The notes beneath the pieces are model-generated. The model ran no database searches. It saw nothing but the letters and a program-made list of their open reading frames with translations, and had not been told where the DNA came from. 64,000 bases of DNA from Quercus robur (Eukaryota; Streptophyta; Magnoliopsida; Fagales; Fagaceae): contig NC_065536.1 in assembly GCF_932294415.1 (NCBI RefSeq), positions 11,955,974-12,019,973 on the forward strand. The letters run 5' to 3'. Position 1 is the first letter of the stretch. The number at the start of each line of letters is the position of its first letter. Below, in pieces: positions 1-64,000 of this stretch. Both the position numbers and the translations under genes were made by a program.

Positions 1-222
1 GTTGGTTTCCCCATAGGTTTGAGTCCGAGGACCATGCAATACCTTGGTTCTGTCCAAAACTCAGTTTTTAAGTAGTTGGTTTCCCCATAGGCTTGAGTCC
101 GAGGACCATGCAATACCTTGGTTCTGTCCAAAACTCAGTTTTTAAGTAGTTGGTTTCCCCATAAGTTTGAGTTTGAGGACCATGCAATACCTTGGTTCTG
201 TCCAAAACTTGATTTTTAAGTA
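1..222. repeat. Three tandem 74-bp repeats in a retroelement leader
   Basis: Three near-identical 74-bp units start at 1, 75 and 149. Each contains GGTTTCCCCATA and ends TTTTTAAGTA; the third unit has a few substitutions. They lie inside the LTR element whose LTR and PBS follow at 447-1187, so they are leader or internal repeats of that element. There are no unique spacers, so this is not a CRISPR-like array. Confidence 0.8.
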
Positions 223-446
223 GTTGGGGGAATTAACCCCTCGGCTATGGCGTGGGACCTTGGTTTAGGGGGATTAGCTCCTCGGCCAAGCCCCTAAAAC
301 CATCCACGCTGCTGACGCTATGAAGCGTAGCCCCTATCGAAGAAACGTAGCTCCTTGTGGAATTTTATGCTAGGACACTACAACCGGCTGTTGGAAATGA
401 TGGGGGAGTTGTCTCAACCCACCGCCTGTGCCAACACACAAGCCCT

Positions 447-464
447 TTCCCACAGACGGCGCCA
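447..464 (-). other. Primer-binding-site-like sequence of an LTR retroelement
   Basis: On the minus strand the sequence right after the LTR reads TGGCGCCGTCTGTGGGAA, 2 nt past the terminal CA. I recognise this as the kind of sequence that follows the 5' LTR in many plant Ty3-type elements. It sets the orientation: the element runs leftwards and out of the window. Confidence 0.55.
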
Positions 465-466
465 AT

Positions 467-1187
467 TGTAGGGACTCAATTCGTGACGACCCCAAGATAA
501 TATTGAGCTCATACGTAAAGAGGGCCCAAACAATATCATTTGTAGAGCGTGGGTTTGAAGGGCTAGGCCTTGGTCACTGGTCGGTGGATAACCATGGTAT
601 TCATACAATAGTAGGCCATGTTCGCTTCGTGGAGTCTTTCTCCTCAAAACGGTCTGGGAGGCTCTGGTTCCTGGCCTTTTTTCCCAGCCTCTTTCTTGGC
701 GCCTCAACCTTCACATTATATAGACCTTCACATTATATAGCCCTTCTTGGTTGATCCTAGCCATTCACTTGTTGATTAGGCAAGTGCCTACTTAAGTACC
801 CGTCCCATCAGTTGCCTCCCCTTGCTTTTTGTTAGTTGCGATGACCGAAGCCACCCTGTTCAGGCGTCTTTTCTCATTAATATGGTTAGGACGTTTACGG
901 GTGCATTTAATGCGGAGGGGACGTATTTACCTTGGACCAGTTCCACACAGTACCCCCACGTGGGTCTCATTCTACTCGTCTCTTCTTCAGGGGGCTCTTT
1001 GGGGGCAGCCTTCAACGAGATGTTGTTCTTCCCTTTAAAGTCTTGGAATGTCGAGGACAGGGTCATCCTCGGCTGTGCCCCCAGGCATTTCGGCCTTTCC
1101 CTATTCGTCCTCGGCAAATACCTTCCTCGGCACGGGCCCTGGGCCCTAGTAGAGCGTGGGCCGGATCATAAGTTCTCTGGCCCCACA
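467..1187 (-). mobile_element. 5' LTR of a Ty3/gypsy-like or LARD retroelement
   Basis: Read on the minus strand, this 721-bp segment starts TGTGGGGCC and ends GAGTCCCTACA, giving the usual TG...CA borders, and is followed by a PBS-like site. TATA-like ATTATATAG occurs twice around 715-740. The open frames inside it have no recognisable domain and are chance frames. The partner LTR must lie left of the window, so the borders are inferred from one copy only. Confidence 0.5.
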
Positions 1188-1257
1188 GTTCATAATTTAA
1201 AATTATAAAATATTACCATCGCACACCCTTAATGTGATGGTCACTCCACAAGTATAA

Positions 1258-1628
1258 TATGTTTGATACGCTATAATAACTCTTGTAATGGAATAGTTAT
1301 TCATGTATAATATCAATTCGGTCATTTTGTTGCATCTTTATTACATGAATTAGTTATTACATTGGAATAATTATTCTTTAAATTGAAGAGTAGCTATTCC
1401 TCTTTAAAATGGGATTTAATAGTTATTCTTTACTGCATATAATAGGTTTTAAAATTAATATATTTCCAAAAATATAAAGTTTTCTTATACGTCATCTTTT
1501 ACAAGCTTTCCATATGTAACAACCAAACTTATGAATAGTAATAGTTATTCCATTACAATGTCTTATATTCTCAGTAATAAAGATTACTATTCCTAATGTA
1601 ATTTATATTCAGTGTACCAAACGTACCC
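1258..1628. mobile_element. Tourist-like (PIF/Harbinger) MITE in the SINE
   Basis: This is a 371-bp AT-rich element flanked by the trinucleotide TAA (1255-1257 and 1629-1631), the 3-bp target duplication typical of Tourist elements. The ends are imperfect inverted repeats: the right end read inwards contains TACGTTTGGTACAC and the left end TATGTTTGATACG. There are also internal inverted copies of GGAATAGTTATTC. It has no coding capacity. Confidence 0.65.
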
Positions 1629-1644
1629 TAAGTGCTTGTGGGGT

Positions 1645-1654
1645 GTGGGGGGTA
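1645..1654 (+). repeat. Left 10-bp target-site duplication of the giant MULE
   Basis: GTGGGGGGTA is repeated exactly at 59040-59049. The two copies bracket terminal inverted repeats starting GAGGATTCTGG. Mutator-like elements make 8-11 bp duplications, commonly 9 or 10. Confidence 0.85.
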
Positions 1655-1895
1655 GAGGATTCTGGCCTTTTGCCCTTTCTGGGAAACATATTTGGCATAA
1701 TGCCCCTGTTTTGAAACTATATAGGGGCGTGCCCCTGTTTGGATACTCGATCTCCGTAAAGGCGAGTTACTTAAGTAACTCAATTATGAAGAAACCGAGT
1801 TGTGGGCAGGTTCTAGCCACGCTGGTGTTCCAGCGTGGCTTTTGGGGAATAAAATATTCCCGCGTTACTGTTTGGAACTCGTCAATGTGGAAAAT
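1655..1895 (+). repeat. Outer left terminal inverted repeat with promoter
   Basis: About 240 bp beginning GAGGATTCTGGCC, then CTTTTGCCCTTTCTGGG. It matches 58799-59039 inverted and 8427-8664 in direct orientation. From 1745 it carries ACTCG/CGAGT motifs, including an imperfect palindrome around TTACTTAAGTAA, and a TATA-like CTATATAGG near 1720. It doubles as the upstream region of the PMD gene copy, whose leader exon ends at 2219 before GTAATTTG. Confidence 0.85.
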
Positions 1896-2115
1896 GAGTT
1901 ATATGCGGAATATGAACCAGTTTTTAAATGTAACGTCTCTAAAACTGTTTGTCTTCCTTCCTCTGCAGTCTACAGTCTCTCTCCCTTCCTCAGTCCGATC
2001 AGTAGCCACCGCCAGTCTGTTCAGTAGCCATCGTCAGTAGCCACCGTCAGATTCTCCTGTTTCTACCCGCACCCAAACCAAACCGTTCAGTAGACCCTTT
2101 CCGAAGTTGAATCGA

Positions 2116-2146
2116 AACCCATACCCATACCCATACCCATACCCAC
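2116..2146. repeat. CCCATA microsatellite in the PMD leader exon
   Basis: Five or so tandem CCCATA units; the right arm has one more unit around 58545-58577. It lies in the untranslated leader exon of the PMD gene. The unit differs from the plant telomere repeat. Confidence 0.75.
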
Positions 2147-2219
2147 ACTTATTCAATCTCACCACAGCGGAGCTCAACCCAATCTGTCTTCGGAGTTAAA
2201 GGATTACAAACGTATTAAG

Positions 2220-4675
2220 GTAATTTGTAAATGCTGAGTTCAAATTTTAATTTTTTCCCTTTGCATGTAATCTGATTTGAGTGTGGCTTCCTAAGTTTTT
2301 CGCTGTTAGATTGTTGTCTATCTGTATTCATAATTATTGTTGCTGTTTTAGCTTTGTTGGGTTTGGTTTTGAAGTGGGTTTGGTTTTGAAGTGTTTTATA
2401 ACGCACATCTAGGGCAGAAATTCATGTAAAATACAGTTAGCATGACAACGGTGTTCATTGTTAGGGGAAATTGGTTTGTAATTCATATAGTTTGAAAGTG
2501 TATCAAATCAATCTCTATTTTTTCCAGAAATTATGTCACAAGTTATGTCATGATTTTGAATTAGGAAAAATTTCTTTTTAATTCAATGCTGAATGATGTT
2601 GAATTGAGAAGCTATTGGTTTTACAAGCTTCAAAGTTACTGGCTTTTACAAGCTTCCACTCTGTTTAGTTATTATTATAATAGATATAATGTGTGTATAA
2701 TGGATATGCATGCATATATCTACACACAGACCATGGACATCCTAAAACCTTAGCTGCCATTTACTCTGCTTACGGCTGTAACTGTGCCATATTGTTTTTA
2801 TTCAACATCAAAGTTTTGGTTTGTAATTTTTTTTTTTTCATGTCATTATCCTTGTAATATCATATGGGAACATATAAACTTACTTACCACATCAGTTGAA
2901 AGTCACTTACATTTTGTGTAAAGATGCATAATTGATTGTCTTAAGAGACTAGAATTGTCTTAGAAGTTTAAGTACTTTTATTTATTTATTTATTTTTTTT
3001 TGGTTATTAGTATTCCTAGCCTTTGTAAGAAAGGATTTAGAAGTAGCCTATATAATGAACATTCCAACTTTTTTCAATCGCAATTGCTATCTCGTACCTA
3101 AATGTGAGTGCTTAGGAAAGCCTACGTGTGATTGCCCAATGTTTTATCTTTGTTTATTTGATGTTCTTTTTATTGTTTAAATACCAAACAGTCATCAACA
3201 CAATCAATATGTTATCAAGAATCTAGTTTAGTGTTGAAATTCCTAAAAAGGCTACATCAAATTTGGTATTAAAGCCCGTTCAAGCTCTTGTCTTGTGTCA
3301 GATTAGCAGCTTCTGTGGGTTATGTTTGTTGACTAAGTACATCGAATTGTTATTATTATCATCTATTACATTTGGGGTTGAAAAGGGAAGTTAGTGGCCT
3401 TAGTGGCCTTTTAGGGTCACCCAATCCTTTCATAATAGGTTGGGTTAGGTTAGGGAGCATTGAGATTTGTGGTGGCTTTTGGGAATGGAAATAGTACATC
3501 CTCTAGGGTGCTTCTGACGGACCTAGGGCTTTGTTTATTTATTTATTTTTTTGGTGGTTTGACCTACTATACTTATTTCCCTAGGGTATTGATTTCCGTG
3601 TGTCGGAATTAATTTCTTGTTTCTGCAACACCTTCCTCCTCACAGTCACTTTTTGTTTCCAATAAAAATATAATTGACTTCTAAGAGAAAAAATAATCGA
3701 CTTCATAAAAACAAATGAAGGAAAAAAACCCAAAAGAGAAGAAAGCAAAGGTCTTGGACTGTTATGGTCACCAATTCAGTGTTCATTTGACACATAACTA
3801 TGCACACACCATCATTTGATGGTATAGGTCTCACAGTTGTTTAATCCATTTAATAAAGCTCAATATTAATTTGACTATTATTAGTTGCCTCCAAAGCTGT
3901 GCTTGTGAGTGAGATGTCCATTGCAGTAGAGTCTCTAATGGAACCTTTACCTATTTCCATGTTTGTCTCCCCCTTCTTTTGTTGAAAACACACCTCAGTA
4001 GCCACTAAGTTACAATGAACCCTTTTCAGTTCTTGCTTTATTAAATAAAATTTCTTTTAGAGTGTGATGTCAAGTACGGGAACAAGCAAAAGCAAAAGGA
4101 AGGAAGTTTACACTTCGATTAAAGAAGGGAAATTCTAGTACTGATGGGTGGCAGGGCTTGTTTAGGGGTAATTGGTAATTGGGTACCTTTTAATTTTAGA
4201 GCTATGTTTTAGTGTTCTAGAATGGTGTTTTTTGTGGTGCTTAATTGATTGTTTGGTTTGCATTATGCTTTGTTCATTTGTTGGTTTACTTTGTTTGATT
4301 TAGACATTGAATCTCAACTTGGTTGGTTGGTTAGGTTGCTTATACAATTTGCAACTATGTGTCTTTTATGTTTATGCCTTGCAGCCATGAACGTTAGGTT
4401 GTTTATATTTTAGTGTTTTACTTTAACTCTTCCTTGATATGATTAAATCGATTGAAAATTAGTGTATATAGATGCATGATGTATAATTCAGTTTAGCAAT
4501 TATATGTTTTCAATTTTCTGTGAAATCTCTCTTCCACTCTGTCTCTCTGTATTTGTTTCTGTGAGTTTGTTGTAGAACATTCAATTACTTGCCTGTGTTT
4601 ACTTGCAAAAGCCAAGCTTTTCTTCACTATTACTTGCCTGTGTTTACGTGTCTAACATGATTGCATGCGTGTCAG
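2220..4675 (+). other. Leader intron of the left PMD copy, no gene seen
   Basis: A GT donor follows the leader exon at 2220 and an AG acceptor (GTGTCAG) ends at 4675, 2 nt before the start codon. The interval is AT-rich with poly-T runs and no convincing coding. At 3575-3660 it retains the last codons of the WRKY ORF that is fuller in the right arm, in opposite orientation. The 1413-bp deletion point is 3660/3661. Confidence 0.6.
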
Positions 4676-4677
4676 AT

Positions 4678-6145
4678 ATGCAGCAAGTGGGAAATGTGGA
4701 TCCTGGACCGACGGTTGGTACACAGTTGACGCGGCAGCCGGTTCATCGATCCACGCTGCTTTGGGAGACGCCAGCCGGTCAGGTGTGTAGTTGTACTGAA
4801 CTTTGGACATGTCGAAATCATTTAATTTTATTTTTGTAGGGTTCTTTGATTCTTAGCAAATAGACGTTGGACATGGTAGAATGTTTTGGTTTACGCAGAA
4901 TTGTATTTAATCCAAAGAGAAAATGGCATGAAGCATAAATAATCAAGAACATTGTATGGAGCAGAAATGTTCAAAGTCAGTACATGTCATTTAGAAGCCA
5001 TAGTAATCAATAAAAAATTGAATCCTCTACTATTCTTTTTTCCAAACATGCACACACAATTACGCGTGGCTACACATAAGACAACTAACGACCTTGATTC
5101 CTAATTCCCTACTCCATTTGACATAGTGAGGCACTTTGTTCATTCATTTCAAAACATGATGGCCATCACCTTAGTGCTAATTTTAAACAATGTCATTGAT
5201 GTTGAAATTGATCCTATCTGCTATTGAGGTAGAGTGAATAAGCAATTAACATTGTAACTACGTTTTGCAAAATGTTCGGGATTAACTAGTTAGCCTACTG
5301 TTTCTTGCATATTATTATTATGTAGCATTGTTATAGTTATTTCGTGTGCACTATCCTAAGACAATGCTCTTTCGTGTGCAGGTAGTGCCAGGCGTCCTAA
5401 ACTGCAGACGCCGAAGTTGCAAGTTACCCGAGCATGGGCTTGACCCACGGATTGCTCGGTACATAACTGAGGCGGGTTTTGAAGGGTTATTCAAGGTCCC
5501 AAACTTGGAAGTGGATCATGCGTTGATCACAGCACTAGTTGAGCGTTGGCGTCCGGAGATGCACACATTCCACCTACCGCATGGAGAGATGAGCATCACC
5601 TTACAAGATATTGAGGTGATGCTAGGGGTTCCTGTTGATGGGTTGCCAATTACTGGGGCTGTGAAGATGGATTGGCCTACGTTGTGTCTTGAGTTATTGG
5701 GTCATCGTCCACCAGACCCGATACCGCATCCCCATGAGAACACCTCTATCCTTGCTGGGGCGAGGCTCAGATTCACGTGGCTGGATGCACTATTTAGTGG
5801 GCCCCTAGCTGCGGATGCTACTGATGAGGTAGTGCAGCAACATGCGCGCTATCACATACTCGATCGGTTGGGGACGATTTTGTGTATGGATAAGTCAGCA
5901 GACCGGGTGTCGGTGCTGCCTCTACAGTTCCTAAACCCAATCAGCAACGCGAAGAGGTACAGTTGGGGTAGTGGGGCATTAGCCTGGTTGTACAGGCACT
6001 TATGCAAGGCATCGGAGTCGAAGGCGAAGCAGATTGGTGGAGCAGTGATGTTGGTGCAGCTGTGGGCGTATTCGAGGTTCCCATTGATATGCCCTGTTAT
6101 GAGGTTGCCACTACCGCCAGTGGAGGCAGGTCCCCTTGCCAATCG
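4678..6145 (+). pseudogene. Truncated plant-mobile-domain (PMD) gene copy, exons 1-2
   Basis: Exon 1 (4678-4782, 35 codons) holds the family hallmark DPGP...LTRQ...HRS.LWE. Exon 2 (5382-6145) begins after GTGTGCAG and encodes the PMD core (LDPRIARYITEAGFEGLF, then DHALITALVERWRP, THTFHLPHGEM-like and TLQDIEVMLGVPV motifs), ending at donor GTATGT. I chose the start at 4678 because a splice acceptor lies 2 nt upstream; an in-frame ATG at 4657 would be in the intron. PMD proteins (MAIN/MAIL family) act in gene and TE silencing as host genes, and related TE-borne versions occur in MULEs and Ty3 elements. This copy has no stop in exon 2, unlike the right-arm copy, but exons 3-7 are missing because the arm ends at 8432. 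Confidence 0.85.
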
Positions 6146-6502
6146 GTATGTTATTTGAGTAGTTTGATACAATTGTCAAGTACTATTATTTTTTTTCAAT
6201 AAATGTTTGGTATGATTTGTGGTGCCTACGTATATTTGTAAGACTGTGTTGCTTCTATGATTAAAGCATGCTACTTTGCGAAAGACAAATTTCTTCACCT
6301 TATGTCAATCATTATATTTGCATTATTATTATTTTGGTTAGTCTGATTCCAATTTAAATTCCAATATCTTACTACGTTTAGTTAATATTAGAAATGCTAA
6401 AATGTATTGGCAATGCTAAAGCATAGTTGTTTTGGCCAATGTCCTTTTCTGCCTGGTAGTAGTTCTGAATTTGCAAGATAATTAGGGCCATAACCTAGCC
6501 AA

Positions 6503-6604
6503 GAGCCTTGTAGTTTAATTGGCACCTCCTAGTGTTTCCGACGTAGACATCCAGGGTTCAAATCCCCCACTCCAACTATGAAATTATCAAAAAATAAAAA
6601 ATAG
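6503..6604 (+). mobile_element. tRNA-derived SINE in the PMD intron (left arm)
   Basis: An A-box-like TAGTTTAATTGG and a B-box GGTTCAAATCC are followed by an A-rich tail. The insert is flanked by imperfect direct repeats AGGGCCATAAC(C/T)TA at about 6484-6497 and 6610-6623. The matching copy in the right arm is at 52661-52759, so it inserted before the arms were duplicated. Confidence 0.7.
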
Positions 6605-8426
6605 AATCAGGGCCATAACTTAACTTTACCCTATGCTTAACTATTTTTATATGGTAAGACGAATAAGTATATATTACATGTATATCACACCTCTAATACA
6701 GAAGAAGATAGAAGAGATTAAATCATATACTTTCAACAAATTCCTAAGTCAAGAATCTCTCTATGTCTAGATCTTTCTAATTTTTAGTAAAATAAGTGGT
6801 GGAAACCCATAATGATGGTTGGATATCATAGATAACCTTGGGTTTTCACTTCTCAGATGGTTTGGGTTTAATATTCCTCCTTCAAATTTCAATCTAATGT
6901 ATTTTTGATAATTGTGTTTAGAAATGAAGTATTGGTTTTTTGGTTTTCAAAAATCATTCATCATAGAATATACATAAATTGATATATGAGATGTACATGA
7001 GTCAAGAGCTCCTTGGCACTAATTGTAGGACTTGGCTAACCAATATGCATCACGGTGGGTTAGTAAGAGTTTAGAAATTAATTTAAATCCTCTTAGCATT
7101 TCCATCGATGATTGTTATTCTTGGAATTCCTTTATCTCAGTCTCTAGATTGGGTGGTAGAATATTTTTCTGCCGTATGTCATTGTTGTTTAGTCTAAAGG
7201 TTAAAGACCTCATGAATTATTTGGTATCACTTTTGATGTGTAGCATAAACATTTTATGTGGATTGGTAGTTGCATACATTGCCAAGTAAATGGTTATGAA
7301 GGTAATGGAAGTTTTGGTAACTTTGATTTTTTTTTTTTTTTTGGGTTGATGGTAACTTTGATATGTTAATGAAGCTATAGGCCTGTTTCAAATCAAAATT
7401 GCCTCTATTAGCTTAGGGACTGGCCTCTTGTCCTAAAAGGGTCCATGGTCATGAGATGCTTACTAATGCCATAGGTTCAATCTGCCTTTTGTAGCTTCTA
7501 ATGCAGCATTTGAGGAGACAACTGCAAATAGATTTTAAACTTTGGTAGAATGAATTCAGTCCAAATAAATTTTTTTGACTACATTCTTTTGAGAAATAAA
7601 TTTTAGTATCATGCTAAAACTCTTACTAGAAAGTAATTATACTAAATGAAATTATGTACGGTTATGTCATTGGAGAATTTATATTTTGTCAATAAATAAT
7701 ATAAAATAGTATTCAATGTGACAATTTCTCCAATTTCTCTATAATGATCCACAATTTCTATAATTGCTCTACTACCCGGTGAAGGACAAATACCAGACCA
7801 ACCCCAACCAAATTATCCAAATCCCAACTTTATCCACCACCGTGAACGACCCATATTCCCTAATCACAAGTTGGTTTTGTGATTGTGGGGTTCCATTGTC
7901 GAATCAAAATGTTACAAACGAAAAGGGTAAAGAAAATTCAAGAAATTGAAGATACATTCACATGGAGTTAGTCACCATTTCTATCTAGTTTCCAATATGC
8001 TGTCTTCTGTCCAAAGCTGAACCCATTGAGAATACAGTAAATCAAATAGGGCAGGGAGACAATAATTCCCAATCCTGCAATTGCCTAACATAGATAGGGT
8101 ACTAATGCACTACTTTACCCCTAACATCCAAATAATCACTAACCCTAGCATGTTTGTTAGCTGCAATTTGGAAAGGATCATAAACTAACGTAAACTAACC
8201 AATTAAAAGACTTGTTCCCACACCATGCATCAAGCCATATACCCTCACCATCATGCCATCCCCAATTTGAAATCTAATAAATTTATAGGACTCCCAAAAC
8301 CTGCTCTTATTCCTTTCCACAGTCCCACTCCGTGTGGAAATTCTACTCCGTCTATAGTCCACTGGGAATCTTGCTCATATTTAATTCTCAGAAGGCATCT
8401 CCACAATTGGTCATTTCCCTGAGTTC
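6605..8426. other. PMD intron remnant, no gene seen
   Basis: AT-rich sequence shared with the right arm to 8432. Short open frames at 7032-7289, 7764-7949 and 8225-8422 are mirrored in the right arm but lie in an intron, have no domain and no splice support. I read them as chance frames. The segment includes a poly-T run near 7328. Confidence 0.6.
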
Positions 8427-8664
8427 ATTCTGGTCCTTTGCCCTTTCTGGGAAACATATTTGGCATAATGCCCCTGTTTCGAAACTATATAGGGGCGTGC
8501 CCCTGTTTGGATACTCGATCTCCGTAACGGCGAGTTACTTAAGTAACTCGATTATGAAGAAACCGAGTTGTGGGCAGGTTCTTGCCACGTTGGTGTTCCA
8601 GCTTGGCTTTTGGGCAATAAAATATTCCAGCGTTACTGTTTGGAACTCGTCAATGCGGAAAACG
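8427..8664 (+). repeat. Inner copy of the MULE terminal repeat
   Basis: It is about 95% identical by eye to the outer terminal repeats (TTTGCCCTTTCTGGG, GGGGCGTGCCCC, the ACTCG palindrome TTACTTAAGTAA). It begins exactly where homology between the two arms stops. The junction shares ATTCTG with both the arm intron (GAGTTCATTCTG) and the terminal repeat (GAGGATTCTGG), a 6-bp microhomology. It is probably the original left end of a smaller element, 8427-59039. Confidence 0.85.
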
Positions 8665-8845
8665 AGTACTTAAAACCCGAATAACCGATAATCGAGTTAT
8701 TCGTTTTACTCGGTTCTCATATAACCGAGTTTTATGCTATTCTGACACCATTTCACATCAGTTGTTCACACGTGAAGCTGAACCCGATTAATAGGAAATC
8801 GAGTTATTAATAGTACTCGGTTCTTTTATAATCGAGTTCTTCTGC
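8505..8845 (+). promoter_or_regulatory. ACTCG/CGAGT array 2, upstream of the first coiled-coil gene
   Basis: I count about 12 copies of the 5-mer ACTCG or CGAGT in 335 bp, with near-palindromic pairs such as CGAGTTACTTAAGTAACTCG. A probable leader exon follows and ends at 8934 (TCAG before GTTTAC). Function as a regulatory or transposase-binding array is inferred. Confidence 0.6.
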
Positions 8846-9336
8846 TATATGCACTTCTCCTCATCATTTTCAGATATTCTCCTCATTCTAAGAATTTTCG
8901 GTCAGGGGCACGCGTTTTCTCTCCATCATCTCAGGTTTACCTAACTCATTCTCTTCTTTGAAATACATTGAGAATTTTATTATTGTGTTGGTAAACATAG
9001 TTGTAGATATTATAAAAATTTATCAATCATAATGTATGTTTTTTGTTAGAGTATAATTTTCATTTAATAATTTGTATTACTTATGCTTTGGTATTTTCTT
9101 GAATGAGTGTTATGTGTATTTTCTTGAATGGTATTTTAGAGGTATATTAGTTGTTTGGTGTTGTTTGATGTTACAAGAAACGTACAATAAGCTATAGAAA
9201 TGGTGATAAATGTTATGTGTGTACATTGGGTTATATTGCGTGTTATGTGTGTAATGCTTATGGTAAAATTTGAGTGTTAGTATTTAATTTTTAGCATGTA
9301 ATAGTACACAAATTGATGAATGTCTTTGTCATGTAC

Positions 9337-10151
9337 CGGAGGCGGAGGGTGGGGGGGGGGGGGGGGGGAGGAGAGGGGGCAAGTGCCCCCCTTGACTTGT
9401 CCAAAAATATTCCATATGTACTACTATTAGGGAATATTTAGAATGCTTTACCCTCCTTGATGCAGAAAATAAACACAAATCAGGAAAAACGCTTCCTGGC
9501 CCTGCTGAAATAGAGGCAAAATGACAAGCTTACCTAAGTCAATGACACCGTGTAAGGAAAAAAAATAGGAAACAAGGAAAAAGTTTCGTGACAGAAGCAA
9601 AAATAATTAGAAGAATTTCCGTTAGGCACAATAACACACACCAAGAGCTTTAACTTGTTAGCTGTTAGCTTTTAATTATCATGCACTTAAGCCTAGCATA
9701 ATAATAATGCATTGTAGTGTCTTTCTTATGTCAATCGATAGTCCTATATTGTACACAAATTTTTTTTTTTTTGTTTTTTGGTCCTCAATTTGTTGACATT
9801 TCAGTTTTAAATTGTGGGTTTATGCTATGAACTAAAATTTTAATTAGTTTGTAAAATAAAAAGAAAGTCGAACTTTTCCTATAGTTTCAAAAACAATCAA
9901 GAAAAGATAGTGAGATGTGTATACAACTTTGCAAGTAAATTGCTATATTTTAAATATTTTTAAAATTTATTTATTTCCACAATTTATTTTATAGTATTAA
10001 CTTAAATGTGTAAATATAGTTTACATAGTTTTTGTATGACACTTATAGGTGTTTTTATAATTTTTTTGAATATATATATATAATTTTTTTTTTTGTTAAT
10101 ATTGACTTCTAAGCTTGCCCCCCCTGAATTGAAATCCTACCTCCGCCACTG
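9337..10151. mobile_element. Non-autonomous hAT element with a long G run
   Basis: An 8-bp direct repeat TCATGTAC (9329-9336, 10152-10159) flanks termini CGGAGGCGGAGG and, read inwards from the right, CAGTGGCGGAGG. The second is a classic hAT end. The 815-bp interior is AT-rich without coding and has about 20 consecutive G near the left end plus GGGGGCAAG motifs near both ends. It sits in the leader intron of the gene starting at 10243. Confidence 0.75.
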
Positions 10152-10242
10152 TCATGTACCATCTTATGCAGCATTACATTATTTACCAACAATTGATGCA
10201 CACTATTAACTTGATCAGTTGATGTTATTGTATTCAGTGTCA

Positions 10243-10692
10243 ATGTCTGGTTCTGGCAACCCACAACTCTATAGGCCTCACGATGTGTTCACTGCTATGG
10301 GTCGTTGCTGGGTATTGGAAGATGAGTTTAGCTATCCAATCAATCCAAATCTGCGAAATAGTGCTTATGTTCACAATAGCATGAGACAGGAGTGGGATTG
10401 GTTATTTCGTGAACAACAAATGTTTTATGATGAGTTGACTGGTTTTAAGTTGCCAGTGCCTCGGCGACTTGCATCGCAGATGCCTAGAGACTCGATTAAC
10501 GAACTTCGTAAAGCATTGAACCGCATAAGAGAAGAAAATAATCGAATGAAGATACGTCTTAATCGATATCGGACCCAAGTCGAGATTCGAGAGTCAGTGG
10601 AGGGAGGGTGGTATGAGCACGCACAATTCATGCAATCACTTCTTGCTGATCCCATTTATCAGTCAGACGTGGAGATGTCAGATGAAGACTAA
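10243..10692 (+). CDS. Small acidic coiled-coil protein, MULE accessory paralogue 1
   Basis: 149 codons; the start follows a splice acceptor (ATTCAG at 10232-10237) by 5 nt, and two upstream ATGs lie in the intron. I do not recognise a named domain. The centre has W...L...Q..FYDELTGF.LPVPRR, then a helical L..AL.RI.EENNRM..RLNRYR stretch with coiled-coil character, and an acidic tail ending EMSDED. Two other ORFs nearby (minus strand, starts 11433 and 14071) share the W-x-L, G-x-x-VP/AP, PR and ENN-x-M landmarks. The array at 8505-8845 and a leader exon lie upstream. It could be an accessory transposition or anti-silencing protein like MURB or VANC, but that is only analogy. Confidence 0.7.
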   Translation: MSGSGNPQLYRPHDVFTAMGRCWVLEDEFSYPINPNLRNSAYVHNSMRQEWDWLFREQQMFYDELTGFKLPVPRRLASQMPRDSINELRKALNRIREENNRMKIRLNRYRTQVEIRESVEGGWYEHAQFMQSLLADPIYQSDVEMSDED

Positions 10693-11052
10693 TCGTGTCG
10701 TGGTGTAATTAGACTTTGTTATTTAACTATTTTTGTTAACTATGTTTTAAATGTATGTGGGTCACTATTGTTGCATTTGTACTATGTAAACCTTATTATT
10801 GATTGTGAGGACCATGCACATTATTCGTAATCTAGTTTATTCCCACAGAACGCATAAAAGTCAAATATTCCCACACATGATTGATGTTTTTCAATAAGCA
10901 CCTAGAACATAACAATAAGCACCTACAACATAACACAGAAAACTTAAAGTAACTTACACGATGTCACCAATATGCATGCATTGCATATTGAACACTAATG
11001 CTACTAACATTATTGACTTAACCTAGACATAACACACATACCACATAGGCAT

Positions 11053-11433
11053 TCACTCTGACAGGTAGTCCTCGTAGTTGAGGACATTGTTACGTTCCGT
11101 CGGAGTGAGTTGCCGGTTTGTGGCGGCGGCCAGCTCTTCTGCTAGCTGTAGCATGTGATACCTGGACCTACGCAGTATCATCAGATTATTCTCTTTTTTT
11201 ATTTTTGTCACTGCACGCTCATATTGATGCATATTTTGTCGTGATAGTGTGAGTGAGACACGATCAACAAGAGGCGCTCCGATTCGCACGAGATCATCGT
11301 GCAGAGCGTTGGACTCGTTCACACGAAAGTCCCACTCCCGCCGCAGTCCGGTATAGTATTCCCTCTCGTCGGAATCTCTCTCCCTCCTATAGTTATCTAG
11401 AAAACGAGGTAGCATCCAATTGCGCATTGACAT
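11053..11433 (-). CDS. Small coiled-coil protein, MULE accessory paralogue 2
   Basis: 126 codons, intact. It shares with its neighbour at 10243 the order REWDF...LHDDLVRIGAP, a spacer, then ERAVTKIKKENNLMILRRSRYH, and an acidic end (NYEDYLSE). A TATA-like element CTATATAAAG at 11501-11510 (minus strand) lies about 70 bp upstream of the start within a tandemly repeated block, so this one seems to be transcribed directly without a leader intron. It is convergent with paralogue 1 and 360 bp from it. Function unknown. Confidence 0.65.
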   Translation of the reverse strand: MSMRNWMLPRFLDNYRRERDSDEREYYTGLRREWDFRVNESNALHDDLVRIGAPLVDRVSLTLSRQNMHQYERAVTKIKKENNLMILRRSRYHMLQLAEELAAATNRQLTPTERNNVLNYEDYLSE

Positions 11434-11469
11434 TGGAAAATGTGACTTATGATCGGTATCTGTAGATGT

Positions 11470-11572
11470 TTTGCAAGGGTAGATGTAAATGGGAGTGGGA
11501 CTTTATATAGGAGTTTTGCAAGGGTAGATGTAAATGGGACTAGGACTTTATATAGGAGTTTTGCAAGGGTAA
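11470..11572 (-). promoter_or_regulatory. Repeated promoter block with two TATA boxes
   Basis: A 45-bp unit (TTTTGCAAGGGTAGATGTAAAT followed by ACTTTATATAGGAG, on the plus strand) occurs about 2.3 times at 11470, 11514 and 11559. Each full unit brings a TATA-like CTATATAAAG on the minus strand (11501-11510, 11546-11555), upstream of the minus-strand gene starting at 11433. Confidence 0.5.
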
Positions 11573-11812
11573 ATATTCACGTGGATGTGATTATATGTAA
11601 GGGTAAGTATTCACGTGAATAAAGATGATATGTCTCGACATTGTATTGTTTAGTGAGGTGTTGAGGAGCACATACTAACTGCGAACATGACTTGGCTATA
11701 TAGTGGCACCTGTTGGTGCATGTGGTTCGCTGAGGCAACTGTTTGATATGGCTATAGCTTATGTTACAGTAGAAGGCAGGTGATGTGTACTGCAAAGGAG
11801 GTTGTGTGTTTA

Positions 11813-12140
11813 TTCACGTGAAGACTATTCAGCATTCCTATGCTTCATCTGACATGACTTGACGAGACAGTGCTGAGTTGCATTAAATGTTTCATAAACT
11901 TTTCAAGGATGCTCTGCATCATTGAAAACGGTGCATTGCAAAAATCTGCATATTTGTGTATTGACGAGCGTGTAGGTGATATGACTGGATAGGGTTCACG
12001 TGAAGACTATTCAGCATTCCTGTGCCTCGTTTGACATGACTTTTCAGGAATGCTCTGCATCCTTGAAAACGGTGCATTGCGAAAGGATGCATATCTGTGT
12101 GCGCATGTGCGTGTAAGTGATATGATTGGATAGGGTTCAA
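11813..12140. repeat. Tandem duplication with CACGTG boxes
   Basis: Two copies of a block starting TTCACGTGAAGACTATTCAG (about 11813 and 11996) both continue with GAAAACGGTGCATTGC and GATAGGGTTCA, with small indels. More CACGTG boxes lie at about 11579, 11611 and 12256. CACGTG is the plant G-box core, so this may be an upstream regulatory block, though short minus-strand frames in it are meaningless. Confidence 0.5.
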
Positions 12141-12300
12141 CAATGTGATGCACTGTTGAGCAGCACATGCAGCACTGCAAAGTGTATAAGTAGAAATGGT
12201 GGACAGCTCACCCCCAAAATTAATGCATAAACTTTGAAGGGATGCTCTGTATTTTCACGTGAGTGTGGATGGGTACTTGTGGTCAGGGTTCAACAGTGCT

Positions 12301-12516
12301 AAGCTATCCATGGTAGCTACACTCATTGTTCCCTATGGTGGTATTTGGCAAGTGGGATTGAAGAAAGTTGATAACAACATTTGGTTTTGTAATGGTTGGC
12401 AGGATTTCGTTGAATACCATTCTATCTGTTATGTTTATTTTCTAGTTTTCAGATGTGAAGGAAAATCAAGCTTCCATGTTCTTATATTTGATAAGACTAC
12501 CACTGAGATTCAATAT
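12301..12516 (+). pseudogene. Captured B3 DNA-binding-domain fragment (REM/VRN1-like)
   Basis: The frame reads like the middle of a REM-type B3 domain: GGIWQVGLKK, NNIWFCNGWQDFVEYHS, YFLVFRCEG, FHVLIFD. The first half of a B3 gene and any start codon are absent, and a TAA follows soon after the domain. It lies inside the MULE between accessory paralogues 2 and 3, so it is best read as a host gene fragment picked up by the transposon. B3 REM proteins bind DNA in flowering and reproductive control; this fragment is unlikely to be functional. Confidence 0.75.
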
Positions 12517-13513
12517 CCACCCAATAACAACTGTAAATTGGAAGATCATCAGCTATAAATAATAGACTTATATGAAGATGATAGAAACATATCCCTTAGC
12601 TGATTTGCCCATAAAACATGAAGCCAGACAAAAGTTTGTTACGAAAGTAACAAAAAACTTTCTTCTACATAAAGAGGAAGACAGAATGAGTGGTTGGCCT
12701 GGTTTGGATGAGTCTGTATGTAATGTATTTATATAAAGTAGGACAGTTGTAGAACTAAGATACACGGATTCAGGTATATGATACAGCAACTGATGGTGTC
12801 ATATATATGAATTATTTGTATTATTGAATCATATGTGTGGTTAGTATGTGTGGTTTGGATGAGTCTGTATGTATTGGATCTATTAAATTTTCCTACAAGT
12901 AATGTGCAATAAATCTAAGTTGGGTGATGAGTGTTATGTGGGTAACATTTCAATTTACACAGAGAGAATATTGGAAACATCAACATATCTAAGCAGAGGA
13001 CATTTTCCAACCAAAGCACAAGAATCATATGTAGCAACAAAGAACAACAGGGAAAGAATGAATTACCAGCCTACTACACTTAGCTAATCCATTGAAAACA
13101 TTGCAACATACTGACATAACAATGTAATATAGTACCAGTTTCACGGAATGCATGTTGGAAGGGAGTATTATCTTGAACAAATGTGTGTTTTTACACCTTG
13201 CCGGTGATGGTCTCAGTTGGGCCCTACTCTACTTCGGCGAGTCCTTGCTTTAGGAACCATATGGTTTTTGTGTGAAAGAGTGGTTGGTGTGTGGTTTGGA
13301 AGAGTCTGTATTGTAGAATGTATGAAATTTTCAGTTTAAATTTTCATATGTAGCAACAAAGAACAGCAGGTAAAAAATGATAAACTGATTTCATTTAAAC
13401 TTAGCGAAAACTAATGAATAGCTTCTCTTTAGTAATGCAAAAGTTGAACCTACATAATCATCATTTGTCAGACGTTAAGAACAACATTTTGTATTGCACA
13501 GAATGTGTAGACA

Positions 13514-14071
13514 TTAACAACAACGTCTAATGTTCGTAGGTAGAAATTTCTGGAAGTCATCATTGCTTGAATCTGAGAAGTCTGAAATATCTCTTTCATC
13601 ATCTAACGCAGTAATTTCATTAATAGACTTCATGGCTCGCTCTTGCGCCTTCCCCTTTAGATGCTTCCTAGCTTTTTGGATTGCGTGAAAACGGTCTAGT
13701 CACCTTTGCATTTGATTGTTCTCTTGTTCAAGACGCGCAAGTATGTTGGCAGGTTCATCTCTAGGTAACTCGGCTGAGCGTGCCTTAGGAACTCGTAACC
13801 CGTGCCATCGACAATACACCTCCAACTCACACCTCTTCTCGTATAGGGTTGACCATGGTGGTTCTGCTACGGTGAACTCTATTGCGGTTGTATCTGTACT
13901 TAGTTTTGTGGGTTTGCCAACCATGATGTGTCCGACGCTTCCAATATACCAATGGTGGTCTGTGTATGTATGTAGTTGTTGATTTGCTGGAGCTTCTGAT
14001 GATCCATATGTTGAAGTAGATCCAAACTTGTTTCGCATTTTACGCTTTGACATTGAGACGCTGCGACTCAT
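13514..14071 (-). pseudogene. Accessory coiled-coil paralogue 3, one premature stop
   Basis: The frame runs 123 codons to a TGA at 13700-13702, then stays open for about 60 more codons to TAA at 13514. The stop falls in the paralogue landmark ENNQMQR-stop-LDRFHA, where the sister protein has Arg, so CGA to TGA is the simplest event. The N-terminal part has Lys/Arg and Ser/Thr-rich sequence; the middle has PPWSTLYEKRCELEVYCR and GLRVPKARS...LPRDEP; the tail is acidic (DDERDISDFSDSSNDD). It is the longest of the three paralogues (about 185 codons). Function unknown. Confidence 0.65.
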
Positions 14072-14687
14072 AGCTTACTCAATCTACGAATTTAGTGGGA
14101 GTAGAAAGAAAGTCATTATTGTGGTGCATTTATAACCTCATTTCATGGTTCAAGCATTACAATCAAAATTTAGTAGAGCTTGTCATGTTAATACAGGCTA
14201 GAAAAACACTGTATGAAGAGGGTCATAATTGTTACCATTGTCATGTGTCTAGATTCTTGTGGGGACGACACCAATTTAAATATGAAATTGGTGTCTAATT
14301 TTCCTCCATCTGTCTAAATTTAACTGGGATCAATTGTAATTACGCTACTATTATTGATAGAAGTTAGGTGAAAGTTAGCTGTGCTCCTTTTTTATTTATT
14401 TTTTTTCCCCCACACCCGCGTATTTTCAGGTTCACCTCTCCTTCTACAATAATCAAAACCCAAGATTGTTTCTCTCCTACTCAACTAACGGTGCATGGTC
14501 GCAGTTACCACACTGATTACGCCACCTTAACATACAGCTCCCCTATTTTTCAATGAATGCTATTTATGTATCTTATATAGGAAGAGGTTCTCCATCTATT
14601 CCGATTTTACTTTTCTTTACAACTTTAATGGTCCTTGTTTATGCTCTGCAAAACCAATTCCAACCATTCCTAAGGTTTGATTACTCA
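14072..14687. other. Non-coding, includes the first unit of a tandem repeat
   Basis: Short open frames only. From about 14620 it carries GGTCCTTGTTTATGC...CTAAGGTTTGATTACTCA, which recurs at 18470-18505 and 18645-18705. The Helitron is inserted inside this unit. Confidence 0.5.
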
Positions 14688-15185
14688 TCTATATATATAT
14701 ATAAAACCGAAGTCTCTGTTGGCACCACAATTTTCCACATCAGCATCATTTAAAAAAAAAAGAACAAAAATTCTAATTTATTTTTTTCTCTAAAACCTAA
14801 TAATAATACATAAAAGTGATAAAACCCAATAATACAAACCCAATTCTCTTCAAGCCGACTCCAAACTTCTAAAAAACCTAAAAAACACACAGCCGACTCC
14901 AAGTTTCTGAAAAACCTAAAAAAACACACGGTGAAACCTTCAACTACCTCCTTCCTTCTCTCTCACTCCAATCTCTATCTATCTCTATCTCCAATGAGAC
15001 CCAGAAAACTCATAAATCAACCATTGAAGAGTGAAAAAAAGTTTTCAGAGCTGTGATCCTTGAACAAATAACATTCTTGGATGACAAAGCAGTCTTTTTA
15101 TTCAATTGGTGATAAGAACACATATTTCTCTCATAAAAACTTATCTACAGTTTCTGTCCCAAGCTCTTTTGACCAAGACGATGGC

Positions 15186-15476
15186 TTATATATAAGTTTT
15201 TCTAGCACGGTCATACGGACTCATACGGCCAAACTGGGTATTCTGGATGTTCTGACTAACATTCCTGTTGCAGCATATTCCTTCGCCTTCCTTCATCAAT
15301 ATACAACATCGACTTTTCTTTGTGTTGCAGCTAGGACAGGAATTCCGAACATATGGACGTCGGAAACCATAAGGAAGGTTTTTTCCATCGAACGAAGGTT
15401 TGTCACAATTCACTAGCGCTAATATAAATGCCAATAATGTAAATGGTACAATCCATTTATACTCCATATTTTGCAT
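15186..15476 (-). CDS. Predicted secreted Cys-rich peptide ORF inside the Helitron
   Basis: 96 codons. Residues 4-24 look like a signal peptide: a charged start (MEYKW) and a hydrophobic core (IVPFTLLAFILALV). The mature part has Cys at 24, 47, 50, 57, 58, 68 and 69 with the pattern CPSC...CC...CC. I do not recognise the family. Initiation could be at residue 1 or at Met 4. It is probably a host gene or exon captured by the Helitron, and it is uncertain whether it is expressed or complete. Confidence 0.45.
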   Translation of the reverse strand: MQNMEYKWIVPFTLLAFILALVNCDKPSFDGKNLPYGFRRPYVRNSCPSCNTKKSRCCILMKEGEGICCNRNVSQNIQNTQFGRMSPYDRARKTYI

Positions 15477-18004
15477 CTAAAAATTTTCTTTCTTCATTAA
15501 GAAATATTACTATATAATTTTAACAATTACAGTAAATAGTGTCATTCCCAAAAACAAGTGTTTAACCATCACCATAATCTCAACTGTATTGCTATATTCT
15601 TCCAATCATTGGCATCCAAACGCTCTTAGACACTGAATATTGTGGAAGCGTTGAAGCAATAGCTAAGAGAGGTTTCCTTTCTCAGTTATATACCTAGCTA
15701 TCATTTGTTTGTTATGACTATAAGAATGCACGCATCGGCCGCAGTTGCATTATTTTGCTTACATTCTTTTCTTCTAAAAGACTATATCCATACAAATTAT
15801 ATATAGGAACCCATAATACCATCATGCTGTGGCAAATACTCTCTGAGAAATGCTATATCGGTATATCTATAATATTTTCACAATATTTTTATAACAAGTC
15901 TCAAATGGTAGATTGCTACAAAAAGTACTAACACAATTCAAACTGCATCAAACGGATCTAGCTTTTCCAGCCAAATTTTTTATGGAGATATTAATGAAGG
16001 TTCTCTGATTGTTTGAGTTACAAAAGCAATGTGTCCTTAAGTGCATCTGTTTGTCAGGTGGTAAAATCATTTTGGTTCTATACATCTGTGTGTCCTTTAT
16101 TGTTTATCAGTTTCTAATTGACTTGTAGATAACTTTTACGTACAAATTCATATATTGTGAGCTACATATCATACGTTATAATATTAAGTACAAAATTTTT
16201 ATCAATGCTTTAAGGGAATAGAACCAATCTATTCAAATTTGATAATGGACTACTATGAGGGAGTCCAACCTCGAACAACATATGAATATAATGCCCTGTT
16301 TGTTTAATTATAAATGTTTTTTATTAGAAAATTGGTGATTTTCAAGAAAACCATATCATTTTTCTGTGTTTGGTATTGATCTTGAAAATGAGCTTAAAAA
16401 CGTTTTCTAACCAAAAGTATAACTCTGAAGTATTATCTTATTTTTGTTTTTTTTTTCTTCTTCACATGTATTTAGGGCTGTGTTGGGAATCAGGAATATT
16501 TATATAAATTGGATTTTTTGGCTTAAGCGTATATTAGATTTAGGGATTAGGTTTGCACAACATAATTAAGGGAATGATCGATTCAATTTTACTTTGAATT
16601 AAATTACATATTTTCATTCATTTTTTAAGTCATTATACCATAAATCAAAATAAATATACGTAATTTTTTTCATTCTTTGCTTTCTTTCTTTCTTTTTATT
16701 TTTATTTTTTTATATCTTTTATCCTAATATGTCAATAAGTTTTTAATTTCTAGATTACATTATTCAATTTTTGTTTTTTGAAGTCCCTCTATTTTAGCAC
16801 CTGTACATCAATCAAGTTCTATTTCTTGGCTATATCTGTTAGGTATTTGACAAAGGGCCTACAAGAGAACTGTTGTACATGTATTGGAATAATAAATGAA
16901 TTGGCATAAACTATTTGATGATGGCCCATGGTCACTAAGCTGCATCTTGCTGTTCAATGTGTCATTAAGTCATGTATTTCTGTTTTATAACTTATATTCA
17001 TGGGTGTATATTTTTGCTATATGAAAAATGGGGTGTGATGATGGGGTGAACTGACTTGATTGTATTTTTGAAGACTAGGTTTGATTACTGATGTATGGAT
17101 TTTTGTTACCTGATTGTTTGATTCTCTACTGGTAGATGGGTGCTTTAATAAAAATATGTTGGATTGCTATAATTGGAAATACATACCTATGCAAATATTT
17201 ATGTTTGGTCTGTTATCCGCTCATCCTATAACTCCCTTGATATCCCTGCTCCAGGAGGTATAAAACAACGCAAGAAAGCTTGGCAAGCTAAAACTTTTAA
17301 AGTTTCTTCCTTTCCAATCGAGTCTAAAATCTTAACAATTTATGCTAGGTTTGTTAATTCTGCTTCCAACAATCTCCCTCTATGTTCTTGATATTTGGTT
17401 CTTCATTTTGTGAATTTTAATTATTTTTATTTTGCTTCGTTCTTCTCTCTTCAAATATTACGATTATTTGTTGGTGATATTTTTGCATTATGGTGTTTTT
17501 AATACAAGGCTACTTTTGAATCAATCTGTATCTATGCTAATGGTCTATATATTGAGAACTTTAATAATAATGGCATGTAAGATTTTGATAAAATCATGAA
17601 TCTTAACTTTTGTTGAGGGCTGCAAAAGTAGGAAATGAAAATTCTAGAATTCTGCTTTTGTCTGCATAGTTTTTCAAGGCAAGTTGCTTATGATGGGGGA
17701 GCTTTAGTTGTAGAGCAGAGAGAAGAATGAAGCAATCCAAGGGAGACTCTTTGTGATACAGTGTAGAGTCAACAACAATATGCCTTCACCTATTTTCTCA
17801 TATTTAATATGACAACTTAAACAAGTCTTATGAAAAAGGTTATTTTTATTGATAAAATATAGTTAGCAAAGCTACCCCCAGCAATTTAATAAGATTTTGT
17901 TGTTGATTTACAAAACTCTTTGAATATTATGATCATTTGTGTGCATGTCATATATTTTACTTTATGTTAGTGTTTCTTTTAAATGTGATATGTAATCTTG
18001 GTCA

Positions 18005-18228
18005 CTATACACACACACACCTACCTTGGTTGACCAGCTCAAATCCTAATGAAATTTGTATATTCCTTTTTGTGTGAATTATTCCTTAAAATCCAAAGCG
18101 AAAACGTCCATATATATACACACACACACCTACCTTGGTTGACTAGCTCAAATCCTAATGAAATTTGTATATTCCTTTTTGTGTGAGTTATTCCTTAAAA
18201 TCCAAAGGGAAAATGTCCATTTAAGTTA
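18005..18228 (+). repeat. 110-bp tandem duplication in the Helitron
   Basis: Two nearly identical units each start with a CA run followed by CCTACCTTGGTTGAC and end AAAATGTCCAT or AAAACGTCCAT. They lie just upstream of the Helitron 3' hairpin. Confidence 0.75.
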
Positions 18229-18299
18229 AATTTCTCTCAACCCAACAAAAAATGCATTTAATTTGATTAAAAAAAATATTTAGCATTTTTAGGAACTTT

Positions 18300-18327
18300 C
18301 CCGTGCATCGCACGGGTTAGCGACTAG
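18300..18327 (+). other. Helitron 3' hairpin and CTAG terminus
   Basis: CCCGTGC-ATC-GCACGGG (18300-18316) forms a perfect 7-bp stem, followed by TTAGCGA and the terminal CTAG. This spacing fits Helitron 3' ends. Confidence 0.85.
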
Positions 18328-18840
18328 TTTCTTTAATATCCCTAAACTTTCGTTCCTTTTTGTCAAAAAATTTTGTTGTCTAATTATATAATTTGATTGT
18401 TTTTCTATGATTGATGTTCTATGTTTATTTTCCGTTTCATAACAAGTTGTAAGGAAACTGATAATTTTAATGGTCCTGGTTTATGCTTCCTAAGGTTTGA
18501 TTACTTCTTCCTTTCATCTGCCTATGCTTTCGTTCGCTGTTGTGAAAAAATTATATTGTTTAATTGTATAATTTATTTGTTTTCCTAGCATTGATGTTGC
18601 ATGTTTATTTCCTATTTCATAGGAAGTTGCAAGGAAACTTAGAATTTAACTGCTCCTGGTTTATGCTATGCAGAACGAATTCCAACCATTTCTAAGGTTT
18701 GATTACTCCTTTCGTTCATCTGCCTATGGTTTCCTTCCTCTTGGTGAAGAATGTTTATTCTGTAATTATATAATTATTTTCTTTCCTATGATTTATGTTG
18801 CATGTATATTTTCTGTTTCATAACAAGTTGCGAGGAAACT
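18328..18840 (+). repeat. Degenerate tandem repeat that was the Helitron target
   Basis: Units of about 190 bp contain GGTTTGATTACT, CATCTGCCTATG and TAATTATATAATT-type blocks, and GCAAGGAAACT or GTAAGGAAACT. Copies start near 14620 (broken by the Helitron), 18470 and 18645. No coding is evident. Confidence 0.6.
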
Positions 18841-21249
18841 GTAGTAGTGTTTGAATTGAAATTGAGAGTTCTGATAATGCATTAATATTTCCATGATGTA
18901 TTTCAAAAAACTTGTTTAGAAAATGAATTTCAAAATAGATTTGGTTCCACATCTTCTTCTTCCCCTAATTGCGTAATAGTATATTTACAGTTTTATGTGT
19001 GTACATGCCCGGTAACTTATATGATAAAGGGTCTTTACACAGCTTATTGTCTCAACAAAGGTCGTCATCAATGTTTTTACACTTTATGGAAAACTCTGTT
19101 GCCAATTAACTGAGGCTTTTTAACTACTTATTTCCTTACCAAAGGCTACCTCTTTGTTATTGGTCAATTATTCCTATGCCTTATGTGACAAGTAGTTAGT
19201 TGTGATTTTCCATAGTACCTGCTTATTTTGTTAACAAAGGTCAATTTTTTCCCCTGTTTATGTTGTGATTGCAGTGTGGTTAGTATTTAACCCTAATAAT
19301 GTATAACAAGTTTCTTATTCTCTTGAAAAAGGTTAGCTACTTTTTTACTGATACTATTGTTATTATTATTCGTAAATTATATGACTTCTTGTTAATACGA
19401 TTTTCGTTAGAGCTTTTAACATATTCGTTTTTTATGGTATTGACAAATTACCAGAACTTTGTATTTTCCCAGTTATTTAATTTTCAAGTAACTAACAAAT
19501 ATGGTGAGTGGTTAGCGGTAATGTTGTGTTACTGGTTCGATAATTATGGAACAAGTATATTATTTGAGATAGTTATGGACGAAGCACGAGCTAGAAGGTC
19601 AAAAAGGCGTTTGATTTAAAAAAAAAAAAAACAAAAAAAAGAGGTATCCGAACTCAAGTAGAGATGTGTTGTAGAAGTGAAGTGGACCCTGGCAACCTAT
19701 TTGATGGAGGCATTGTGTTCATCATTGGCCAATTTGGTGTTTGGTTTTAAGGGAATTAGGCTGCTTGAAGTGGTAATTTACGCTACTTTTTCCCTAAAGT
19801 AATTTACACTACTCTTATTTAGAGGGTATTATGTAAACAAGTTTTCCATGTAATTTACGGTATTTTTTTTTTAAATGTAATTTATGCCACTTTATTTTAG
19901 AGGGTATTATTATATTATATATTTGAGAATCAATATTATTTTACCCAATTTAACCCTCACCTAAAGTGGTTGTTATCTAAGAAATTGTTGTAAACATATT
20001 TCTTTTGTAACATAAATTATATTTATCATTTGTATAATTGTATGTGAAATTCAATTTACATTTCCTCTTTTATAGACTATTACTTTACTGCTCCATTAAC
20101 AATGTTACGTGCATTTTCTCAGTTTTAAGGGTAATTGATATCTTTGAAATCTAATCTCTTTTTAAGTTTTGTTATGGGGGTGTAGTAAGTGGCTAACCAT
20201 TATTGATTCCTTCACCGGTGAAATAAGTATATTTCGAATTTCAACTCTTTTTCACTTTTGTTATGGATGTGTAGTAAGTGGGATTTTTTAAAACGTGTAG
20301 TTTTCCTTATTTTCATAAACTTTTAAATAAGGATAGGGTCACACGAATTCCCCACTGTAATCTTAAAATTTTCCCTAAATATAAGGATATGGATGGAGAA
20401 GTGGAAACACAAAACAAATCAGTGATCGGAAACAGGAAACGTAGGTATTAATTATGAAAAAAAATGTATATAACGTTCATCGAAAAAGTATAAACGTGTA
20501 TGAGTACGGCATAGGAAATTTAATCAAATACAACTATAAACTAGGCTTTTAGCACGCGCGTGCTCAGAGTCTCTTCAATTTTTTTGGTAAGGGTTAATTT
20601 ACAGCATTTATTGTAATATTGGATTATTATATTTTCCAATCATAAAAAAAATAAATAAATAAATAAAATGAAACAAATAAAAAAAACCCTAAAGGGTGTG
20701 ATGAGTATTATGTGCGGTGAATCACAATGCCATACTTTTTTTTTGTTTGGAAAATGTAGTAATCCCAAATTATGATCAATGCTTTAAATTAATCCTTATC
20801 CATAAAATTAGAACAACCTCTGTGCACGTGCGTGCTCAGAGGCTAGTATGTGCTTAATCTACTTTTATGATCTCTTTTTATTTTTTTGGTGTAGCCATTG
20901 CATAACTAATCGATAATGCATATAACGAGGTAGGTTCCTTTCTGTTATCATTTCAATGATTGTAGTTTTTCTTCAAATATGCATATCAACATTCCAGTTG
21001 AAGGAAAAAAAGAAAGAAAGCAAATGATCATTCAATATAAAAGTCATCACACATTGTGAATATGGTCATATTATCATAAAATTAAAACCATGTTTGTGGA
21101 CCTTGAAGAGTACATATAATAATATACAAATACTTGAGAATCACATAAAAAAACTTTCATACAATGTATGGAAGCTACAAATTAACCCTAAAGCTCCTAC
21201 GCTACAATCCCTACTTCCCCTGTCTGTTATGTATTGCCAAAGGCAATCA
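18841..21249. other. Non-coding stretch, possible Helitron-like fragment
   Basis: AT-rich with no convincing gene; the frame 19299-19619 has no domain or splice support. GCGCGTGCTCAGAG (about 20557-20570) recurs as TGCGTGCTCAGAGGCTAGT at 20829-20847. The second looks like a Helitron 3' end (small hairpin then CTAG/T), but I cannot define a 5' end. Confidence 0.3.
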
Positions 21250-22431
21250 TCAAGAGTCAGATGGTGGTGGAGGTGGAAAAGCACCGCTGTACTCTGAAAA
21301 ATCTGCTCTCAACGCAGTAACCTCAGCAATAAGGCCATCTAAAAGCTGTCCATGAGCTGCTTGAGTCGTCATAATGGTCTCCATCATAGCACGAAGAGAT
21401 AGGGGAGGAGGAACGGTGGGGTCTGCAGCTGTGCTGTGAGCATGTACCCCATCGTCACTAATGTCAGCAACGGTACCTGTAGGATCAACAGGACTCTGCT
21501 CAGCATGATCGCCTCCAGTGGTGGACTGTACTCGTGGCCTTTTTGATGACCCAACACTCGGTCCAACACTCCTCTTTTGTGCAGTCCGCTGTTTGAGAAA
21601 GGTGGCTCCTATAGGGGCTGTGATGTGGATCAACTCTAGGGAAGGAAAATTCTGTACCCCTACATAGCATAGAACCCTATAGATGAAAACTGGGAAGAAT
21701 AGACCATGCTTCTTACTCTTACTCCTATGCACCCGAACAAGCGTTTCATAGAAAAGGGAAGCAAAACAAATGGACGCATCAGTGACGAGGGCATACAAAA
21801 AGAAACACCTCTCTCTAGGAATAGTATGGACATGGGAGATGGGGAAGATGTTGTGACAAGCTATCCTAAATAAGATATAATTAAGCTCAGTTAAGTTACT
21901 CGAGTTAATTCTTGGCTCAAATCCCAATGTCATTGATCTTCCGCAAAGAAGAGTCATAACATCAGAGATTTCAGGACGGTTCGAGTATGAGTATGGATAA
22001 GTAGGTGTTCTAACACGAGGTACATCAAGAGCATTGGATATATCATTCTTAGTTATGACAAAGTATCGACCTCGAATCCAAGTAGCGAAATCATTATCAG
22101 AACGAATTTCGAGATTGGCATAGAACTCTCTAATCAGTGCAACTGGAGGGGGTTGTAAACCTTTACATAGAGACAACCAGTTCCTACACTGTAGATTCCT
22201 ATGGACAGCAAGTGGTAATTCATCTAGATTGATTTCTCGTTCCGACCAAATTGTCCAATACTGAATTACATTTTCAAACCTTTGCGCCTTCGTAACCGTT
22301 TCAAATGTTGTTTCATCAAACACAATTGCGGGCTTAGATGAGGAGGCAGACACTCTTTTGGCAGGCTTAGATGAGGAGGCAGACACTCTTTTGGCTTTGG
22401 TTTTAATGGTTTTAGACTTCTTAGGAGCCAT
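21250..22431 (-). CDS. Transposase_32 / envelope-like family protein carried by the MULE
   Basis: 393 codons, intact. The start at 22431 has a splice acceptor (ATCCTAG) 2 nt upstream; the longer upstream frame would be intron. The N-terminus is basic with two copies of AKRVSASSSKP. The core shows ALIREFYANLEI, WIRGRYFVITKNDIS and a buried hydrophobic C-half, as in the plant family annotated as putative plant transposon protein (Transposase_32) and also as envelope-like ORFs of SIRE-type copia elements. The C-terminus is Pro/Ser-rich after a short helix. The same family is encoded by the copia element at 27459-28535. Array 3 (23480-24490) lies about 1 kb upstream. Its biochemical role is not known to me. 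Confidence 0.7.
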   Translation of the reverse strand: MAPKKSKTIKTKAKRVSASSSKPAKRVSASSSKPAIVFDETTFETVTKAQRFENVIQYWTIWSEREINLDELPLAVHRNLQCRNWLSLCKGLQPPPVALIREFYANLEIRSDNDFATWIRGRYFVITKNDISNALDVPRVRTPTYPYSYSNRPEISDVMTLLCGRSMTLGFEPRINSSNLTELNYILFRIACHNIFPISHVHTIPRERCFFLYALVTDASICFASLFYETLVRVHRSKSKKHGLFFPVFIYRVLCYVGVQNFPSLELIHITAPIGATFLKQRTAQKRSVGPSVGSSKRPRVQSTTGGDHAEQSPVDPTGTVADISDDGVHAHSTAADPTVPPPLSLRAMMETIMTTQAAHGQLLDGLIAEVTALRADFSEYSGAFPPPPPSDS

Positions 22432-23479
22432 AACTAGGATGTACAAGTGGGAATGAAAGCACAACAGAAAACCAATATTTAGAACTGCGTTAGAGACACA
22501 TAAACACAATGTACATATGCATGACAAAAAGACTGCATGATATTGATGCACAATAAGCGTCAATGAATGAATGCATTGAAATGAAAAATTTTCTGTATGT
22601 ACATGAACATTGACCCATACAGTCAAGTTATTTGAGAACCATGCAAACCCACAGTGTACATGGTGCAACGGGAGTAAAACCAGTCACTACCATCCATCAA
22701 TGTCTTACCATGTGGTCAATTTCAGGCAATTATACCCAATTCAACAAAACCCCAAATTCCACGAAGAACAAGATTGGCGAATGAACCAACATGCATACCA
22801 AGATGTGAAAATTTTGAATATAAACGATAGAGAACATCTCGCCAACATGCATACACAGCAACCCATGAACCAGTTCAGATCAAATGAAGCAATACATGTG
22901 AAAATCCCGAAATTCCCAATATGAAGACATGAACTCTAATTTTTCATTTCTCACAAATCATGCGTTCTTTACAATTAAAGGGTATAAAACGTGTGTACAA
23001 CATCCATACAAAAAAACCCATTACCTATTTCATGTCAAAACACCAACACCCATGAAAATCCCCAAATTCCATATTAACACATGAACCCTAAATTGAATGG
23101 GCTTGTAGAAGTCAGCTATGTTTATGTAATTAAAGGCTACAAATCGTATGAACAACATGCATATGTAAAAACCCATGACCCATTTCAGACCACAACACCC
23201 AAAATCATGAAAATCCCCACACTTGCATAGTTCGAAATTTCAGCTTTCACAGGGAGATTAATGCAGGATTTGAAATTAATTTCAATGGGAAGCAAGGGTA
23301 AAAGAGTCATACTACAGTTGAGGATCGATGTTTGGAACCCGGGAAGTCGCTTACGAGCTTGAGGAATCGAGAGCAATCGACTGCTGCTACTTTGGGAGTC
23401 CAGTGCATCCACACAACATCAGCTATGCTTTTTTTTCTTTTTATGAAACAACAGTTAACACTGAACTATGTAAATGAGG
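22432..23479 (-). other. Leader intron and upstream region of the 22431 gene
   Basis: Repeats of AAAATCCC(C/G)AAATTCC with ACATGAAC and AACATGCATA occur at about 22740-23230, an imperfect tandem of about 70-100 bp. GC-richer sequence at 23290-23410 could be the leader exon. No coding. Confidence 0.4.
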
Positions 23480-24490
23480 AACCAAATAACTCGATAATGT
23501 AAAAATCGAGTACGATATTACTCGCTTAACCAATAACCGAGTTACATAATTTGGACCGATCGTCCACCAATCAAGTAAGAATCGATTCTTATAGACAACT
23601 TTGGCTGGAGTTGTGATGGATCGCAGATCTACTCACTTTCAGGGACAGCGAGTAATACAACGTCCTCGATGACTTAATTATCGAGTTACTTAAAGTAACT
23701 CGCTTTCTCGGAGAGCGAGTACTTGCTGGTTATATTTTTCAGACACCAATTAGTACTCGATGACTAAATTATCGAGTTACTGAAAGTAACTCGCTTTCTC
23801 GGAGAGCAAGTACTTGCTGGTTATATTTTGTCAGACACCAGTTAGTACTCGATTATAGTATAATCGAGTTACATAATTTGGACCGATCGTCCACCAATCA
23901 AGTAAGAATCGATTCTTACAGACAACTTTGGCTGGAGTTGTGATGGATCGCAGATCTACTCGCTTTCAGGGACAGCGAGTAATACAACGTCCTCGATGAC
24001 TTAATTATCGAGTTACTTAAAGTAACTCGCTTTCTCGGAGAGCGAGTACTTGCTGGTTATATTTTTCAGACACCAGTTAGTACTCGATAATAGTATAATC
24101 GAGTTTTATATTATGACCAATCGAAACCAATCGGACAACAGTCGGTTTTTTTCAGACAATCATGGCTGGACTCATGACTTCCTCGATTGGTCGCGCAACG
24201 ATCGAATAACAATCGATTCTTACAGTCACACATTGCAACACACTCCTATGCATTTCGATGGGTTGCAGCCAGTTCGACTGATCAGTAATTCTCCAGTAAT
24301 CCTCGATATTTTTGAAATTGAGTTACAGATTTAACTCGCTTAATATAAGATCGAGTAACGTCTTTTTCCAGTGTGTGTTCAGAGACGAGTACATGGTACT
24401 CGAATTTTGTATTACCGAGTTATTATTGTTACTCGTTTTTAACAAAATCGAGTTTTGTAGAACAACCTTCCACTACATATTACAACTCGG
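23480..24490. promoter_or_regulatory. ACTCG/CGAGT array 3, with 327-bp tandem units
   Basis: I count about 28 copies of the 5-mer (either strand) in roughly 1 kb. A block starting ACATAATTTGGACCG repeats at 23544 and 23871 (327-bp period), and a shorter 81-bp period links the paired motifs CGAGTTACTTAAAGTAACTCG-type sites at 23691, 23772 and about 24008. Short open frames crossing it are chance. It lies between the transposase 3' end and the promoter side of the 22431 gene. Confidence 0.65.
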
Positions 24491-25242
24491 CCTGCATGTT
24501 TTTTCCTGTTGCAGCTCAGTCAGTTTTTTACACCAGGTATGTTCTGTTTATTACAATGTTCATGAAGCAACAAGTGCATGGCATGCAACACACTCCTATA
24601 TTGTTGCTTTTGAGATTGCCACTGCTATATAAATATGAATGCAACAAAGTTGTAGAAGTTGGAAATCATACTAAAACAGCTTAGTGAAACCCCATTGCAA
24701 TAACTTCGTTTTTAACTGAATTGTTTGCTTGACCAGCTTAGTAAAACCCCCATCAGTACATAACATTAAAGGCACTAACAAAGTGCATGACTACATAACT
24801 ACAAACTTTAATATCAACTTCTAAGCAAAAAATGACCAATATCATTTGTCTTCTCATCATGGGCCTGTTCAACTGGTGACGTTCGGTTGCTTCCAATTAA
24901 AGAGGTAGGGATCATCCTGGCTGCGCAACGTCCAGCTTTGTTAGCACCCATCCACCTTGGTTGCCGTACCTACTGTAAATAGTTAAAAAATGTTATGTAC
25001 ACTGGACTTATATAAGTTATTAACACGCAACATAGGCAGAACAGGAAAAATTTACAAGACTTACGACGAATAGTGTAACAAAAACAACTGAACAACCTCA
25101 TTTGCCTATACATGCATGAACACCAGTGTTTGTTTCATGACTAGTCCAAATACTTACTATGGCAATAGAGAACAAAGACATTGAGTTCTTAATAGTGCCA
25201 ATTTATATATGACAAAAGTTGTAGGAGATATATGACCTTTAC
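24491..25242 (-). other. 3' region of the transposase gene
   Basis: No independent gene is seen. A CTGTAAATAG-type acceptor on the minus strand at about 24970 and a GTAAAG donor just after the transposase stop suggest a spliced 3' UTR exon around 24850-24972. Confidence 0.35.
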
Positions 25243-25529
25243 CTATGATGCAGCTCCACCGCTAGTTGACTCCGCATTTCGAGTAGGACATGTTCTACGG
25301 TTGTGCCCCTCTTGGCGACACAACCCACATCTTGACTTGGGTCCATTCTCGATCCATAGGGAGGTCGGCAACTCCCTATCATTCTCGTCCATCTTATTGC
25401 GGATTCGTGTGGACTTTGGCCGACCTTTGTTCCGGATCAGGTGCGGATTGGGCATCACTACTCTAGTTTCTTCCGGATCCGGCCATGCTAATCTGTCTTT
25501 CAACAGTTGGAATACCGGTTCATAGCTAT
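25243..25529 (-). pseudogene. C-terminal piece of the MURA-like transposase (zinc knuckle)
   Basis: About 94 codons: SYEPVFQLLKDR.AWPDP, KGRPKSTRIRNKMDE, then a CCHC knuckle CGLCRQEGHNRRTCP, ending TSGGAAS and a stop. This is the usual tail of plant MuDR-type transposases. It is separated from the catalytic part (32891-34926) by a copia element inserted at 25529/25530. The SWIM finger expected between the two parts is in neither piece. Confidence 0.85.
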
Positions 25530-26638
25530 TGAAAGTTCAAAAACGTGTACAAAACACCTTTGAACGTTTAGACCCCCAAAATACAACTTAACCAAATCAA
25601 GCAATATGTCAAGCAACAAGTGTGCGGAAACTTAACACATGCTATAATATGAAATTGGTTAAACAACTATCTAAGCCATAACAAAATAAAACCACAGCAG
25701 ATAAAATAAAGGCAAAGATAGAGAGGAAGGAAGATGCAAACACAAAGACAACACGCGATGTGTTATCGAAGAGGAAACCGAAATCCTCGGCGAAAAACCT
25801 CTCCGCCGCCCTCCAAGCGGTAATCAATCCACTAGAAAATACAGTTGGGATACAAGGACAGCAATAGACCCTCCAAGCCTAATCTACCCAGTGCACCTAA
25901 GCCCTCCAAGCTTCTTGCTCCAACGAGGTTACGCCGAACCTTTTTCTTTTCTAGCTTCCCGGATTCCGCTACTAGACTGTAGCATCAACCAATGAAGATT
26001 GGTTCCTTCCTAACTGCTTCCCAGAAATCCAAACAACTGTCTCACAGTGATGATGATGGTGAGAACCAGGTTTGGTATAATGCCTCTCAAGGATTTGACA
26101 ATGGAGAGGAAGAGAGTTGAGGAATTTGAAGAGACTCTAAGGTAGAGATTGTGGGTGAAGCAATCTGGTTTTTCTTTAGGGTTTCTCTCTCAAAATTCTC
26201 TCTGGAAGCTCTCTTTCAATCGTGGGTAAAAGTGGTATTTATGCTGGAGTGGGAGAGGAATGTGAAACGTCAGGTTTTACAAAACAGGGGTGGCTCGCGG
26301 CTTAACCTCGCGGCTTGACCAAGTCGCGAGATCCAGTCGCGAGTTAACCGTATGGCCAGTTGTCCTGTTTTGTCCTGTAGTGCTCCAGCTAGCATGACTG
26401 TTCATCTTCCAGCATGCTTGGCACGTGTGCTGCTTCTGGCGGCTTGCAGCCGCGAGTCACCCGCGAGTCCCAGCCGCGAGTCTCTGTTTTCTTGCACACT
26501 CTTGAGCAATCTTCACTCTATCTCACTCACTACCCTTACAACAAACCCACCTAAATACAGGGTTACTAAATGCTGAATTACAAGCAAATTTGGCACGGAA
26601 TAAAGCCAATTAGATGGTTGAATAAATTCAACCTTACA
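25530..26638 (-). repeat. 3' LTR of the copia element (1,109 bp)
   Basis: On the minus strand it runs TGTAAGGTTG...GAACTTTCA. It is preceded by the purine tract CCAAAGGGGGAGAT (minus strand, 26639-26652), which fixes its 5' border. The copy at 32632-32890 matches its last 259 bp. Confidence 0.85.
26287..26487. repeat. CGCGA/CGCGG-rich block inside the LTR
   Basis: Repeated short words GTCGCGAG, CTCGCGGCTT and CCGCGAGTC are scattered over about 200 bp in otherwise AT-rich sequence. A related block lies at 29297-29553 upstream of the envelope-like ORF. CpG density is far above the neighbourhood. Confidence 0.6.
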
Positions 26639-26652
26639 ATCTCCCCCTTTGG
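26639..26652 (-). other. Polypurine tract of the copia element
   Basis: Minus strand CCAAAGGGGGAGAT directly before the 3' LTR start TGTAAGG. A second CCCCCT-type tract lies at 27365-27395, a common duplication in this lineage. Confidence 0.8.
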
Positions 26653-27458
26653 CTATTCCGTGACAAAACCCTAAAACAGACTCTAGACTTAACATGTGAG
26701 TTGGGAACAGTTGAACAAAACTCACTCACACCTAACTCTAGAAGCTGTGAAGCACTTGAATCATATGAACATAATACTCCTGAAACACAACAATACACCA
26801 TGATCATTGTAAGCAGAAAATTATAAATGCATATGAAACAGGCAATATGTGATCAAGCAAAGATGGAGTTAATAAACAAACCATGGCTTGATCAACCAAG
26901 TGAACACCACAAGGTAGTGATCACAGTGCTCATTCACACTTGGAATGAACACAAGGACATACAAGTTAACAAGCACAAGGCAAGACACTTGTATGCTCAA
27001 CACTCAACCAATGCATAACACACAAGGCATATGCATCTAGGAACAATCCTACAAGGGCACAAGAGTGACAGTACATAAACCAAAATGCAGAACATTTAGA
27101 TTAAAGTACTGATTTCAACATAGCATAAAGGCTGCACTAAGCAAGGTACATACCATAAAGCCTACAAACTATGCACAAAACATTAACCCTAAAAGCTTAC
27201 AAAAGCACATGGGTACAAACACAAAAACATCCTGAAAAACATCATCAAAATATATTAAAGATTAAACCAAGAGTATAAGTAATGAGTTAGAAACAACTAT
27301 ACACAAAATACCCAAAAACATAAGCATATATAAACAAAGTTTCTGAATTTGATAACTTTTACAACTCCCCCTCAACACATTACTCCCCCTTAAGATTTGC
27401 TTTTCTGCTTTTCATCATCAATGACATCTCCCCCTTTTTGACCGGAATGGCCAAAGGG

Positions 27459-28535
27459 TCACTGGTCATGCTGAGTTGTGAAGCTGTCAAGTTTTGCAGA
27501 CAAGACATCAATCTGGTCTTGCATGGCTCTCATCCTGTCAGAGTGCTCAGTTTGGACTGCCCTGATCCCATCAAGTCTTTCCAGAATGATTTGGAAAGCA
27601 TCTGGAGGTGTATCTGCAGAAGTTGAAGCTCTGGGTCTTTTGCCACTCCTCCTAGGTGTTGAGGTTGATGCATGCCCTGCTGCCTCTGCTTCAGTCTCCA
27701 TTGGGACACCCTCTCCTTCATCACCTTCATCTTCTTCTCCCGGAAGCCTAACACTTATCCTTTTGCAGGTAAGCTTGTTAATTGCAGAGGGTGTGGACAT
27801 GGGACTAATGTCTTGAGGGATTGGAACACCCTTCCTTCTAAAAATCCTCATTAGCAAACTGGGAAAGATCAATTTAGGCCTAGAGGTTGTTCTTGTCTCA
27901 TCCACAATGGTGTCATATATGTGGGAACTTATGTCTATGAAATTCTTTTCTTTGAGATCCATCAGAAAAACTGCTCTAGCACAATTGATTGTAGTCAATT
28001 TCTTAATGGGATAGAGGTTAAACATCATGATTATTGTAAGACACCTCATGTCCACTGGAAAGGCAGTGGTATTCAAACATTTCCCTTCTCTCTGCCCACC
28101 TATCCTTTGTTGAACTGTTTCAATAGAAACACTCCTATCCTTGTAATTGATAAATTCTTCATCATCTAATCCTTCAAGCCCTAATGCATCATCTATGACA
28201 TGAGCATCCAAAACGAATTCTTTACCTCTCACCCAGCAACTTAATTCATTCTCCTTTATCACAGCATTTGAGTAAAATTCCCTAATCAGGGGTTCACACA
28301 CAACAGGGAAACCACTCAGAAGCTTTTCCCATCCTCTTCCTTCAAAACAGCTGGGAATAAAGGTTTGTCTTAAGTCCTCCAAATCTACAAATCTTTCTTG
28401 AATGATTCCTGCATTCAAGAAGTTATCCTTGTATCTCTCAAAGTGATGAACTGACCTAAACAGTTTAGAATCCATTTTTAATCTTTTGTCAGCCTTCTTT
28501 GCAGTAGATTTCTTCTTCTGAGGTGAGGGAGCCAT
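27459..28535 (-). CDS. Envelope-like / Transposase_32 ORF of the copia element
   Basis: 358 codons from an ATG that follows TTGTTCACAG directly, a good 3' splice acceptor, so translation from a spliced RNA is likely. The N-terminus is basic (KKKSTAKKADKR). The core has PLIREFYSNAVI and WVRGKEFVLDAHVIDDALGL. An acidic stretch (EEDEGDEGEG) and a basic block with RRSGKRPR follow, then a C-terminal amphipathic helix (ILERLDGIRAVQTEHSDRMRAMQ). The family is the one placed 3' of pol in SIRE-type elements and often called envelope-like. I see no signal peptide or transmembrane segment, so a true envelope role is doubtful. The MULE gene at 21250-22431 is a distant homologue. Confidence 0.7.
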   Translation of the reverse strand: MAPSPQKKKSTAKKADKRLKMDSKLFRSVHHFERYKDNFLNAGIIQERFVDLEDLRQTFIPSCFEGRGWEKLLSGFPVVCEPLIREFYSNAVIKENELSCWVRGKEFVLDAHVIDDALGLEGLDDEEFINYKDRSVSIETVQQRIGGQREGKCLNTTAFPVDMRCLTIIMMFNLYPIKKLTTINCARAVFLMDLKEKNFIDISSHIYDTIVDETRTTSRPKLIFPSLLMRIFRRKGVPIPQDISPMSTPSAINKLTCKRISVRLPGEEDEGDEGEGVPMETEAEAAGHASTSTPRRSGKRPRASTSADTPPDAFQIILERLDGIRAVQTEHSDRMRAMQDQIDVLSAKLDSFTTQHDQ

Positions 28536-30591
28536 CTGTGAACAATCAGAAAAGGCCACAACAGCATAGAACAATGTATGTGCAGAACCAGTCAGTACCA
28601 TGTAATTAACAAAGAGATATCATCCATACAAATTAACTTTGAACACTTTAAACAATAAGCTACTTAATCAATCACATGGATAAACCAAGCCTAAGATAGG
28701 AAACACATGAACAACATGGAGAAACTATCCTAAAGGCAGATATATGTCATTGAGACATATAATGAAAAAAATGATATGACACACAATCAGTATTTTGAGA
28801 CTAACAGAAGCTCCCAACAGATTAACACAATAAAACATGCATATTTAGCACAGTAAAACTCACAGCCTCAAAAGGAACAAATAGAAACAACTCAACAGCT
28901 CAAAGTTCAGATTAAAATAAAAGAAACACTTAGCTAAGCACAAGATGAAGAGTAATAAGGAAACAACTAAGATCACATCAAATACTAGGAGCAGCATACG
29001 CAAGCTAAGCATGAACAGGGAGCAAAATCCGAAACACAAACCCATTTCTAAAACACAAACATATGCGAAAAATCAAAGGGAAAAAGCACAAAATCAAGTA
29101 TAAAAGGGTGCAAAACTGAAAACCCATACCTGTAACTTGACGATTTTGAGCTACAAGAATGCAACAATGGAGATTGGAAATGGGAGCACGGAGTGTTTGG
29201 GAGGGAGATAGTTTAGAGAGAAGATGAACAGTCACAAAAGTTCGAGGGAAAACTGAAAAAGGTTTAAAAACTGCTCCTGTTTCTGCAAAACACGCGTTTT
29301 TCGCGACTTGATTAAGTCGCCACACAGTCGCCAGCTCAAGCCGCCAAAGCACTCAAGAACAAAAATTTGAAAAATTTTTCTAAGTGTTTTTCGCGACTGG
29401 AAGGTCTACCCGCGAGTGAGTCGCGAGCTGAGCCGCGAAAATCTCTGAGTGAACCTCGCGACTGGACCTTCCACTCGCGAACAAGTCGCCAAAAATGTCC
29501 AGCGAAGATGCGACTGAGGCTCGCGACTTGACATACCCGCGACTGAGCCGCCAAAACAGGGCAAAACTGAATTTTTGAAATTTTCAGATTTTTTAAACTA
29601 AATACTTTCCAAAAACACCTAAAACACTCAAAAATCTTTTTGTGCTTGAATTAACAAAGATTGAGCATGTGAAAACATATTTCATCAAGTACAATCACAC
29701 AGATGAATATGGCATTTATTGAACATAAACTTGTGTGTTGTGTGTGGATACCAACAATGAGATAGTCCTTCGTCTAATGTGAAGCTTCAATGATCAATTC
29801 AACCAAGGCATACACAATTAGCACTAGATCATGTGACCCATCTCAATTATAGAAATATGTATATATGACCTCCCACACAACTTGATAATCATAACTTGGA
29901 GCTTATCATTTGACTCCACTTTCAATCATAACATTTGATCTTTTTGATCTTTTGAGGCAATCATCTCTCATTGTGAGAGTGATATATGACATTTCACTTT
30001 AAAGAACAGGCCTTTGGCCTTTTTGAATAAACATTCACTTTAATATAAGGTCGCTTACCCTTTTTCCTAGTCAAATACTAGAATGTGCGACAGGCTTTTG
30101 CAGCTCAATATCTCTTTTCATTTGGAGATTTACATTTGGTGAGCTCTTTTTAGCAAAACAAAAATAAAAAGTGGGAAGATATATAGACACAAGTCTATGC
30201 ATGTCTCAAGATCAACATAACCATTCACTAATCATTCATGACAAGTTTGAAGATCTATTTACAACAATCACATAGATTTCAAGATTTTTCCCACAGTGAT
30301 ATGAGTGCATGTAAACAAGCAATGCTCGAAAATGCACAAAGCCATTAGCACAAAGGTACAAGGCAAAACAAGTTTTGAGACAAAACTCAACAAAGTCAAT
30401 CAAGCTTTTTGATTTTCTAATTTTTATGTGATTTTTGGATTTTTGACACAAGAAACAAAAAGATTGATAAAACAAAATTAAAAATATTCACAAGAAGACA
30501 AGCAAACAACCAACATCAAAAACAGCAAGCAAACCAAACAAACATTGTCACAAAGCATAGGAAGTATTAATGCATGGACATGTTGTAATGC
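28536..30591 (-). other. Non-coding spacer where pol would be expected
   Basis: Two kb without any pol motif. It includes the CGCGA-rich block at 29297-29553 and AT-rich sequence with poly-purine stretches. The frames at 28860-29554 and 30236-30475 have no recognisable domain. A splice acceptor for the envelope-like ORF lies at its left edge. Confidence 0.6.
29297..29553. repeat. Second CGCGA-rich block of the copia element
   Basis: Words such as TCGCGACT, GAGTCGCGAG, CCGCGAAA and AGTCGCCA recur through about 250 bp. It resembles the block in the LTR (26287-26487). Confidence 0.6.
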
Positions 30592-32562
30592 TTATGCATG
30601 AGTACCCTTTTTCACCCACACGTCACTTGCGTTTGGGGTGATTTCCTTATAGGATTGGGTACGGGAGTTAGGGCTTTCAAACCTTCGTGAGAAGCTTTCC
30701 AAGCAGTTGGTGAATGCACCAATCATCTTCATCACGTTCATCATTCCGGGATCTCCATTTTGATCTCTAGATTGATCACCTGCCCAAATTCTCCTATCAT
30801 TTCTGGGTCCTCCTGACCTTTGAGGTGTTGCACTGTTCTTTGCCCTCAGCTTTTGGCAATTTGGTCGAGTATGCCCTTGAAGTCCGCAATAATGGCACAC
30901 ATAAGTTCCTCTAGGACCTCTTTGTGGTCGTGGACGTGACTTGGCACGAGATTCAGACCTGCCCACAGACTGATTACGGGGATTCAGCATCCGTTGGTTC
31001 ACAACATTCTTCTTCTCCTCCACCTCGAGCTTCTCACCAGTAAGATCAGCTACAACTGGATCTTTGGCCTTTACAAACTTCACCTCTTTAGTGACGTTTC
31101 CAGATGAACTACTTCCTCCGGTATATCCCAATCCGGATTTGTCTGAAAAGCTCTTTTGAGATGATATAACATCATCTAGCTTCTTGGTGGTGACCCTCTC
31201 TATTTTAGCATTCGCTTGCACAACCTCATTCTCAAGAAATCTCACTTTTGTGTAAGCTTCGGACAACTCACCATTCAGTGTTTCTATCTCACATTTGGCC
31301 TCCCTATATCGAATTAGGAGACTTTTGTAGTCCTCCTCAGCCTTCTTCATTTTTCTCACAGCAGCCTTGGCCACCCTTGTGTACTCACCCGACTTCTCCA
31401 AGAGTGAGTTATAATTCTCTTGAAGATTTGTTGTGCTTTCATCTTCTTCAGCTTCTGATTCTTCAACAATTCCTAGTGATTCATCATCACTATGTTCTCC
31501 AAGGTCTCGTACAAGCAGATTCAACTCATCCGAAGACTCAACATGAGCAATAGTCATAAAAGCTGAATAGTTCCCCTCTCCATCACAGCTCTCTTCAGAT
31601 TCTGAGTCCGACGAATCTGAGTCACTCAAGGTCGTGGCATACACTTTGCCTTTCGATTTCAAATAATTCGGACATTCCTTCTTAAAGTGTCCATGCCCGT
31701 TACATTCGAAACAAGTGACACCTTGTGTGGGTTGGGATTCTTTTCCATCTTTCTTTTTGAAATCCCTCTTCTCCCTTCCAGAACTTTGGAATTTTCTTTT
31801 ATCATCAAATTTGCCATTATTTTTGAATTTCAAGAACTTTCTGAAATTTTTGACAAGGTAAGCTACATCTTTGTCAACCACATCTTCTCCCGATGAGTCT
31901 TGATCTTCCACCTTATCATTAATGGTCTTTAGAGCAAGGGATTTACTCTTCCGTTGATTGGGCAGCGACATCTCATAAGTCTGCAGAGACCCAACCAGCT
32001 CCTGTACTTTGATGTCATCAAGATCCTTGCTCTCTTCAATTGCTGTCACTTTAGCACGAAAACTTTCCGGCAATGATCGAAGGATCTTCCTTACAATCTT
32101 TGAGTCCTCCGTTTTCTCCCCCAAGTTGAACTTACTGACAACCACCTCATTTAGCTTCCCATAGAAAGAGTCAAAAGACTCATTCTCACTCATTTTGAGC
32201 TCCTCAAACCGAGTGGTCAGCATTTGTAACTTGGTGTCTTTCACTTTCTTCGTGCCTTCATAAGTGGTTTCCAGAATCTCCCATGCTTCTTTGGCAATGG
32301 TAATGTGAGAAATCCTGTGAAATTCATCTGGAGACACACCACAGAAAATAGCATTGAGTGCTTTACTGTTAGCATTAGATGCAGCAAGTGCTGCCTTATC
32401 CCATGTGGATTTGGCTGCCTCAGGTTTGGTCCAACCAATCTCAACAGAATCCCAAACGGATTCATCAATAGAACACAGAAAAGCTCTCATACGAACCTTC
32501 CAAAAAGCATAATTACTACCATCAAAATATGGAGGTGCATTTAGGGATTGAGACCTATCCAT
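30592..32562 (-). CDS. gag: Gag polyprotein of the copia element
   Basis: 656 codons, uninterrupted. Residues 10-200 form the retrotransposon capsid domain of the UBN2 type (PPYFDGSNYAFWKVRM near the start, LETTYEGTKKVKDTKLQ, FDSFYGKLNEV). A first CCHC knuckle CFECNGHGHFKKEC lies at residues 284-297. A Ser/Asp/Glu-rich acidic region and a long coiled coil follow, then LGYTGGSSSSGN. A second knuckle CHYCGLQGHTRPNC lies near the C-terminus. This layout matches SIRE/Maximus-lineage Gag. The frame ends just where the protease and integrase would normally begin. Start chosen at the ATG 56 bp after the PBS. Confidence 0.9.
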   Translation of the reverse strand: MDRSQSLNAPPYFDGSNYAFWKVRMRAFLCSIDESVWDSVEIGWTKPEAAKSTWDKAALAASNANSKALNAIFCGVSPDEFHRISHITIAKEAWEILETTYEGTKKVKDTKLQMLTTRFEELKMSENESFDSFYGKLNEVVVSKFNLGEKTEDSKIVRKILRSLPESFRAKVTAIEESKDLDDIKVQELVGSLQTYEMSLPNQRKSKSLALKTINDKVEDQDSSGEDVVDKDVAYLVKNFRKFLKFKNNGKFDDKRKFQSSGREKRDFKKKDGKESQPTQGVTCFECNGHGHFKKECPNYLKSKGKVYATTLSDSDSSDSESEESCDGEGNYSAFMTIAHVESSDELNLLVRDLGEHSDDESLGIVEESEAEEDESTTNLQENYNSLLEKSGEYTRVAKAAVRKMKKAEEDYKSLLIRYREAKCEIETLNGELSEAYTKVRFLENEVVQANAKIERVTTKKLDDVISSQKSFSDKSGLGYTGGSSSSGNVTKEVKFVKAKDPVVADLTGEKLEVEEKKNVVNQRMLNPRNQSVGRSESRAKSRPRPQRGPRGTYVCHYCGLQGHTRPNCQKLRAKNSATPQRSGGPRNDRRIWAGDQSRDQNGDPGMMNVMKMIGAFTNCLESFSRRFESPNSRTQSYKEITPNASDVWVKKGTHA

Positions 32563-32617
32563 CTCAAAAGGGAGTCAAGGATCACACAATGGTAATGAAA
32601 CCAATAGCAGTGTACCC

Positions 32618-32629
32618 GCTCTGATACCA
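32618..32629 (-). other. Primer-binding site for initiator tRNA-Met
   Basis: Minus strand TGGTATCAGAGC, 2 nt after the 5' LTR end. This is the standard PBS of copia elements and confirms the minus orientation. Confidence 0.9.
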
Positions 32630-32631
32630 AG

Positions 32632-32890
32632 TAAAAGTTCAAAAACGTGTACAAAACACCTTTGAACGTTTAGACCCCCCAAAATACAACTTAACCAAAT
32701 CAAGCAATATGTCAAACAACAAGTATTCGGAAACTTAACACATGCTATAATATGAAATTGGTTAAACAACTATCTAAGCCATAACAAAATAAAACCACAG
32801 CAGATAAAATAAAGGCAAAGATAGAGAGGAAGGAAGATGCAAACACAAAGACAACACGCGATGTGTTATCGAAGAGGAAACCGAAGTCCT
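32632..32890 (-). repeat. Truncated 5' LTR of the copia element
   Basis: 259 bp matching the last quarter of the 3' LTR (25530-25788) with few differences, including TGAAAG to TAAAAG at its end. It stops abruptly at 32890 against transposase codons, so the first 850 bp of the LTR were deleted. Confidence 0.85.
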
Positions 32891-34926
32891 TGACCCGCTT
32901 CCAATTGCTCTAGAGCGAGATTACGACGAGCGTTAAAGTAGGAGTTCACTTTGATGAAGGTGTACCTCACCATTGCCGTGATTGGCAAGCTGCGTGCACC
33001 TTTCAGTACTCCATTAAAACACTCCGATAGGTTGGTTGTCATTGCTCCGTATCGACGCCCTCCGTCGTGTGCAAGTGTCCACTTTTCTTTGTTTTCATTT
33101 TCCAAGTACCTGTGTGCAGCCGGTTTGACATTGCGAATTAAATCCAGTGTGGCCTGAAACTTTCTAACTTGATTCGCGCTTGCGGCCCTCCATACCATGT
33201 TCTTCAACTCCGGAATTTTCCATTTTGTGTTCACATTGCTAACTACATGGCGGAGGCAATACCGGTGATGGGCCTGGGGAGGCTGCAACCAAGTCATCCT
33301 TGTGTCATCAAAGCAAGCTTTTATACCCGAATGTCGGTCAAAGATGATGCAAAGATTTGTCCGGTCCATAACATATCGTTTCAGGCATGCCAAGAACCAT
33401 CCCCATGTCTCCTTGCTCTCACTCTCAACAATGGCAAACGCGAGTGGATAAACCTCGTTGTTAGCATCCGTTGCCATTGCTATCAACAACTTCCCCTTGT
33501 ACTTGCCATAGAGGTGCGTTGCATCGATGCTTATCACCGGCCTACAATACTTGAACCCTTCTATACACGGACCAAAAGCCCAAAAGGCACAGTTAAATGT
33601 GCAAGTTCCCGGCACACTACGGTGGTCGCACTTCAACTGTGTCACTGTGGTTGGATCTGCATCTTTTAACGCTGCCAGGAACCGAGGCAATTCTGCGTAT
33701 GACTCATCGAAACCACCGTAGATGGCTGCAACGGCTTTCTGTTTTGCATCCCAAACCTTATAGTGAGACGCCCAATGGCCGTGCTTCGCATGAAGAACAC
33801 TACGCAGGGTTGCTACTGTTCTTGAAATGTCTTCCCGTACGTATGACTCAAGTGTGATGGCAATGAACTTCGAATCCATCATCCTTCCATCATGATCCAC
33901 TTGGAGTGTTGAGCAAGTGTGGGGACCCTTAGATGTTGTGATCATCCACAGCTTGTGCCTTTTGCTGTAGATAGCTCGAATTGACCACAGACATGCATCG
34001 TGTACACACGTTACAACCAGTCTCTCGGGGTCTGACTTCATGTACTTAAATTTTTTATTCAGCCCAACGGAGAACATGGTTAGCGCGTGCTAAACCGCAG
34101 CTTTATTCTTGAATAGCATCCCCTTGCTCGGTTCGTCCCCCGGTTGCCAACTCAGCAGACCTGTTTCCAGGGAAGGTGATGGGTCATTAATGTCATCCCA
34201 TGTGTTTGACGTGAACCATTCGGGGTTAGGGTTCGGATTATTTTCTGGTTGTAGTTCATCTAACAATTCTGGATTCTCTACCGGTCCATCATTATCAATG
34301 AACTCCTCATACACATCTCGAGTCTCATCCATTTCGATTGCCTCGTCCAAGTAGGTTTGGATATCTTCATTTCGGTGAGTATATCCTTCATCCTCATGGG
34401 TATGGATAGACCCTAACACTTCGGCGTCTTCAGTATTGTCCATAGCAACCCCATTCCATGGTTGACAGTTGTAGGGCAAAGATGTCTCGGGTGTAACTGA
34501 CGGGTGCACAACGGTTACAGGAATTGATTCTTGCTCTCCAACTCTACTGCCATATTGTGAACCCCCGTCGACATTGAACCCAACAGTGTGGACAGTTACA
34601 TACAAGTCAGAACCTATGAATTGCCCTGCCCGCTTTATCACTCCCCACATTATATTTGCATCATTGTCGCATTGTAACAGAATTGAATTGTAAAACACTT
34701 GGGTACCTACTAGTTGCTGCGGAGCCCGAAATACAATGGAGATGTCGTGGGTATCCTTGTCTAACCCCATAGTTGACATTATCTTCTGTTTAAGTTTTCT
34801 CGTATGTATCCCACGTTTCACTTCAATAAGCGTCTGCTTTTGGTTCGGACCTCGGTATGATAGCCCGTGCAAGTCATTAATATATGCCTCCCCGTCGTAG
34901 TAAACATAGAAGTAATGTGGACTCAT
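32891..34926 (-). pseudogene. MURA-like MULE transposase, N-terminal and catalytic part
   Basis: The gene starts at 34926, 7 nt after a splice acceptor (GGTTTAG). Residues 1-278 hold the N-terminal region (YFYVYYDGEAY) and an acidic linker. A TAG at 34090-34092 follows KNKAAV, where relatives have Gln. The rest is open: a zinc-binding start (VTCVHDACLW), then the MULE domain with the DDE triad. Counting from the Met at 34077, the residues are D185 (ISIDATHLYGK), D247 (IIFDRHSGI) and E352 (TTNLSECFNG), with the C-x2-H motif at 274-277. The frame ends at ALEQLEAGQ where the copia remnant begins. It would cut the element ends, but the stop, the insertion and loss of the SWIM finger make it inactive. 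Confidence 0.9.
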
Positions 34927-35204
34927 AACGGACCTAAACCACAAATAGTAATAATTGTATCATGCTGCGTAATATTGTGAAAGCATAGGCTAACTATACA
35001 TGCCCTATGTACCTAAGCAAATTGTGCTGAACATGCTAAAAATTACTATTGAATAATTATATCGTCTACTCCATCAGAGTTCATTTCGATAACGAAAATT
35101 TTTGCACAATGTGGTCGGGTTTCATGCTGGCTATTGTTCAACAAATGAGAACTCAAAAGCATTGCAAATAAGCAAGATAATTCATACCATGCAATATGGA
35201 CCAC

Positions 35205-35640
35205 ATTATTATGGTCATATACCTCCCATTGAAGACCCACAACATTCAACTAATTTATGTTCTCAAAAATTGTACCACATTATTATGTTCAAATACCCCC
35301 TATTGAAGACCCACAACATTCATATTATTTGTGTTCTCAAAAATTGTCCACAACAGTATTATGTTCAGATGTCCCCATTCAAGACCCACAACATTGAAAA
35401 AATTCGTGTTGCTCTAAGGGAGATAATTCATAAGCATTGAAATAATTCCTAGCATGCAAAAGCATTGCAAATATCAGTTATATAATTCCTAGCATGCAAC
35501 ATGTACCACATTATTATGTTCAGATACTTAGCATTGAAGACCCACAACATTGAAATAATTTCTGTTCTCAAAATTTGTACTACATAATTTTGTTCAGATA
35601 CCCCAATTCAACACCCACAATAGCAATAAAAAAATTTGTG
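35205..35640 (-). repeat. Imperfect tandem repeats upstream of the transposase
   Basis: About six units of 70-90 bp share GAAGACCCACAACATT, TTCTCAAAAATTGT and ATTATTATGTTCAGATA words. They lie in the leader region of the transposase, between its first coding exon and array 4. No coding. Confidence 0.6.
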
Positions 35641-35884
35641 TTGCTGTAAAGTGTTATGAAGTAGTATTTACCTATCAACTGAGATGTTGACAGAACAAAG
35701 ATGAAGTGCACTTTCTTGAATTAGCGTGCTTTGTGCAGATGGTTAATTGAAGGTGAAACAAGAATATAGTTGTGACACAATGGTTGCAAGCGCAGACCGG
35801 TCCACCTCCAGACTTCAGAACGACAGTATCAAATATAATTGGTAAGTGGTCCCAGAAAGTTGGGCGGGTGGGGGGTGTGTTATG

Positions 35885-36215
35885 GTTGGACAATACTCGG
35901 CATTCATGATATCGAGTTATATATAACTCGATTATACTGAAGCCGAGTACTATTAAAACCGTGTACGTCATGAATATAACTCGGCTCTGCACAAATCGAG
36001 TTACATATAACTCGATTCTTCAGACACCGAGTACTATTAAAACCTACAACTACCAGCAGAACGCACAGTGATTCTGAAATGGAGTTAAATAAAACTCGTC
36101 CCTGAGGAGACCGAGTATTATTTACTTCACCAAACTGGTCGTTAGGACAGTTGTTTATACTCGCCATTTTGAGAGGCGAGTTATATGTTGTACTCGATAT
36201 TTGTACAATCGAGTA
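35885..36215. promoter_or_regulatory. ACTCG/CGAGT array 4, between two divergent genes
   Basis: About 14 copies of the 5-mer in 335 bp, several as exact palindromes (for example CGAGTTATATATAACTCG around 35915). The transposase runs leftwards from it and the Cauli_VI gene rightwards, so it is placed as a shared divergent control region. Confidence 0.65.
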
Positions 36216-36230
36216 CAACAGGTATTCCAC

Positions 36231-36240
36231 TTTATATAAG
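36231..36240 (+). promoter_or_regulatory. TATA box of the Cauli_VI gene
   Basis: TTTATATAAG immediately right of array 4. A leader exon ending at 36327 (CTAGAG before GTAACA) follows, consistent with transcription start near 36265. Confidence 0.55.
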
Positions 36241-36472
36241 ATGACAGCTTCCTCTCTTTGTGGATTGGAACCTTGGCAGAGGAAAACATTCAGACAGGGA
36301 GAAGAGAAGCCTCCTTCGCTTCTAGAGGTAACATGCCCACCTTTTTTTGTACTTGTCATTAAATAATTTACTACTGTACAAACCAAATGGTGATGATGCA
36401 ACTGTTTGTCAGATCTTTTAACAAGAAACGTCAACGTTGCTGCAGTCCACTGGCACCTGTTGGTAGAGCAAC

Positions 36473-37016
36473 ATGGTACATTTTTATCTAATACCTCAGT
36501 TTCGAAACTTCGTAAGTTCTAACCCCAGCACAACAAATATGGTTTTAACATACAGTGTTGTTGTACGAACTCTTTTAGGGTGGCAGATACTATGTTGTTT
36601 TCGTTGGTCGTGCTCCTGGCATATACGACAATTGGGCAGAAGCAAGTAAACAAGTTCATAGATTCGCGAATGCTGAACACAAGTCATACAAGGATCGACG
36701 GGAAGCAGAATTTGCATACATGGAGTTCATGCAAGGTAATGGTAGGAACGTGCAGTATGGTGCTTCCCAATCGTGGACATCTCCTACCATGTCGCCATCA
36801 AGTTCTGGAATGGCATCTCAAAGCGAAGGAACTAGCTATTGCGATGGAGACGTTAGGAACAGATTGTTGAGGTATCAGTTAAACGTTGCTATTGAGGAGC
36901 GTGACCACGCAAGGAGGATTGCAACCTTGAGTACTAACATGCTAAGTGAAGTGGTAGCCCATGTTATGGGGGATGACGAAGTTCATGATTCGACACGACA
37001 AGGAAGCACGAAATGA
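36473..37016 (+). CDS. Cauli_VI (RNase H1 N-terminal / viroplasmin-like) domain protein of the MULE
   Basis: Two coding exons, 36473-36511 and 36579-37016, join in phase across a 67-bp GTAAGT...TTTTAG intron to give 158 codons. The leader exon (to 36327) and an acceptor at 36411-36412 precede; the chosen ATG is the first in exon 2. Residues 14-65 match the Cauli_VI fold: YYVVFVGRAPGIYDNWAEAS, then a basic FANAEHKSYKDRREAE and AYMEF. In RNase H1 this domain binds RNA/DNA hybrids and dsRNA. No RNase H catalytic domain follows; instead there is a Ser-rich linker and a helical C-terminus (LRYQLNVAIEERDHARR). Its job in the transposon is unknown. Confidence 0.75.
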
Positions 37017-39064
37017 AGGTGAAACTATGGCTCTTGCTTGTGGCATTTATGAATCTAGTAATACTAAATATATAAATATATGTGTTTTTATGACCCCTAT
37101 GGCTCACAATTGTGCTGAACATGCTAAAGTGTTGTTGAATATCTTTTTTGTTTCCCTTTTGAACGTTAATTGGGAATCTGTCTTAGCCTGTTGGCCTGTA
37201 ATTGCTTGTATTGTTGTTAACATTGGGTATGTTGTTTTGGTAACTGTACTTGGCTTTGGATAGCCAATAAGTATTTTCTCTATATATTTTTTGCGTAGGA
37301 AAAACAAAAAAAAACTTGTATATAATTAAGTTGCGAATATAACGAGCAATAGGTTAGTTGTCGTAACGCTAATGTAATATACCCCGTGTCGGTTATGATT
37401 TTGCAGCATGACATTGAGCCATATTGGAACATAAAATCCAGATATGCACACCACCTAGCAATGAAACATGTATGGGCATTTGCCAAACTGTTTCATTACG
37501 TAATATGCAGTTATTCGACCTTAACATATACAAATGTACATTTCCAAATAAATTTAAACATACTTGGGAAGAAAAGACCATTTCATTCCTTACTTCGACA
37601 GAATTGATCATTTGACTCTGCGTCAAAGAATGTTGACCATTTTTTGTAAGGACCTTTTGCAGATGAGACATGAGGATAAGGATAGACAAAGTCAAATAAT
37701 ATTGTAACTGATAGACTGTAACTGTTTCATGATCATGAAACTGAATTTTATTTTCTCTGTTTTATATGAGGAGAGTTTAAACTTGTACGTAGGTAAGAAA
37801 GAGTGGATGACCTTTTTGAAGGTTTTTTTATTTATTGTTTTTAATTCTTAAATTTATTTGGATTTTATTTTATTTTCTTTTTTTTTTGAAATTGTTCAAA
37901 ACATCATTGTTGTGATAATTGGATTGAGATAAGAATTGTGCTACGATTATTACAAAATTTTATTTTTCTTTAAATAAAGGTAATTGATTTTTATTTTTTT
38001 TTTCAATAACGGCAGATGTGTGTTCTTTTTTGGTACCACATTATTATAAATTTTTTTTTTATCAATTATCATGGCAGATGTATTCTCAAACAAACGTGTT
38101 TGTTTTAATGAAATTTTTTTTATAAGTGAATAAAGTAATTTGAATACTATCAGGAGAGTAAATCCTATTTTGTAGGCAATGTTTTGGTGCAAGTTAGACA
38201 TGTATTTTTTACCTTTCATTCAATAGTCAGAACTTAAATATAGACATTAAGGACATTCACTTAATTAATAAATGGGGACTCCAAATAAGAGAAACCCCTA
38301 AACTATTTTAATACATAATCTTAAAAAAAACCTCAGGTTCAGTACAAAATGATAAAAACTCGACTAAATACTAAATTGTATAATATTTTATTTTCTGAGA
38401 TTGCCCCTGATGTTCAGGGAAAGCGCTAAACAACTAATGAAAATTATGAAATACCCTTAATGTAATAAACTTATCTTTATCTCTAATTCATAAGAAATGG
38501 TTTAAACTCTTAAATTGATAAAAATTGAAAGCAAACAATGTAATGAAAAAAGTGAACTTCTATAAAAAAAAAAAAAACATATGTACCATGGTTATATTTT
38601 GAAAAAACAATAAATAAATAAAAACTATCTCGGCCTGTTCTTTGTTGTTTCAAATTCAAAACATAATAATAATAAAAAAATTACACTTGACACGTTTGAA
38701 TTCCACTCCCACATTGTCAAATAACCTGTTATGTTGCCCATGTATGTACATTCAGAATTCAACCATAAATCAAGTAAAAAAAAATCAAAATAATGACAAA
38801 TGCAAATACTTCGGCAATTCTTCCACTAAAACAACTAGTAGTCCAAAATGTTCCACAGTCCATACTAAGTAAACAACAATACCATGTCAAAGTTCCATAA
38901 TAAATAACCAAGTATTCTCCTATTAGATGCCATTTTCAGTTCCATATGAAAAACTAAAACACATAACAGATTAAGATAATAAAAACCCAAAATGATTACA
39001 TCGCATATGAAAATTATCGTTCATGGCAAAATCCAGTGCCATATCAAAAAGCCTTCAGACATCA
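37017..39064. other. Non-coding, AT-rich
   Basis: No gene is recognisable on either strand. Small frames (37104-37700, 37950-38219, 38642-38872) lack domains and splice context. The stretch includes several poly-T and poly-A runs and probably the 3' UTRs of the flanking Cauli_VI and BED genes. Confidence 0.5.
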
Positions 39065-40015
39065 CTAAGAGACTGGATTAGAAGAGCTGTCTTCCTTGTG
39101 CTCATCGTTATTGATCTCCATGCTCTTTTTATCTTCACTGACCTCTTCCAATTGTGGCTGTACAAGGTCTACATCAAATGAATTGAATGAAACATTAAAA
39201 ACGTATAAACGATATAAATCTGAAATTTAAAATGTGTGCGTAATGAAGCAATGTAAGCAATGAATCAATTAAACAAATAAGTCATTTGCATAGTAGTAAG
39301 AAAAAAAATGACTGGTAAATTTTTTGTAGTGTCTACTGTCTGCCAACAAAATCCAAAAACGATTCTAAAAAATATGCATGAATATAATTTGTATTACATT
39401 GGTATCAACCATACCATCATGCATAATTTTTCATCAGATTATTCCATTTAAATTCTCGCCAAGATTGTGCACATTCTATATGTTCTATTTTCATAACTCA
39501 AATCCTCCGTCCATATAGCAACTTCAATGCCATTTCAACTTTTCTCTACACCACCTCATCATTAATATTTAAAGACATTTTTGTACTTTATGGGAAATCC
39601 AGAACCTTTTGGACATATATATTATTATTTTTTTTTAAATCATAAACTTATAACTTTGGATAGCCAACATATAAATAAAAAATGCATTACCTGTAGAAAT
39701 AGGAATGCTCAATGGCACTTCCAATTTCTTTCGACATAACTCCGAATGGCGCTTCAAATTATACTGAACAAATGCTCCGTCAGCAATAAATTTCTTTCCA
39801 CACTGCTTACATTTGCATGAAGGCCGTTCTTTGCCTTTTGTCGGAAGCATCTCAAAGTCACGCCAAACAGCTGAAGTCCTCCTCTTGTAGACTTTGAGGT
39901 CAGTCTTTGCCTTCTTTGGCTCGGGAAGGTCAGACACTTCATTAAATTGGGCATCTAAGTCAGGCTGTTTTCCTTTTTTCTTCATGTCAGTGCAAATCAT
40001 CTGATCACTTTCCAT
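39065..40015 (-). CDS. BED-zinc-finger-only protein of the MULE
   Basis: Two exons, 39691-40015 and 39065-39168, join in phase (ACAG/GTAATG donor, GATGTAG acceptor) to give 142 codons. The ATG at 40015 directly follows TTGGTCTAG, a leader-intron acceptor; a leader exon ends at 40943 before GTATGT. Residues about 49-95 form a BED finger: SAVWRDFEML, CKCKQCGKKF, and NLKRHSELC with the paired Cys and His ligands. Acidic and Lys-rich flanks surround it and the tail is EEVSEDKKSMEINNDE. BED fingers bind DNA and usually head hAT transposases, but no hAT catalytic region follows, so this is a stand-alone DNA-binding protein. Array 5 lies upstream. Confidence 0.75.
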
Positions 40016-41289
40016 CTAGACCAATTTAAAGAAAAATTATTGATAACAAATTCAGTAATTGTAAGAAAAAGTAAGGACTGACAAATTAATTTAAAATCAA
40101 CAAAAGGAACAAACAATCTACTATTACTACTTAACAATTAGACACAACTGATTTAATTGGCCAAATTTGGACTAAATTTAACCCATGTATACCTCACCCT
40201 GAAAAATTGTGCAAGCATAGACAAAGGCCACAGGCCCGAGCCCAGAACATTGGGACTAATACAATAAGTATGTAGACATACTAAAATTCATAATAAATTT
40301 TAGAATTGTATGACGTGGCATATTGTTCATTATGGATAATAAAAGTAATGTCAATATTAAACAACATGAGAATCAATAATAACCTACCAATTTAACATGT
40401 GTCAAAATTTGTACCTCTTTGTAACATTACTTTTGTAAGTATTGAATCATATAACTTTAGCACCCTCTAAAGACAAAAAGGGTGAAATTTTAGGTATACA
40501 ATTTCTGTGTCTCTAGACTTTTTTTTTTGTTTTACATCATATAATTTAACTGTTATGATCTCTTCTAAATCGATTTACTTATAAAAAATGACAAAGTCTG
40601 CTATAAGTACTAAAAAATGGACATGATGATGATTAACACAGTAAACGAAATCTACAATTTAATGAAGCAATTTCATTACTAACTAAACAAAATTGTATGT
40701 ACATTATGATGGACACAAACGAACGGATCTACAAATATTTTGTTTGAAGATGACAGATACAAAGAAATTTGAAAAGAAATCAGACAGCAAGACCCAATTA
40801 TTTTAAAATCAACAACACAAATCTATGGACATTACGATAATGAGTAACACAGCAAACGACATCTACACTTTAATGAATCAATTTCACTTCTAACTAAACA
40901 AAACAAAAATTATAATGGACATTCATTATGTCCAGGACATACCTTGCTGGACTGGATTCGGTGGTTCAAAGCTGAAGAAAAATAACCGGTTGGAATACCG
41001 GTTGTGAGGAGAAGATAAATCAGAGGGGTCGCCTACGGATTTGAGGGGAATAGCGACTTTAAGAGACATTTTCAGACTAGGGTTTTGGTTTTATAGTGAA
41101 GAATGAATCTGTAGTGTACTATGTACATCAAAGAGGGGCGATTGGAGTTTTGAGGAGATAAGACGAAAATTTACAGAGAGTAATGGTTGCCGACGAAAAC
41201 GAAGAGGCAGTCTTCAGATTCAGGATTTCAGAGAGGCGTGAGGGTTCAGTTTCTGGGGGGAAGGTACCTAGACACATAGTTATCAAATA
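40016..41289 (-). other. Leader intron and leader exon of the BED gene
   Basis: The intron (40016-40942) is AT-rich with repeated GGACATTA/TACGATGA and TTTAATGAA(G/T)CAATTTCA blocks. The leader exon ends at 40943 and extends right to about 41100-41250, a GC-richer stretch with GAGGGG and GGTTTTGG words. No other coding seen. Confidence 0.5.
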
Positions 41290-41985
41290 AACCAGTATGG
41301 TACGCAGGAATTTTATTACAAATTACTCGGCTAAACCATATTCGAGTAAGATACTCGATAACGATATAAGTGAGTCGTAAGTACTCGTCATCGTTAAAAC
41401 CGAGTTATATGAAAACTGACCGATCACACACCAATCCAACAGCAATCGAGTTGTACAGAGAAGATTGGATGGACTGATGGAATTTCTTGGTTTTAAATTA
41501 GTACTCGCTTCCAAGGAAATCGAGTACTAAGTAGTATGGTACGCAGGAATTTTATTACGAATTACTCGGCTACAGCATATTCGAGTAACATTACTCGGCA
41601 AGTTTATCAGCGAGTTATATGAAAACTGACCGATCACACACCAATCCAACAGCAATCGAGTTGTACAGACAAGATTGGATGGACTGATGGAATTTCTTGG
41701 TTTTAAATTAGTACTCGCTTCCAAGGAAATCGAGTACTAAGTAGTATGGTACGCAGGAATTTTATTACGAATTACTCGGCTACAGCATATTCGAGTAATA
41801 TTACTCGGCAAGTTTATCAGCGAGTTATATGAAAACTGACCGATCACACACCAATCCAACAGCAATCGAGTTGTACAGACAAGATTGGATGGACTGACGC
41901 AGGTCTTGGTTTTAAATTAGTACTCGCTTCCAAGGAAATCGAGTACTAAGAAATACTCGACTACTTTTATGTCGAGTTATATAAG
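41290..41985. promoter_or_regulatory. ACTCG/CGAGT array 5, three tandem units
   Basis: About 24 copies of the 5-mer in 660 bp, arranged in three tandem units of about 210-240 bp that start with AGTATGGTACGCAGG at 41294, 41533 and 41743. Each unit has the block TACTCGCTTCCAAGGAAATC. It lies upstream of the minus-strand BED gene. Confidence 0.65.
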
Positions 41986-42752
41986 TTTTGATTAAGCCAG
42001 TTTTTTGTAGGAGATACCAAATTGGTAGGCTTTACCTGCTACCAAGTTCAATCAGTCCGTTGGCATATATAGTAACCAAAGAGCACGACAATTTTTTAAT
42101 GGTGGCAATTTTCGGTTGTATTATGTATGTGCAGCTAGTGGATATAATTATTACTTCCCAACTCAATGAAGCTTGGTTGTAGGCTTTACCTTCACCCTTG
42201 ACACTACCAAGTTCAGTCACTTGCATTCTCACAGCCTGGTGCACATACAATGTGTGACTACCGAATGGAGCTAAGACATGAATTTCGTAAGAATTGACCA
42301 AACTTTTAATTAAGCTTTAAACCCTTTCAAACCTTTTAATGAAGAGCATCTTTTTTGTAGGAGATAGCACACCATAATACTGTAAGTATTACAATCGTAA
42401 TTATTATTAAGATTATGATTACAAATATGTAATAATATTGAATATTGGAATTAAATGAACAAAACAATATAAAGATAGTAGTTCATTAGGGGGGGATAAA
42501 TAGACCGAACTGGAATTTTAGGACAAATATCTTCTCGATCTCTTTCCTTTTTTTTACTTCCCCTTTTGTTTGTTGCAGTTCCCGAAGACCGCTAAAATCT
42601 GTATTTTCAATATTACTTCTATACTTTTTATAGTTTATATTTATATGATTTATCTATTTAGTTTTTATATATTATGCTCATTCAGCAGATTATCTCGATA
42701 CGCACATTTTTTGCGTAAGGGTTAAACTTAAAAAATAAATCACACAAACTAG
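41986..42752. other. Non-coding between array 5 and the plastid fragment
   Basis: It contains paired direct repeats TTTTTTGTAGGAGATA (about 42002 and 42348) and GTAGGCTTTACCT...CCAAGTTCA(A/G)TCA (about 42026 and 42180). No gene or domain is seen. Confidence 0.45.
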
Positions 42753-42920
42753 TCAATGATGACCCTCCATGGATTCACCTATATAAGCCACAGTTAAAGT
42801 TGCAAAAATAAGAGCGTGAATATTGCTTGTAAATAATCCAAGTAACATGACGGGTATAGGAACAATCCTCATGGGTACTAGAGAAACAAGAACAAGAACT
42901 AGTAATTCATTAGCTAACGT
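42753..42920 (-). pseudogene. atpI: Plastid atpI 3' fragment (nuclear plastid DNA)
   Basis: Minus-strand translation gives [38 protein letters not shown] and a stop, the C-terminus of plastid ATP synthase subunit a. About 55 codons are preserved with a few substitutions (for instance a changed LVP-VPIP junction); upstream sequence no longer resembles atpI. In the plastid the protein forms the proton channel of the ATP synthase. Here it is a decayed insertion, 0.9 kb beyond the last PMD exon, in the MULE interior. Confidence 0.8.
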
Positions 42921-44679
42921 TGCATTCATCTTGAACAAATCCCAACTGTCTAAATTTACACTAGAGTCTTTTGCTTATAAAAGAGACCCACATAAAAGGA
43001 AAATTTCAACAAATGTAATGTATAAATTAAACTTCTTCAGTTGTGGGATCTCCATCCATCATCACTATATTGCATTCGTCTAAAGCTGCCTTTGTTCAAA
43101 TATGCAGATACATAGATACAAAAATCTAGAAATGAACTTTTCCATCGCACATGAAAATATCCACCCTTTGCAAATATAATTGGTATAATTGGTACCTAAC
43201 TCGAAGCTAACTCAAATATTCATGTACGTCATAAACATGCTTAAGTAGGTTCATTTACAAAATATGTTCCAAAAGCTGTGTCTAACATATCCAAAAAATC
43301 AGCTGTTAACATATATGCCCTCCAAAAATCTGCTGTCATGTATGCTCTCCAAAAATCTGTCAGTCTTTTATGTCCAAAAAATGTTGTCAAAGTTTTATCC
43401 GCTAGCTGTTACATGAACAATAACACGTCGTCCAACTACTGTGCAAAAAACAAAGAAAAAAACAAATTGTGGTCAGGTTTCTTTTAATATCAATAGTAGG
43501 AACCATTGAAGCCTGCAAAAACTTCAATGCCAAATATGAATCAATAAATAAAAAACAAAAACCAACAACTAAATGACAATATAAGTTTAAACTATACAAA
43601 AATCCTTAACGTTTACGCACACCTAAGTCATGCCATATATCCCAACTGTCTAATAATGAGGACATTTATTTTCTCTTTTTTTTTTTTTTTTTGGTTGTGA
43701 ATTGTAATTATCGAAATTGAACCTCAAAAACTAAAATAAATTAAAAAGTCCAGATATTGGGCAAGGTTTTACCCCCATAAGCTCCACATCATCAACGGCT
43801 CAACGATCTTTTCGTTTCCTCACAATTGCCTTCGCCGGTCTCGTCTTACCTGAAATTCAAAGGGATCACACATTACTTGAATGCACACATTCCCTATGCT
43901 TAATTTAATTATCAGAAAATGTTTGATCTGAGTACGATCATCACTTAAAGCACACAACATCATATGCAAGTCCTGTGACATTCTATTAAGGTAAATGATA
44001 AACAGTTTACATAGCATGGAGGTGCACTGCCTAAATAATAAAATATAATGCAAACTAAGCAGAAGATTGTTAATCTGAACAATCTGATGAACATGTAGCA
44101 GTTAAGAAAGATGCCTTCCTAGCTATGCAAATAATTACTTTATCATTATGAAAATAGAAGACTAGGACATATAATGACATATTTATAATTCCTTTATGAG
44201 TTTTATATGTCTTTTATAATTATGCGCAGTCTATGGATAGCTTCCATGTTTCCATAAATCATGTTATTTACCGTCGCCGGTCCCACAACCAGGGGGATGT
44301 ATGTCAGTGCGGAGTGATCTTCGCAACCCATGTACCAGCACTATATTCTCACCCTGTATCTGTTCGATCTGTGCAGCTGGTTCGTCAGGCTTAGGAAGTG
44401 AAGGGTCCTGGGTGGGCTCAGCTTGAACTACAGGTGGTGTCAGTCGGCCAGGGGTGGGTACAAATATACAGCCACCGTCGTGGGCAGAGTCGGCAAACAA
44501 TGGGGGAGACAGCCGAGTGGGTGGTGGGGACCGAGGGCCAGCTTGGGCACAGGATGTGTGTTCTGCACTATTCTCATGGCCAGGGGGGTGGGATGGCTGG
44601 GCAGCAGCGTCAGAAGTGCATCGCGATGACCCGACACCATCCATGTACATGCCCCAGTTGCCCTCCAACGCCTCATCAT

Positions 44680-46632
44680 CTGCAGAAAAACAGTTGCATT
44701 TATTAAGATAACCACAAGGGATTGAGTCATAAAATGTCTTACTATTTGCAGCCTAGATATGATTCAATGGCATTTGACCCTTTAAACTCGCTTAATTTGG
44801 GTGCATGAGACCTCTCATATACACACTCACATGCACACAACCAATCATACAAAATGAAGCCTCATGGTTGCTTTCTTTTCCGGTCCAATGTTCTTACTCT
44901 GAATTCTGATTGAATGCTTTTCCATTTGCAATGGCAGTATCATATTTTGCCCCAAGCTAGAGAAAATGGGCAAATGCCCATTCCAAAAAAACAATTTAGC
45001 ATTTTGCCGTCTTTCCCAAATTAATTAGGGAAATACCCCTCTTTTTAAACTCGATTTTCTCTAAAACAAAGTTAAGCCCTATAGTGACATTTGTAAGGAT
45101 CCTATAGTGACTTTTTAAGGAACTATAGTGGCATTTTATAATCCAATCTCCATGAAGTCGAGTTACATGCAATTTTTTTCTCTTTTTGTTACCTATAACT
45201 CGACTTCATGGAAATCGGATTACAAAACGCCACTATAGGTCCTTAAAACGTCACTATAAAATCCTAAAAAACGTCACTATAGAGCTTAACTTGATTTTCA
45301 GAAAATCGACTTTAAACAGAGGGGCATTTCCTAATTAATTTGGAAAATACGGTAAAATGCTAGATTGTTTTTTTGAAAGGGACAAAAGCCAATTTTTTCA
45401 TACAATAATTATTTCAACTTTAACAATAACATTTAAGAAATGAAGTTGGCGTTGTAGGATGGAAAAATTTTCTAACTGAGACTGGAGAAATATTACTTCC
45501 ACTATCAATTATTACAAAATGTTCATAAAAATCAGTTTTCACTGTTTTTGTTTTTTTGTTTTTTCTTTATTTCAACACTCTGTATTCATTCTACTGAGAA
45601 TGGAAGACAACAAAGTCCAAAAACAAAGGTAGAGCAGACCTGAAAACACATAGCAGTTACAAAGCTGATACAATAACAATAAAACATTGTTTCTAACAGA
45701 AGATTCAAAATGTGAAGTGTAACCAAGGGCCAAGTGAATACGGTGTAAACCCTATTGTAAAGTGTAAACCCAACATCAGACAAGGGCCAAATGCGTAAGC
45801 AATCGCTTGACCCGCACCTAGTGCATGTCGTTCATAGAATCCAATAACTATTGTCTAGTGTAAACCCTTCCCAATAAAACTAATACTTACGCCACCTAGA
45901 TGAGTTACATATAAACCTTGTTTTGTTGGTAAAATCTAATAAAACTTTGTTTTTAATTCATTATTGGCATATTAAATTAACTATAATAATAAAATTTATA
46001 AAACAAAACCTTTGAATTACAAAGTCCAGCTTTTTTTACTTGTTTATACTCTATCATTGTTATTATTACTATTTTTTAAACTCTAATTTTATGAACGTCA
46101 TAGTGTGATCACAACTTTGAATTTCCTCATATAATGCTAATTTTATGTTCATGGTCGCGTAGCAATATTTTTAAAAGGAATTACATTGGCATCCATAGTG
46201 GTCTGTGCTTTATACGATGAAAAAATGATTTTGCTGGACTTTTGTTTTCATACATAAGCATAATATATTAGCATTGATGTGTATATGTTAAAAGTGGATA
46301 ATAGTATTGTGATTGTAGTTGATAAGGAATGAATGAAACAAGTTTGCATGTCTTACATTTCAATACATATATATATCGCTTGGAAGAAAAAAGTGCTTAT
46401 TCCCATTGGTTAATATTTAAAGTGCTTAGTCTTAATTTTTATGATAATTGCAGAACATTGTAACGCTACTAATTATACCATAATTATGAGAAGGAAGTGA
46501 AAATTAACACTAAAAACATGTTACCAAACAATATATACTTTGCTACTATAATATGTCCTCTAAATAAATTACAACTAAAAGTAGTAGAAGTTAAAGTCAA
46601 TAAGAATTGAAGGTATTAGAGTTGGAAGTTAC
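44680..46632 (-). other. PMD intron 5, only the MITE recognised
   Basis: Apart from the foldback element at 44967-45393, this intron is AT-rich and has no gene. The frame at 45586-45783 has no domain. Confidence 0.5.
44967..45393. mobile_element. Palindromic MITE with MULE-like ends
   Basis: About 427 bp of near-perfect foldback. Both ends read inwards as GGC(A/T)(A/T)(A/T)TG(C/T)CC.TTC then AAAAAAACAAT and GCATTTT, with repeated CTATAGTGAC in the arms and AACTCGA or TCGAGTTA near the centre. The termini resemble the start of the giant MULE terminal repeat (CCTTTTGCCCTTTC). I could not find a clean target duplication. It lies downstream of PMD exon 5, in the intron before exon 6. Confidence 0.6.
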
Positions 46633-46888
46633 CCAAGACATCGTCATCCTCGTGACCACCTCCACGACCTCCACTGTATGCACGACCTCCACTGTGTCCA
46701 CGCCCTCTAGACCCACGACCTCCCCCACCACGGCCTGTGGCCTGTGTGCTCGCCTCAGTCACCGTGGCACGCGCATTCTCCAATGCCACTCGGCTCATCT
46801 CTCCGACAAGATCCAGCGTCCTCTTCAGGTGGTTGTACACTGCGGAGTTTGGTTCGCATTGCAATAGTAATTCCACAGTGGACTCAAC

Positions 46889-48842
46889 CTGCGAAATAAA
46901 GGAGTCCCGTTAAAACTTCTTTGTTTAGTTTTGTGTTGTGCAACACTAGGCCTTTAAGTCCAAAGCACTAAATCTGTTTTATCTTTTTTTTTTTTTAACA
47001 AATAATTTATATATATATAATTTTTATTGTCCCCCAAATAGGTTGTCGTTGAAATTATATACTATTAATATTTAATGAGACTAACACGAACCAAATTTGG
47101 GGTTATGCATACCCGTGAAAAAAGCATTGCGATCTATAAGATATTGAAAGAGCTAATCCTACTTGCAATTATCATTTTTACAATATTCCAAGGTATCGCA
47201 CACTATTGCAATGTCTTTAAAAACTAAATGAAGAAACAAGACAAAAGACAATCTTAAGGAACCAGAGAAGGCTTTACTTGTTTGACGACAGCATTAACAT
47301 TTTCTTTGCATATTATTGGCGAAGGTCATGTCAATAATTTAGTAAGATACTATATAAGATGGTCTTTCACCAAGAATTATAGTGTTCGATCAAATGCGAG
47401 TTTGGATTTGCTTGAGTCTTCAGAGTTGTGTCATCTTATGCTTGCCCCACTAAAATGAGACTATAAAAGTGAATGAAAAGGTTTATGTTAGTTTATTTCA
47501 AAGTGCAAATCATGCAATGTTATGCGATTATTAAGTATTCTACCGACTGCTGAGTCATACACTGATTAGTATTTTTTATATAACGAATTTGGCATAACCT
47601 AATTATATGATATCAAAATCTGTAGAAAAAGAATCCCTTAATTACTTTTCTTCTATTTGATGAGCAATATATGAATTGTATAAAATGGGTACTAGACAAG
47701 AGAACCCTTCTAGTCTATGGACCTACTAACATAAGTCGTAAAAAGAATATATAATAGGTTGGAGTAAAAGTAGACATTGCAATGGAACCCAATGTTATAA
47801 AATGTGCAACAAAGTTTGCAGTATAAAGTATTTGGCTAGTTCCTTTTTTAAATATTTGTCTAGTCTTTTTAAAGAATCAGAGGTACAAAAAATATCATTA
47901 TTACATTTGTTTTCCTAAATAAATGTAAATTAACTAATAATGGATAATGGGTTGGGCCCTAACTATGAGGAACAGGGCTGGCCATAATCCCAATCGTGTT
48001 GCAATATCATATTCTCTTTGTCTATGGACCAAACCCAAATTTATGATAATCCATAGATGTGCTAAACCCAACCCGGTTATACTAATTCAATGAGACTGCT
48101 CCACTTATATAGTGTGGCCGCTTACTTTTGTGACCATACCATGCCTCTAACAATCTCAGTTTTAGGGCAAATTTCATATGGAAAACTAAGTGGGGTGATA
48201 TTACAACAATCACATCAATGAGCTCCTAGCTAGGAAAAAGCCAATGATTAATTATTAAATTCTATCATGAGTACTAATTTAAAATGCAACTTTGATTCAC
48301 TGTTATTTGACCAAATATTTCGTTGTAAATTAACATGACCAAGTAACTTACCACTACACACTCTTGGTGTGATGGTCACTCCACAAATTTACTACACTTA
48401 AATTAGGTTCATGTAGAATTTTTATCTCAAAAGAAGGGGGAAAAAAGATTAGGTTACTTTCTTCCTCTTCTCTCTCTCAAGAACTTTTTTAGGAAGCCCA
48501 TTATGATAAAAAAAATCCTACAATTCTGTGTGATTCAATCAACTTTTGCAAGATATGGACTGGGTTTTCCGAGGAAAACACCAAGCTAGCTAGGGACGGT
48601 ACTTTAAAGTATCCATAACTAATTGGTACTCATTACCGCATGTTCAAAAACAATTTGTCAAACCTAAAAATAAATAAATATACCCTAATGAATATGAAAA
48701 TGTTCTCTAAAATGAAATGTTCTCTAAAATGAATATCAAAATATTGATCCAATGACTCCATGAATCAAAAAATTCTCATAATGCATGCAGTAACACACAT
48801 ATATTGTCAATCCATAAAAGAAGCATCGAATTGTTGCCTTAC
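46889..48842 (-). other. PMD intron 4 with a SINE fragment
   Basis: AT-rich, no coding. TGGTGTGATGGTCACTCCAC at about 48366-48385 is the head of the same SINE family that the giant MULE inserted into. Confidence 0.5.
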
Positions 48843-49986
48843 CATTATTTCCTAATACGCCGAGTCGCGTGTAATGTACCGTCTCGTCGTCTTTTGGTAC
48901 GACTCCATGTAAGCAGCAAGGTATGTCGTGTCCCCATCCAATGCCGGTGCATCAGCAATATGTTCCTCTCTATGGGCCCATCGGTCAATGTAGACAGCAT
49001 GCTCTTGCACCCAATCCTTATCTAGTTTACCTTGGAGGGAGATTTTGTGGAGATGAACGGACGTATCTACAATATTCGGTGGCACTTGCTTCATCCCGAA
49101 CTGACGAAAGACACGTTCGGGATGATGATCCTCTACTATCCAAAAATAGATCAATGGCACATCGGCCTTCCATATTTGTCGGCCGGCAGTGCAATATGGG
49201 GGCAACAACTCTAGGACATCGCTGTAGGGCTCCCAGACAACCTGCAGAAATGGTCAACAATAAGATGCCTGCCAACAATAAGAGAAGCTCAGAGTGCTAC
49301 CAGTGTGGCAGCCACATAATAAAAAGCTATGATGCTTGAATCAGAAAATATGATCAAGGAGAGAATTACTTATTAATTATGGATGTCACCTTATACTTAT
49401 GTATGATTTGAGTTCTTTCTTAGATAGAGTTGTTATTTCATGTCATCGAAAACATTTTCTTATCTGTATATGTATTCCTTTATTGGCTCGAGCTATAACT
49501 TGCCATCAGTAATCTGTCTACAATTATAGCATGCATGCTTACTTTTTATGTATCATTGAATTTCCAATAATTTTATATTTATGGTCATGAATCATGAACT
49601 GCATGAATGTGGTTCCCCACTAATTATCTCTAAGTTTGGCAAAGATTTGTTTGTCGGATAAAGTGAAGGTGACTTGAGAAAATCCTGATATATAATTTAG
49701 ACTCTCAGACATTGATTCACAATCAAAATTAAACGTAATTCTACCATCAGGAGAATTTCTTATAGTGCTGGATTTATGAGTTAACATATTATTCTTTGCA
49801 CTTCAATTAGAACAAACAGTATCACTACGATCATATGTGGACAACGTGAAGCACGATAGAACAAACAGTATCACTTGTGACATGAAGCGGTAGAATACCT
49901 GGTGTGCCCGTATACTCGACAGTGACGCACGATACGCAACTAGCACATGTGTCGCATGCTCTGTCGTGCTCTTCGGCCCCTTCCAT

Positions 49987-52900
49987 CTAGTAAACATATA
50001 ATTTCAAACAATGCTCATTAGTTATCATGCAAATAATAGATTCCAAATAATTATCATGCAAATATTCATGCCACTGTAGTACATTTTCAGTGTACTTGGG
50101 TTGCCTATTCTTTAATAAAAAGTTCTAAAGTTATATATCAAAAAAATAAAAAATAAAAAATATCATGCTAAATTTGGAACTTTTCTTCTCTAGAATGAAA
50201 GACAGAAAAAGAGTGGCTCCTTTATTACTACAAGCATTCTTAATATCTTTTTTTTTTTTTCAATCTTGGATTCCCATTGGGTGTACCTATAACTTACCAG
50301 TTTAAAAAAATAAAAATAAAAACAAGTCAAAATCAATGAGGGACTTATTGTTTTGTAAGAAAGACTTATTGAAAGTCCCAGATTGAAATGAAAGGGGATA
50401 CTATACTTCCTCCTCAATAAATACCTCTCCATCAAGAATTTCAAACATGAATACATTGTTTAGTTTTTGCAAGGGCCTGACATTCTTTAGTTTTTAATGT
50501 TGGGCTAGCTTATGTGTAAACCTAACATATAAGGGTTATTTATATATATATATATATTAGATTGTTACTTATCAAAAAAATAATATACAAGGTTTTCTTT
50601 TGTAAGAGAATAAAAAAATTTAGTAATTAAAAAAGGGGCCAAAACTAATCAAACTGCTCAAAACCAGGAAGCGGTTTGACTGGTTTTGAGCCCTTCCAAT
50701 TTTTTCCTGGTTTTTTAATGTGGACCATACCAATCTAGGTCCCAGTTCACTGGTCTGTAGTCCACTGGCCGCTCTGGTCTGCTTTAAAAATTTAAGCTCC
50801 TTCAACTTTGCATTGTTGGATAAGTGAATCAGAATGAACTCAGGGAAATGACCAATTGTGGAGATGCCTTCTGAGAAATAAATATGAGCAAGATTCCCAG
50901 TGGACTATAGACGGAGTAGAATTTCCACACGGAGTGGGACTGTGGAAAGGAATAAGAGCAGGTTTTGGGAGTCCTATAAATTTATTAGATTTCAAATTGG
51001 GGATGGCATGATGGTGAGGGTATATGGCTTGATGCATGGTGTGGGAACAAGTCTTTTAATTGGTTAGTTTACGTTAGTTTATGATCCTTTCCAAATTGCA
51101 GCTAACAAACATGCTAGGGTTAGTGATTATTTGGATGTTAGGGGTAAAGTAGTGCATTAGTACCCTATCTATGTTAGGCAATTGCAGGATTGGGAATTAT
51201 TGTCTCCCTGCCCTGTTTGATTTACTGTATTCTCAATGGGTTCAGCTTTGGACAGAAGACAGCATATTGGAAACTAGATAGAAATGGTGACTAACTCCAT
51301 GTGAATGTATCTTCAATTTCTTGAATTTTCTTTACCCTTTTCGTTTGTAACATTTTGATTCGACAATGGAACCCCACAATCACAAAACCAACTTGTGATT
51401 AGGGAATATGGGTCGTTCACGGTGGTGGATAAAGTTGGGATTTGGATAATTTGGTTGGGGTTGGTCTGGTATTTGTCCTTCACCGGGTAGTAGAGCAATT
51501 ATAGAAATTGTGGATCATTATAGAGAAATTGGAGAAATTGTCACATTGAATACTATTTTATATTATTTATTGACAAAATATAAATTCTCCAATGACATAA
51601 CCGTACATAATTTCATTTAGTATAATTACTTTCTAGTAAGAGTTTTAGCATGATACCAAAATTTATTTCTCAAAAGAATGTAGTCAAAAAAATTTATTTG
51701 GACTGAATTCATTCTACCAAAGTTTAAAATCTATTTGCAGTTGTCTCCTCAAATGCTGCATTAGAAGCTACAAAAGGCAGATTGAACCTATGGCATTAGT
51801 AAGCATCTCATGACCATGGACCCTTTTAGGACAAGAGGCCAGTCCCTAAGCTAATAGAGGCAATTTTGATTTGAAACAGGCCTATAGCTTCATTAACATA
51901 TCAAAGTTACCATCAACCCAAAAAAAAAAAAAAAATCAAAGTTACCAGAACTTCCATTACCTTCATAACCATTTACTTGGCAATGTATGCAACTACCAAT
52001 CCACATAAAATGTTTATGCTACACATCAAAAGTGATACCAAATAATTCATGAGGTCTTTAACCTTTAGACTAAACAACAATGACATACGGCAGAAAAATA
52101 TTCTACCACCCAATCTAGAGACTAAGATAAAGGAATTCCAAGAATAACAATCATTGATGGAAATGCTAAGAGGATTTAGATTAATTTCTAAGCTCTTACT
52201 AACCCACCGTGATGCATATTGGTTAGCCAAGTCCTACAATTAGTGCCAAGGAGCTCTTGACTCATGTACATCTCATATATCAATTTATGTATATTCTATG
52301 ATGAATGATTTTTGAAAACCAAAAAACCAATACTTCATTTCTAAACACAATTATCAAAAATACATTAGATTGAAATTTGAAGGAGGAATATTAAACCCAA
52401 ACCATCTAAGAAGTGAAAACCCAAGGTTATCTATGATATCCAACCATCATTATGGGTTTCCACCACTTATTTTACTAAAAATTAGAAAGATCTAGACATA
52501 GAGAGATTCTTGACTTAGGGATTTGTTGAAAGTATATGATTTAATCTCTTCTATCTTCTTCTGTATTAGAGGTGTGATATACATGTAATATATACTTATT
52601 CGTCTTACCATATAAAAATAGTTAAGCATAGGGTAAAGTTAAGTTATGGCCCTGATTCTATTTTTTATTTTTTGATAATTTCATAGTTGGAGTGGGGGAT
52701 TTGAACCCTGGATGTCTACGTCGGAAACACTAGGAGGTGCCAATTAAACTACAAGGCTCTTGGCTAGGTTATGGCCCTAATTATCTTGCAAATTCAGAAC
52801 TACTACCAGGCAGAAAAGGACATTGGCCAAAACAACTATGCTTTAGCATTGCCAATACATTTTAGCATTTCTAATATTAACTAAATGTAGTAAGATATTG

Positions 52901-53116
52901 GAATTTAAATTGGAATCAGACTAACCAAAATAATAATAATGCAAATATAATGATTGACATAAGGTGAAGAAATTTGTCTTTCGCAAAGTAGCATGCTTTA
53001 ATCATAGAAGCAACACAGTCTTACAAATATACGTAGGCACCACAAATCATACCAAACATTTATTGAAAAAAAATAATAGTACTTGACAATTGTATCAAAC
53101 TACTCAAATAACATAC
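49987..53116 (-). other. PMD intron 2, crossing the inner edge of the right arm
   Basis: Homology to the left arm runs from 50830 to the right; the part 49987-50829 is unique. It carries the right-arm SINE at 52661-52759. The sequence 50636-50780 has repeated CAAAACCAGG/GGTTTTG words, perhaps another small repeat. Open frames at 50840-51037, 51313-51498 and 51973-52230 mirror intron frames of the left arm. Confidence 0.6.
52661..52759 (-). mobile_element. tRNA-derived SINE in the PMD intron (right arm)
   Basis: Counterpart of 6503-6604 with A-box and B-box on the minus strand (GGTTCAAATCCCCCA). Confidence 0.7.
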
Positions 53117-54585
53117 CGATTGGCAAGGGGACCTGCCTCCACTGGCGGTAGTGGCAACCTCATAACAGGGCATATCAATGGGAACCTCGAATACGCTCAC
53201 AGCTGCACCAACATCACTGCTCCACCAATCTGCTTCGCCTTCGACTCCGATGCCTTGCATAAGTGCCTGTACAACCAGGCTAATGCCCCACTACCCCAAC
53301 TGTACCTCTTCGCGTTGCTGATTGGGTTTAGAAACTGTAGAGGCAGCACCGACACCCGGTCTGCTGACTTATCCATACACAAAATCGTCCCCAAACGATC
53401 GAGTATGTGATAGCGCGCATGTTGCTGCACTACCTCATCAGTAGCATCCGCAGCTAGGGGCCCACTAAATAGTGCATCCAGCCACGTGAATCTGAGCCTC
53501 ACCCCAGCAAGGATAGAGGTGTTCTCATGGGGATACGGTATCGGGTCTGGTGGACGATGACCCAATAACTCAAGACACAACGTAGGCTAATCCATCTTCA
53601 CAGCCCCAGTAATTGGCAACCCATCAACAGGAACCCCTAGCATCACCTCAATATCTTGTAAGGTGATGCTCATCTCTCCATGCGGTAGGTGGAATGTGTG
53701 CGTCTCCGGACGCCAACGCTCAACTAGTGCTGTGATCAACGCATGATCCACTTCCAAGTTTGGGACCTTGAATAACCCTTCAAAACCCGCCTCAGTTATG
53801 TACCGAGCAATCCGTGGGTCAAGCCCATGCTCGGGTAACTTGCAACTTCGGCGTCTGCAGTTTAGCACGCCTGGCACTACCTGCACACGAAAGAGCATTG
53901 TCTTAGGATAGTGCACACGAAATAACTATAACAATGCTACATAATAATAATATGCAAGAAACAGTAGGCTAATTAGTTAGTCCCGAACATTTTGCAAAAC
54001 GTTAGTTACAATGTTAATTGCTTATTCGCTCTACCTCAATAGCAGATAGGATCAAATTCAACATCAATGACATTGTTTAAAATTAGCACTAAGGTGATGG
54101 CCATCATGTTTTGAAATGAATGAACAAAGTGCCTCACTATGTCAAATGGAGTAGGGAATTAGGAATCAAGGTCATTAGTTGTCTTATGTGTAGCCACGCG
54201 TAATTGTGTGTGCATGTTTGGAAAAAAGAATAGTAGCGGATTCAATTTTTTATTGATTACTATAGCTTCTAAATGACATGTACTGACTTTGAACATTTCT
54301 GCTCCATACAATGTTCTTGATTATTTATGCTTCATGCCATTTTCTCTTTGGATTAAATACAATTCTGCGTAAACCAAAACATTCTACCATGTCCAACGTC
54401 TATTTGCTAAGAATCAAAGAACCCTACAAAAATAAAATTAAATGATTTCGACATGTCCAAAGTTCAGTACAACTACACACCTGACCGGCTGGCGTCTCCC
54501 AAAGCAGCGTGGATCGATGAACCGGCTGCCGCGTCAACTGTGTACCAACCGTCGGTCCAGGATCCACATTTCCCACTTGCTGCAT

Positions 54586-56701
54586 ATCTGACACGCATGC
54601 AATCATGTTAGACACGTAAACACAGGCAAGTAAACACAGGCAAGTAATAGTGAAGAAAAGCTTGGCTTTTGCGAGTAAACACGGGCAAGTAATTGAATGT
54701 TCTACAACAAACTCACAGAAACAAATACAGAGAGACAGAGTGGAAGAGAGATTTCACAGAAAATTGAAAACATATAATTGCTAAACTGAATTATACATCA
54801 TGCATCTATATACATTGATTTTCAATCGATTTAATCATATCAAGGAAGAGTTAAAGTAAAACACTAAAATATAAACAACCTAACGTTCATGGCTGCAAGG
54901 CATAAACATAAAAGACACATAGTTGCAAATTGTATAAGCAACCTAACCAACCAACCAAGTTGAGATTCAATGTCTAAATCAAACAAAGTAAACCAACAAA
55001 TGAACAAAGCATAATGCAAACCAAACAATCAATTAAGCACCACAAAAAACACCATTCTAGAACACTAAAACATAGCTCTAAAATTAAAAGGTACCCAATT
55101 ACCAATTACCCCTAAACAAGCCCTGCCACCCATCAGTACTAGAATTTCCCTTCTTTAATCGAAGTGTAAACTTCCTTCCTTTTGCTTTTGCTTGTTCCCG
55201 TACTTGACATCACACTCTAAAAGAAATTTTATTTAATAAAGCAAGAACTGAAAAGGGTTCATTGTAACTTAGTGGCTACTGAGGTGTGTTTTCAACAAAA
55301 AAAAGGGGGAGACAAACATGGAAATAGGTAAAGGTTCCATTAGAGACTCTACTGCAATGGACATCTCACTCACAAGCACAGCTTTGGAGGCAACTAATAA
55401 TAGTCAAATTAATATTGAGCTTTATTAAATGGATTAAACAACTGTGAGACCTATACCATCAAATGATGGTGTGTGCATAGTTATGTGTCAAATGAACACT
55501 GAATTGGTGACCATAGCAGTCCAAGACCTTTGCTTTCTTCTCTTTTGGGTTTTTTTCCTTCATTTGTTTTTATGAAGTCGATTATTTTTTCTCTTAGAAG
55601 TCAATTATATTTTTATTGGTCAAGTCTTGGTCGTAAATTAGGTTATTAGTAATTCATTTCTTTTCTTCAAATCAAGCAGATTTTTTAAAATCAATAGTTG
55701 GCTTTCCTAAGTCAACTAGAAATAGGGTCAAGGTAGTTAAAGGTGAAAGGCAACCTTAAGGTGCCAAGGCCTTATATGGCCCGATGCCCTAAGGTGTGAG
55801 GCGACAAGGCCTTTGGTGCAGCCAAGGCCAGCCCATTCCAGAAGAACTAGAATTTACCAAATTGTCTTCATTCTGGGAGAACTTAATTAAAAGCAATCCA
55901 ACAGTGAAAAACAAAAACAAACAATCAAATAAGTGTCAAGTCAATTCAACTTTAGATCGACCAACGAAGGTCCCAAGATAACTCTTCATCATCTAAAATT
56001 CCCAAATTAAAAGGTCTTTAAAGAAAACTGCAATCAAATAACAGTACATTCAAGTTTAGACTAAGGAAGGTCCCGATAGAACTCTTCATCATCTGAAACA
56101 TCCCAATAGACTAAGCCAATTACATTCCCATCACTGACTCGTACGTTTTTAATTTTTTATCATTTTTCATCTTTGACTGTTCTCATCTAATTCACCCATG
56201 GTAATGCCTTCTAATTGTTTAATCAATAGCCTCACTAAGTGGTTAAAAAAGAGCTCTCAATCTTGTGCTGTTACAAAAGACTTAACAACTAACTAGTTAA
56301 AAAAAGGAAATTCAGCAACCTGTTACAAAAACTACAAAGCAGCATTTCACATTTACAAGCTTAGATGCTCCTGCATCAAAAACTGCTATCGATTTTATTG
56401 CAAAATGTTTACAGTTTACAAACAGACATGGAAATTTGTGACTCAGCTGGTTATGTGGGGTCACATGTCAAGTGTGATGCACGTGTGCCACTTTTTTGTT
56501 AATATAACACCAACACAGACAGCAGGACATTGTAGCAAGGTTATAAAATTGGGGAGTCATTAATGAATTTCGAAAGCATGGAGGACATTGTAATCAGAGT
56601 AAAAGTTTAGGATCGAACAGTGTAATTTATCCTAACAAAAAATTTTCTTTTCACAGCTACTCAGTCCCTACACTAGCATCAATTATCAAAGATTTTCCAG
56701 G
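54586..56701. other. PMD leader intron, right arm, left of the WRKY segment
   Basis: 54586-55614 matches the left arm. From 55615 it is unique to this arm. The part 55740-55830 holds a repeat-like block (AAGGCCTTATATGGC, GGCGACAAGGCC) common in plant repeats. The frame 55796-55981 is not convincing. Confidence 0.45.
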
Positions 56702-57082
56702 ATGGAATCATCAAAGGCATCTCATTCTGATAAGAAATACCAGGATAGTGAGCCTACCATTGTTGTTGCTAATCCTTTCAATTCCGATGATGGGTACAGA
56801 TGGCGTAAATACGGGCAGAAGGTGGTTAAGGGCAATGAATATCCACGAAGCTACTACAAATGTACATGTGTGGGTTGTAATGTCAGAAAATGGGTTGAGC
56901 AATCTCCTGCCAGAGAAATGCCTAAAATTAAGTACGAAGGCAAACATAATCATGAAATGCCTAACAAGCTTGCAAAAGAAATTAGTGATTCGCAATATCT
57001 GGCCGGAAATATGAACATTCTAAGTCAATTGGAAACAAAAAGTGACTGTGAGGAGGAAGGTGTTGCAGAAACAAGAAATTAA
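56702..57082 (+). pseudogene. Captured WRKY transcription factor domain
   Basis: 126 codons with an intact WRKY domain: [16 protein letters not shown], then [13 protein letters not shown] and a zinc ligand set C-x4-C-x22-H-x-H closing with [10 protein letters not shown]. This resembles group I WRKY proteins. The start is preceded by TTTTCCAG, a splice acceptor, so an upstream exon is missing. The conserved intron that usually follows the PR of this domain is absent. It is antisense to PMD within the leader intron. In the left arm all but the last 14 or so codons are deleted. It would bind W-boxes if made, but its transcription is uncertain. Confidence 0.8.
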
Positions 57083-58468
57083 TTCCGACACACGGAAATC
57101 AATACCCTAGGGAAATAAGTATAGTAGGCCAAACCACCAAAAAAATAAATAAATAAACAAAGCCCTAGGTCCGTCAGAAGCACCCTAGAGGATGTACTAT
57201 TTCCATTCCCAAAAGCCACCACAAATCTCAATGCTCCCTAACCTAACCCAACCTATTATGAAAGGATTGGGTGACCCTAAAAGGCCACTAAGGCCACTAA
57301 CTTCCCTTTTCAACCCCAAATGTAATAGATGATAATAATAACAATTCGATGTACTTAGTCAACAAACATAACCCACAGAAGCTGCTAATCTGACACAAGA
57401 CAAGAGCTTGAACGGGCTTTAATACCAAATTTGATGTAGCCTTTTTAGGAATTTCAACACTAAACTAGATTCTTGATAACATATTGATTGTGTTGATGAC
57501 TGTTTGGTATTTAAACAATAAAAAGAACATCAAATAAACAAAGATAAAACATTGGGCAATCACACGTAGGCTTTCCTAAGCACTCACATTTAGGTACGAG
57601 ATAGCAATTGCGATTGAAAAAAGTTGGAATGTTCATTATATAGGCTACTTCTAAATCCTTTCTTACAAAGGCTAGGAATACTAATAACCAAAAAAATAAA
57701 AAAGATAAAAAAGTACTTAAACTTCTAAGACAATTCTAGTCTCTTAAGACAATCAATTATGCATCTGTACACAAAATGTAAGTGACTTTCAACTGATGTG
57801 GTAAGTAAGTTTATATGTTCCCATATGATATTACAAGGATAATGACATGAAAAAAAAAAAATTACAAACCAAAACTTAGATGTTGAATAAAAACAATATG
57901 GCACAGTTACAGCCGTAAGCAGAGTAAATGGCAGCTAAGGTTTTAGGATGTCCATGGTCTGTGTGTAGATATATGCGTGCATATCCATTATACACACATT
58001 ATATCTATTATAATAATAACTAAACAGAGTGGAAGCTTGTAAAAGCCAGTAACTTTGAAGCTTGTAAAACCAATAGCTTCTTAATTCAACATCATTCAGC
58101 ATTGAATTAAAAAGAAATTTTCCCTAATTCAAAATCATGACATAACTTGTGACATAATTTCTGGAAAAAATAGAGATTGATTTGATACACTTTCAAACTA
58201 TATGAATTACAAACCAATTTCCCCTAACAATGAACACCGTTGTCATGCTAACTGTATTTTACATGAATTTCTGCCCTAGATGTGCGTCATAAAACACTTC
58301 AAAACCAAACCCACTTCAAAACCAAACCCAACAAAGCTAAAACAGCAACAATAATTATGAATACAGATAGACAACAATCTAACAGCGAAAAACTTAGGAA
58401 GCCACACTCAAATCAGATTACATGCAAAGGGAAAAATTAAAATTTGAACTCAGCATTTACAAATTACC
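57083..58468 (-). other. PMD leader intron and leader exon, right arm
   Basis: Inverse of 2219-3575. The GT donor of the leader exon is at 58466-58467. No other coding; the leader exon with the TATGGG microsatellite extends right to the terminal repeat. Confidence 0.55.
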
Positions 58469-58542
58469 TTAATACGTTTGTAATCCTTTAACTCCGAAGA
58501 CAGATTGGGTTGAGCTTCGGCTGTGGTGAGATTGAATAAGTG

Positions 58543-58577
<35 letters not shown>

Positions 58578-58798
58578 TTCGATTCAACTTCGGAAAGGGT
58601 CTACTGAACGGTTTGGTTTGGGTGCGGGTAGAAACAGGAGAATCTGACAGTGGCTACTGACGGTGGCTACTGAACAGACTGGCGGTGGCTACTGATCGGA
58701 CTGAGGAAGGGAGAGAGACTGTAAACTGCAGAGGAAGGAAGACAAACAGTTTTAGAGACGTTACATTTAAAAACTGGTTCATATTTCGCATATAACTC

Positions 58799-59039
58799 GT
58801 TTTCCACATTGACGAGTTCCAAACAGTAACGCGGGAATATTTTATTCCCCAAAAGCCACGCTGGAACACCAGCGTGGCAAGAACCTGCCCACAACTTGGT
58901 TTCTTCATAATCGAGTTACTTAAGTAACTCGCCTTTACGGAGATCGAGTATCCAAACAGGGGCACGCCCCTATATAGTTTCAAAACAGGGGCATTATGCC
59001 AAATATGTTTCCCAGAAAGGGCAAAAGGCCAGAATCCTC
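58799..59039 (-). repeat. Outer right terminal inverted repeat
   Basis: Inverse of 1655-1895, ending GGCCAGAATCCTC. It has five ACTCG/CGAGT motifs, including the palindromic pair around TTACTTAAGTAA, and is the upstream region of the full PMD gene. Confidence 0.85.
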
Positions 59040-59049
59040 GTGGGGGGTA
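59040..59049 (+). repeat. Right 10-bp target-site duplication
   Basis: GTGGGGGGTA, identical to 1645-1654. Confidence 0.85.
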
Positions 59050-59125
59050 AGGGCCGAGATTCAAGTCTCCAAGAGGGAGTTTCTCATATATATATATATA
59101 TATATATATACTTAGATTATGTTAG
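59050..59125 (+). mobile_element. Right part of the SINE interrupted by the giant MULE
   Basis: It continues the SINE broken at 1654: GAGATTCAAGTCTCC (B-box-like), GAGGGAGTTTCTC, a TA microsatellite (59084-59110) and CTTAGATTATG. Confidence 0.65.
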
Positions 59126-59426
59126 AATATAATTTCTATCTTGTATAAAAAAATTTATAAAATATTAAAAGCCACATTAGAATTCATTATGTTCCTTTAT
59201 AATCTATAATCTTGTGAATGTGTATAATGTTTTTTTTTTTCTTCTTCTTTTTTTGAAGGGGTGAATGTGTACAACGTTGTTTATTAGGGAAAAAACGTTT
59301 CATATGACAATCTTGTTTACTATTAAATTTATAAGCTTATTTGTTTAGCATATTTAAGAATTGGAAAAAACTGTTATTTTTAGCACTTATAGATAAGAGA
59401 GTTTTTAATGCACAATTAACTGTCAA

Positions 59427-59535
59427 AGGCCTTGTAGCTGAATTGGCACCTCCCCATGCACAAAGTGCTTGGAAGCCTAGGGGTGAAAGGGTTCAAGCTG
59501 TGGGGTTAGCAGCATATTGTAAATATCTCTAAAAA
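59427..59535 (+). mobile_element. Second tRNA-derived SINE
   Basis: CCTTGTAGCTGAATTGGCACC (A-box-like) and GGGTTCAAGC (B-box-like), with a poly-A tail at 59531 onward. A more degenerate relative with GGGTTCAAATT lies at 59600-59700 followed by a G run near 59715. Confidence 0.6.
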
Positions 59536-59699
59536 AAAAAATGCACAATTAACTTAATATTTGGTAAGCATAATAGTTAATTATATGAAAAAATTGTTCT
59601 AAGAGTCTTATACCTCAATTGGTACCTTTCATTATTTTTAAATAAGATATTTAGGGTTCAAATTTCTTGCTCCCATTATAACTATGGCAATATCAACAA

Positions 59700-62250
59700 A
59701 AAGGGGGGTTGGAGGGGGGGGGGGGGGGAGGAAAAGCATTTAATCAAATAGTGGGTTTAACAAAATATTATTGAAATAAAGAGTTATCAAATAGTATAAA
59801 TTTCGTTTCTGTTATCCTATTATGCCATTTGGAAGGGAATCAATATCTTATCTAGCATTTAGATTCTTGGGAATATTAATGTTCTGGAATCTGAATGTCT
59901 AAGAACCTATATTAATGCCCAAGTTTGGTTACCTATATTAATGCCCAAGTTTGGTTTGATAAGGTTTGTATGAATATGAGATTTTTATATTTGACTTACT
60001 CCGATAAATCATAGATGATTAAATTTTTATCTCCAAAATAACATTGCACAATATAAACTAGAAATATTTTATATGTTTCAATTATTCTTAAAAATACAAT
60101 AATATTGCTAGAAAAACTTAAATAAAATAGGGATGAAAAATAAAAACAACATAAGTATTACACTGAATTCACGGAAAAAAAAAAAAAAAAAAAAAAAGAT
60201 GTAAGATAAATATTGTAAAATAAAGAACAAGGAACTTGGAGGCACTATATCGTTTTTCTTAGACAATATTTGCCCCCCACCATATTGTTACTAAATGGTT
60301 ATCGCAAATTTGTCCCTAGGATACAACCAAGATGTTGGGTTCTACAGATAGCAATTTTGAAGAATGACCATAGGATTTCTTGTGTTTTTCTCTAACTTAC
60401 TATTTCAAGTGAACATAAGCCTCTATTTATACCATAGGGTTATATTTCATCAAAATGCACGTATGGAGAGTTAAAACGTTTCATAAAACCATTAATAAGG
60501 CTTGAAACCTCTTCAACATTTCTGAATAGTCACCAAGAAATTTTACAGAAAATCCCATTTTACAATTTTTGATCGGTCGAAAATTACTTTCGATCAATCG
60601 AGTGCTCTTTTCGATCGGACGAACAGGAGTTGAACAGGGATCGAGACATCCAGAGACTCTAGGATTATTTTCTTACTATTTCGATCAATCAAGCCAATGG
60701 TCTATCCAAGCAAGAAACAAAAGCTGCACATGACAAAACAGCAACAAAAGCCCAATGAAAAACACGTTACAATACTTAATGAGTACATTAATGGTCCTGG
60801 TCCGATAGTTCAAATCAGTCCTCTAGTGGTACGATATTATTTCTAGCAGTAGGGTAATTTCAGGTTAATAAGTATGTTTACATGGTAAAAATCATATTTT
60901 TTTCTTATTATTATTAAGTCAACATGAGGGAAAACTTTTATAGTTTCCAAAACATTATGGCCTTCATCATAATAATAATAAACAAGGATTAAAAGCTCCA
61001 TAGTTACAAATAAAAGAGGAAAAATAGGATGGAATGAAGGGAAAGAAAGATCCCCAACTCAGTGCAGAAGGTATTAAACTAAGATTTTGGTGAGTATGTG
61101 TGCATAAGGCATGAATGAGGTGAATGTGGGCTGTTTTGAGTGAGTGAGGTAGGATTAATATTGAGATTGAAGCTTTTTGTGAGTAATGGCTGTTTGTGAC
61201 TAGTTGGAGGACATTTTTGAGCTGTGATTGTGTAAAAGGGGGAGAAGAATATCTAGAATTAGATGAGTGTAGGCTAAAGATGATGAGTGGTGAGGTTAAG
61301 GAGAGCTAAACCACTAGCAAAAATGGCAAACGAACCCCAAAGTCTTAGAGGGGGGTGACTGTCCCTTTATGGGCTGAGGTGCTTATGCTTTTATAATGGA
61401 GTTTAGAGAAGCATTAATTAACAAGCATCCAAAAAGAACGTAGGTCTCATTCAGGGGAGCAGGTCAGTTGAATTAATAACCTAGATTTGGCCTAAAAATA
61501 GGAGATTTGCTTTTAGGGCTGTTTTGCTTTTTTGGGCAAGGTAGTAGTTGGAGTAATCTTGCATTAAATGTTAAGATTGCTGAGATTATGTTCAGCCAAT
61601 GGGATTAAGGCAAGTATTAAGAAAGAATCCTAGTGCTGCAACTGAGATTTGGACCCTAGGAAGTAGGATTCAACACCCCAAGCCAGGTGTCAAAGTTTAA
61701 GCCCACTTTAGAGGGTTCCGCTGGAGATCCCTTTATGCCCTCCAAACCACATGTTCCCAATTTTTTCCCTTTAGGATTTATGGGCTTGGCACATGAATCA
61801 CGTCTTGAACGTTTTTTAACATTTATAGCATCAATTTGTTGAAGTTTGGATAATTTGATTTCAGCTCCCCTTCCGTTAGAGGTGTAGTCTTGAGGAAGAT
61901 GACGGAGTCCCTTCAGCCTTTTGACTTTAGCTGATATGACAACCCTTGGGCACTGTTCACGTCAGGTAGAGGGTGGCAAAAAATTGATGGGACAGCCCCT
62001 AGTTTATCCTCAAAGACTTGGTCCTCTTGTAGGGGGCTCTAGTTGTTTCTTTGGTTAGGGATGAATAAGGGCTAGTTGTCCACTTTCAAGCCTCTTGCTG
62101 GGACCTTTTTGGGCTGGAACTTTGCTTCATTTCAGCACCTTTAGTTGGGCCACATGGCCCTTTCTTTGCTTGGGCTTGCTCCCTTCTCCACGAGATTCTT
62201 GGGCCTACAAAATGGACATTAAAGACATGCTTTGCTATGAGTTTTTTTCT
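59700..62250. other. Repeat debris, no gene recognised
   Basis: A G run and a poly-A run (60176-60198) are present. Around 60570-60690, TCGATC(G/A) words (GATCGGTCGAAAATTAC, TTTCGATCA) look like the LTR of a copia-type element, but I cannot find matching ends. The remainder is low-complexity intergenic sequence. Confidence 0.35.
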
Positions 62251-63324
62251 CCTCATGGGCTTTAAATAACTTCTCATAATTTTTACTATGGATTACTTTG
62301 TAAATGATATTTTCCTTGGGGCTTTTTTAAATAATGACCTCCAATATTTTTCTTGAGAATAATATTTATTATGGGTTTTAAATAAATATAGTAACAATCA
62401 CTATAATGGAATAATGTGATGTTTTTATGAGTTTCTCTATAGATAATCATAATGGACATGTAGGATGAATAATTATCATGAGTTTTGGTAATAAATATTA
62501 TGAATGTTGTGATGTAAGATGGATAGTGAAAATGAGTTTATAATATGAAATAAATAAATGTCATGGGTCTAATAATCATATCTTTCTATGGGTTTTTATA
62601 AGATGATCGCCATGAGTTTTGAGAGTAGATAATTCATAAATTTCATGAGCTTGTAATATTATGGTAATAGGTTTAAGGATCTAAAGTATTGTTCATTATT
62701 GGATTTTTAAGTGAAATAATTATGATATAGTATTTTGCCAAGTATTGATAACCTTGGACTTTCGATAAATAGTATAAAGTAGTTAACTTGGGCTTTTAAT
62801 AATGTCAACATAAGTTAGGCTTTTGATGTTGCCAATGTGAATTAGGTTTTGATGTTGCCAATGAGAATTGGGCTTTGATATTGCCAATGTGAATTGGACT
62901 TTGGATAAATAAATCGCCATGAGTTCAAACCATGGGCTTTGATCATGGATTTGAATTCCATTGATAAAATTGTTTTGCCATGGATTTGAATCATGGACTC
63001 TTCAAATATTGCCAAGTATAAGTATTCTTAGGCTTTAAATAGAATAAGATGTGTGTATTGGGTTCATAAGGCCGGTTTTGAACTTAGTTAAATAATGATA
63101 ATAAAATTGGATAAAATAGGAGTTTTTTGGGCTTTTTGTGATAGTTTATATCATGACCTAATTTAGATAATGAGATATGAAATATTTGTGATTAACGTAA
63201 TAATAGAGCCAAAAAATATTGGGAAAATCCAATAACTTATAGTGATATAAATAGGTGATACTCAAATAAAGTTAGCTGCATGTAAAAAAAGTACCTTAAT
63301 AGCAGTTAATCTAATCTTTGACAG
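62250..63324. other. Non-coding with short tandem repeats
   Basis: Repeated words ATGGGTTTT and GGGCTTTGATGTTGCCAAT; a 28-bp unit occurs three to four times at 62815-62905. It ends at a splice acceptor (CTTTGACAG at 63316-63324). Confidence 0.45.
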
Positions 63325-64000
63325 GGAAGAGAAATATACTGATACTGTGGATGATACTGGTCTTCTTCTGGTGTCATGGACACCTTTTCTTTTATTACTC
63401 CTTGGTGGGCAAGACAGAATAACTTCTTTGGCAGTGGAGGATAATGAGATGTGGCCTAGGCACTTGATTTGGCTCATTCTCCAAGTTTTCACGGCTTGTT
63501 TTGTGTTTATTCAATCACTTCATCAAAACAGACTATGGATCCCAACTCTTCTCTTGCTTCTTGCTGGAACCATCAAGTACGCTGAGCGAACGGCTACATT
63601 GTATCTTGCAAGTTTGGATAGTCTAGGAATATCTTTACTTAGAGAACCTGACCTTGGGCCCAACTATGAGAACATATTGAGATTATACTCCAACTTTAGA
63701 GATAGCCATATTCCTGTAGACATTGTATTTGTTGAAGACATAGAATCCCATGTTGAAGACAAAGAATCCAATGTTGACAAAAATGATGCCAATGTATCGT
63801 GTGTTCCTGATCTGCCCAGTCGTGAATTAGTGCAGTATGCTTATAAGATTGCAAATATGTACAAGGGACTCATTGTCAATCTCATGAGCATAGAGAGAGT
63901 GGAGAATTCTTCAATAAAAGATCTTCAAAGGATGCATTGAGAATATTAGAGATCGAACTCAACTTCTTTTATGATATTCTCCATACCAAGGTTGAGGTGG
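63325..64000 (+). pseudogene. DUF4220/DUF594 membrane protein gene, 5'-incomplete, frameshifted
   Basis: The exon begins after CTTTGACAG and reads WTPFLLLLLGGQDRITS, EDNEMWPRHLIW, then membrane segments (ILQVFTACFVFIQSL, LWIPTLLLLLAGTIKYAERT), typical of plant DUF4220 proteins. No ATG opens this frame, so it is probably a downstream exon. A TGA at 63938 closes the frame, but one nucleotide away the next frame continues ALRILEIELNFFYDILHTK, the DUF594-type continuation, up to the window end. A single missing base near 63931 explains it. Function of the family is unknown. It could be a pseudogene or a sequencing error. Confidence 0.7.

Follow-up and report, generated by a model that had tools for sequence, protein, structure and literature searches.

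Plant cut-and-paste DNA transposons are thought of as small, and the locus considered here, in the oak Quercus robur, raises the question whether an interval of 57.4 kb could be a single Mutator-like element (MULE), with inverted arms of several kilobases as its terminal repeats. The element proper spans positions 1655-59039 (57,385 bp) of the window, i.e. the whole 64-kb stretch of DNA that was analyzed, and its inverted ends adjoin two copies of GTGGGGGGTA, a sequence that occurs in the window exactly twice, at 1645 and 59040, and not once in reverse complement, bearing out the perfect 10-bp target site duplication (TSD) that had been predicted for the outermost ends. When joined, the flanks (64 nt) form a dispersed SINE-like repeat that 39 other copies carry unbroken across the insertion point, with 89-97% identity (scored among the best 40 of 1,359 candidates, one of the 40 being the window's own right flank). 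These unbroken sites, which are other copies of the repeat in the one genome of Quercus robur, agree with the claim that excision restores a continuous SINE-like sequence. The assignment to the Mutator-like elements also holds: the unit carries a MURA-like transposase gene (now broken), and its outermost ends interrupt the repeat with a perfect TSD of 10 bp, a length within the 8-11 bp characteristic of MULEs.

The reading that we favor, with a probability of about 0.87, is that Quercus robur harbors a lineage of giant MULEs, of which the window copy is a member that became aberrant through the insertion of an LTR retrotransposon and through a template-switched arm, and then most likely moved whole. 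The normal unit is 40-42 kb long in one family (A), with terminal inverted repeats (TIRs) of ~245 bp, or ~32 kb in a sister family (B), with TIRs of ~145 bp. The transposase of intact copies presumably acts on these short TIRs, the unit being inserted as a whole and the target duplicated over 10 bp, and mobility would be of the cut-and-paste type, mediated by the MURA-like enzyme. The features of the window copy are listed in Table 1.

Table 1 Features of the window copy and its borders (positions in the 64-kb window).
Feature	Position	Strand
TSD, left copy, GTGGGGGGTA	1645..1654	.
245-bp TIR at the outer left end, predominantly of long-end type, apparently a copy made from the right end of the element itself	1655..1899	+
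Extra left arm, apparently a secondary copy of the right end without the ~1.4-kb WRKY segment (CCAAT microhomology there)	1655..8426	+
First coding segment of the PMD gene (left-arm copy), an open frame of 273 aa	5337..6155	+
Original short-end TIR without its first 4 bases; junction microhomology ATTCTG at 8427-8432	8427..8667	+
CC1, conserved gene, open in the window; one of three paralogues with ENNxM..R..R motif	10210..10689	+
CC2, second paralogue, open	11056..11502	-
CC3, third paralogue, damaged in the window; 205 aa open in E2, E1, E6 and the family-B unit read	13517..14074	-
T32 gene, PF20167 (Transposase_32) domain, 477-aa open frame	21253..22683	-
Transposase gene, 3' end, severed by the retrotransposon	25246..25533	-
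Nested LTR retrotransposon with 98.05% identity between its LTRs; the transposase gene lacks ~299 bp where it is interrupted	25533..32889	-
MURA-like transposase gene (PF03108, PF10551), truncated, one stop in the window	32889..34959	-
RH1N, 145-aa open frame, RNase H1 N-terminal/Cauli_VI domain (PF01693)	36579..37013	+
126-aa open frame, BED-type finger-like by eye, no Pfam match; absent from the family-B unit read	39638..40015	-
Third coding segment of the PMD gene	44267..44763	-
Second coding segment of the PMD gene (corresponding to 238-346 of PF10536)	48810..49253	-
Right arm, apparently the element's original long end	50830..59039	-
First coding segment of the PMD gene (right-arm copy), interrupted by a stop	53107..53925	-
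WRKY domain segment, in 18 of 19 family-A elements	56547..57107	+
Right (long-end) TIR, 245 bp	58795..59039	-
TSD, right copy, GTGGGGGGTA	59040..59049	.

The nested retrotransposon makes up ~7.4 kb of the 57.4 kb of the window copy and has broken its transposase gene. In a relative, E2, the transposase gives Pfam matches to PF10551 (2.3e-20), PF03108 (3.2e-8) and SWIM (5.1e-6), and its frame of 868 aa is open in E2, E14, E15 and E16, all four of which are 40.5-42.0 kb long. Many copies are damaged, with 4 of the 20 closest transposase matches being free of stops; in family B, 22 stop-free transposases were found. To judge from its sequence, the window copy is an aberrant, now non-autonomous member of the giant MULE lineage.

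The arms had been predicted to share about 6.8 kb, and this length is right, but they are interrupted and not identical: the outer pair (1655-3663/59039-57028) is 98.5% identical over 2,016 bp, the inner pair (3659-8432/55619-50830) is 99.0% identical over 4,790 bp, and ~1.4 kb present in the right arm is absent from the left. The notion that arms of several kilobases are the terminal repeats of the family has to be abandoned, as the TIR measures 245 bp in the five relatives that were read whole (E1-E4 and E6). Three TIRs are present in the window copy (1655, 8427 and 59039), of which the inner one lacks a TSD and directly follows arm sequence, at the point where the left arm is fused to the original short end through a 6-bp microhomology, ATTCTG. 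Such an extra TIR is found in the window copy alone among the best 40 TIR matches, and the relatives E1, E2 and E6, which have no left arm, align in the same order with 8427-59039 once the retrotransposon is disregarded. The long mirror-image arms look like a later copy-and-join accident in the window copy only: in the course of repair or replication, a template switch using microhomologies of 5 and 6 bp would have copied the long end of the window copy onto its own short end, giving rise to the 6.8-kb arms. Across the two arm blocks, eight sites are exclusive to both window arms, and one conflicting site groups the right arm with E6 (this recount compared E1, E2 and E6 in the large block, with E3 added in another count, and eight others in the small block). 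Another element as the donor of the left arm is not supported, as no site ties the left arm to one other copy among those compared; a second element nested at the left was rejected, given that the inner TIR has no TSD and has lost its first 4 bases and that the left arm does not end in a short-end TIR of its own.

The enlarged unit would then most likely have moved as one piece, because the perfect TSD flanks the outermost ends. Alternatively, the left arm might have been gained in place, after the insertion of a ~50-kb element, by repair of a short-end break templated by the long end, in which case the 57.4-kb form never moved. The inner TIR, short of only 4 bases and joined through ATTCTG, fits such a course of events, as do the second junction (CCAAT) inside the arm, both junctions being compatible with template switching, and the restriction of the extra TIR to the window copy; similarly, at TIR base 161, the outer left end agrees with 2 of 5 short ends but with no long end out of the 5 read. 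However, at bases 14, 106, 181, 207 and 234, the outer left TIR is identical to the long end of the window copy and differs from the inner short TIR, so that a switch in place would be confined to roughly the first 13 bases beside the TSD, unless conversion has hidden it. We consider gain in place unlikely, albeit a serious contender, and prefer movement of the enlarged unit. The original prediction that the whole unit inserted as one transposon is retained as most likely with respect to the outermost ends and their perfect TSD, but has to be amended in that the left arm appears to be a secondary copy of the right end.

The interior had been predicted to hold at least eight genes, a count that is roughly right but covers a mixture of conserved element genes, a WRKY fragment and the nested LTR retrotransposon. 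Besides the MURA-like transposase, four accessory systems are common to both families, namely CC1-3, T32, RH1N and a multi-exon PMD gene. The gene order is the same in family A and in the family-B unit read, and the intergenic DNA is hardly alignable: to the right of the CC module, 4,418 of 6,273 gene bases align between the families vs. 149 of 29,734 non-gene bases. For nine coding segments, dN/dS between families was 0.13-0.42 (NG86, one copy per family), although a low dN/dS alone can be a by-product of a neighboring coding frame, since values from 0.23 to 1.80 were obtained for seven other frames, six of which overlap with listed genes in a different frame or on the opposite strand. The dS between families is 0.12-0.42 in the CC module vs. 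0.71-1.9 for the rest. A profile search of solved structures with CC3 returned a single weak match (E 0.04).

These accessory genes may aid transposition, for example, by counteracting silencing. Under the opposite view, they would be passive cargo as in Pack-MULEs, the transposase alone being of consequence. The WRKY segment, whose best match outside the paired elements is 76%, does look like captured host DNA and probably is; the 126-aa finger-like frame is unmatched in the family-B unit read; and some copies have a broken CC1 (one stop in E1 and one in E6) or a broken transposase. Against this, both families possess CC1-3, T32, RH1N and the PMD exons, arranged alike and with the above dN/dS, amid between-gene DNA that is scarcely alignable. 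Passive carriage of the whole set appears improbable, and a role of the accessory genes in transposition is the preferred reading.

A search of the genome for other copies with the same ends, as had been proposed, was successful: 38 of the best 40 TIR matches combine into 19 pairs that face inward, at distances of 10.8-78.2 kb, with 17 pairs spanning more than 20 kb. Family A has a core unit of 40-42 kb and TIRs of 245 bp; the sizes are end-to-end and include nested insertions, and for most members, such as the 78-kb E9, they come from the ends alone. Among the 19 pairs, the TSD is exact in place in 15, exact with one extra base in two and 9/10 in the remaining two. The match is beyond chance because the partners agree in 9-10 of 10 bases whereas 342 mismatched pairings of flanks never exceeded 7/10. 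The large relatives that were read (E1, E2 and E6) follow the order of the window copy throughout, with 95-99% identity in aligned blocks of more than 1 kb and indels of up to ~4 kb. Family B comprises 39 end pairs with a median of 31,864 bp, 22 of them within 31-33 kb; its TIRs are ~145 bp (one unit read), and of the four pairs examined for a TSD, three are exact and one is 6/10 in fixed register (8/9 by eye if shifted). Two family-B copies that were compared are 99.6-99.8% identical over 19 kb. Gigantism is therefore the rule in both families, which number dozens of copies, and not a freak of the window copy. The giant multi-gene lineage has probably multiplied recently. That the giant pairs are segmental duplications, or chance pairings of independent small elements with captured DNA in between, might be suspected from the variable size of the members and from the nested insertion inside the window copy, but is very improbable in the face of the orientation and TSDs of all 19 pairs (two after a one-base shift), the mismatched-flank control, the colinearity of three large relatives and the narrow size range of family B; the TSDs and the control already contradict it. 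Least credible of all is a foldback-type element with the long arms as functional ends, which the size and 98.5-99.0% identity of the arms would suit but which is contradicted by their absence from all five relatives read whole, where the 245-bp TIRs belong to asymmetric short and long ends.

Together, the two families account for at least 58 end pairs (19 and 39), 52 of them exceeding 20 kb, which sum to ~2.0 Mb of one oak genome. Transposition efficacy has been described to fall above ~6 kb of cargo (review, PMC6431247), and more than 95% of the candidate coding MULEs of maize and rice are given as 2-10 kb (PMC3903597), compared to oak units of 32-42 kb that have a set of several genes in common. 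Searches of open-access papers listed no title or abstract that deals with giant MULEs or with MULEs of oak, which weakly suggests that the giant multi-gene form is new, the kind of element, a MULE, being known. The size limit of MULE transposition and the role of extra MULE genes become directly testable, and some T32, PMD and WRKY 'genes' annotated in oak assemblies may be transposon genes. More tentatively, Fagaceae might host self-sufficient giant MULEs of 32-42 kb with a long-lived toolkit (CC1-3, T32, RH1N and PMD) that enables movement or anti-silencing of very large units, in a lineage still moving, with the CC module swapped between families; if so, this exchange would be comparable to the module swapping of phages.

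Among known systems, plant Mutator/MuDR-type coding MULEs are alike in the MURA-like transposase (PF03108, PF10551, SWIM), TIRs of ~145-245 bp and the 10-bp TSD, and PMD domains have been reported with several plant MULE groups (PMC6446971, PMC5418596). The window copy also resembles the type 3 multiple-TIR MULEs, which carry an extra solo TIR at one end, with a TSD at the outer ends and none at the inner TIR, and which are almost always single copy (Ferguson and Jiang 2012, PMC3310237). That paper describes the addition as a TIR and leaves the mode of duplication open, whereas the window copy has an entire end of 6.8 kb in duplicate. Its two microhomology junctions suggest a mechanism, and it clearly illustrates how microhomology may lead to the duplication of a TIR end. 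Pack-MULEs are similar with regard to the WRKY segment of probable host origin in family A, but lack a transposase and carry fragments, and none of those of Jiang 2004 exceeds 7 kb as summarized in PMC6431247; the oak units encode shared genes and a transposase, open in four family-A copies, and were not assigned to this class on that ground. VANDAL/Hiun elements likewise have additional genes beside the transposase, VANB and VANC, of which VANC is described as anti-silencing (PMC6446971, PMC13317346), the likeness to VANB/VANC being one of description only. Maverick/Polinton elements and Teratorn share the size of tens of kilobases and the many genes (as outlined in PMC6431247), but the mobility enzyme of the oak units is MURA-like, and a Maverick/Polinton identity was rejected as no Pfam match to a protein-primed polymerase B or a retroviral-type integrase was obtained when 177 distinct ORFs were scanned in the window element (those of at least 55 aa, chiefly from outside the right arm and positions 25532-34959). 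Weak Pfam matches to ATP-synt_A and Fumarate_red_C (E ~3e-4), hinting at mitochondrial capture, are probably due to chance.

The 10-mer GTGGGGGGTA occurs only twice within the window, flanking a 57,385-bp unit whose two ends are inverted copies of one sequence, as expected from the original prediction of a Mutator-like element (MULE) bordered by a perfect target-site duplication (TSD). The two flanks, joined into a 64-nt sequence, served as query against the Quercus robur genome itself (785.7 Mb, 42 contigs; best 40 of 1,359 candidates scored); 39 of the 40 scored matches were repeat copies unbroken at the insertion point (89-97% identity), the remaining one being the window's right flank. Thus, the unit lies inside a dispersed SINE-like repeat that it splits, in agreement with the earlier claim that its excision restores a continuous SINE. 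The predicted multi-kilobase inverted arms are present as well (two matching blocks, of 2,016 bp at 98.5% identity and of 4,790 bp at 99.0%, with ~1.4 kb more in the right arm), but they are not the original terminal inverted repeats (TIRs), which measure 245 bp in the relatives described below.

Features of the giant MULE and their positions in the window
Feature	Position	Remarks
TSD copies, GTGGGGGGTA	1645; 59040	
Window unit	1655-59039	
Left arm	1655-8426	
Right arm	50830-59039	
Inner TIR	8427	start of original unit, 8427-59039
CC1-3 end module	10210-14074	
MULE gene with PF20167 (T32)	21253-22683	
Far 3' end of transposase gene	25246-25533	
Nested LTR retrotransposon	25533-32889	LTRs 98.05% identical; two large ORFs: copia-type gag (660 aa), Transposase_32 protein (386 aa)
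PF20167 in nested element	27462-28619	
Tandem repeat, ~210 bp	41294-41950	
Imperfect palindrome, ~400 bp	44977-45381	
WRKY segment	56547-57107	matches an E2 frame
WRKY domain	56636-57079	E 5.9e-23

Further copies with the same ends were found using the 245-bp right terminus as the query (580 candidates, best 40 scored, 40 matches). By eye, 38 of these 40 best matches formed 19 inward-facing pairs, window included (family A). The remaining matches were the inner TIR of the window and an end whose mate was absent from the list (C38:33347754); this lone end probably belongs to another giant element because a copy of the RNase H1 N-terminal/Cauli_VI gene (RH1N, PF01693) lies 29 kb inside. Among the 19 pairs, 15 have TSDs exact at 10/10 in place (window included), E1 and E5 have exact TSDs with one extra base, and E3 and E12 match at 9/10, compared with a maximum of 7/10 among 342 non-partner combinations of the same flanks. 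Sizes, later insertions included, range from 10,787 to 78,223 bp, with a median of 41,927 bp and 17 of 19 pairs above 20 kb. The largest member (C3:16926808-17005030, exact 10-bp TSD) has a left end that diverges from the others after ~1.2 kb. Because the genome searches scored the best candidates only, in one genome, all element counts are lower bounds, and small derivatives may be under-represented.

The interiors of six family-A units (the window, E1, E2, E3, E4 and E6) were read whole. E1 (41,927 bp), E2 (42,008 bp) and E6 (40,235 bp) are colinear with the window from its inner TIR to its right end, at 95-99% identity in aligned blocks >1 kb and 88-90% in a short repeat-rich stretch; they lack the window's 7.4-kb retrotransposon and show indels of up to ~4 kb relative to the window. 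Two smaller units, E3 at 13.6 kb and E4 at 10.8 kb, have internal deletions. The window's inner TIR is the counterpart of the short end in all five relatives, so the original unit starts there and its TIRs are 245 bp, not 6.8 kb. A palindrome and a tandem repeat in the window core are both variable among copies.

The left arm is, judging from shared sequence states, a copy of the unit's own right (long) end. In an arm block of 4,746 sites, four sites are exclusive to both arms and none splits them, private changes aside; in a block of 1,961 sites, four are exclusive to both arms, and at one site the right arm goes with E6 instead. The tree of the larger block joins the arms (support 96/90), and that of the smaller block leaves the arm fork without resolution. 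Private changes since copying number 15 (left) and 17 (right) in the larger block, and 11 and 3, respectively, in the smaller. The outer left TIR differs from the inner TIR and agrees with the window's right end at bases 14, 106, 181, 207 and 234. Its state at base 161 occurs in two of five short ends but in none of the long ends, and base 143 also distinguishes the two arms. An ATTCTG microhomology lies where the arm joins the inner TIR, which is without its first four bases, and a CCAAT microhomology lies at the junction skipping 1.4 kb; these two junctions suggest that the short end was repaired by template switching. The arm could have been gained in place, after insertion, but this order is less likely: the perfect TSD at the outermost ends, together with long-end states from base 14 or earlier, makes arm gain followed by insertion of the whole unit the likelier sequence of events.

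A search with the E2 copy of the MURA-like transposase, the element's presumed mobility gene (52 of 1,692 candidates scored), yielded frames free of stops along all 868 aa, with at least 99% identity, in E2, E14, E15 and E16, all 40.5-42.0 kb long; the remaining 16 of the 20 closest matches, window included, show 81-98% identity and one to eight stops. The E2 protein contains the Pfam domains MULE, DBD_Tnp_Mut and SWIM and a C-terminal CCHC knuckle, the latter read by eye. Fagaceae account for the best of the 120 matches listed (of 149), namely Quercus lobata at 66% across the full length, Q. suber at 87% across 58%, Lithocarpus at 85% across 50% and Castanea at 73% across 80%; Arachis, Camellia, sunflower and others rank lower. 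In gene models of Lithocarpus and Q. suber, MULE transposase or SWIM domains are fused to PMD or B3 domains, and annotation spanning one giant element may be the cause. The window copy is not autonomous now. Its transposase has one stop and is reduced to residues 1-674, since the nested LTR retrotransposon replaced ~299 bp of the gene, the far 3' end of which is still present. A domain scan of the two large ORFs of the retrotransposon detected no reverse transcriptase. The occurrence of PF20167 (Transposase_32) in both a MULE gene and the nested element hints at exchange between unrelated transposons.

The other 32 transposase copies among the 52 scored, at 61-68% identity to E2 and stop-free in 22 cases, represent a sister family, B. 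One family-B unit was read whole (on contig C38; 31,869 bp, TIRs of ~145 bp at 86% identity, exact TSD CATTTTATAG), along with 19 kb of a second (on contig C2); across these 19 kb they share 99.6-99.8% identity, which suggests recent multiplication. Left-end and right-end searches (best 40 of 1,529 and best 40 of 1,085 candidates), paired by script, gave at least 39 units with a median of 31,864 bp, 22 of them within 31-33 kb and 35 longer than 20 kb. A single left end and a single right end stayed unpaired; the pairing rests on position, except for four units. TSDs of three units besides that on C38 comprise two exact ones and one that matches at 6/10 in fixed register or, judged by eye after a shift, at 8/9.

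E2 and the C38 unit share the gene order CC1(+), CC2(-), CC3(-), T32(-), transposase(-), RH1N(+) and PMD exons 3-2-1(-), where CC1-3 are paralogues, T32 is the PF20167 gene and PMD is a multi-exon gene (PF10536). With one copy per family (E2 vs. the C38 unit, NG86), dN/dS was 0.17, 0.13 and 0.28 for CC1, CC2 and CC3, 0.42 for T32, 0.18 for the transposase, 0.28 for RH1N and 0.34/0.15/0.22 for PMD. Seven other frames gave 0.23 to 1.80, and six of them overlap with the listed genes, either on the opposite strand or in a different frame; low dN/dS alone is thus little proof. The DNA alignment pattern is stronger evidence: to the right of the CC module, 4,418 of 6,273 gene bases align between the families (blastn), compared with 149 of 29,734 other bases. 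PMD exon 3 showed no blastn alignment between families and was matched as protein (49.6%). From these sequence comparisons, we conclude that the gene set predates the family split and has been kept by selection. Most family-A transposases scored contain stops, and some copies carry a broken accessory gene, namely CC1 in both E1 and E6 and CC3 in the window copy.

CC1-3 are related to one another (CC1 and CC2 to CC3 at 25% and 14%; E-values 5e-8 and 7.5e-6), with 11 invariant columns in the three-way alignment, and none of the three has a Pfam match at curated cut-offs. The protein collection contains 242 homologues of CC3; among the 120 listed, a single one bears a species name (Lithocarpus), nearly all the rest being ENA entries from contigs just a few kb long. 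Between families, dS is 0.18, 0.42 and 0.12 for CC1, CC2 and CC3 vs. 0.71-1.9 for the other genes, and in the initial 6,000 bases of E2 a total of 3,587 align with family B, so the CC end module was probably exchanged between the families after their split.

Dupeyron et al. 2019 (PMC6446971) give TIR lengths of 14-500 bp and TSDs of 8-11 bp, and associate PMD domains with several groups of plant MULEs. In maize and rice, >95% of candidate coding MULEs are 2-10 kb (PMC3903597); passages of a giant-transposon review cite a 7-kb maximum for one report's Pack-MULEs and mention no giant MULE (PMC6431247). No giant MULE of this kind appeared among the open-access papers listed in our literature searches. 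For multiple-TIR MULEs, Ferguson and Jiang leave the mechanism open (PMC3310237). Transposase from intact copies presumably binds the short TIRs and moves the entire 32-42 kb unit by the MULE route; the accessory proteins may enable movement of so large a unit or keep it unsilenced. VANC of VANDAL elements provides a published precedent; for MULE-borne PMD proteins, anti-silencing is a speculation of Ikeda et al. (PMC13317346, PMC5418596).

The WRKY segment is present in 18 of the 19 paired elements (absent from E19) at 92-100% identity (24 candidates, all scored), and its best match outside them reaches 76% (C2:79879937). The segment was probably captured from the host. In 7 of the 18 elements, a second WRKY copy, 71-72% similar, adjoins the first.
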